Below, one piece after another: positions 1-33,708 of a stretch of DNA of 33,708 bases (the stretch's first letter is position 1; the number at the start of each line of letters is the position of its first letter). The DNA is taken from the NCBI GenBank assembly GCA_947467395.1, contig CANIIC010000022.1:1-33708 (forward strand), in the 5' to 3' direction. Made by a program: the position numbers and the translations under genes. Below the pieces are notes generated by a model. That model was not told where the DNA came from. It did no database searches and saw only the letters and a list, made by a program, of their open reading frames with translations. The stretch is from Bryobacterales bacterium (GTDB lineage: Bacteria; Acidobacteriota; Terriglobia; Bryobacterales; Bryobacteraceae).

Positions 1-582
<582 letters not shown>

Positions 583-587
583 CTCTT

Positions 588-962
588 GTGTCTCAATGGA
601 AAAGGCGGACCTTCGGGTCCGCCTTTTTTCTTTTTCTGATCTCCTGCGGTGAGCCACCCAACAAGGCCGCTCGTACGTTAGTCCGACGCTACGCCCAAGC
701 AGACTGCATCCCGCTGAACGCTGTCATCCGAAACTTCCGGATCGAGTCCATTCCACCCGGCACGGTCAAGATCAGCGACGCCCTTACCGGTCGCCACGTC
801 TTCGTCCACGCGACTCCGACCGAGATCCGAACCGCGCCCGGTGGCCTTACCCTCTTCATCCGCGAGAAGTCGGCGATCACTGAATACCGATTGAACCCCG
901 TCCAGTTCCAAACCCGCGTCGAGGTACTGTCCGAGGATTTCCCGGCAGCTTGCGAGCCCTAG
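588..962 (+). CDS. Hypothetical small protein, possible lipoprotein
   Basis: A 124-aa frame with a GTG start at 588, inside the rpoC terminator region. The N-terminus reads as a possible lipoprotein signal: basic KRR at 5-7, a hydrophobic run FGSAFFLFLIS, then a lipobox-like LISC with Cys20. However, the hydrophobic residues are encoded by the terminator's T-run, so the resemblance may be accidental. No other ATG/GTG/TTG start lies close by. The body (residues 35-124) looks protein-like, with alternating hydrophobic beta-type segments, but I recognise no family. It ends tail-to-tail with the DUF72 gene, overlapping it by 4 bases (shared CTAG). Without this frame 631-958 would be empty. It could also be a non-coding spacer. 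Confidence 0.4.
   Translation: MSQWKRRTFGSAFFLFLISCGEPPNKAARTLVRRYAQADCIPLNAVIRNFRIESIPPGTVKISDALTGRHVFVHATPTEIRTAPGGLTLFIREKSAITEYRLNPVQFQTRVEVLSEDFPAACEP
599..630 (+). terminator. Intrinsic terminator after rpoC
   Basis: A perfect 10-bp stem (601-610 with 615-624, AAGGCGGACC/GGTCCGCCTT) is closed by a TTCG tetraloop and followed by a run of T (623-629). This is a textbook rho-independent terminator. It lies inside the 5' end of the small open frame 588-962. Confidence 0.93.
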
Positions 963-1864
963 GCCGCTTCGGCTGGGAAGAGCCACTGTTGTGCCTGCTG
1001 CGGTCCCATATTCTCCAACTGCACCGGGTACTTGCGGCGCAACTCCAGGGGGGCGGGAGTGCGGCGGACCCCCATCAGCTCCCTCATTTGCAGGGAGTTG
1101 ACGAAGCTCTTGCCCGCCGCGTCGTTGTTGAACACAACAAAGGTACGCTCGGCAAACCGGCTGACGCGCTCGATCCGCTCCGTCCATTCCGACAACTCGT
1201 CCTCCGAGTATAAGTAGTCGTGCTGGCGAAGGCGGGGGGCGCCGGGCTGGTAGGCTCCGAGCGAATTCTGGGGATTCCGGCCGTGCAGGCGCACGTAACC
1301 CACGCCCGATGTGAGGATGGCGGTGGGGGGCATGGCGCGGGTGTAGGCCGGCTGGTCGATATTGCAGAAGCCGATCTTGTAGTCGAGGAAAATGCCCTGG
1401 GCTTCTTCCGCCAACCAGCTGGAATGGCGCATTTCGGCGACCAGCGGGAACTCGCGGAAGGTGCGGCGGAGCTTAATTAAGAAGTCGCGGTTTTCCTCTG
1501 TAAATTTATAAGCCCAAGGGAATTGCATCAACAGGGCGCCGAGCTTGTTGGTGCGCAGCAGGGGGAACAAACCCTCCTTGAAGGCTGCGACTTCGGCATC
1601 CTGCACGATGCGCTGATGGGTGAACTGCTGGTGGAGCTTGGCGGTGAACTGGAAGTTGGGGTTCCGTTCGACTTTCTTCGCCCAGAGCTTGACGATCTCC
1701 GGCTTAAGTGCTTGATAGAAGGAGCTGTTAATTTCTACGGCATCTGCGTGCCGGGACATGAACTCCAGGGCATGAAAACCGGTTCCATGCGTCTTGGGGT
1801 ACACCACGCCATTCCAGTGGGGATAAGACCAACCTGCGGTACCAATGCGGATGTTGGAAGACAT
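959..1864 (-). CDS. DUF72 family protein (YecE-like)
   Basis: A 301-aa member of the DUF72/YecE family, which adopts a TIM-barrel fold and has no firmly assigned biochemical role. Family hallmarks are the N-terminal IRIGTAGWSYPHWNGVVYP (residues 5-23), the VEINSSFYQ motif (~43-51), FQFTAKLHQQFTHQR (~71-85) and a C-terminal FVVFNNDAAGKSFVNS stretch matching the usual 'fNNh..G.a..na' ending. Length is slightly above the usual 240-290. The start is supported by GAGAGG about 8 bases upstream of the ATG. It appears to be a single-gene unit. Family assignment is secure; function is unknown. Confidence 0.93.
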   Translation of the reverse strand: MSSNIRIGTAGWSYPHWNGVVYPKTHGTGFHALEFMSRHADAVEINSSFYQALKPEIVKLWAKKVERNPNFQFTAKLHQQFTHQRIVQDAEVAAFKEGLFPLLRTNKLGALLMQFPWAYKFTEENRDFLIKLRRTFREFPLVAEMRHSSWLAEEAQGIFLDYKIGFCNIDQPAYTRAMPPTAILTSGVGYVRLHGRNPQNSLGAYQPGAPRLRQHDYLYSEDELSEWTERIERVSRFAERTFVVFNNDAAGKSFVNSLQMRELMGVRRTPAPLELRRKYPVQLENMGPQQAQQWLFPAEAA

Positions 1865-1904
1865 TTTCGCCTCTCATTTCGCTAGGTGTTCGCCTAGGAA
1901 AAGA

Positions 1905-4403
1905 TCATAGCGAAGAATAGGCGAACATGTCAACAGGTTTATTCACAGGGTTTCTCTGGGCGGCTTTGCGATCCAGCTTTTCCTGATACATGCGACGGTC
2001 GGCTTCGGCCAACAGGGTTTCGGCGTCGGCTCCGTCGCGAGGGAAGGCGGCGAGGCCGATGCTGATGGTCAGGGGCTCGTCGTGGAGCGTCGAGAGGCCT
2101 GCTTCGGCCACGACGTGGCGGAGTTCTTCTATGCGGTCCTTGGCTTCTGTGGGCCGCATGCCCGGCAGAAGGACGACGAACTCATCGCCACCCATGCGAG
2201 CGACGAAGTCGTATTCACGGCAGGAGGCTTTCAGGTTCGTGGCGACCTGGCCGAGGATGCGGTTGCCCTGGATGTGGCCGAAGCGGTTGTTGATGCCTTT
2301 GAGGCCGTCCATATCCAGGACAAGCACGGTGACCGGGGTGTTGGCGCGTTTGGCGCGCGCGAGTTCCGAGTCCAGCTGGAGGAATAGGGACCGGGCGTTG
2401 GGCAGCGATGTCAGGAGGTCGACTGTGGTGGTGGTTTCGACCTGCTGCAGGCGCTGGGCGTTGGCGATGGCCATGCCGACTTTGGAACTGATTGCGTTCA
2501 GGATGCGGAGGTGATCCCGGGAGAAGGCGTCGCGATCGGCGTGATACAGGGAGAGGACGCCGACGTTGCAGCCATTGCCTTCGAGGGGCACGGCCACGGC
2601 GGATCGCAGGGTGGACGTTACTGTGGGATCGTTCAGGTAGCCTGATTCCACGGTGGGGTTGCCGTTGACGATCGGTTTTCCGTTTTCGGCAACCCAGCCG
2701 GAGAGGCCCTGGCCAACGGGAATGGCGAGAGAGGAGAAGAGCCGGAAATCTTCCCCGTTGACATGGGCCGGGACAAGCGTTTCACCTTCGCGGAGCCAGA
2801 CGGCTAGCGAATGATGCGGGATGATGCGACGCAGGCGGACGCTGAGCAGCGACAGGGTTTCGTCGAGGCTGAGCGAGGTACCGAGATCCTGCGAGATTTC
2901 AAAGAGTGCCTGGACTTCCTGGCGGGCGCTGGCAATGGAGTGCAGGAAATCGACCGGCTGTTGGGTGGCGTCGCCGACAGGAGAGGCGGCCTTGGCCTGC
3001 TCGAAGCCGGCGGCCGGAGCCTCGCCGAGTTCAAACTTTACGTTCTTGGATAACTTGTCTTTCTTAGACGGCGTGGCGCGCTGGGCTTTCTTTTCCAGGT
3101 CGACGTAGAGTCGGCTGAGGACTTCCACTACGCGGGGATCGAAGGCCTTGCCGGATTCGGATTTCACGATTTCCATGGCCTGATCGAGCGGGAGAGCACG
3201 GCGATACTGGCGGTCGGACGCTAAGGCGTCCAGGCAATCGACCACGGACAGGATGCGCGCACCGATGGGGATCGCTTCGCCTTTTATCCCAGCCGGGTAG
3301 CCGGTGCCATCCCACTTTTCGTGATGGGTGCGGACGATGGGCGCGACCGGGTAAGGGAAGCGCACGCGTTCCAGGATTTCCGCGCCGACGACCGGGTGCA
3401 CCTTCATTTTTTCGAACTCTTCGGGAGTCAGGCGGCCAGGTTTGGAGATGATGTGTTCGGGGACGGCGAGCTTGCCGATGTCATGCAGCACGGATGCTGC
3501 CAGCAGGGCTTCCTTTTCTTGCGGCGTGAGTCCGAGTTCGCGGGCCAATTCGGTAGCGTAGATCTGGACGCGCTGGAGATGGTCGTGCGTGGTGTCATCT
3601 TTCGCCTCAATGGCGAGCGCCAGGGCTTCGATGGTGCGGAAGTGGAGCGACGCCATTTCTTCGGCGTGCTTCTTCTGGTCCTCGAGCCGGTGCAGATAGA
3701 GGCGATAGGCGCGCAGGACCAGGTAGATGGCAGGGGCGCTGGCAACGACCGTGGCCCAGCCGAGCACGGAGCTCATGGTTGTCATCACAAAGGCCAGGAG
3801 CGCTCCACCGAAATAGTAGGGCAGGGCCCAAGCCACGTCGGTGCGCCACGTCTGTCGGAAGGAAAGACTGTTTTCTGTGGCAAATATTCCGATGCGGCTG
3901 GTGCTTTCGATCAGGAATAATACTAGCGTTGCGAGGAGAAGGCGCAAGACCAGGTTGAGCCCTAAATCCTGCAGCGTGGTGGACGCAAACACGAGCGCGG
4001 CGCATCCGGTTCCGGCGATGGTCAACGAGGCTTCGAATGCGAGGTAGGCCTGTTGTTTGGTGCGCATGTGACGCCACAATCCGGGCAGCAGGGTGGCGAT
4101 GCCCGCCATAAAGATCGTTTCCGACACGGTGAATTCCGCAACGCCGAACAACAGTAACGCCAGCGTCGTGGAGAGCGTTATGGCTCCGGACGGGGAGGTG
4201 ACGCGGGCGGCGGCGACGATTAAGGAGACGGCCAGGAAGGTGAGGTACTTGAGCAGGTCCGGCGAGTTCCACACGAAGAGGCTGCCGGCTAGGAACGCGA
4301 CTCCCGTGAGGATGACCACGCTGCGGAAGCGCGTGATGGTCGGCGAAGACGGCAGGTGCGCCACCGGTGGCGGATTGTGCTCGTTTTCAAGATTCGAACT
4401 CAT
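1905..4403 (-). CDS. Membrane HD-GYP / GAF / GGDEF c-di-GMP protein
   Basis: An 832-aa inner-membrane signalling protein. Residues 26-235 hold a series of hydrophobic segments (about 6-8 membrane helices) of an uncharacterised sensor type. An HD-GYP phosphodiesterase domain follows at ~250-435, with HDIGK at 307-311 and HHEKWDGTGYP at 360-370. Then come a GAF domain (~490-650) and a GGDEF diguanylate cyclase domain (~660-825) with an intact GGDEF at 738-742. An inhibitory-site RxxD (REYD, 729-732) lies five residues before GGDEF. Both making and breaking of c-di-GMP therefore look possible. The frame is open 42 codons further upstream, but that extension is Arg/Cys-rich and unlike a membrane protein N-terminus, so I start at the Met of MSSNLENEHN. 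It is transcribed divergently from a sigma-54 activator/PilZ pair, which suggests a c-di-GMP module. Confidence 0.93.
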   Translation of the reverse strand: MSSNLENEHNPPPVAHLPSSPTITRFRSVVILTGVAFLAGSLFVWNSPDLLKYLTFLAVSLIVAAARVTSPSGAITLSTTLALLLFGVAEFTVSETIFMAGIATLLPGLWRHMRTKQQAYLAFEASLTIAGTGCAALVFASTTLQDLGLNLVLRLLLATLVLFLIESTSRIGIFATENSLSFRQTWRTDVAWALPYYFGGALLAFVMTTMSSVLGWATVVASAPAIYLVLRAYRLYLHRLEDQKKHAEEMASLHFRTIEALALAIEAKDDTTHDHLQRVQIYATELARELGLTPQEKEALLAASVLHDIGKLAVPEHIISKPGRLTPEEFEKMKVHPVVGAEILERVRFPYPVAPIVRTHHEKWDGTGYPAGIKGEAIPIGARILSVVDCLDALASDRQYRRALPLDQAMEIVKSESGKAFDPRVVEVLSRLYVDLEKKAQRATPSKKDKLSKNVKFELGEAPAAGFEQAKAASPVGDATQQPVDFLHSIASARQEVQALFEISQDLGTSLSLDETLSLLSVRLRRIIPHHSLAVWLREGETLVPAHVNGEDFRLFSSLAIPVGQGLSGWVAENGKPIVNGNPTVESGYLNDPTVTSTLRSAVAVPLEGNGCNVGVLSLYHADRDAFSRDHLRILNAISSKVGMAIANAQRLQQVETTTTVDLLTSLPNARSLFLQLDSELARAKRANTPVTVLVLDMDGLKGINNRFGHIQGNRILGQVATNLKASCREYDFVARMGGDEFVVLLPGMRPTEAKDRIEELRHVVAEAGLSTLHDEPLTISIGLAAFPRDGADAETLLAEADRRMYQEKLDRKAAQRNPVNKPVDMFAYSSL

Positions 4404-4492
4404 GGTCTGGAGTACCTTGAGATGCACGTGGGCTACCAAACGGAAATCTGCGCTTTTGCTGATGTTTTGACAGCGTCCGGGCGTGCGGCGCG

Positions 4493-4535
4493 GACAGTTT
4501 GTCGCGAACGAGGGAAAGTCGTGGGACAAGTTGTC
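4493..4535. promoter_or_regulatory. Paired GACA-N3-TGTC inverted repeats
   Basis: Two 11-bp palindromes of the form GACA-N3-TGTC lie at 4493-4503 (GACAGTTTGTC) and 4525-4535 (GACAAGTTGTC). Their centres are 32 bp apart, close to three helical turns. They sit in the 220-bp spacer (4404-4623) between the divergent HD-GYP/GGDEF gene and the sigma-54 activator gene. The spacing and position suggest a dimeric regulator's operator pair. The rest of the spacer shows an isolated TTGACA (4467-4472) without a convincing partner -10, and nothing else I can name. Confidence 0.45.
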
Positions 4536-4623
4536 TCAGGGAAGCCGTGCGATTTCAGAGGGCGCCTAAGGTGTTTGTCGGAGAGCCGAGAAGACTACTC
4601 CCAGCGATAGTTAGAGAGTACAG

Positions 4624-5616
4624 ATGCAGTCCGGATATCAGCAGCCGCGGATGGGAAGCGAAGACTTGGTCTTCCTGGGCATGCGCGCGATCGTGGCCAG
4701 CGAGGTCATGACGCGGGTAATGGCCCAAGTGGAGAAGATCGCGCGTTCAGGCGCATCGGTGTTGATCTCGGGCGAGAGCGGGGCGGGGAAAGAAATGGTG
4801 GCGCGGGCAGTGCATCATTATTCCCGGCGATCGCAGAAGCCGTGGGTGGATCTGAGTTGCGCGGCGCTGCCGGAGCAACTGCTGGAGAGCGAACTGTTCG
4901 GCCACGAGAAGGGCGCCTTCAGTGGAGCCGATACCGCGAAGCCCGGCCTGTTCGAGATGGCGCATCAGGGAACGATCTTCCTGGATGAGATCGGCGAACT
5001 CGATCCACGCATGCAAGTGAAGCTGCTGCGTGTGCTGGACGGAGTGCCGTATTACCGACTGGGCGGCGTGAAGAAGGTCGCGGTAGATGTGCGCGTGGTG
5101 GCGGCGACGAATCGGGATCTGGAGGAAGCGGTAGAGCAAGGCCGGTTCCGCGCAGACCTGTATCATCGACTGAGCCAGGTGACGTTGACGGTCCCGCCGT
5201 TACGGGAGCGCAAGGAAGATATCGGCGCACTGGCGAACTATTTCCTTCATCAGCACGACGAGGGCATGACGTTGACGCGTTCGGCGGTTGCATTGTTGGA
5301 ATCGCACAGTTGGCCGGGCAATATTCGCGAACTGCGGAATACGGTGGTGCAGGCCGCCGTGTTGGCCGCGGGTTCTGTTGTGGATGCCGAGGATTTGCGG
5401 ATACGGTCCAGCGTGCGGGCGCTGTCTGTGGCTGTAGGCGTGGATGAGTCGAATCTGGACGGAATGGAACGGCGCATGATTTTTGAAGCGCTGGCCAAGG
5501 TGGGCGGGCACCAGCAGCGGGCCGCCGATCAGTTGGGGATTTCGCGGCGGACCCTGAGCCGCAAGTTGAAGCAGTATCAGACGGAGCCCGTGCAAGAGCC
5601 GCTGGGGGTGATGTGA
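4624..5616 (+). CDS. Sigma-54-dependent transcriptional activator without receiver domain
   Basis: A 330-aa bacterial enhancer-binding protein made almost entirely of the AAA+ core and a DNA-binding tail. It uses ATP hydrolysis to open promoters bound by sigma-54 RNA polymerase. Visible motifs are Walker A GESGAGKE (50-57), the sigma-54 contact loop GAFSGA (97-102; the usual GAFTGA with Thr to Ser), Walker B FLDEIGE (119-125), the RFRADLYHRL sensor/arginine-finger region (~178-187) and the SWPGNIREL sensor II region. A Fis-type helix-turn-helix lies near the end (QQRAADQLGISRRTLSRKL). The N-terminal receiver, GAF or PAS domain usual in this family is missing: only ~20 residues precede the AAA+ fold. 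The next gene, PilZ, overlaps its stop by 4 bases, so the two are probably co-translated. Confidence 0.93.
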   Translation: MQSGYQQPRMGSEDLVFLGMRAIVASEVMTRVMAQVEKIARSGASVLISGESGAGKEMVARAVHHYSRRSQKPWVDLSCAALPEQLLESELFGHEKGAFSGADTAKPGLFEMAHQGTIFLDEIGELDPRMQVKLLRVLDGVPYYRLGGVKKVAVDVRVVAATNRDLEEAVEQGRFRADLYHRLSQVTLTVPPLRERKEDIGALANYFLHQHDEGMTLTRSAVALLESHSWPGNIRELRNTVVQAAVLAAGSVVDAEDLRIRSSVRALSVAVGVDESNLDGMERRMIFEALAKVGGHQQRAADQLGISRRTLSRKLKQYQTEPVQEPLGVM

Positions 5617-5912
5617 AGGACTCCGTCGTGTTGCATGGAACCTCTCCCTCCGATCCGCGGGAGCAACGCCGAGAACCTCGGCGTGCGGCGAAGGGCAACG
5701 TGCGCGTGTGTGGCGTTCGCGGGGAGATCGAAGGTCAGTTGGTGGACGTGAGCGCGAGCGGGTTCCGCATGGCTCACGCGGAGTCAAGCTTCGAGCCCGG
5801 GCAGGTGGTGGAGTTTGGGCATGCCGAGGCGACGGGGAAAGCTCGGGTGATTTGGAACCGGATCTCGGCGGGGCGCGTGGAGACGGGGTTCTTTATCGTC
5901 GAGCGGGGGTAG
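5613..5912 (+). CDS. PilZ-domain protein
   Basis: A 99-aa single-domain PilZ protein, a c-di-GMP receptor. The ligand-binding signature is present: an arginine-rich RxxxR region at 16-24 (REQRREPRR) and DVSASG at 45-50, matching the (D/N)xSxxG motif. The GTG start overlaps the preceding activator's TGA (GTGA), implying translational coupling. PilZ proteins usually pass on c-di-GMP levels by binding a partner. With the HD-GYP/GGDEF enzyme across the spacer and an activator lacking its own sensor domain, the obvious inferred partner is that activator. Confidence 0.9.
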   Translation: MKDSVVLHGTSPSDPREQRREPRRAAKGNVRVCGVRGEIEGQLVDVSASGFRMAHAESSFEPGQVVEFGHAEATGKARVIWNRISAGRVETGFFIVERG

Positions 5913-5977
5913 TCTGGGTACCCGTTGGCTGACACGAGCGGCTTGGTATCAGCGGGTGTATGCTGGGCGTACCTGCT

Positions 5978-6370
5978 ATGAAGATTGTCCTTTTCTTCGT
6001 TGCGGCGGCGCTGGTGATGGCTTCGCCGAAGGGTGGTTCCACCTATCACGCGCCGCGCGCGTCCGCGCCTCGGGCTCCTAAGATTCACGCGCCGAAGGTG
6101 AGCACGCCCAGGATTCGCACTCCGAAGCCTCCGAAAGCAGCGAAGTTGCCGAAGTCCACATCGAAGCGTGACCCGGCTGAGCGCAGTGCGTTCGTGAAGT
6201 CGCATCCGTGCCCGAGCACGGGCAAGACCTCCGGTGCATGTCCCGGCTACGTGGTGGATCATGTGCGTCCGCTGGCGTGCGGGGGCGCTGATTCGCCCAG
6301 CAACATGCAGTGGCAGACCGAGGCGTCCGGCAAGATCAAAGATGCCTACGAACGGAACGGCTGCCGTTAG
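5978..6370 (+). CDS. Secreted HNH-endonuclease-like protein
   Basis: A 130-aa protein with an N-terminal signal peptide (MKIVLFFVAAALVMASPKGG). A Pro/Lys/Ala-rich linker (~22-65) of APR/APK/TPK repeats follows, then a compact C-terminal HNH-like domain (~70-130). The domain shows CPGYVVDHVRPLACGGAD (Asp94-His95), SPSNMQWQT (Asn109) and a terminal KIKDAYE. This matches a common family of small exported HNH nucleases with two or more Cys (78, 88, 101, 129) that may form disulphides. The metal-binding His/Asn positions look intact. An alternative in-frame ATG lies 18 bases upstream (5960); neither has a clear ribosome site, but the chosen start gives a cleaner signal peptide. It ends tail-to-tail with the next gene, overlapping by 4 bases. 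Confidence 0.75.
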   Translation: MKIVLFFVAAALVMASPKGGSTYHAPRASAPRAPKIHAPKVSTPRIRTPKPPKAAKLPKSTSKRDPAERSAFVKSHPCPSTGKTSGACPGYVVDHVRPLACGGADSPSNMQWQTEASGKIKDAYERNGCR

Positions 6371-6732
6371 ACGAGATCGTCGTCGTTGGTAGAGGCCGAT
6401 TCTTCTTCGGCGCTCTTGATTTCGAGCAACACCAGCCGGTCGCCGGTTGGCAGGGCGATGGCGAGGCCGAATTCGTATTTCGTGGTTTCTAGATCCCGAA
6501 CTGCTGCGATGGGGATCTCGCGCGGGTCAGAGAACTGGAACTCAGCGCTTTCGATGGGGACGGTGAACTGCCAAGCCGGTCCGTTCAACTGGAGCATCGA
6601 GAAAGTATATTCGCCCACTGTGCCAGTGGCTTCAAACACGAGGCGGTTGCTCATCAATTTCACGCGCAGCGGGCGGGCTTCTTCCTGCCAGCGTCCAAAG
6701 ATGAGGTGCGCGTCTTCAAAAGTTGTCTGCAT
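6367..6732 (-). CDS. Hypothetical protein
   Basis: A 121-aa soluble protein without signal peptide or membrane segment. It alternates beta-strand-like stretches (PLRVKLMSNRLVFEATG, YTFSMLQLNGPAWQFTVP) and ends in a very acidic tail (EEESASTNDDDLV). I recognise no family. It starts only 3 bases after the stop of the upstream leftward gene, so it is almost certainly co-transcribed with it and probably with the GMC oxidoreductase ahead of that. Its last codons overlap those of the convergent HNH-like gene. Confidence 0.7.
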   Translation of the reverse strand: MQTTFEDAHLIFGRWQEEARPLRVKLMSNRLVFEATGTVGEYTFSMLQLNGPAWQFTVPIESAEFQFSDPREIPIAAVRDLETTKYEFGLAIALPTGDRLVLLEIKSAEEESASTNDDDLV

Positions 6733-6735
6733 CGC

Positions 6736-7908
6736 TTATTTGGATTCGTCGAAGATAATGCCGGATTCGGCGGTGAATTTAATGTAGTTCCTGAAAGAGG
6801 TTGCATTGCGCATACACACGGTGGTGCCACGAATGCAGTTTAGGGCTTCGGCTTCGGTGGGCAGCAGGAACTGCTTGCCGGCATCGAGGCGGACGAAGTC
6901 GTAGTCGAGCGTCATCTCGACAGTGTCGAAGTCAAACTTCTTCGGCAACGCGCGGGCCTGCATTTCGAGGCGTAGGACGCGGTTGGTGTCCTGGTCGATC
7001 CACACGGCTCCACCGTAGGCGGCGAAGTATTGTTGCGCCGGGGACATGATGCGCCAGGAACTGCGCTCACGTGCGACTTCGAACTTGTACTTGTAGGCGC
7101 GTCGGCCTTTGATGTCGGCTCGTGCGGGAGCGCTGAAGGCTGCGGCGGTCCAGGGATCGAAGAGGTCGGCGAGGATCTCCCCGAATTCGCCGGTGGAGCG
7201 CAGGCCATCGATCTCTTGCATGTCCTTGTCGACCTTCTTGTTGCCGATACGGACGTCGGTGTAGGCCTCTTTGCCGTCTTTCAAAGCGAGCGTGGAGGTA
7301 ACGACGTCCTGTGCCTGCCACGGGGAGCGTGCGCCTTGCTGCATGTAGCGTGTGGTGTTGCGCTTGACCTGGAAACTGGGCAGCGAATCGAGGAACTCGA
7401 CTGCAGCGGTGCGTGCGGCGGCAATGGTCTCGTCGTCTTTGGGCTCAGGCGGCTCTTGGCGGAGTAGTCCATCTTCGAGAGGATGTTCGGCGGCGGCGCG
7501 TTCTTCGGGCTTGCCTGCTTCACTCCATTCGATGTTGGTGGCGGTGTAGAAGCCTTCGTCATCGGAGACGGATTCGACGATCAAGTGATCGCCGGGGTGG
7601 AACTTGGATTCGTCGAGCCGGATGTCGTCACCGATGCGGTAGGTGAGGATGCGGTGATCGTCGGATTCGACGATGATCTGTTTGCGGTCGAGGCGGCGGA
7701 GGATGCCAAAGGTGGTGTCGGGCGGACGCTTCACCTCTTCGCGCGTGGTAGTCGTGCGCGTAGATCCCGGTCTCTGCGAGCCTGGCGAGCCTGGGCGCGG
7801 AGAGCCGGGCACTTGCGTGCCAGTGCGAGGGCGCTGGCCGGGGATCGGGATCTGGAATTGCGCGCTCGCCACGGCGGCGAACAGACACGCGATGGCGAGG
7901 CGATGCAT
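6736..7908 (-). CDS. Secreted hypothetical protein
   Basis: A 390-aa protein with a clear signal peptide (MHRLAIACLFAAVASAQ), then a low-complexity Pro/Gly/Ser/Arg/Thr linker (~20-58). The middle part (~63-125) resembles a small beta-barrel: FGILRRLDRKQIIVESDD ... ILTYRIGDDIRL ... FHPGDHLIVES. The C-terminal ~230 residues form a larger beta-rich domain (Tyr/Trp-rich, alternating strands) of the kind seen in periplasmic or outer-membrane-associated proteins of Acidobacteriota. No enzyme motif is visible. It is the middle gene of a leftward unit: 29 bases after the GMC oxidoreductase and 3 bases before the next gene. Confidence 0.8.
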   Translation of the reverse strand: MHRLAIACLFAAVASAQFQIPIPGQRPRTGTQVPGSPRPGSPGSQRPGSTRTTTTREEVKRPPDTTFGILRRLDRKQIIVESDDHRILTYRIGDDIRLDESKFHPGDHLIVESVSDDEGFYTATNIEWSEAGKPEERAAAEHPLEDGLLRQEPPEPKDDETIAAARTAAVEFLDSLPSFQVKRNTTRYMQQGARSPWQAQDVVTSTLALKDGKEAYTDVRIGNKKVDKDMQEIDGLRSTGEFGEILADLFDPWTAAAFSAPARADIKGRRAYKYKFEVARERSSWRIMSPAQQYFAAYGGAVWIDQDTNRVLRLEMQARALPKKFDFDTVEMTLDYDFVRLDAGKQFLLPTEAEALNCIRGTTVCMRNATSFRNYIKFTAESGIIFDESK

Positions 7909-7937
7909 GGCTACAGGTTACCGCTTTATCAGGCGTC

Positions 7938-9644
7938 TTATCCGGCGATCTTGCTCCAGTTTTCGAGCAGGTGTTGGGCGGTGCGCCAGGCGAGCGCCTG
8001 GAACGAAAGCGTCGGGTTGCGGGAGCCGATGGTGCCCATGACGGAGCCGCCAACGATGGCGAGGTTCGGGGCTTCGTGGGAGAAGCCCCAGCGATCGACA
8101 ACGTTGCGTGCGGGGTCATCGCCCATGCGCGTGCCGCCGATGGCGTGGGTCGAGACGCCTCCGCCGAAGCCGCCACCTCCACCGGAGACTTCGACGGCTC
8201 CGGCTTTGCGATACCAGTCGCGGGCTCTTTCGGAGGCGTGGGATGCCGCGCGTTGCTCGTTCGTATGCGTCGGGTTGGTGATGCGCAGGACAGGGTCGCC
8301 CAGCGGGTCCTTCACGGTGTCATCGAGGTCGAGATACGTGTCCTCGTAGGGGAAGGTGTTGCACTGAATGTAGGCCTGCGTCTGGCGGTCGGCGTTGTCG
8401 TGGATGAACTTCTTCCAGGCGGATCCCCACTGCGGGGCTTTACCCCAGGTGGACATCGAAGCGGCGGTGATGGGGTGACGTTCGTGATAGGCGTGGATGC
8501 TGGCGCCGCCGATGAAACCCATGCCGGAGTGGTCGAAGTTATCGTCGGCCCATTCGTCGATGACGACGCCTTGGGCGATGGCTCCGTACCAGGTGTTGAT
8601 GTCGAACGGGAACAGGGCCTGCACAGATCCCATCTGATGGCCGAAGTAGTGACGGCCGACCTGGCCGTGGTTGTTCGAGAGGCCGTTGGGGTAACGCTCG
8701 GATTTCGAGAGCAGCAGCAGGCGCACGTTCTCGTAGACGTAGGCGCCGGTCATCACGATTTTCGCGGGCTGGAAGTAGTCTTCGTTGTTGCGGCGATAGA
8801 GCACGCCGGTAACGCGGCCATCGCGATCCGAGACGATGCGGGTGACGTGGGCGTTGTCGAAGATCTTCAGGTTGCCGGTCTTCTGCGCGGCGGGGATCGT
8901 GGTGACGGCAGTCGAGTTCTTTGCGTTGAGATGGCAACCGCCGCGATCGCAGTAACCGTGATAGCCGCATGGGCTGCGGCCTTGATAGTTGACGGAGTTG
9001 ATGGCGGCGGGTCCGCGGAAGGGAGCCCAGCCGAGGTCCTTGCCGGCCTTCATCATGAGGTCGGTAAAGCCGGTGTCGCGTAGGGGCGGCATCGGGTATT
9101 CGTTCTGGCGCGGGCCTTCGAAGGGGCTGCCTTTGCCGGTGAGCTTGCCTTTGAGATTGCCGGCGCGGCCGGAGACGCCGATTTCACGCTCGACGATGTC
9201 GTAGAAGGGCTCGAGTTCGTCGTAGGTAAGTGGCCAGTCTTCGACGGTGGATCCGGTGGGGATGGCGGTGGCTCCGTAGCGGGCGATGGAGCGGCTGCGA
9301 ACCTGGAAATCCCAGGGCGTGAAGCGCCAGCTTTGCGCGTGGTAGTGGATCGATGTGCCGCCGATGGCGTTCATCATCGGATGACTTGCGGCCTGTCGCG
9401 CTGGCTGCGTGGGGGATGTTCGCACTGTCGGGATTTCGCGGCCAACTTTTGTGCCGGTGGTGACCTGGCCTCGAACGTTGTTGTAGATTTCGTCGGCGTG
9501 GTAGTCCTTGGCGGGGTCCATCCAGGTACCGGCTTCGATGCCAGCGATGGTCTTGCCGGCGCGGGCGAGGGGGAGCACGGCGAGGCCTCCTGCGGCTCCA
9601 AGGCCGATGACGGCGACGTCGACGGGTTCGAGGTTAATGGGCAT
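7938..9644 (-). CDS. GMC-family FAD oxidoreductase
   Basis: A 568-aa flavoprotein of the glucose-methanol-choline oxidoreductase family, which oxidises sugars, alcohols or related polyols. The N-terminal Rossmann motif VAVIGLGAAGG has GxGxxG at 14-19. Further marks are the INAIGGTS-like substrate-domain stretch (NAIGGTSIHYHAQ), a cysteine-rich CGYHGYCDRGGCHLNAKNS block typical of the gluconate/sorbitol-dehydrogenase-like branch, and the C-terminal STHAIGGTRMG ... GSRNPTLSFQALAWRTA region with the expected active-site His and Asn. The frame is open 74 codons upstream, but only MPINLEPVDVAVIG gives a standard start, preceded by AGGA. The subunit-3 and cytochrome genes that often accompany this branch are absent; two hypothetical genes follow in the same direction. 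Confidence 0.9.
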   Translation of the reverse strand: MPINLEPVDVAVIGLGAAGGLAVLPLARAGKTIAGIEAGTWMDPAKDYHADEIYNNVRGQVTTGTKVGREIPTVRTSPTQPARQAASHPMMNAIGGTSIHYHAQSWRFTPWDFQVRSRSIARYGATAIPTGSTVEDWPLTYDELEPFYDIVEREIGVSGRAGNLKGKLTGKGSPFEGPRQNEYPMPPLRDTGFTDLMMKAGKDLGWAPFRGPAAINSVNYQGRSPCGYHGYCDRGGCHLNAKNSTAVTTIPAAQKTGNLKIFDNAHVTRIVSDRDGRVTGVLYRRNNEDYFQPAKIVMTGAYVYENVRLLLLSKSERYPNGLSNNHGQVGRHYFGHQMGSVQALFPFDINTWYGAIAQGVVIDEWADDNFDHSGMGFIGGASIHAYHERHPITAASMSTWGKAPQWGSAWKKFIHDNADRQTQAYIQCNTFPYEDTYLDLDDTVKDPLGDPVLRITNPTHTNEQRAASHASERARDWYRKAGAVEVSGGGGGFGGGVSTHAIGGTRMGDDPARNVVDRWGFSHEAPNLAIVGGSVMGTIGSRNPTLSFQALAWRTAQHLLENWSKIAG

Positions 9645-9691
9645 GGTCCTGGGGGTGATTCTACCGCAGGGCAATGTGTCAGGTGTACGGG

Positions 9692-9720
9692 TTGTCTTGG
9701 GCACAGGACAGGCGTATACT
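9692..9720 (+). promoter_or_regulatory. Sigma-70-type promoter
   Basis: TTGTCT at 9692-9697 and TATACT at 9715-9720 are separated by exactly 17 bases, matching the consensus at 4/6 and 5/6 positions. It lies 49 bases upstream of the ATG at 9770. The short leader between contains an imperfect GC-rich inverted repeat (TTTCGG at 9729-9734, CCGAAA near 9755-9760) just before the ribosome site. Confidence 0.6.
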
Positions 9721-9769
9721 GCGGGCGGTTTCGGGCTGCGGCCTTCGGCTGCGGCCGAAAGGAGGCTGA

Positions 9770-10225
9770 ATGCGGGTGATTGTTTCGCTTCTGCTGATTG
9801 TCTTGAGCAGCGTGCCCCTCCGAGGTAGTGATCTGCTGGTGGGCACGTGGGTGCTGGATCTTTCACGATCTCACTTTGAGCCGGGTACGGCTCCGCGAAG
9901 CCAGACGCGGGTGTATCGGGAAACGGAGAAGGGGATCATCGCTACGGTGATCACTGTGGAGAAGGACGGGTCTTCGCGGACGGTGGAGTTTCCGATGAAT
10001 TTCGATGGCGAGGCTCAGACAGTGACGGGATCGGAGACGATGGACGAGATTCGAATGTCGCAGATCACGCCGCTGAAATCGGAAGCGACGATCAAGCACG
10101 CCGGGCAGGTGGTGGCTCGTTCGGAGCGGGAGTTGGTGTCGCCGAATGAGTTGAGGGTGACGTTCGAGAGTCTGAAGTACGACGGGACTCCGATTCGGAA
10201 CATCTACGTGTACTTGCGGAAGTGA
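9770..10225 (+). CDS. Secreted hypothetical protein, lipocalin-like size
   Basis: A 151-aa exported protein: signal peptide MRVIVSLLLIVLSSVPLRGS, then LLVGTWVLDLSRSHFEPG, the 'GtW.ln...S.f.pg' opening common to small beta-barrel or lipocalin-like exported proteins that are multiplied in Acidobacteriota genomes. The rest alternates short beta strands; no catalytic residues are evident. The start is firm: GAAAGGAGG lies just upstream of the ATG, and a good promoter lies before that. It is a single-gene unit, convergent with the adaptor gene (9 bases between stops). Role unknown. Confidence 0.82.
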   Translation: MRVIVSLLLIVLSSVPLRGSDLLVGTWVLDLSRSHFEPGTAPRSQTRVYRETEKGIIATVITVEKDGSSRTVEFPMNFDGEAQTVTGSETMDEIRMSQITPLKSEATIKHAGQVVARSERELVSPNELRVTFESLKYDGTPIRNIYVYLRK

Positions 10226-10234
10226 CGCGACCTT

Positions 10235-11446
10235 CTACTGCGGTTGTGCGACGGTGACCAGCATGCCATTGGTGAGGGTGCGGTCCGAGGGGAGGGCGAT
10301 CTTGTCGCCTTCCTTGAGTTCCTTCACTTCGGTGCGCGTGGTGTTGTTGACGCCGAGGGTGACGACTTTCCATTCAAGCTTGTCGCCGTTCAGAACGTAG
10401 ACGCCCGTCTCGCCGTTTTCGCGGAAGACGGCTTCTTTGGGGATGGTGATCGTCTGCTTCACCACTTCAGACTCGATGCGCGCCGTGATGTTCGTGCCAG
10501 GGAGCAAGTCCTGGTCGGGGTTCTTAATGATGCAGAGGACCTCACCGACTTGACGTGTTTCGAGCGGCTGGATCTGGGTCGGCAGGCGATCGACAAGGCC
10601 GGTCCAGGTGCGGGTGGGCATGGCATCCCAGGTGATGGTCACGGGCATGCGGGTGCGGACGCGGCCCAGATCGGGTTCGTCGACGTAGACGGTGACGTGC
10701 ACATCGCTGAGGCGGCCGATGGATGCCACGACGTCGCCGGGGTTGAGGTAAGCTCCGGGTTTCAGATCGAACTGGTACACAGTGCCCGAGATGGGGGCTC
10801 GAACGGTACTCTGTTTGATGCGTTCCAGGATCTGGCTGCGTGCGGCGGTTTCCTGCTGTTGGCGGAGTTCGAGCGGGCGGCGATCCGTGGGGGCGATGAT
10901 CGCCGCGATGCGTTGCTGGAGGCCTCGGATCTGCGATTCCAGAGAGTCGACACGGGCCTTGCGTGAGGCGACTTGTTCGCGGGTAGAGGCTTGCTTCGCT
11001 TCGAGGCGGGCTTCACGGTCATATTCCTCGCGAGCTGATTTCAGTTCGACATTGGCTTGGTCGATTTGCGTCTGGAGCGCGACGCGCTCCGCGGGTCGGC
11101 CACCACTGTTGATGAGGTCGAGATCGGCCTGGACTGCGGCGATGCGGGCTTCGGCGGCTTCGAGATCGTGACGAAGTTGCGCTGTGTCGAGTTCGACGAG
11201 CGCATCGCCCGCTTTCACTTGTTGACGGAGCTTCACTAGGATCTTGTCGACGCGGCCTGCGGTTTCCGCGCGGGCCTGTGCGGATTCGGAAGGTTCGACT
11301 TTGCCGTTGGTAGAAACGACGCTCGCGATGTCCGTGCGGGTGGCTTCGGCGAAGGCGATCGCGGGCGGTTGGTTGCGCCATTCGAGAGCCTGCCAGACGC
11401 CGACGCCGAGCAGAGCGAGAATCACGAGACTGATGACATACTTCAT
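10235..11446 (-). CDS. HlyD/MacA-type periplasmic adaptor subunit
   Basis: A 403-aa membrane-fusion protein that would link an inner-membrane pump to an outer-membrane channel. Residues 3-20 form one membrane anchor. The lipoyl half-motifs flank a long helical hairpin: ARAETAGRVDKILVKLRQQVKAGDALVELD (~57-86) and VRAPISGTVYQFDLKPGAYLNPGDVV (~214-240), with heptad-rich coils between (~88-205). Beta-barrel and membrane-proximal domains follow (VTVYVDEPDLGRV, TITIPKEAVF, GVYVLNGDKLEWKVVTLG). The overall order matches MacA-type partners of ABC exporters. No transporter or TolC gene lies beside it, so it is an orphan within this window. It is divergent from the patatin gene with only 55 bases between. 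Confidence 0.9.
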   Translation of the reverse strand: MKYVISLVILALLGVGVWQALEWRNQPPAIAFAEATRTDIASVVSTNGKVEPSESAQARAETAGRVDKILVKLRQQVKAGDALVELDTAQLRHDLEAAEARIAAVQADLDLINSGGRPAERVALQTQIDQANVELKSAREEYDREARLEAKQASTREQVASRKARVDSLESQIRGLQQRIAAIIAPTDRRPLELRQQQETAARSQILERIKQSTVRAPISGTVYQFDLKPGAYLNPGDVVASIGRLSDVHVTVYVDEPDLGRVRTRMPVTITWDAMPTRTWTGLVDRLPTQIQPLETRQVGEVLCIIKNPDQDLLPGTNITARIESEVVKQTITIPKEAVFRENGETGVYVLNGDKLEWKVVTLGVNNTTRTEVKELKEGDKIALPSDRTLTNGMLVTVAQPQ

Positions 11447-11501
11447 GTGGCGGATTGCTTCATTAGTCAGTATTCCGCGTTCGAGAGGACCCGGTCAAAT
11501 A

Positions 11502-12185
11502 ATGAAAGCGTTGGTGTTGTCGGGAGGCGGGCTGTTTGGGGCGTGGCAGGCGGGCGCATGGAGCGTTCTGGCGGAACGATTTGAGCCAGATCTGATCGTT
11601 GGCGCGTCGATCGGTTCCCTGAACGGGTACCTCATTGCGTGCGGGGTGGACCCTGAGGAGTTGATCTCGATCTGGCGCAATCCGGCGTTCCGGCGGTTGC
11701 AGGAGTTGGAGAAAACGCTTCAGGGATGGATGCAGCACTACTCTCTTCGACGTCCGCTGGCGGTGACGGTTACGGACATTCTGACGATGAAGGCGTGGAT
11801 CGCGCGTGACGAGGAGATCACGTGGCGGCATCTGGCTGCGTCGTGCGCGGTGCCGTTGGCGATGCCTCAGGTGAAGATCGGCGGGCGGTGGTGCACGGAT
11901 GGGGGGCTTCTGGCTCCGCTGCCGGTGTGGGCGGCGGTAGAGTTGGGGGCAACGGAGATCGAAGGATTGCAGGTGCTGGGGAAGTTTCCGTCTCCGTTGT
12001 TGGGGCCTTTGGTGGCTGCGTTTCGGGGTGTGGCCGGGAAATCAGATACGGTGCCGACGGGCGTGGATCTGCGCGTGCGGGAGCCGCGGGAACTTTTGGG
12101 GGATCTGAAGTCGACGCTGTGGGGGACGCAGATGGATGTGGAACGATGGATTCAACAGGGTATCGAGGATGCTCAGGGCTGGTAA
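11502..12185 (+). CDS. Patatin-like phospholipase
   Basis: A 227-aa lipid acyl hydrolase of the patatin/RssA type with a Ser-Asp dyad. The oxyanion loop is SGGGLFGAWQAG (~7-18), the nucleophile elbow GASIGSLNG (GxSxG, Ser ~39) and the aspartate CTDGGLLAPLPV (DGG ~131). No signal peptide is seen, so it is probably cytoplasmic or peripheral. The frame is open 86 codons further upstream, but that stretch runs antisense through the adaptor gene; MKALVLSGGG is the normal family start. The ribosome site is weak (GAGAGGAC lies 16-20 bases upstream). It is shorter than the typical ~300-aa family member. Confidence 0.88.
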   Translation: MKALVLSGGGLFGAWQAGAWSVLAERFEPDLIVGASIGSLNGYLIACGVDPEELISIWRNPAFRRLQELEKTLQGWMQHYSLRRPLAVTVTDILTMKAWIARDEEITWRHLAASCAVPLAMPQVKIGGRWCTDGGLLAPLPVWAAVELGATEIEGLQVLGKFPSPLLGPLVAAFRGVAGKSDTVPTGVDLRVREPRELLGDLKSTLWGTQMDVERWIQQGIEDAQGW

Positions 12186-12210
12186 AACCATTTCCATTCG
12201 AAATTGTTTT
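12184..12210. repeat. AT-rich inverted repeat after the patatin gene
   Basis: AAAACCATTT (12184-12193) pairs with AAATTGTTTT (12201-12210) at 9 of 10 positions around a 7-base loop. It begins at the patatin stop codon and lies just before a GATAAT (12215-12220) that could be the -10 of the next gene. It could be an operator or a weak bidirectional terminator. Confidence 0.35.
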
Positions 12211-12232
12211 GGGTGATAATAAGCGGAGCATC

Positions 12233-12553
12233 ATGACTTACCAGATCCACAAGCTGAGAGCGCACTTGCGGCAGCACTTCCGGTTCGCACCGCATGTGAG
12301 CGGGGTAACGAACGTGAAGCCACGCGATTACGAAGCTGCGGGAACAGTGGAGTCGACGTCACCTTACGCTGCGTTCTTCGCGCTGCGGGAGACGCCGGAG
12401 GCGCTGGAAGTCGGCGACATACTGGAGGCCAACGGGTCGCTGCGGATCCTGAAGTTTGTGGGGTTCGAAGAAGCGCAGTGGGTCTTGCCGGAGATGAAGC
12501 CTCAGATGCCTGTTCCGGCCGAAACTGACCCCAGTTCTGTCGCGATACAATAG
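12233..12553 (+). CDS. Hypothetical small protein
   Basis: A 106-aa soluble protein. I recognise no family. It has a basic N-terminal third (HKLRAHLRQHFRF), a central acidic/hydrophobic part (SPYAAFFALRETPEALEVGDILEANG) and a C-terminal LRILKFVGFEEAQWVLPE stretch that looks like a small alpha/beta or beta-barrel unit. The frame is open far upstream through the patatin gene, but GGAG about 5 bases before ATG 12233, and the AT-rich spacer in front, place the start here. It ends 7 bases before the 2H phosphoesterase gene, so the two are likely co-transcribed. Confidence 0.72.
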   Translation: MTYQIHKLRAHLRQHFRFAPHVSGVTNVKPRDYEAAGTVESTSPYAAFFALRETPEALEVGDILEANGSLRILKFVGFEEAQWVLPEMKPQMPVPAETDPSSVAIQ

Positions 12554-12560
12554 TCTCGCA

Positions 12561-13124
12561 ATGGATGGAACGGGGACTGACTCCCTGATCAACTCGTTTT
12601 CGTTAGTGGCCTACCTGCCAGAGCCGTTGGCTGGGTTTGTAGATGCCCTGCGACGGGAGATCCAGCCTGGAAGTACGGCACGTGGGCACGTGACTTTGTT
12701 GCCGCCGAGGCCCATTCAGTCGCCTGTCGAACAAGCCTGTACGGAGATCGCGGCGGTGCTTGAAAGCGAATTCACCTTTGACGTGCAACTCGGCAAGGTG
12801 TGCGTGTTTCCAGCTTCTCGCGTAGTGCACTTGTCGATCGGGGATGGTTCGGCGACGCTGATCCGGCTGCATCGGGTGCTGAATCGCGGGGCATGTGAGC
12901 ACCTGGAGATGTTCTACTATCATCCGCATGTGACACTGGCGCAGGGCTTAGATGGCGATGCGGTCAACAAGGCGACGGATGTGGCCGCGGCCAAGTGGCA
13001 GGCGTATGAAGGCAAGCGGAGCTTCGCGGTAGAGCGCGTGACGCTGGTGCAGAATACGGAACAGAACAACTGGCGCAACTTGCAGGAGTTTTCGTTGCGG
13101 ACCCCGGTGATTGCCTGGATTTAG
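12561..13124 (+). CDS. 2H phosphoesterase (2'-5' RNA ligase-like)
   Basis: A 187-aa member of the 2H phosphoesterase superfamily, which includes RNA 2',3'-cyclic phosphodiesterases. Both catalytic HxT motifs are present in the expected positions: GHVTLLPP (His43, Thr45) and HPHVTLAQG (His123, Thr125), within the usual ~180-aa two-lobed fold. Probable substrates are cyclic phosphates on RNA ends or small nucleotides; the sequence does not tell which. It is the last chromosomal gene before the phage-like cluster, with a 125-base spacer (13125-13249) after it. That spacer has a short ACGCG-AACA-CGCGT palindrome and a repeated GTAGATC (13148-13154, 13181-13187), but no promoter I can defend. Confidence 0.85.
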   Translation: MDGTGTDSLINSFSLVAYLPEPLAGFVDALRREIQPGSTARGHVTLLPPRPIQSPVEQACTEIAAVLESEFTFDVQLGKVCVFPASRVVHLSIGDGSATLIRLHRVLNRGACEHLEMFYYHPHVTLAQGLDGDAVNKATDVAAAKWQAYEGKRSFAVERVTLVQNTEQNNWRNLQEFSLRTPVIAWI

Positions 13125-13249
13125 GGTAGTGCGAGACGCGAACACGCGTAGATCTGTAACTGTATTTCCTTCCTTCTGAAGTAGATCCCAAAATAAACGG
13201 TCGGCAAGCCGGAGGTGTGCGCGTACTTTCGTGTGCGTGAGGGACGCTG

Positions 13250-13456
13250 ATGACGAAATCAAAGGGCAGCGGACAGGCCGAGGTGGTCAAGAAGTTATTG
13301 GCGGACGTAGAGGAAAAGCTGAAGGCGGAGGGGTTGAAGGTCACGCTGGGGGACTATATCAAGCTAGTCCAGTTGCAAAAAGAGCTGGAACTAGACGAAC
13401 CAAGAGAGATTCGAGTTCGTTGGATGGACGAATCCGAGTCGTCGAGCGAAACCTAG
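13250..13456 (+). CDS. Small terminase-like protein
   Basis: A 68-aa charged, mainly helical protein opening the structural cluster. An amphipathic helix (QAEVVKKLLADVEEKLKAEG, 9-28) is followed by VTLGDYIKLVQLQKELEL (31-48) and an acidic Ser/Glu tail. I infer a small-terminase role only from its position directly before the large terminase and its helical, oligomer-prone look. No helix-turn-helix DNA-binding domain is visible, unlike phage small terminases that recognise pac or cos sites. A GAGGGAC lies just before the ATG. Its 3' end overlaps the likely start of the large terminase gene. It may instead be an unrelated accessory protein. Confidence 0.6.
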   Translation: MTKSKGSGQAEVVKKLLADVEEKLKAEGLKVTLGDYIKLVQLQKELELDEPREIRVRWMDESESSSET

Positions 13457-14718
13457 GCTATCGGCTGCTGCCTTCGCAGAAGAAGTTTCACGAATCGAAG
13501 GCGCGGTTCAAGGGGTTTTCGGGGCCGGTGGGGTCGGGCAAGACGCAGGCCCTGTGTGCGGAAGCAGTGAGACTTGCGTACCGGAATCACGGGCGAACGG
13601 GGTTGATCGGAGCTCCGACATATCCGATGTTGCGGGATGCAACGATTGCGTCGCTGACCGAGTATCTGGAATCACTGGGGATCGAGTTCACAGTGAATCG
13701 TGGGGAGAACTATCTGGTGATTCCGGAGGTCGGGTCACGGATTCTGTTTCGTGCGGTGGAGGAGTTTGAGCGCCTGCGCGGAAGTAACCTGGCTTGGTTC
13801 GGGCTGGATGAACTGACGTATACGTCGGAGGATGCATGGCTGCGCTTAGAGGGTCGCCTGCGCGATCCGAAGGCGACGGAGTTGTGCGGCTTCGCGGTGT
13901 GGACTCCGAAGGGCTACGACTGGGTCTATGAGCGGTTTGTGCGGGGCTGCATTGAAGGATACGAGACGGTGTTGGCGAAGCCGTTCGAGAACCGGTATCT
14001 ATTGGAGCGGATTCCGGACTACTACGAACGGTTGAAGCACAGTTACGATCCCCGGTTTTACCAGCAAGAGGTCATGGGCGACTACCTGCACTTGAAGGCC
14101 GGGCGCGTGTATGACTCTTTCGAGCGGGGGGCCAACGTGACGGAGGTGACGCTGGATCCGCAAGTTCCGCTGCTGTGGGCGTTGGATTTCAACGTGGATC
14201 CGATGTCGTCGGTGGTGGCGCAGGTGATCGGGGATCGGGTCCAGGTGTTCGACGAGATCGTTCTGAGCCGGGCGACGACGATGGATGCGTGTGATGAGTT
14301 TCAGCGGCGGTATCCACCGCATCCGGCCGGGTTGCAGGTGTTCGCGGATGCGTCAGGAGCGCGAAGTCAGACGACAGGACTGTCGGACATCACGGTCGTG
14401 AAGGATTCGTTTCGGAGCGGGGCATATGGGTCGGTGTCAACGAGGGTGCCGTCGTCGAATCCTGCGGTGCAATTGCGGGTCGGGCTGGTGAACGCCAAGT
14501 TGGGGAGCGCGGCGGGGCAGCGAATGTTGTTCGTGGATCCGCGTTGCAAGGAACTGATCAAAGATTTCGAGCAGGTTGCTTACAAAGAGGGGTCGCAGGT
14601 GATCGATAAAGAGCGGGATCCGAAGCGGACGCATCTGTCGGATGCGCTGGGGTACCTGGTGTGGCAGGAGTTTGGAAAGAAGCCGCAAGTGGGATTGGGA
14701 CGGGAGAGGTTGGTCTAG
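13420..14718 (+). CDS. Phage terminase large subunit
   Basis: About 432 aa; the ATPase-nuclease motor that pumps DNA into the procapsid. The ATPase half shows Walker A GPVGSGKT (35-42), TGLIGAPTYPMLRDA (~60-74) and Walker B LAWFGLDEL (~124-132, Asp-Glu pair), with a coupling stretch FAVWTPKGYDWVYERF (~158-173). The C-terminal RNase H-like nuclease half has ALDFNVDPMSSV, VFADASGA and THLSDALGYLVW, supplying the expected three acidic residues. The frame is open back to 13231, but that part is out-of-frame translation of the preceding gene. TTG 13420 is the only start near the first conserved residues, so the exact start is uncertain. It overlaps the previous gene by 37 bases. Confidence 0.93.
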   Translation: MDGRIRVVERNLGYRLLPSQKKFHESKARFKGFSGPVGSGKTQALCAEAVRLAYRNHGRTGLIGAPTYPMLRDATIASLTEYLESLGIEFTVNRGENYLVIPEVGSRILFRAVEEFERLRGSNLAWFGLDELTYTSEDAWLRLEGRLRDPKATELCGFAVWTPKGYDWVYERFVRGCIEGYETVLAKPFENRYLLERIPDYYERLKHSYDPRFYQQEVMGDYLHLKAGRVYDSFERGANVTEVTLDPQVPLLWALDFNVDPMSSVVAQVIGDRVQVFDEIVLSRATTMDACDEFQRRYPPHPAGLQVFADASGARSQTTGLSDITVVKDSFRSGAYGSVSTRVPSSNPAVQLRVGLVNAKLGSAAGQRMLFVDPRCKELIKDFEQVAYKEGSQVIDKERDPKRTHLSDALGYLVWQEFGKKPQVGLGRERLV

Positions 14719-14728
14719 GAGAAGACAC

Positions 14729-16096
14729 GTGTTCGATATTGACCAGGAACATCCGGAGTACGTCGCGAAAAAAACGACGTGGCGAAAGTATCGCGACTTG
14801 TACGCAGGCGGCGATCAACTGAAGGCCAACGCGGGGGAGTATCTGATCCGGCGGCAAAGAGAGCCGGGGGATGTCTACGCGGAACGATTGAATCGTGTGT
14901 TCTATGAGAACTACATCGGTTCGATTGTGGACTGGTACACGGCGACGTTATTCCGTCGTGAACCGGGGTTGACGTATCTGGGCGTGAACGAGCCGGGGCG
15001 GAAGTATTTTTCCGAGTTGACGGAGGACGCTGATCTTAAGGGGACGGCGTTGTCTGACTTCTTCCGGGCACAGTTTGCCGAAGGTTTAGTTACGGGTTCG
15101 AGCTGGGTGTTGGTGGACTTTCCGCGGAGTGCGAGTGTGGCGGGGACGCGTGCGGAAGAAGAGGCGCTTGGCGTGTCGCGAGCGTATCTGGTGCCGTATC
15201 GGAGCGAGGACGTCATCAACTGGAACTACGACGATCAAGGCTCACTGGACTGGGCGGTGGTGCGGACGTCTTGTGTGAAGAAGTCGAGCATCGACGATAC
15301 AGAGTGGCGTACTGAGACGGTGTGGCGTTACTACGACCGGGAGACATTTCGGGTGTTCCGGCAGGAACGGGCCGAAGGTCCGGTGGTGCGGGAGAACGAG
15401 GGACGTCACGGGCTGGCGAAGCTGCATCGTGTGCCGTTGTTCCAGTTGAACTTGAGTCAAGGCCAGTGGTTGTTGAATCGTGCGGGTTCTCTGCAGTTGG
15501 AGCACTTCAATAAGAGCAACGCACTGAGCTGGGCGTTGACGATGGGGCTGTTCGCGATGCCTGTAATCTTCAGTGAGCGCGAGTTCAGTCAGATGGTTGG
15601 CGAGAGCTACTACATCCAGTTGGGGCCCGAAGATCGGTTCGGGTGGACGGAGCCAGAGGGCAAAGTTTACCAGATTGCTGCGGACAACCTTGTTCGACTC
15701 CAGGAAGAGATCTACCGCGTGTGTTATCTGACGCAGGTGGGCGGGGCGCTGGATGCGACGGGACGGCAGAGTGCGGCTGCGAAGCAACGTGATTTCGCGA
15801 TCACGGTGGAAGTGCTGCGGTCGTACGGCGATGCGATGAAGGAGCAGATCCGGCGGGTGTTGTACGCGATCGATGAAGCTCGCGAGGACGGGCTGCATGT
15901 GAATGTGACCGGCCTGGACGAATTTGATATCGCGGATTTCGGTAGTGAGCTTGAAGATGCGAAAGCATTGCTGGAATTGGGCTTGGTGTCGCCGACCTTG
16001 AAGAAGGAAGTCTTCAAGAAATTGGCGCTCAAGTACCTTTGTGACGCCCGGCAGGATGTGAAGGACCGGGTCGTGGGGGAAATCGAAGCGGCATAA
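14729..16096 (+). CDS. Phage portal protein
   Basis: A 455-aa portal of the DUF4055/SPP1-like kind, forming the ring at the capsid vertex through which DNA passes. Evidence: position right after the large terminase, and the typical opening of a Tyr/Arg-rich helical segment (WRKYRDLYAGGDQLK ... YAERLNRVFYENYIGSIVDWY) leading to 'LFRREPGLTYLG'. A central mixed domain and a long helical stem/crown follow (ALSWALTMGLFAMPVIFSE, then VRLQEEIYRVCYLTQVGG and AAAKQRDFAITVEVLRSYGDAMKEQIRRVLYAID). The GTG start at 14729 is supported by AGGAGA 8 bases upstream and sits 10 bases after the terminase stop. The longer frame back to 14642 is overlap noise. Confidence 0.85.
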   Translation: MFDIDQEHPEYVAKKTTWRKYRDLYAGGDQLKANAGEYLIRRQREPGDVYAERLNRVFYENYIGSIVDWYTATLFRREPGLTYLGVNEPGRKYFSELTEDADLKGTALSDFFRAQFAEGLVTGSSWVLVDFPRSASVAGTRAEEEALGVSRAYLVPYRSEDVINWNYDDQGSLDWAVVRTSCVKKSSIDDTEWRTETVWRYYDRETFRVFRQERAEGPVVRENEGRHGLAKLHRVPLFQLNLSQGQWLLNRAGSLQLEHFNKSNALSWALTMGLFAMPVIFSEREFSQMVGESYYIQLGPEDRFGWTEPEGKVYQIAADNLVRLQEEIYRVCYLTQVGGALDATGRQSAAAKQRDFAITVEVLRSYGDAMKEQIRRVLYAIDEAREDGLHVNVTGLDEFDIADFGSELEDAKALLELGLVSPTLKKEVFKKLALKYLCDARQDVKDRVVGEIEAA

Positions 16097-16119
16097 CGTC
16101 TAGCTACGGATGAACACAC

Positions 16120-16551
16120 ATGGAAGAACTACAGACACTGATGAACGAGTTGGCTGAGGAACGGAAGCTGCGGGAAGGTCTGGAGTCGCGGGTGAATGAA
16201 CTCACGGCGGCAGCTCAAGAGGCGGAGCGGGTTTCGGCGATTCGCGGAGAACTGCAGAAGTTGGGTGTGGCCAAAGTGGACTTGGCATTCCGAGCGGTGA
16301 AAGAAGATTTGAAGCAGGCGTCTGGGGAGCAGGTGCGGGAGTATCTGGCCAAGTTTGTCGCGGAAAATCCGGAGTTGATGCCTGCGCGGATTTTAGGGGG
16401 CTCGGGCGCGATGTCCGGCAAGCGTGAGAGTGCTTCTGGGGGTGGGATCGATTTGGACAAGATCCGGCCGGGGATGAGCGCGGAAGAGATGGACAGAGTG
16501 AGGCAGGAGATCGCGCGGGTGGCGTCACAGACGTTGCGCGGTGGCTGGTAG
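16120..16551 (+). CDS. Probable capsid scaffold protein
   Basis: A 143-aa protein with a strong N-terminal coiled coil (~1-40, MEELQTLMNELAEERKLREG and the following heptads), a helical middle (~45-85), a Gly/Ser-rich flexible stretch (~92-110) and a helical end (GMSAEEMDRVRQEIARVAS). Coiled-coil, charged proteins placed directly before the capsid gene are usually scaffolds that shape the procapsid. No protease motif is present here or nearby, so removal would have to occur by exit rather than cleavage, as in P22-type assembly. Function is inferred from position and composition. Confidence 0.7.
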   Translation: MEELQTLMNELAEERKLREGLESRVNELTAAAQEAERVSAIRGELQKLGVAKVDLAFRAVKEDLKQASGEQVREYLAKFVAENPELMPARILGGSGAMSGKRESASGGGIDLDKIRPGMSAEEMDRVRQEIARVASQTLRGGW

Positions 16552-16598
16552 GGCCTCGATTGAGTTAGTGGACAGAAAGAGAGTGGAGGAATAAGAAC

Positions 16599-17510
16599 AT
16601 GGCAGCAATCACATCAACGAACGTGGCTAACGCGATTGTGAAGCTGGTGGCCGCGGATGCGCTACCGGCTCTGATGGGGAACCTGGTGATGGGGAACCTG
16701 GTCAATCGCGATTACGAAGCGTCGCTGGCGCAGGCAGGAGACACGATCAATGTCCCGTTGCCACCGACGATGACTGCGAACAATCTGGCGGAAGGCGGCA
16801 CGGTCACGACACAGAATCCGACGCTGACAACGGCGCAGATTCAGTTGACGACGCACGCGGAAGCGACCTTCATGGTTCCTGACGTGACGAAAGTGCTGGC
16901 GGTTCCGGATCTTCTGAGGCTGTACATGCAGCCGGCGGTGGTGGCACTGGCGGAACGGATCGAAACGGACCTGCTTAGTCTGTATCCCGGTTTTACGTCG
17001 AACACCCCGGTAGGTACCGCCGGCACGGCGATCACTGAAGCTGTTGTGGATTCGGCGGAGACGGCGCTGTTCTCTGCGAAGGTTCCCTCGAATCAGGCGA
17101 AATACTTGGTGGTTGATCCGGCGACATATGGTACCTTGCGCCAGATTCCGCGCTTCAGCGAATACAGCACGGCGGGCGAAGCGGGTCTGCGCGCGCTGGT
17201 GGATGGTTCAGTTGGCAAGATGAAGGACTTCTACATCTTCCGATCGCAACTGGTGATGAAGACTGGTAGCGCGCCGGTGACGACCAACAATCTGGCCTTC
17301 GCGAAGAACGCGATCGGTTTGGTGGTTCGTCGCTTGCCACAGCCTCTGCCGGGTACCGGTGCGATCGCCGAGTACGCGGAGTTGGGCAATTTCGGTATGC
17401 GCGTGACCATGAGCTACCAGCCGAACACGCTGGCTCAGCAATTCACTGTGGACTGCTTGTATGGTTGTGGCATTCTCCGGAACAATCATGCGGTTCAGGT
17501 TCGCAGCTAA
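16599..17510 (+). CDS. Major capsid protein, P22-coat-like
   Basis: A 303-aa coat protein with HK97-type character. It starts with MAAITSTNVANAIVKLVAADAL, then VNRDYEASLAQAGDTINVPLPPTM (the 'G.tv.ip.p' strand pattern of P22-gp5-like coats), a helix-rich spine region (LLRLYMQPAVVALAERIETDLLSLYPGF) and a C-terminal domain ending MRVTMSYQPNTLAQQFTVDCLYG. No N-terminal delta domain of cleaved HK97-type coats is apparent, consistent with the lack of a protease gene. GGAGGAATAA before the ATG is the strongest ribosome site in the cluster, as expected for the most abundant protein. A 5-residue tandem duplication (MGNLV MGNLV, residues 26-35) lies near the N-terminus. Confidence 0.87.
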   Translation: MAAITSTNVANAIVKLVAADALPALMGNLVMGNLVNRDYEASLAQAGDTINVPLPPTMTANNLAEGGTVTTQNPTLTTAQIQLTTHAEATFMVPDVTKVLAVPDLLRLYMQPAVVALAERIETDLLSLYPGFTSNTPVGTAGTAITEAVVDSAETALFSAKVPSNQAKYLVVDPATYGTLRQIPRFSEYSTAGEAGLRALVDGSVGKMKDFYIFRSQLVMKTGSAPVTTNNLAFAKNAIGLVVRRLPQPLPGTGAIAEYAELGNFGMRVTMSYQPNTLAQQFTVDCLYGCGILRNNHAVQVRS

Positions 17511-17536
17511 GAAGTTTGGAGTCAGAAGTCAGACTG

Positions 17537-17562
17537 GGCGGGCGCTTCGGCGCTCGCCTTTT
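17537..17562 (+). terminator. Terminator-like hairpin after the capsid gene
   Basis: A 9-bp stem (17537-17545 with 17550-17558, one G-T wobble) with a TTCG loop is followed by four T. It lies between the capsid stop and the next gene of the same operon. It resembles the rpoC terminator but has a shorter T-run, so partial termination or mRNA 3'-end protection is likely. Confidence 0.6.
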
Positions 17563-17577
17563 CGTTTGGGGGACGCG

Positions 17578-17757
17578 ATGGAATTGCGCGAGTACTACCG
17601 GAAGGTTCGGGAAGTGGAAGCCGGGATTGTGGAGCCGTTTGTGACTGTTGTCAGCCGGAAGACTCCTGAAGCGGGACGCAAGGGGCTGAAAACGATGGTG
17701 ACGCGCGCTGTGGCTGCACGGTTGATCGTGGACGGGAAAGCGGATTTGGAGGAATAG
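17578..17757 (+). CDS. Small hypothetical phage protein
   Basis: A 59-aa basic helical protein (MELREYYRKVREVEAGIVEP ... ARLIVDGKADLEE) lying 3 bases before the connector gene. GGGGGA sits just before the ATG. Its place between capsid and connector suggests a small head-joining or capsid-associated role, but no family is recognised. The longer open frame upstream (to 17461) is out-of-frame capsid sequence and was not used. Confidence 0.65.
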   Translation: MELREYYRKVREVEAGIVEPFVTVVSRKTPEAGRKGLKTMVTRAVAARLIVDGKADLEE

Positions 17758-17760
17758 GCG

Positions 17761-18507
17761 ATGCTGCTGACGGATGGAAGTCCGAACACGACGGAGGATT
17801 TGCGGGCATATGAGTCGGCAATTCTGAGCGTCGCAAATGGGGAAGCGATTGACCTGGATGTAAAGCTGGCGCTTGCGACGGAGGAAGTCTCCCAGGAAGT
17901 GCTGGACTTCTTGGTGGGTCGCTTCGATTCGCGGCGGACGGTGGGTGTGACGGATGTGGTCGTGACGCGGCAGATGAAGCGGTGGCATGCGCTACATACG
18001 TTAGAGGTTGTGTATCGGGACGCGTTTCACAACCAACTGAACGATCGGTACAAAGAGAAATTTGCGGAGTATCAGCGGCTGAGCGAGCGTGCTCGGGCGC
18101 AGACGTTCCAGTTCGGAGTGGGGCTGGTGGGGCGGCCATTGCCCGTGGCGGAGGCACCGGAGTTTGGATTCACGGCGGGGCCGTTTGAGGCGCGGACGTA
18201 TTTCGTCAGGGTTGCGTGGGTGTCGGCCGCGGGGCAAGAGGGCTTTGCGAGTGCGGTGACGTCGTATGATGCGCCGGCGGGCACGGTTCCTGTGGTGAGC
18301 TCAGTGAATCCACCAACTGCGGCTAGCGGATTCCACGTGTACATGGGGCTGATGCCGGAGGCGCTGACGCGTCAGACATCGGCGGCGGTTCCGGTGGGGC
18401 AATCGTTCACGCTGCCTGTCGGTGGACTAATTGAAGGGGTGACTCCAGGTGAGGGGCAAAGTCCAGATCAGTTTGTGGCGGGATCGAACGTGACGAGGCG
18501 CGGGTAG
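17761..18507 (+). CDS. Head-tail connector with C-terminal Ig/FN3-like domain
   Basis: A 248-aa protein in the position of the adaptor that docks onto the portal. The N-terminal ~125 residues are helical (TEDLRAYESAILSVANGEAI, KLALATEEVSQEVLDFLVG ... QMKRWHALHTLEVVYRDAFHNQLNDRYKEKFAEYQRLSERAR) and fit head-tail adaptor folds. From ~145 it becomes beta-rich, with YFVRVAWVSAAGQEGFAS and SGFHVYMGLMPEALTRQ, the pattern of a fibronectin/Ig-like domain with a terminal Gly/Pro tail. Such decorations on phage head or connector proteins are known to bind surface sugars weakly. A similar 'gFnVYrG' domain recurs in the 1299-aa hub protein of this cluster. Confidence 0.65.
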   Translation: MLLTDGSPNTTEDLRAYESAILSVANGEAIDLDVKLALATEEVSQEVLDFLVGRFDSRRTVGVTDVVVTRQMKRWHALHTLEVVYRDAFHNQLNDRYKEKFAEYQRLSERARAQTFQFGVGLVGRPLPVAEAPEFGFTAGPFEARTYFVRVAWVSAAGQEGFASAVTSYDAPAGTVPVVSSVNPPTAASGFHVYMGLMPEALTRQTSAAVPVGQSFTLPVGGLIEGVTPGEGQSPDQFVAGSNVTRRG

Positions 18508-18509
18508 TC

Positions 18510-19007
18510 ATGGCGAGCACGGGGAGCGTGACCACGCGCAAGGTCGTTGAGTTGTTGCGTGCGAGGGAAGGCGGACTGAGTTCGGTGGTGGCACAGTTGG
18601 CGGAGGAGAGTGGGGTGGCCCTGGCCTCGGTGACTCCGGCACAGGTGCTGAATCAGAACGTCTCGATGGAGCTGAGTGAGCGTAGCCAAGTGGTGAAATA
18701 TCCGGTTGTGCATGTGTACACGGACCGAATTCGGAACGAGCTTAAGGAGAAGTTTCGGAAGTTTTCAGGGAAGGTGCGTACGGTGGCGGAGATCCGCGTG
18801 TCGCACGACCGGATCGAGGGGATTGAAGAACGCTTGCGGTTGTACGTGGATGCGGTCACGCGTGTCTTGGACGCGAATCGAGGAAGTTGGGGCGAGGGCA
18901 CGCACTTCGGTGGGCAGTATGAAGTGACCATCGAGCCAGTGAAACACGGCGGGAAGAATTTCCTGCAGATGGCGAAAGTGATTTTTGAAGTGGACTTGTC
19001 GTCGTAA
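18510..19007 (+). CDS. Probable tail terminator / head-tail joining protein
   Basis: A 165-aa protein starting 3 bases after the connector gene and followed by the tail tube gene, which is the usual place for a tail terminator. The C-terminal 100 residues alternate strand and helix (VVKYPVVHVYTDRIRNELKE, VRTVAEIRVSHDRIEG, ERLRLYVDAVTRVLDANRGSW, YEVTIEPVKHGGKNFLQMAKVIFEVDL), consistent with the small alpha/beta fold of this protein class. There is no strong family signature; the call rests on position, size and secondary-structure pattern. Confidence 0.6.
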   Translation: MASTGSVTTRKVVELLRAREGGLSSVVAQLAEESGVALASVTPAQVLNQNVSMELSERSQVVKYPVVHVYTDRIRNELKEKFRKFSGKVRTVAEIRVSHDRIEGIEERLRLYVDAVTRVLDANRGSWGEGTHFGGQYEVTIEPVKHGGKNFLQMAKVIFEVDLSS

Positions 19008-19025
19008 AGGGCGGGTGAATCAAAC

Positions 19026-20198
19026 ATGTCTTGTTACATCTCATCGAACAATCATCGAGCGTTCGTGGCTCTGGAGACGGAGTTCGGCGAAGCGGCTGCG
19101 ATTACGGCGGAGAATCGGATTCCGTTGGTGAAGCTAGACGTTCGCCAGGTGGCGGAGCAGACGGGGCGCCGGGATAAGACCGGGAGCCGCACATTTGCGG
19201 GGCTTCCGAACCGGGTTCGGAAGTCAACGACGTTTCAGCTGAATACGCTGATGACGGAATGGGGAAATGCTCCAGCGGCGCCGGCGCATGGTCCGCTATT
19301 CGAGGCGGCAATGGGCGGCGACGCGCGGGCATTCACGGGTGGCGAGGTGGCGAGCCAACCTACAGCGAGGCAGATTGCGTTTACGGCTCCGCATGGATTG
19401 AGCATCGGCCAAGGCGTGACGTTCGGCGGAGAAATGCGGTTCGTTACAGGCCTGCCGAATGCTACGACGGTGGCAATCAATGCGCCGTTTTCGAATGTGC
19501 TGGTGAGTGGATCGGTGATCGGGGCGACGGTGACGTATTCTCTAGCGACGGACTTGAAGAGTGCGAGTCTGCATGACCGGTGGGATCCGGCGGAGGCTGT
19601 GCAGCGAATCGTGAGTGGTGTGGCGGTGGACACGATGCGGGTGAAGGTCAATGGCGACTTTCATGAGTTCCAGTTCTCCGGGCCAGCGCGAGAGATCGTC
19701 GACAATGCGACGTTTATCGGTGGTCAGGCCGGCTTGAGCGCGTTCCCTGCGGAGCCGAATCCGGTGGGTTTCGACTATACCGTGATTCCGGGGCATCTAG
19801 GGCAGGTTTGGATGGGGTCGGCACCGGGCCGAATGCACACGCTGACAGCAGCGGAATTAGTGATGGATAACGGCGTATCGCTGCGAGCACAGGAATTCGG
19901 CTCAGATTCGGCGCGGTGCATAGGGGCTGGACAACGTTCAGTGAAGCTGAACTTCAGTGTGTTCGCCCAAGACGATGCCGAGACCCTGGAGTTATACCAG
20001 GCGTCGCGGCAACGATCTCCGATCGAAGTGATGTTGCAGTTGGGGGAACAGCAGGGGCAATTGTTCGGAGCATTTCTGCCGGCGATGGTTCCAGAGGTTC
20101 CGGAGTTTGCCGATGGCGACTCACGGTTGGAGTGGAAGTTTGATGGGAGCCGGGCGCAGGGAGCGGTGGATGATGAACTCTACGTTTGTTTCGGATAA
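19026..20198 (+). CDS. Tail tube protein
   Basis: A 390-aa beta-rich protein in the tube position, just before the tail chaperone. The opening (MSCYISSNNHRAFVALETEFG) and RTFAGLPNRVRKSTTFQLNTLM resemble tube proteins of the 'RT..G.p....r.tsFel.tyl' kind. The C-terminal third returns to the same beta pattern (VSLRAQEFGSDSARCIGAGQ, SVKLNFSVFAQDDAETLELYQASRQRSPIEVMLQLGEQQG). It is longer than the usual 150-250 aa; the middle (~100-190: ARQIAFTAPHGLSIGQGVTF ... ATVAINAPF) looks like an inserted extra domain. A two-lobed tube subunit that forms trimers of pseudo-duplicated folds is possible. The next gene starts within its 3' end. Confidence 0.7.
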   Translation: MSCYISSNNHRAFVALETEFGEAAAITAENRIPLVKLDVRQVAEQTGRRDKTGSRTFAGLPNRVRKSTTFQLNTLMTEWGNAPAAPAHGPLFEAAMGGDARAFTGGEVASQPTARQIAFTAPHGLSIGQGVTFGGEMRFVTGLPNATTVAINAPFSNVLVSGSVIGATVTYSLATDLKSASLHDRWDPAEAVQRIVSGVAVDTMRVKVNGDFHEFQFSGPAREIVDNATFIGGQAGLSAFPAEPNPVGFDYTVIPGHLGQVWMGSAPGRMHTLTAAELVMDNGVSLRAQEFGSDSARCIGAGQRSVKLNFSVFAQDDAETLELYQASRQRSPIEVMLQLGEQQGQLFGAFLPAMVPEVPEFADGDSRLEWKFDGSRAQGAVDDELYVCFG

Positions 20199-20565
20199 CT
20201 GTGGCTACAGCAGTTCGCTGTGGTTTGAGGCAGAGAGCTCTGTTGGAGTGCGCTATCGAATCGCACGGATTTCGGTGGGGCGGCGGATTGAACTCGCGAA
20301 GAAGATTCGCGAAATCGGGCGGCGGCTGGAGTTTCTGGAAGCGGGTAACGATGCCCGGGAGAAGTTAGAGGCGGCAGTGCTGGCGAGCGAGATCGATCGC
20401 GCGTATCTGGAATGGGCGTTGGAGGCTGTTGACGGACTGGAGATTGATGGTGAGGCTGCGACGCCTGCGGTATTGATCGAACGAGGTCCAGTGGAGTTAG
20501 CCGCGGAGATCCTGAGGCGCATCCAGGCGGAGTGCGGGCTCACCGAGATTCAGCGAAAAAACTGA
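20170..20565 (+). CDS. Tail assembly chaperone, short form (gpG-like)
   Basis: A 131-aa helical protein (VGRRIELAKKIREIGRRLEFLEAG, ALEAVDGLEIDGEA, AAEILRRIQAECGLTEIQRKN) between tail tube and tape measure, the fixed location of gpG/gpGT-type chaperones that wrap the tape measure during tail assembly. The last codons are CGA AAA AAC TGA, forming the slippery heptamer A AAA AAC (20556-20562) immediately before the stop. A -1 shift there enters the frame that continues to 20903, giving a ~244-aa long form. The start is uncertain: ATG 20170 overlaps the tube gene by 29 bases, while GTG 20248 would begin at VRYRIARISVGRR. Confidence 0.7.
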   Translation: MMNSTFVSDNCGYSSSLWFEAESSVGVRYRIARISVGRRIELAKKIREIGRRLEFLEAGNDAREKLEAAVLASEIDRAYLEWALEAVDGLEIDGEAATPAVLIERGPVELAAEILRRIQAECGLTEIQRKN

Positions 20566-20903
20566 TCGTCGCATTCCACTTTGTTCGCACGGAGCAGTCC
20601 CGGTGGAGATGCGACGCATGCCGGAAGCAGGGGCTGGAGGTGCGTCGGCGGTGCGGGTTTCTTGAGGAGGGGCGGCGAGGGCCAGTGCGACTGGTGTGGG
20701 CGCATGGACGAACGGGAGTGGAGGAATGCCCGAAGTCCTTCGTCACATCCGCGAGTGCTGAGTTGGTGGAGCAGTTCTTTGTTTGGAAGGCCTCGGGAGC
20801 TCGGAACTGGGCGATGTTGACGGCTCGTCAGGCGGATGCTTTCGGGGTGTTGGAAGAAGAATGGCGGACTGGTACGGACTCAGGGGGATCGCATGGCGGG
20901 TAA
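20532..20903 (+). CDS. Tail chaperone extension (gpT-like), -1 frame
   Basis: The -1 frame is open from GTG 20532 to TAA 20901-20903. After the frameshift it adds ~113 aa starting LIVAFHFVRTEQSRWRCDAC. The body has a CDAC ... RRRCGFLEEG ... EECPKSF cysteine pattern (C-x2-C-x10-C-x24-C) that could hold zinc, then a helical end (SASAELVEQFFVWKASGARN, LTARQADAFGVLEEEW). Position and frame relation fit the T-domain of lambda-type gpGT. It could also be translated on its own from GTG 20532, but that start has only AGGCGG one base ahead of it. The 3' end overlaps the tape measure start by 11 bases. Confidence 0.65.
   Translation: MRAHRDSAKKLIVAFHFVRTEQSRWRCDACRKQGLEVRRRCGFLEEGRRGPVRLVWAHGRTGVEECPKSFVTSASAELVEQFFVWKASGARNWAMLTARQADAFGVLEEEWRTGTDSGGSHGG
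20556..20616 (+). promoter_or_regulatory. Programmed -1 ribosomal frameshift signal
   Basis: The slippery heptamer A AAA AAC (20556-20562) is in the correct phase of the chaperone frame and is followed at once by its TGA. Four bases later a stem begins: CGTCGCAT (20567-20574) pairs perfectly with ATGCGACG (20609-20616). After a single bulged G (20608) it continues with TCCAC (20575-20579) against GTGGA (20603-20607), about 13 Watson-Crick pairs in all. This is the standard heptamer-spacer-structure layout, between tube and tape-measure genes as in lambda G-T. Confidence 0.78.
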
Positions 20904-21483
20904 TCGGTTGACGTTGGAACAGGTCTTGTCGCAGGCGGTGAGTCCGCTCGGTGGAACAGGATCGCTGGCAGGGGAGATGGAACGCTTGACGGGTCAGCTG
21001 CAGCGTTTGCAGAGCGTGAACGAGGCGGCGCTGGAATCCGTGCGCACGAATACGCAGGCGGTGCAGAGTTCGGGTTCTTTGACGTCGCCCGGGAGTGGAG
21101 CGACGTCGATAGGTGGGACGCTGCTCAGTGGCTTAGGCATGGGGCTGGGGATCACTCCGTTGATCTCGGGCGTGCTGAAGTTATTCGGCGGAGGGAGCGG
21201 TTCCAGTACGCCATTGCCGCTGGTGAAGTTCGATTTGCCGTCGTCTCAGAACGTGTCGGCAGGGCTGAGTAGCTCGGTACCTGGTGCGGCGTTCGCGGTC
21301 GACTATGCGCAGGGAAACCTGCCTCGTCCCGTAACGGTTCCGGCCGTGGCACAGCAGATTACGGTGCAGGTGCAGGCGATGGACAGCCGGTCGTTCCTGG
21401 ATCACAGCAATGACATCGCGTTGGCTGTGCGGCAGGCAATGCTGGAGTCGAGTGTGCTGAACGACGTTGTGAGGGAGGCGTAG
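20893..21483 (+). CDS. Very short tape measure-like protein
   Basis: A 196-aa protein in the tape-measure slot, directly after the frameshifted chaperone and before the distal tail genes. It has an N-terminal coiled coil (LAGEMERLTGQLQRLQSVNEAALESVRTN split over ~25-53), a Gly/Ser stretch, a hydrophobic segment (IGGTLLSGLGMGLGITPLISGVLKLFGG, about 72-100) like the membrane-active segment of tape measures, and an amphipathic helical end (DIALAVRQAMLESSVLNDVV). Tape measures usually run 600-1500 aa; at roughly 1.5 angstrom per residue this one would specify a tail of only ~30 nm. RcGTA of Rhodobacter has a comparably small one. The start is ATG 20893; the longer frame to 20836 is overlap. Confidence 0.65.
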   Translation: MAGNRLTLEQVLSQAVSPLGGTGSLAGEMERLTGQLQRLQSVNEAALESVRTNTQAVQSSGSLTSPGSGATSIGGTLLSGLGMGLGITPLISGVLKLFGGGSGSSTPLPLVKFDLPSSQNVSAGLSSSVPGAAFAVDYAQGNLPRPVTVPAVAQQITVQVQAMDSRSFLDHSNDIALAVRQAMLESSVLNDVVREA

Positions 21484-21484
21484 C

Positions 21485-21841
21485 GTGGCTGCGTTTCCGG
21501 TGTTGAAGACAGGCGCTGTTGCCCAGTATCCGGCGGAACGGACGATTCGTCTTGCGACGATCGTTCAGGAGTTTGTAGACGGATCGGAGCAGCGATTCCC
21601 GCAGTTGGGTTCGCGCCTGCGTCGCTGGGTTATTCGACTCGAACAACTGGATGATGCCGAGTTGTTCACTCTGGAACAGTTTTTTATCGAGCAGGGCGGG
21701 GCGTTCGGGCGTTTCTCTTTTACCGATCTGTGGGATGGGACCGTGTATTCAGAGTGCAGCCTTGAGAGTGATGAGATCGAGTTGGAGTTTGAGAGCCAGG
21801 GCTGCGGCAGAGCGGTTCTGGTTGTGAAGGAGAATCGCTGA
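21485..21841 (+). CDS. DUF2460-like distal tail protein 1
   Basis: A 118-aa protein with the pattern FPVLKTGAVAQYPAERTIRL ... VQEFVDGSEQRFPQLGSRLRRW followed by IRLEQLDDAELFTLEQFFIEQGGAFGRFSFTDLWDGT. This is the layout of DUF2460-type phage proteins, which build the distal tail ring below the tube; RcGTA g12 belongs to that family. The GTG start lies 1 base after the tape measure stop, and the stop overlaps the next ATG (TGATG), so translation is coupled. The next gene carries a second, diverged copy of the same domain. Confidence 0.72.
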   Translation: MAAFPVLKTGAVAQYPAERTIRLATIVQEFVDGSEQRFPQLGSRLRRWVIRLEQLDDAELFTLEQFFIEQGGAFGRFSFTDLWDGTVYSECSLESDEIELEFESQGCGRAVLVVKENR

Positions 21842-22635
21842 TGCTGGTGTTTCCACAACTGAGTACCGGCTCTGTGGCTTTGTATCCTTTGCGGCGGACT
21901 CGGCGTCGGCGGACGGTCCAGAACGTACTCGCAGGTGGGACGGTGGTGACGTTCGCAGATCCTGACTCTGCGGTTACGCAGTGGGATCTGGAAGCGGTTG
22001 GCCTGAGTGAAGCCGAGCGCGGGGCGCTCGTTGGGTTCTTTGAAACTGTCGGCGGTGAGGAGTCGACGTTCACTTTTCTGGAACCGGCAGGGAATCTTCT
22101 GGCACAGAGCGAGACATTTGGAGCAGCTGAATGGGGCAATTCACCGCTGATGTCGGTTGTCACGGGTATAGACGACCCTTGGGGCGGAACGAGGGCGTCC
22201 CGGATTACGAACTCTGGTCCGGTTGCGGGATCAATCGCGCAGTTGCTGGCGGTGCCTGGCACTTTTCAATACGTGTTGAGTGCATGGGCTCGTGCGAACA
22301 CTGCGTCGACAGTGACGCTCATCGCCGAGACAACCGGGGGGAGTGCTGAGAAGGCGTTCGCTTTAACAAACGCGTGGTTGCGGGTGTCGATGCCTGTGGC
22401 TTTGGGGTTTGCGACGGAGTCGGTGAGGTTCGGAGTGCGGGTGGAAGCCGCAAAGGCGGTGGATCTGGTTGCGATGCAAGCGGAGGCACAGCCAGGAGCT
22501 GGTGACTATCAGCGGACCGGAGCGACGGGGGGCGTCCACTTGAAGGCTCGGTTCGGGATGGATGAACTGGCGATCCGGGCTCGAGGCATGGATGTGTACG
22601 ACGCAGTGATTCGGATCGTGAGCAAGGGGAACTAA
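21841..22635 (+). CDS. DUF2460-like distal tail protein 2 with inserted CBM-like domain
   Basis: A 264-aa relative of the preceding gene: FPQLSTGSVALYPLRRTRRR ... TVVTFADPDSAVTQWDLEAVGLSEAERGALVGFFETVGGEESTFTFLEP mirrors the 118-aa protein. At ~82-225 a separate domain is inserted, opening NLLAQSETFGAAEWGN and continuing through FQYVLSAWARANTASTVTLI and WLRVSMPVALGFATESVRFG. This is the familiar jelly-roll carbohydrate-binding-like insert of phage tail proteins ('NLL..Se.f....W'). The C-terminus returns to the tail fold (ARGMDVYDAVIRIVSKG). It probably lines the tail tip and displays a sugar-binding arm. The two paralogues may alternate in the ring or stack. Confidence 0.68.
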   Translation: MLVFPQLSTGSVALYPLRRTRRRRTVQNVLAGGTVVTFADPDSAVTQWDLEAVGLSEAERGALVGFFETVGGEESTFTFLEPAGNLLAQSETFGAAEWGNSPLMSVVTGIDDPWGGTRASRITNSGPVAGSIAQLLAVPGTFQYVLSAWARANTASTVTLIAETTGGSAEKAFALTNAWLRVSMPVALGFATESVRFGVRVEAAKAVDLVAMQAEAQPGAGDYQRTGATGGVHLKARFGMDELAIRARGMDVYDAVIRIVSKGN

Positions 22636-22638
22636 GGC

Positions 22639-25600
22639 GTGCCAACAATCGATGAGCTGAAAGAGCTGGAAGTTACTCCGACGCCGTTATTCCTGTTCGA
22701 ATGTAGGTTCAGTGACGGAAGTGTGGAGCGGTGGGGTACTCATGGGGTGACGTTCGAGGGGAATCGTTACTTAGCTCGGTTGTTGCGGCACAATTTGTTT
22801 GAATTGAAGTCTTCACTTGAAGATGGGCTAGATGGGGCAGCAAAGATTAGTGTGATGCTGGCGAACGCGGATTCCCGGTATTCGCAGATTGAGCGGAATA
22901 TCGGATTCAAAGGTGCACAGGTCACGATCCGATTCCTATTTTTCGATTTGGTGACGGATGGAGCCGCGTCAGAGAGTCGCGTAGTGTTTCGTGGCGTGGG
23001 TGGGGATCCCGATGAGATCACGGAATCTTCCCTACGCGTGACGTTCTCGAATCGATTCAACTTGCAACGCATCATGCTGCCGGAGGTTCGTATTCAGCGT
23101 CGATGCCCATGGCTGTTTCCCGCGAATCATGAGCAGCGGCAAGAGGCGCTGGATGGTGGCGAGCGCGGCCGGTACTCGGCACTGCATCGCTGTGGGTACT
23201 CGGCGGGATTGTCCGGCGGTGAAGGGACGTTAGATGGAAGTGTGCCCTTTACAACTTGTGATTACTCGCGTGCGAGTTGTGAGTCGCGGGGGATGTTTGG
23301 GTTAGGTCGGTTTGGCGGAATGGACTTCGTGCCGACGCAGATTCAGGTGAGGTCGCATGGGGAGTCCGGTTCGCACCTGTCGGCGGTCGTCGATAATCAG
23401 GCTCGCTATAACGACGTTGTGCCCGTGGTGTACGGTACAGCCTGGTATGAACCTCCGGTGGTGTCTGCCCGAAACGATGGGAACCTGACCCACATGGAAG
23501 TGCTGCTAGGAATGGGGGAAATCGACGACGTTCTCACAACAATTGTGAATGATGTCGAAATTCCTGAGGCGGTGCCGGGTGCGGACATGGCGGCTACCGG
23601 CTGGTATCACGTGGTGACGACGGGGACTCGATCGGGTGTGCAGAATCCCGACTTCAGCGATGGAAGTGGGAATCCTTTGGGCGACCCCTACGGGAGCATG
23701 GCGCTAGCCAGTATCTTTGTTCCGAATCAAATCAGCAACGGGCAGTCGACGCCGAAAGTGAAGGTTTTGCTTCGAGGTGTCAAGCTGGAGCGATTCGATA
23801 GCGACGGCGTTTCTTTGGGTGAAGAGTTTACGGCAAATCCGGCATGGGTTCTGTTGGATGTGCTCCGCCGGAGTGGGTGGTTGTTGAGTGAAGTAGATAT
23901 TTCTACTTTCGCCGCAACGGCGGACTACTGTTCCACCGGCTTGGCGTCGGAGGATTTGTACGGAAAAGCCCTAACGATTCCGCGATATCAGTGCAATCTA
24001 GTGATTCGGAGTCGCCGGAGCGCCGCAGAAGTGGTTCGTGGTATCCGCGCAAGTTCGGCATTGTTGCTTAGTTACGGTGTGGATGGTCGGTTGACGCTAC
24101 GGGTCGAGAATACCCTGGCGGAGCAGCAGAGCTTCAAGCCCGGGGGCAGCAATAGCAGTGAGCCTTTGTCCGGAGGTTGGCCGGCCTATGAATTTAGCGA
24201 CGGGTCGGCAGCGTTTTCAGGAATCCTTCGGCGATCCACTGAGGAGCCTTCACTGCGCCTGTTCTCTCGTCCATCTTCGGATTCACCGAATCGACTGACG
24301 GCGGAGTTTCAGGACGAGTTCAATGAGTATCAGCAGGACAGTCTGTCTTTGGTGGACGTTGATGACGCATTGTTGACTGGGCGCGAGGTGAGTGGTTCTT
24401 ATCCGGCGCTGGGGCTGCCAAACTTCGATCAAGCGAAGCGGGTTCTGAATCTGCAATTGGCGAAGTCCATCGCGGGAAACACGTTCATTGAACTAGAAAC
24501 ATCGGTACGTGGGCTGGGATTGGTGCCTGGGGATCTGATCACGGTCACATTCGTCAAGGAGGGCCTCGATCGGCAGCTGTTTAGAGTGGTGCGAGTGGCC
24601 CCGGGGACAAATTTTGAGAGTGTGCAAATAACGGCTCAATGGCACGAGGACGCTTGGTACACCCCCGGGGAGGGCACTGCTGCGGGCGGGCGTAGAGGCC
24701 ACGGGGCAGGAGTGGGAACGCCGAGGCCGTTAGTTGGTCCGGTGATTGATGAGTACGGAGTGAGTCAGTTTGTGGTGAGCGACGTGGTGGAGCCGGTGGC
24801 TGGTGGTGAAGTGGCTGTGCGAGTACGCGCAGAGTTTCAGAATCCAAGCGTGCCGATGGCGTCGGCCGCGCATGCTCCTTTAGTGAGTCTGACACCGTCG
24901 ATTTCGACGAGTGGAGGAAACCTCGCCGGAGGGCAGTCGTTGTATTACGCTCTGAGTGCAAAGGACGCCGACGGCGCAGAGAGTGCGCTTTCTTTCGCGG
25001 TTCGGGCGCGCATTCCGGCTGGATCTTCTGAAAATTCAGTCACGGTACAGGGGCTCAGTTTCTCAGCTAGTACTGTGGGATTCAATGTATACCGCGGAAG
25101 TTCTCCAGGGCGCTTGCTGCTCATTGCTGCCGATCAGGCCGTAGCAGGAACGTTTACGGACGCGGGGCTTAGCGCGGAGTTGATTGGGCCTCCTGATGAG
25201 AACTTCCATCACGCGAACTTTTATTGGCGGACAGAGTTCGTTCCAGAGAGCGGGGTTGACGTGCACTCGGCGACGACGGTAGGAAACTTTGCGTTGGGGT
25301 TAGGTACAGACGCGTTCGCTGGGTCGGTCATTCGGATTACGCGGGGGCGGGGCGTTGGCCAGGAGCGGCGAGTCGTGTCAAACACCGCGACGTCGTTTAG
25401 CGTGACCCCATCGTGGGGGGTTGAACCCGATTCAACGAGTTTCTTCACTGTGGCGGAGTCAACGTGGAAGTTCGCTGGCATGGTTACGAGCAGCCCTGCG
25501 GAGTTCGAGGGACCACGATTCGTGGGGTTGACAATCCAAATCTCGGGGCGTGCGGCGAATGCGCTGAACCGAGAGAGCGTATTTGAATTGAGTCCGGTGA

Positions 25601-26538
25601 CGAGGTGGCAGATCGGCTCAAGTGGCGGGGTTGACCTAGACTCTCCACCGGCACCAATCTATGGGCTGGACGCGACTGGTGACGGATCACTGGAGATGGC
25701 CGGTGTGGGCTTCACAAGTTTTGCGAACACGCACACAATCAGCGCGGGGGTATTAGATCTCTTCTGGTGGGATGAGTTGAGTAGTCCATCCGCTATTGGA
25801 CTGGGGGCTTCGGTCGACGGGACTACGGCCGAGCTGACGGTGTCTCCTCCGGTGGAGTCGATGACGCTGCCACTGATCCAAATCGGGGGCGAAATCATGG
25901 AAGTTCTGGACGTGCTGGACAGTGGGGCGACATATCACGTGGTACGTGGTGCACAGGGGAGTTCGGCGGCGGCGCATGCGAGCGGAGATCGTGTGTACCA
26001 TTTACAGCGAACGACAGCGGTGATTCCATTTGTAAACGGATTCTTCGTGAGCCCGGCGAGCGGAACATTCCGGTATTCCATGTCGCTCCCCGATGTTCGG
26101 ATCGGGGCGGCGAATCTTCATATGATCAACGCCTTCGGGGACGGAGAGATCGGGTTCGCAACGTTTGGCGGATCCCTGGATCAAGGGATTCGAACGTTGT
26201 CGGGGGGGCAGGTTGCGATTCAGGTGGAGGGGTATTTGGCGATTCAGAATAGTGCTGCGCCCGCGTTAGTGATCGATCGGACTCATGCGGTGGGTGAGAT
26301 CTTTGCGGTAGTCCGAGAGGCCCCTGATGGGGGGCCGATCGAGTTGACGATTCGTCAGGACGACGATGTGTACTGCACGCTTACCATCGCGGATGGTGCC
26401 AACGTATCCAATGTCGTCCGGGGCTTTGGACTACCGCCACTCTCTGTCGACAAACGGCTCTACTTGGACGTCGCTTCGGTGCCCGGAGCTCCGAATACGT
26501 TGCCGGGACGAGATCTGACCGTGACGATCCGGATGTAG
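22639..26538 (+). CDS. Tail hub fusion: gpL-like Fe-S domain plus gpJ-like tail protein
   Basis: A 1299-aa tail-tip protein. Residues 1-245 resemble gpL/DUF2163 tail-tip proteins: FLFECRFSDGSVERWGTHGVTFEG at the start and four cysteines, Cys156 (RRCPWLFP), Cys185 (LHRCGYSAG), Cys207 and Cys214 (TTCDYSRASCESRG), ending in the typical FGLGRFGGMDFVP. Lambda gpL relatives bind an iron-sulphur cluster through such cysteines. From ~260 a gpJ-like central-fibre/hub module follows (VPVVYGTAWYEPPVV, MEVLLGMGEIDDVLTTIVNDVEI), then LITVTFVKEGLDRQLFRVVRV. An FN3-like domain sits at ~745-850 (VGFNVYRGSSPGRLLLI), then an IMEVLDVLDSGATYHVVRGA module (~1090) and a beta-rich end. Separate genes in lambda and in RcGTA are here one polypeptide. 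The GTG start lies 3 bases after the previous stop. Confidence 0.8.
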   Translation: MPTIDELKELEVTPTPLFLFECRFSDGSVERWGTHGVTFEGNRYLARLLRHNLFELKSSLEDGLDGAAKISVMLANADSRYSQIERNIGFKGAQVTIRFLFFDLVTDGAASESRVVFRGVGGDPDEITESSLRVTFSNRFNLQRIMLPEVRIQRRCPWLFPANHEQRQEALDGGERGRYSALHRCGYSAGLSGGEGTLDGSVPFTTCDYSRASCESRGMFGLGRFGGMDFVPTQIQVRSHGESGSHLSAVVDNQARYNDVVPVVYGTAWYEPPVVSARNDGNLTHMEVLLGMGEIDDVLTTIVNDVEIPEAVPGADMAATGWYHVVTTGTRSGVQNPDFSDGSGNPLGDPYGSMALASIFVPNQISNGQSTPKVKVLLRGVKLERFDSDGVSLGEEFTANPAWVLLDVLRRSGWLLSEVDISTFAATADYCSTGLASEDLYGKALTIPRYQCNLVIRSRRSAAEVVRGIRASSALLLSYGVDGRLTLRVENTLAEQQSFKPGGSNSSEPLSGGWPAYEFSDGSAAFSGILRRSTEEPSLRLFSRPSSDSPNRLTAEFQDEFNEYQQDSLSLVDVDDALLTGREVSGSYPALGLPNFDQAKRVLNLQLAKSIAGNTFIELETSVRGLGLVPGDLITVTFVKEGLDRQLFRVVRVAPGTNFESVQITAQWHEDAWYTPGEGTAAGGRRGHGAGVGTPRPLVGPVIDEYGVSQFVVSDVVEPVAGGEVAVRVRAEFQNPSVPMASAAHAPLVSLTPSISTSGGNLAGGQSLYYALSAKDADGAESALSFAVRARIPAGSSENSVTVQGLSFSASTVGFNVYRGSSPGRLLLIAADQAVAGTFTDAGLSAELIGPPDENFHHANFYWRTEFVPESGVDVHSATTVGNFALGLGTDAFAGSVIRITRGRGVGQERRVVSNTATSFSVTPSWGVEPDSTSFFTVAESTWKFAGMVTSSPAEFEGPRFVGLTIQISGRAANALNRESVFELSPVTRWQIGSSGGVDLDSPPAPIYGLDATGDGSLEMAGVGFTSFANTHTISAGVLDLFWWDELSSPSAIGLGASVDGTTAELTVSPPVESMTLPLIQIGGEIMEVLDVLDSGATYHVVRGAQGSSAAAHASGDRVYHLQRTTAVIPFVNGFFVSPASGTFRYSMSLPDVRIGAANLHMINAFGDGEIGFATFGGSLDQGIRTLSGGQVAIQVEGYLAIQNSAAPALVIDRTHAVGEIFAVVREAPDGGPIELTIRQDDDVYCTLTIADGANVSNVVRGFGLPPLSVDKRLYLDVASVPGAPNTLPGRDLTVTIRM

Positions 26539-26550
26539 GAAGGAGTAGCG

Positions 26551-29316
26551 ATGCCGGAATTGCTTGAAAAACTTCGCCCAGATCGGGACTTGCAATGCTT
26601 CTTCTTTCAGCCCTCCGCAATCGCCGCGCTCAGCGACACTTCAGCGACCGGGTTTCGTGTTTCGGGGACCTGGCGCCAGCAATTTGACTGGGCAGTTGTG
26701 GAGTGGAATCGCGACAACGTGTTTGAGCACCCTGCGTTTCGGAGCTTGCCAGACGGAGACTTGAGTGGACTGACGCTCAGTTATGAAGAAACTCGTGACA
26801 ACTGCATTTTGATTGATTCCGACCTGTTTCCGACCGTTGATTGGCCATATCTGCGGATCTGGGCGGACAACAGTGGCACGGAAACAATCTACTACGTGCC
26901 GTTGCGTGAGTACGCGGAGGCGATCGCGGGCGCTTACGAGTCCGCCTATGCTGAATTTACGTTGTCCGGTACTCCCATAGCGGGCGATTTCATTGGTCTG
27001 GCCTACTTGGGGCTCCACTATACATATCAGTTGACAGCGTCGGACACGCTTGAGTCTGCCCTGCAGATGATTGTGGACGGTATGAACGCGAGCTGGTCGC
27101 CATTGCTGAAGGCCACACGCTCTGGCACGACGATCCGCGCCTATTACACGAATGGATCGGCAATTGTGGACGCAACGACGGGTGCGAACGGGAATCGATT
27201 TGCGCTGTATTCGTACTCCACGGGGGCGGCGGTGTGGGATTCTTCGGGGAAGACGTTCACACATGGAGCGTCGCCGAGTGTGTGGAGAATCACTTTAGAC
27301 TTCGCATCGTTGCACGGGTTGGTTCGGGACGAATTCGGTGTGCTTGGAACGACGCCAGTGGCGATACCCACGAACAAGATTCGCAAGATGCGGTGGACTT
27401 GGGCCGCCGAGCTGCAATCGGGTCCATTTGAACGGAGCGAGTTCACAGTTGGGGTATCGAACTGGACGGTCACCGGGACTGGACGCACCTATTGGGTAGC
27501 GGGTCGAGGGTCTCGTCGGATAGAGGATGACGATTTCTCGTTGGCCTATTCGGGGACTTGGGGCGTCGGGAGAGGGAACTTCTCTGGCGGGACAATTCAC
27601 TCGACGGTGACACCGGGATCAAGTGTAACCATCGAGTATCTGGCAAGCAGCGTGCACACGCTGTTGATTGGAACCCGCTATACGAACGCCGGGGCTACCG
27701 TCGGGATTTCGGTTGATGGAAGTTCTGTGGGGTGGATGCATCTTCACATGCCGCAGGAGGATGTGCTGATTCGGTGGCCTGTTGGTGAGTATGGCAGCGG
27801 ACTCCATTCGGTTACGTTGACGCACGCGGGAAGCGCGGGGCAAGACTTCTATTTCGACTTCATCGAGTTGGCCGTTCCGACGACAACGTTGCCGGAGTTT
27901 CCGAGCATGCCCGAATTTACACTCGCGACCGACTGGGATACGGATCACTCGGTGGCGATTGCTCCGGAGCGGACGGCGTGGTTCATGCACTCGTTGGGCT
28001 TTCATGGGAGGCAGAATCACTACGTAGGTGCGTTGTTATTCTATGAATTGTTGTGCGTCGGCAACGTTTTGGCGTCGGGGAGCATAACGTTTAGCGGGAC
28101 TGCCGATGCCACGGTGTCTGTCACTGTGGGTCCCTCCGGGAGTGCGACGACGATCTCCCGCGTTATCCACGCTGGGGACAGTCCGTCGAGTGTTGCTCTA
28201 TCCTTCGCACAAGAGTTCAATCGCGGTTACACGGGATTGTGGGCAACTGCGTCCGACGGAGTCTTGACCATTTGCTCGCGACAGCTGGGGACGCTTGGAA
28301 ACGCGAATACGCTGAGCGCTTCGACAACAAGCTCAGTGTTGTCGATCAGTGTGTCGGGTAGCTCTTTTTCAGGAGGTATCGACGGAAGTTGGCGGACGGA
28401 CCTGAATGCGACGCCTCGACTGAATCGGGCAATGCGGGATTGGACGCGGAGTTTTCTCGAGGCATTGCACGGGTATGGGATCGATGCTGTTTGTGCCTTC
28501 AGTACAGAGTTGAAGCACGGCGATCCTTCTGTGGGAGCGGGGATCGCTCAGCGCGGACCGGGGGGCGATCCGATTCTGCTGCCGACGCCTGCCCTTCAGA
28601 CAAACTTCTCGCCGACGAGCTTGGCGTTTTGGAAGCACGTTCACGCGGATTGTGCTGCGATCATGGACGAGGCGGGGCTAGTTCCTTACCTGCAATTTGG
28701 CGAGGAACAGTGGTGGTATTTTCCACATGACGGACTTGGTACGACATTTTCGGGGATGCCGTTTTACGATGCATGGACTTTGTCGGAGTTTTCGTCTCGG
28801 TATGGACGGCCGATGGCGGTCTTCACAACGAACAACGCCGATCCAGAGGAATATCCAGAAGAAATGGAGTTCTTGTCCGGGCTGATCGGAGAGTTTACGG
28901 ACGCCGTGATGAGCCACGTAAGGGTCTCTTTGCCGTCCACTCGCTTCGAGGTGTTGTATCCCTTCGACGTCAATCAGACCGATTTCAACAAGGTGATCAA
29001 TTTTCCTGCCACGCACTGGACGTCCGAGGCTCTTCACTGTCTAAAGACGGAAGGACTGGGGCTAACTTTCACTCGCAATCTCGCCGCGAGCGAAGCGGGA
29101 ATTGACATGGGGCAAGCGTTGGGATTTGATGCAAACAAGAGAAGTCACCTTGTTGGGATTGGCGATGCGACGGCGCCTTGGCTGAAGGAAGCACGCATCG
29201 CCCAAGGGAAGGGATTTGAAAGTGTAGTGCTGTTCGCGCTCGATCAGTTCTGCTTAATTGGGCACGACATTCCGCTACCCTCGACGGCGCGGCGAGCGTC
29301 ACGCGTACGTCGCTAG
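26551..29316 (+). CDS. Tail-tip protein with sugar-binding-like and TIM-barrel hydrolase-like regions
   Basis: A 921-aa last gene of the cluster; AAGGAG precedes the ATG. N-terminal region 1-125 is of unknown fold. A beta module at ~130-225 (AEFTLSGTPIAGDFIGLAYL ... GANGNRFALYS) recurs in diverged form at ~510-610 (GSITFSGTADATVSVTVG ... LGNANTLSAS). Between them, ~317-450 looks like a carbohydrate-binding jelly roll (AYSGTWGVG, VGISVDGSSVGWMHLHMP, GLHSVTLTHAGSAG, FYFDFIELAVP). The C-terminal ~300 residues read as an alpha/beta barrel of glycoside-hydrolase type: AMRDWTRSFLEALHGYGIDAV, then VPYLQFGEEQWW with candidate acids Glu718/Glu719, RFEVLYPFDVNQ (~800) and SVVLFALDQF (~897). It probably binds and possibly cuts a surface polysaccharide; catalysis is unproven. 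Confidence 0.65.
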   Translation: MPELLEKLRPDRDLQCFFFQPSAIAALSDTSATGFRVSGTWRQQFDWAVVEWNRDNVFEHPAFRSLPDGDLSGLTLSYEETRDNCILIDSDLFPTVDWPYLRIWADNSGTETIYYVPLREYAEAIAGAYESAYAEFTLSGTPIAGDFIGLAYLGLHYTYQLTASDTLESALQMIVDGMNASWSPLLKATRSGTTIRAYYTNGSAIVDATTGANGNRFALYSYSTGAAVWDSSGKTFTHGASPSVWRITLDFASLHGLVRDEFGVLGTTPVAIPTNKIRKMRWTWAAELQSGPFERSEFTVGVSNWTVTGTGRTYWVAGRGSRRIEDDDFSLAYSGTWGVGRGNFSGGTIHSTVTPGSSVTIEYLASSVHTLLIGTRYTNAGATVGISVDGSSVGWMHLHMPQEDVLIRWPVGEYGSGLHSVTLTHAGSAGQDFYFDFIELAVPTTTLPEFPSMPEFTLATDWDTDHSVAIAPERTAWFMHSLGFHGRQNHYVGALLFYELLCVGNVLASGSITFSGTADATVSVTVGPSGSATTISRVIHAGDSPSSVALSFAQEFNRGYTGLWATASDGVLTICSRQLGTLGNANTLSASTTSSVLSISVSGSSFSGGIDGSWRTDLNATPRLNRAMRDWTRSFLEALHGYGIDAVCAFSTELKHGDPSVGAGIAQRGPGGDPILLPTPALQTNFSPTSLAFWKHVHADCAAIMDEAGLVPYLQFGEEQWWYFPHDGLGTTFSGMPFYDAWTLSEFSSRYGRPMAVFTTNNADPEEYPEEMEFLSGLIGEFTDAVMSHVRVSLPSTRFEVLYPFDVNQTDFNKVINFPATHWTSEALHCLKTEGLGLTFTRNLAASEAGIDMGQALGFDANKRSHLVGIGDATAPWLKEARIAQGKGFESVVLFALDQFCLIGHDIPLPSTARRASRVRR

Positions 29317-29339
29317 GCGTCTGCTATCCTCGTACACTA

Positions 29340-30779
29340 ATGAGCCTCTTTGCCAGGAAACCTCTAGAGGCGCTCATGAAGGACGCCGGAACCGACGCGC
29401 TCAAGCGAACGCTTGGGCCCACGCAACTCGTGGCGCTCGGGATCGGTGCCATCATCGGCGCTGGGTTGTTTTCACTCACCGGAATTGCTGCTTCTACAAA
29501 TGCTGGACCTGCCGTAGTGCTTAGCTTCATCCTCGCGGCCACGGGTTGTGCGTTTGCCGGGTTGTGTTATTCCGAATTCGCGACGATGATTCCGATCGCC
29601 GGGAGCGCTTACACGTACGCATACGCGACGATGGGTGAGTTGTTGGCCTGGATTATTGGGTGGGACTTGGTGTTGGAGTACGCGGTGGGTGCCGCGACGG
29701 TTGGGGTCAGCTGGTCACGCTACGTGATGAGCTTCTTTCACGATTTCGGCATCTCTTTTCCGGCGCAATTAGCGGCATCTCCATTCGAGCCAGTAACCTT
29801 GCCTGAAACAGGGGAGGTCATTGTAGGAATCATCAACCTTCCCGCTCTGTTCATCATCTGTGCGATCTCCCTCCTGTTGATTGTGGGGATTCAGGAGTCG
29901 GCGCGAGTGAACGCGATCATCGTCGCTCTTAAAGTTGTGGTTGTCCTCGTCTTTATTGGACTGGGGTGGGCCTACATCGATCCAAACAATTTCGAGCCCT
30001 TCATCCCGCCAAATACCGGTGAATTCGGTGCGTTCGGGTGGAGTGGAATTCTTCGAGGTGCGGGGCTCGTTTTCTTTGCCTTCATTGGATTCGACGCTGT
30101 CTCGACTGCGGCACAAGAAGCGAAACATCCACAGAAGGACATGCCGATCGGGATCATCGGATCGCTGGCGGCCTGCACCATTCTTTATGTCTTATTTGCT
30201 CATGTTCTGACCGGCATCGTGAACTACACCGAACTGAACAGTGCGGCGCCTGTGGCTGTGGCCATTGACCGAACTGACTATCGCTGGCTGCGGCCTGCGA
30301 TCAAGCTGGCAATTATCGCCGGTTATACTTCGGTGATCCTTGTGATGCTGCTGGGTCAGAGCCGCGTATTCTTCTCGATGTCCCGAGACCGGCTCCTTCC
30401 CAAGGTCTTCTCCGACATTCATCCGCGCTTCCGGACTCCCTGGCGCTCAAACTTGTTGTTCATGGCAGGAACCGGCCTGCTGGCAGCGTTTGCGCCGATT
30501 CAGGTGCTAGGCGAAGCGACCAGCATCGGCACGCTCTTCGCCTTTGTGTTGGTGTGCGGCGGCATCATCATCATGCGCCGGACTCATCCCGAACTTCCGC
30601 GTCCGTTCAAGACGCCATGGGTTCCGTTCATTCCGATCCTGGGTATTGTATTCAACTTATCGTTGATGGCCGGCCTGGGTTGGACAAATTGGGCTCGGTT
30701 GTTCGGGTGGATGGCGATTGGTCTGATCATCTACTTCACATATGGACGCAAACACAGCATCACGCACAACCTGAAGTAG
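29340..30779 (+). CDS. APC-family amino-acid permease
   Basis: A 479-aa inner-membrane transporter of the amino acid-polyamine-organocation superfamily, cationic amino-acid (CAT/YfnA) branch. Diagnostic stretches are LGPTQLVALGIGAIIGAGLFSLTG (unwound helix 1 with GAIIGAGLF), AGPAVVLSFILAATGCAFAGLCYSEFA, IPIAGSAYTYAYATMGEL and FFAFIGFDAVSTAAQEAKHPQKDMPIGI (helix 6 region). The late QSRVFFSMSRDRLLPKVFS is strongly family-specific. About 12-13 membrane helices fit the length. The ATG is 23 bases after the phage-like cluster stop. No ribosome site is visible; TATCCT (29325-29330) just upstream could be the -10 of a near-leaderless message. It is convergent with the HupE-like gene, 2 bases between stops. 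Confidence 0.93.
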   Translation: MSLFARKPLEALMKDAGTDALKRTLGPTQLVALGIGAIIGAGLFSLTGIAASTNAGPAVVLSFILAATGCAFAGLCYSEFATMIPIAGSAYTYAYATMGELLAWIIGWDLVLEYAVGAATVGVSWSRYVMSFFHDFGISFPAQLAASPFEPVTLPETGEVIVGIINLPALFIICAISLLLIVGIQESARVNAIIVALKVVVVLVFIGLGWAYIDPNNFEPFIPPNTGEFGAFGWSGILRGAGLVFFAFIGFDAVSTAAQEAKHPQKDMPIGIIGSLAACTILYVLFAHVLTGIVNYTELNSAAPVAVAIDRTDYRWLRPAIKLAIIAGYTSVILVMLLGQSRVFFSMSRDRLLPKVFSDIHPRFRTPWRSNLLFMAGTGLLAAFAPIQVLGEATSIGTLFAFVLVCGGIIIMRRTHPELPRPFKTPWVPFIPILGIVFNLSLMAGLGWTNWARLFGWMAIGLIIYFTYGRKHSITHNLK

Positions 30780-30781
30780 CC

Positions 30782-31702
30782 TTAGGCGATCACGAATCTT
30801 GCAAACCAAGCCAACGCGGCGAGTAGGCAGCACGCGGTGGTTGGCTTGCGCCACGACGCTGGAAGTCTGCCGAACCCCAGGGTGAGAAGCCCCAATAGAC
30901 ACGCTTGGGCCAGTCCGGCGCCAGCCAGATAAAGTGCAGGGAATGCAACGAACGGTAGTCCGTGAACCAATCCGAGCAGCGCAACAACCATCCAGCGCGC
31001 GCGGCCGTCTGGCAGGAACAATACCTCGCCCGCCAGATAGGCTGCCGTGAGCGCCATGACGGCCTCGAGAAACTGCGCCGACAACGCCACGGGCAGGAAC
31101 GGAACCAGCGGTCGAACAAGCCATTCCGTGAGTAGAAAAAGCGCGCCCAGAGTGCATAGCTCCCGCCATGACTTGGCCGCGATGACAATCACCACGACGA
31201 AAAGAACGGCCGAGAATGAACCGAGAAAGCGCCGCGTTCCCGCGAGTCCATCGTGTGTGAGCGACTCACGAAACGAAGGTAGGTGGAACCGCATCTCGAT
31301 GACCGATGTGTTCTGGTCGAAGACGCGTTGATCGGCATTTTCGCCCTGAACCGCGTACAGCATGTGAATGTGATTCGGCACTGTCGCTCGATAGAGTGTG
31401 CATTCAACTTCGATCTTGTCGGGAAGGTCGTGATCGAACTCATACGTGGCGTGGCAGACAACGTCCTGACCCTCTCTCGAGCACTCGGCTGCCGTGCGGT
31501 GGCCGTCACCGAAGCGGAACTCTCGCAGAAGTGTTTCCTTGGGATCATTGATGTGTTCGATCTCGTACGCCGGCATATGAAGCGTGTACTCTGCCGTCCG
31601 GCCTGTAACGTGCAGTTCGCCGTTGCTGATACTGACGACGTGGGCACAGGCGACACCGGTGAACAAAGCCCAAAGTAGGGCCGTTCGCTGCCACCGATTC
31701 AT
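30782..31702 (-). CDS. HupE/UreJ-like membrane protein
   Basis: A 306-aa protein with a signal peptide (MNRWQRTALLWALFTGVACA), a periplasmic beta-rich half (~20-160) and six or so membrane helices in the second half. The motif LLGLVHGLPFVAF matches the 'G..HG..Fa' helix of the HupE/UreJ_2 group, whose better-known members carry nickel or cobalt. The N-terminal extra domain, seen in the longer members of this group, carries two Cys in ECSREGQDVVCHA. Substrate is not predictable. Its ATG overlaps the stop of the upstream AI-2E-family gene (ATGA), so they form an operon. Confidence 0.65.
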   Translation of the reverse strand: MNRWQRTALLWALFTGVACAHVVSISNGELHVTGRTAEYTLHMPAYEIEHINDPKETLLREFRFGDGHRTAAECSREGQDVVCHATYEFDHDLPDKIEVECTLYRATVPNHIHMLYAVQGENADQRVFDQNTSVIEMRFHLPSFRESLTHDGLAGTRRFLGSFSAVLFVVVIVIAAKSWRELCTLGALFLLTEWLVRPLVPFLPVALSAQFLEAVMALTAAYLAGEVLFLPDGRARWMVVALLGLVHGLPFVAFPALYLAGAGLAQACLLGLLTLGFGRLPASWRKPTTACCLLAALAWFARFVIA

Positions 31703-32754
31703 TTGACTAAGGCGTCCGTAGCGAGAGTGTTTCGACGCATGCGCATGACTACAATTCTAAGGGCCGCCATGACTGGAACGGAGAAGAACATGCCCGGGAT
31801 CCCCGCCAGTTCCTCACCGGCCAACACCCCGAACAACACCCACACCGGGTGAATCTCTACGCCCTTCGCCAGCAACTGCGGGCTGACCAAGTAATCCTGC
31901 ACGAGACGGAAGGCGACTAGAAATAGTAAGAGCAACCCGAGGTGCTCGTAGCCCGATATGAGCGCCGTTAGCAGGATGATCACAGACGCCGCGAGCGGCC
32001 CTGCGACGGGGATGATCTCCAGTAGCGCGGAAATGACGGCCAACAGTGCCGCGAAAGGAACACCTGCCGCAGAAAGAAAGGCAGTGTAGACCACCAGCAC
32101 GATGAGCGCCAGCAGGACGAGTGCTCGAAGGTACAGAATCAGCAGACGATGCAGATCCTGCAGGATGTCGTGAGTGATGGCTTGATACTGGGTTGGTACG
32201 AACGCCACAAACGCAGATTGAAGGTCGTGTCCGTCTTTGAGGAAGAAGAAACTCAGGATCGGGATCAGGACGATGGCGAGCGCTCCGCCGAGAACGCCCC
32301 CGATGCTGGTTCCTAGACCTTCAAGCATTGGCACCAGTTGTTTGTCGAGGCCTGAGAACCAGTCGTGCAGCGAGGTGGTCAAACGTTCGCGCAGCGGCTC
32401 CAACCACCCTGGTAACGGGAACTTGGCCAAAGGATCGTTGTCGAATGCGCTTGGAAGCTGCTTGGCGAGCGCAGCTGCCTGTTCACCCACTTGGGAGAGA
32501 AGCGGCACCAGGACGGCGATCACCGCAGCCACGAGTGCCAGATATACGATGACCAGCGACACTCGCCGCTGAACCCACTTCGCCGGGAGTGCCCACTCCA
32601 GGCGTGTTGCGATCGGGCCCAGTAAGTGCGCCAGGAAAATGGCTAGCGTAAAGACGACAATCGTGCTGCTGAGGCGGTAGAGCAGCGCGACGATCAACAC
32701 GAACAGAAACGCCGTCCACACCACGCGCAAAGTTCGCAGGTCAAGTCCGAACAT
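31699..32754 (-). CDS. AI-2E family transporter
   Basis: A 351-aa inner-membrane protein of the AI-2E/PerM family; members are proposed to export autoinducer-2 or to act as Na+/H+ antiporters. The pattern is typical: two N-terminal helices (VVWTAFLFVLIVALLY, TIVVFTLAIFLAHLL), a third helix (VSLVIVYLALVAAVIAVLVP), a soluble amphipathic middle (QVGEQAAALAKQLPSAFDND ... LTTSLHDWFSGLDKQL), then LIPILSFFFLKDGHDLQSAFVAFVP, the 'l.p.l.fffLkdg' hallmark, and several further helices ending in the conserved VQDYLVSPQLLAKGVEIHPVWV region. It is first in a leftward two-gene operon. The start lies 58 bases from the divergent carboxylase gene. Confidence 0.92.
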   Translation of the reverse strand: MFGLDLRTLRVVWTAFLFVLIVALLYRLSSTIVVFTLAIFLAHLLGPIATRLEWALPAKWVQRRVSLVIVYLALVAAVIAVLVPLLSQVGEQAAALAKQLPSAFDNDPLAKFPLPGWLEPLRERLTTSLHDWFSGLDKQLVPMLEGLGTSIGGVLGGALAIVLIPILSFFFLKDGHDLQSAFVAFVPTQYQAITHDILQDLHRLLILYLRALVLLALIVLVVYTAFLSAAGVPFAALLAVISALLEIIPVAGPLAASVIILLTALISGYEHLGLLLLFLVAFRLVQDYLVSPQLLAKGVEIHPVWVLFGVLAGEELAGIPGMFFSVPVMAALRIVVMRMRRNTLATDALVK

Positions 32755-32812
32755 TCGTCTCTAAGCATAGCCGTAAGTGCAGGTTCGCGCCGCGATGCCT
32801 AGAATAGAGGAC

Positions 32813-33708
32813 GTGACTGCATCTTCAGCCGAGCACATGCGCGCCCTCACACGTCAGTTGCAGGATCTCGAGGATAAACTTCGCGCCGGTGGTGGCACCA
32901 AGAAGATCGAGAAGCAACATGCCGACGGTAAGCTGACCGCGCGGGAGCGCGTCGCACAGCTGATTGACCCAGGAGCGTTGTTCCTCGAGATCGGCCTGCT
33001 GATCGCCCATGATAGGTACGAAGGCCAAGCCCCCGGAGCGGGCGTCGTGACGGGGATCGCGCGCGTGGAAGGCCGGCCCGTGGTAATCGTGGCGAACGAT
33101 GCCACCGTCAAGGCTGGAGCCTGGTGGCCGGAAACGATTCACAAGATTCTGCGCGCTCAGGAAATCGCGATGCGCAATCGGATGCCGATCGTGTATCTGG
33201 TCGATTCGGCGGGTGTGAATCTGCCATATCAGGACGGCATCTTCCCCGGTCAGTACGGCGCGGCCCGCATCTTCTACTACAACTCTCTGATGCGGCGACG
33301 GTTGAAGATTCCGCAGATCGCCGCGGTCATGGGCATGTGCATCGCGGGCGGCGCATATCTGCCCGCGCTCTCGGACGTGATCATCATGGTGGAGGGTACC
33401 AGTTTCATGGGCCTGGGTGGTCCGAACTTGGTCAAAGGTGCCGTCGGACAGACGGTGGATGCCGAATCGCTGGGTGGAGCGCACATGCACACGCAGGTGA
33501 GCGGCGTGGCGCATCATTCGGTGAAAGACGATGCGGCCTGCCTCTCTATGATCCGGCAGAAGATCGCCGCGCTGCCGGAGGCGACCCCGGTGCCGCATGG
33601 AACGGCACCCGCTGAGCCCGCCGAGGGCCTCTACGATGTGTTGCCTGCTGACCATCGATTGCCGTATCCGATCGACCAGATCATTCAGCGCATCGTCGAT
33701 GCCGACGA
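32813..33708 (+). CDS. Acyl-CoA carboxylase, carboxyltransferase (beta) subunit, 5' part
   Basis: The first ~298 codons of a biotin-dependent carboxyltransferase, cut by the window end. It moves CO2 from carboxybiotin to an acyl-CoA. The N-terminal part has KLTARERVAQLIDPGALFLE (conserved 'kl.ArERi..LlD.gsf.E'). MPIVYLVDSAGVNLPYQDGIFPGQ and VMGMCIAGGAYLPALSD form the acyl-CoA pocket with its oxyanion-type Gly-rich loop. FMGLGGPNLVKGAVGQTVDAESLGGAHMH closes the first crotonase-like domain. The 'LPYQDGIFPGQYGAARIFYY' stretch is closest to methylcrotonoyl-CoA carboxylase beta; propionyl-CoA carboxylase is the alternative. GTG 32813 has GAGG just upstream; ATG 32837 in frame is possible. Confidence 0.93.
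   Translation, partial: MTASSAEHMRALTRQLQDLEDKLRAGGGTKKIEKQHADGKLTARERVAQLIDPGALFLEIGLLIAHDRYEGQAPGAGVVTGIARVEGRPVVIVANDATVKAGAWWPETIHKILRAQEIAMRNRMPIVYLVDSAGVNLPYQDGIFPGQYGAARIFYYNSLMRRRLKIPQIAAVMGMCIAGGAYLPALSDVIIMVEGTSFMGLGGPNLVKGAVGQTVDAESLGGAHMHTQVSGVAHHSVKDDAACLSMIRQKIAALPEATPVPHGTAPAEPAEGLYDVLPADHRLPYPIDQIIQRIVDAD

Follow-up and report, generated by a model that had tools for sequence, protein, structure and literature searches.

A tailed-phage gene cluster of Bryobacterales, probably domesticated to work like a gene transfer agent

Introduction

What role does a compact set of phage-like head, motor and tail genes have in an acidobacterial chromosome? The question is raised by positions 13250-29316 of the window, the whole 33,708-nt stretch analysed here (Bryobacterales bacterium, GCA_947467395.1, contig CANIIC010000022.1, forward strand). 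Gene transfer agents (GTAs) are defined by tailed-particle proteins derived from Caudoviricetes, packaging of mostly random host DNA, endogenisation, a small head that cannot package the element's own genome in full, delivery of DNA to cells and vertical co-diversification with hosts (PMC9662315). They are well studied in Alphaproteobacteria, with few other lineages described in the available part of a further account (PMC11841831).

The cluster is probably a domesticated Bryobacterales tailed-phage particle that works like a GTA, as known here from its genes. Most sampled members of the host family, a group of soil Acidobacteria, retain it as an inherited part of the chromosome, which points to a tamed virus particle that probably carries pieces of bacterial DNA from cell to cell.

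Gene content of the cluster

Sixteen genes, densely packed and all on the plus strand, encode a particle of siphovirus-like build whose coat is of the P22 type. Profile searches and gene calls bear out the original prediction of a compact same-strand head-motor-tail cluster at 13250-29316; a small gene before terL (13250-13456) had been overlooked. Across 26 regions, the cluster spans a median of 16.3 kb. Fifteen ORFs were scanned against Pfam and PHROGs with E values up to 0.1, and folds were identified from AlphaFold models of g7 and g8 searched with Foldseek. At this threshold the 15 ORFs matched no peptidase or protease domain, as had been predicted, and the same scans returned no peptidoglycan hydrolase and no toxin profile. 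An NCBIfam scan of nine cluster proteins gave a single weak terminase match and nothing else. By these profile and fold matches, the tailed-particle proteins are of Caudoviricete derivation at the level of genes.

The first gene, g1 (13250..13456, 68 aa), is a candidate short small terminase by position, with the conserved core (A/V)TLGDYIRLxQLxKELE...EIxVTWV. In 115 of 117 loci (93 distinct; the count includes the seeds and some loci fetched twice) an HMM detects it ahead of terL. The role is proposed because eight phages related to the cluster carry a TerS of about 200 aa at the same position; among the eight relatives named below, seven have this TerS and L370 has another ORF there. Alignment of g1 with the TerS of two phages by hhalign gave a probability of 0.4% and no significant profile link. 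Pfam had no match in three g1 proteins, nor above cut-off in five phage proteins scanned alongside. Putative small terminases without a DNA-binding domain are described for known GTAs in the available part of PMC11841831.

The large terminase TerL (13420..14718) has 432 aa counted from its probable TTG start at 13420, the mechanically listed ORF beginning at 13231, and matches phrog_2 (E 4e-40) and PF03237 (3e-8). The portal protein (14729..16096, 455 aa, probable GTG start at 14729) matches phrog_145 (E 7e-51) and the solved portal 8ts6 (E 1e-6). Lying before the coat gene, g3 (16120..16551) is by position a scaffold candidate; it is present in 75/75 loci, and 94/94 distinct ORFs are intact. 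The major coat protein (16599..17510, 303 aa) is P22-like, as predicted, through PF11651 (E 8e-18) and phrog_283 (E 1e-42), and its gene occurs in 74/74 loci at a median identity of 78%. A small head or connector protein, g5 (17578..17757, about 59 aa, probable start 17578 set from homologue comparison), was matched in 60/73 loci, and the head-tail region protein g6 (17761..18507, 248 aa), which has a remote homologue in phage L313, in 69/70.

Two tail genes were assigned by predicted fold. The g7 model (18510..19007; pLDDT 88) matches tail terminators (P74-26 neck 8e-6, T5 p142 9e-6, lambda gpU), and the model of g8 (19026..20198; pLDDT 81), the major tail tube protein, matches tail tubes (8xan 2e-13, P74-26 tail tube 1e-12, T5 pb6). 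Between tube and tape measure lie g9 (20107..20565, start uncertain, probably near 20245; 61/62 loci), a candidate tail assembly chaperone, and the overlapping g10 (20532..20903), a second candidate, found in 60/62 loci and of variable length (61/77 scored intact). The short tape measure candidate g11 (20896..21483), assigned by position, has about 195 aa from its probable start at 20896, against 215 aa in the mechanical ORF; it occurs in 57/60 loci with a median ORF of 219 aa (n=69).

The distal tail protein g12 (21485..21841; 59/60 loci) resembles DUF2460 (PF09343 E 3e-6, under the Pfam cut-off). A second DUF2460-like protein, g13 (21841..22635; 56/57 loci), is recognised by its resemblance to g12, the N-terminus comparing with g12 at 29-31% in L434 and L435. 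Its C-terminal extension gave one weak carbohydrate-binding match (PF02018, CBM, E 0.03), and no FN3 profile was matched, so the predicted CBM/FN3 decorations fared poorly. The tail hub, a J-like central protein (22639..26538, 1299 aa; phrog_31 E 2e-19, PF13550 5e-6), has an N-terminal four-cysteine domain whose Cys 156, 185, 207 and 214 are kept in 32/32 hubs. The last gene encodes NCTSP (26551..29316, 921 aa; PF23845 E 7e-14), a non-contractile tail sheath-like TIM-barrel protein, which matched nothing in INPHARED and nothing by sequence in the PDB.

Distribution and chromosomal setting

Of 61 host-family genomes sampled, 49 have the portal, almost always as a single copy; among relatives it occurs in 54 of 101, with a single match in 50 of the 54. 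Gene order, for the genes found, is identical in 40/40 fetched regions, the prophage in G053 counted among them. All 15 queried genes are present in 20 of 31 long regions; missing from these (G005 apart) are NCTSP in 5, even with profile search included, leaving it in 26/31, g5 in 3 and g11 in 2. Eighty of the 172 GTDB loci found were examined and show near-complete gene presence up to g13. In KBS 96 all 15 queried genes are present (L126, on the same scaffold as L072), and in IMG/VR at least 598 stretches encode the cluster coat or a relative.

Both flanks consist of ordinary chromosomal genes, as the original prediction held. On the left lie the rpoC 3' end, DUF72, HD-GYP/GGDEF, a sigma-54 activator, GMC oxidoreductase, HlyD and 2'-5' RNA ligase; on the right an amino-acid permease, whose gene lies 23 bases past the cluster end (29316), HupE, an AI-2E transporter and a carboxyltransferase. 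A search of the window found no tRNA, again as predicted. The expectation of conserved synteny in the same chromosomal place held for gene order, across many genera, but place is shared within subclades only. Flanks are common to members of a clade and differ in place between subclades; the window's left-flank genes were found in 0 of 53-75 testable GTDB loci, except for 2/65 weak HlyD matches.

An integrase near related copies had been named as evidence against the prediction. Among 12 genomes carrying a tyrosine integrase (PF00589), none lies on the cluster contig in nine; in the other three the shortest distance to the cluster is about 42 (G026, from the cluster end), 70 and 450 kb. PF00589 is therefore absent within about 42 kb in 12/12 genomes, as far as contigs reach, and the integrase adjoining structural genes that marks an active prophage was not seen in these genomes.

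Inheritance, selection and loss

The cluster follows its hosts. In 42 genomes, 25 of 39 splits are common to the cluster tree and the rpoB tree, against a maximum of 3 in 500 label shuffles, with a patristic r of 0.84; 3 of 22 supported rpoB splits clash with a supported cluster split. Relative to the shuffled baseline, the cluster has co-diversified with its hosts, and inheritance is mainly vertical. This agrees with the original prediction, whose expectations of dN/dS below 1 and intact frames were likewise confirmed: gene medians are 0.05-0.24, and most ORFs are intact among cluster-bearing genomes outside the decayed ones.

Five congeners (G001, G005, G013, G014 and G020) keep internal-deletion scars of the cluster, those of G001 and G014 at the window's own site and the others elsewhere. 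Since the scars hold cluster remnants, they are losses rather than pre-insertion sites; a clean empty site in sisters had also been named as contrary evidence, and the sites examined were such scars. Loss in several congeners means that the cluster is dispensable. Judged by its chromosomal flanks, the lack of a nearby integrase and the scars in place, the cluster is fully endogenised in the host genome.

The NCTSP end stays in frame after deletion of other cluster genes, and the G013/G020 remnant has a dN/dS of 0.11. Use of NCTSP without the particle was considered as an explanation and dropped: the rpoB tree pairs G020 with G019, which has an intact cluster up to the limit of its contig, so the two genomes may have undergone the deletion in parallel and the selection may predate it. 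A tree of 300 bp around the G013/G020 junction gave no resolution.

Purifying selection on TerL, portal and coat is about as strong as on the tail genes, which favours a DNA-filled head. This weighs against a domesticated particle with a use other than transfer, whether kin-killing, protein delivery or an anti-phage weapon acting through shared coat proteins, as does the lack of any toxin profile match in the cluster. Such a use would fit the closeness of cluster coats to the coats of related phages and the exchange between them, a last gene whose end outlives the others in frame, and the lack of a cargo or hydrolase gene pointing to a known use; it is considered rather unlikely.

Phage relatives and mobility

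True phage relatives exist: L313 (48.7 kb), L317-L320, L323 and L370 in IMG/VR, and a prophage in G053 (contig C144). Against the window, TerL is 45-50%, coat 62-74% and portal 27-33% identical. Head gene order is as in the cluster, but additional ORFs separate head from tail genes, L313 has an integrase and, as its tape-measure candidate, an ORF of at least about 530 aa, against about 195 aa for g11, and the G053 prophage has ORFs that read as DNA-methylase-like. In the TerL tree, a branch with SH-aLRT 94 separates the cluster TerLs from 12 phage TerLs, whereas phage coats fall among cluster coats without separation; some exchange therefore occurs.

These relatives lend some weight to a selfish element, either a lineage of frequently integrating prophages that sheds its mobility genes or a helper-dependent satellite, spread by repeated infection. 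One phage relative shares a genome with a cluster, phage and cluster coat genes intermix, and subclades differ in chromosomal place. However, the congruence with rpoB, the single match in 50/54 genomes, the lack of a nearby integrase, the flanks common within clades and the absences that are deletion scars in five genomes all speak against repeated infection, making this account unlikely. A recent prophage was rejected on the congruent trees, the scars and the integrase result, a tailocin on the presence of TerL, portal and coat, and a plasmid element on coat identities that reach no more than 27-28%, in 2 plasmid records. A cryptic, decaying prophage inherited passively would explain the decay in the five scarred genomes, but is very improbable given mostly intact frames elsewhere and dN/dS of 0.05-0.24 across order-level divergence.

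Comparison with known GTAs

The predicted parallel with RcGTA of Rhodobacter capsulatus holds for the tail tip and general layout; the coat family differs, as had also been predicted. RcGTA has a similar cluster size and order, and DUF2460 and PF13550 are present there too. It also has a head protease gene, whereas the cluster has no protease match. Both have a short tail, a distal tail protein and vertical inheritance, a small gene before terL (g1 of RcGTA is its TerS; PMC7947584) and a hub with four conserved cysteines, which in RcGTA hold an iron-sulphur cluster (PMC7296036).

In PMC8346489, RcGTA-type coats are represented by PF05065, a family absent among the coat matches in Pfam and PHROGs, which were PF11651 and phrog_283 instead. 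Because the coat family differs, the cluster is placed outside the RcGTA family (Rhodogtaviriformidae). RcGTA further has a tail peptidase gene (PMC7296036) with no such match here, and the cluster differs in having a single 1299-aa protein that unites the hub with the J-like part, in its TIM-barrel tail protein and in a host of another phylum.

Lowered carbon content is a known signature of RcGTA. In TerL, portal, coat, g3 and g8 it shows no clear reduction relative to phage homologues (cluster versus phages: portal 3.14 v 3.01; g8 2.76 v 2.53; g3 2.71 v 2.74).

By description, BhGTA (VSH-1) and BaGTA are likewise independently domesticated tailed-phage clusters, but in hosts of other phyla. 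The structural cluster of BhGTA measures 16.3 kb (PMC9662315), and run-off replication is described for BaGTA in the available part of PMC11841831.

The 'group (i)' Bryobacterales proviruses of a 2025 study occur in the same hosts, KBS 96 included (PMC11924767), and are probably the same element, as matched by host. That study reports proviruses, and 'gene transfer' occurs 0 times in its main text. In the part of the literature covered, no print naming the cluster a GTA was found.

Proposed function and significance

In the favoured reading of a GTA-like particle, a host signal would switch on the operon, which would make a P22-coated head. TerL and the short small terminase, which, relative to its phage counterpart, may have shed the half that recognises sequence, would fill the head with host DNA. 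The short tail, four-cysteine hub and distal tip proteins would attach to related cells and deliver it. Lysis and regulation would be supplied by genes elsewhere. In RcGTA, both come from genes outside the cluster.

We lean towards the fuller account that a P22-coated phage was independently domesticated into a GTA, inherited through Bryobacterales and now present in scores of soil species. If true, a GTA of soil Acidobacteria would represent domestication from a different phage type. KBS 96 would then offer a cultured test system; if the PMC11924767 proviruses are the cluster, Solibacter usitatus Ellin6076 and Paludibaculum fermentans P105 would do so too.

With at least 598 coat-bearing stretches in IMG/VR, soil virus catalogues probably list the cluster as 'viruses'. 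In a peat virome, about 25% of the assembled reads belonged to contigs matching 16S or known GTAs, according to the available part of the report (PMC6172770). If the reading holds, cluster particles may supply some of the bacterial DNA in peat viromes, and part of soil 'viral' sequence space would be host machinery.

Cluster anatomy and genomic position

The window is the whole of contig C22 of the draft genome G000 and opens with the 3′ end of rpoC (1–582). The rpoB of this genome lies near the end of a different contig, C101, so the cluster is probably downstream of rpoBC. From 13250 to 29316 it forms a dense gene set, all on the + strand. Profiles match the large terminase (TerL), the portal, a P22-like coat, DUF2460, a J-like hub with PF13550, and NCTSP, a TIM-barrel “non-contractile tail sheath” protein. 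AlphaFold models made from 26-row alignments identify g7 as a tail terminator (pLDDT 88; best structural matches P74-26 neck and T5 p142) and g8 as a tail tube protein (pLDDT 81; matches 8xan, P74-26, and T5 pb6). The original prediction of a particle with head, motor, and tail genes is thus confirmed by the matched TerL, portal, coat, tube, terminator, and hub, as is its P22-like coat by profile. Its tiny tape measure agrees in size with g11, a short ORF of 215 aa (probably 195 from the likely start), the role of which is that of a candidate. The DUF2460-like genes g12 and g13 adjoin (21485–22635), g13 with a C-terminal extension, and the pair probably arose by duplication. The hub of the Rhodobacter capsulatus GTA (RcGTA) binds an iron–sulphur cluster through four cysteines (PMC7296036); the hub here likewise has four conserved cysteines, retained in 32/32 hubs.

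The original prediction counted 15 proteins and overlooked a 68-aa ORF, g1 (13250–13456), which precedes terL and overlaps its likely start. An HMM built from 33 motif-found loci (identical sequences merged) and the window detected g1 in 115 of the 117 loci whose contigs extend far enough to hold it, a count that includes twice-fetched loci and represents 93 distinct sequences. Eight phage relatives carry an ORF of ~200 aa at this place, all eight mutually alignable, and both of the two scanned matched small terminase family phrog_6299 (E 1e-11 and 8e-13); phage contigs L322 and L370 have other ORFs there. The putative small terminases of known GTAs lack a DNA-binding domain (PMC11841831); g1, a candidate small terminase, fits this pattern by place and size. 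A profile comparison of g1 with two phage small terminases gave no significant link (hhalign probability 0.4%).

Distribution and gene order

The portal was found in 54 of 101 relatives: in 49/61 genomes of the host family (Bryobacteraceae), in 16/23 within the genus, and also in five genomes of other families. GTDB contigs yielded 172 relatives, and counts rest on the best 80 of these, all labelled as acidobacterial (80/80) and 35/80 as Bryobacterales or Bryobacteraceae. Among these best 80 of 172, counting only loci whose contig covers the gene’s place (hub and NCTSP lie outside the span), detection was 79/79 for TerL, 80/80 for the portal, 75/75 for the scaffold candidate g3, 74/74 for the coat, 60/73 for g5, 69/70 for g6, 67/68 for g7, 63/64 for g8, 61/62 for g9, 60/62 for g10, 57/60 for g11, 59/60 for g12, and 56/57 for g13. 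A coat search of 396 phylum genomes gave strong matches only in G000 and G010, with 19 more weak ones (23–30% identity).

The order of detected genes was identical in 40/40 fetched regions, including that of the G053 prophage, in line with the conserved synteny that the original prediction proposed to look for. Thirty-one regions are 18.8 kb or longer, and in 20 of them all 15 queried genes matched; G005 apart, g5 was missing from three of these 31 and g11 from two. NCTSP was not found, even by profile, in five (genomes G034, G046, G049, G050, and G054) and is therefore an accessory part. The corresponding loci (L142, L123, L118, L146, and L128) have a full hub without NCTSP. Though accessory, NCTSP is the protein whose end persists in deletion remnants of other genomes.

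Loss by internal deletion

A portal match is missing from twelve genomes of the host family. At the sites examined, this absence is loss and not a pre-insertion site. A clean empty site in sister strains, which would have spoken against the original prediction, was not found: G001 and G014, sisters of G000 on rpoB, keep the genes from HlyD to RNA ligase at the window’s own place and then hold a cluster remnant, namely g1 followed by the first part of terL fused in frame to part of NCTSP (read throughout in G001). Beyond the remnant, G001 has the permease, HupE, AI-2E, and carboxyltransferase genes; the G014 contig stops within the remnant, and the two deletion junctions are not the same. G013 and G020 carry g1 and a terL–NCTSP fusion ORF (876 and 870 codons) with one common junction, on the terL side of which a short stretch resembles the window’s NCTSP. 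G019, in which the cluster is intact as far as the contig goes, is nearer G020 on rpoB, yet the G013/G020 junction is identical. G005 retains the portal, lacks ten of the 15 queried genes, and has a coat–NCTSP fusion where the middle genes would otherwise lie. The reading frame is kept at each of the four distinct junctions (chance 1 in 81 if frames were random). The terL- or coat-to-NCTSP remnants lie at L411 7213–8280, L412 1–925, L430 5223–7835, L431 4746–7376, and L111 13678–15915. The coat of the partly deleted G005 cluster (L111 15262–15915) sits on a long branch (0.44) of the coat tree, the length of which may be due in part to the fusion.

G041 has TerL and hub, so its portal was probably lost in assembly. 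TerL was not found in G002, G007, G027, G031, G032, or G043; in G031, ~100 hub residues matched at 34%. G018 gave only weak or partial TerL matches.

Vertical inheritance and selection

Two trees built with FastTree, one from rpoB and one from nine cluster genes (3474 columns), covered the 42 genomes with enough of both sequences; genomes in which either was too short or absent, e.g. G005, G060, and G061, were excluded. The two trees share 25/39 splits (maximum 3 in 500 label shuffles), with a patristic r of 0.84, in keeping with the vertical inheritance anticipated for the cluster. Among 22 supported rpoB splits, 13 are supported in the cluster tree too and three contradict a supported cluster split. 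Constancy of chromosomal place holds within subclades, where neighbours are common: on the upstream side, 15 loci have members of one gene family and 13 have asnB-like genes; on the downstream side, 11 genomes have an ABC transporter and 12 an M24-type peptidase (these three labels read from the sequence letters). It does not hold for the window’s own left flank, which is not common to the 80 GTDB loci (best 80 of 172).

Distinct ORFs, excluding those running off a contig, were scored intact at 75% or more of expected length: portal 100/100, TerL 94/96, coat 90/93, g8 80/80, g11 69/71, hub 32/33, NCTSP 26/26, and g10, which is variable in length, 61/77. Median dN/dS (Nei–Gojobori, at most 10 close pairs per gene; one pair each for hub and NCTSP) ranges from 0.05 (coat) to 0.235 (g11), below 1 as predicted.

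Phage relatives

Top identities to INPHARED phages are 29% for the coat, 29% for the portal, and 33–34% for TerL; no INPHARED phage matched NCTSP. At least 598 IMG/VR stretches encode the coat or a relative. The best 80 of these (L151–L230) are on contigs no longer than 18.7 kb, so IMG/VR probably lists host-encoded clusters as viruses; the 25 longest of the 80 have the window’s gene order, seven of them without an NCTSP match. Other phages, on contigs up to 67 kb, have related TerL, coat, and portal but different remaining genes. One 48.7-kb relative, L313, carries a tyrosine integrase, found in none of three cluster-holding records scanned; its tape-measure candidate has at least ~530 aa. 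In G053, a cluster and a prophage (G053:C144; L138, L293, L294) occur in one genome; the coat of this prophage is 71% identical to the window’s, and the coats of prophage and L313 together span ~71–72%. A TerL tree with 46 clusters and 12 phages has a branch (SH-aLRT 94) that sets all clusters apart from the phages. Phage coats fall among cluster coats in their own tree, which suggests that coat genes have been exchanged between phages and clusters.

Putative function

Bryobacterales “group (i)” proviruses are reported in KBS 96, Solibacter usitatus, and Paludibaculum fermentans (PMC11924767) and are very probably the same cluster, presented in the main text without a GTA reading. Prophages of KBS 96 are also reported (PMC5900883), and GTAs have been suspected in Stordalen Mire peat viromes (PMC6172770). 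No report of a GTA in Acidobacteriota was found among the openly licensed papers listed. Of the six published GTA features (PMC9662315), three are found here: genes for tailed-particle proteins, endogenisation in the host genome, and vertical inheritance. Judged by these features and the anatomy, the cluster most likely serves to package host DNA and deliver it to kin: the operon would be expressed, the host cell would be lysed, host DNA would be packaged and delivered to kin, and a benefit would follow from this delivery.
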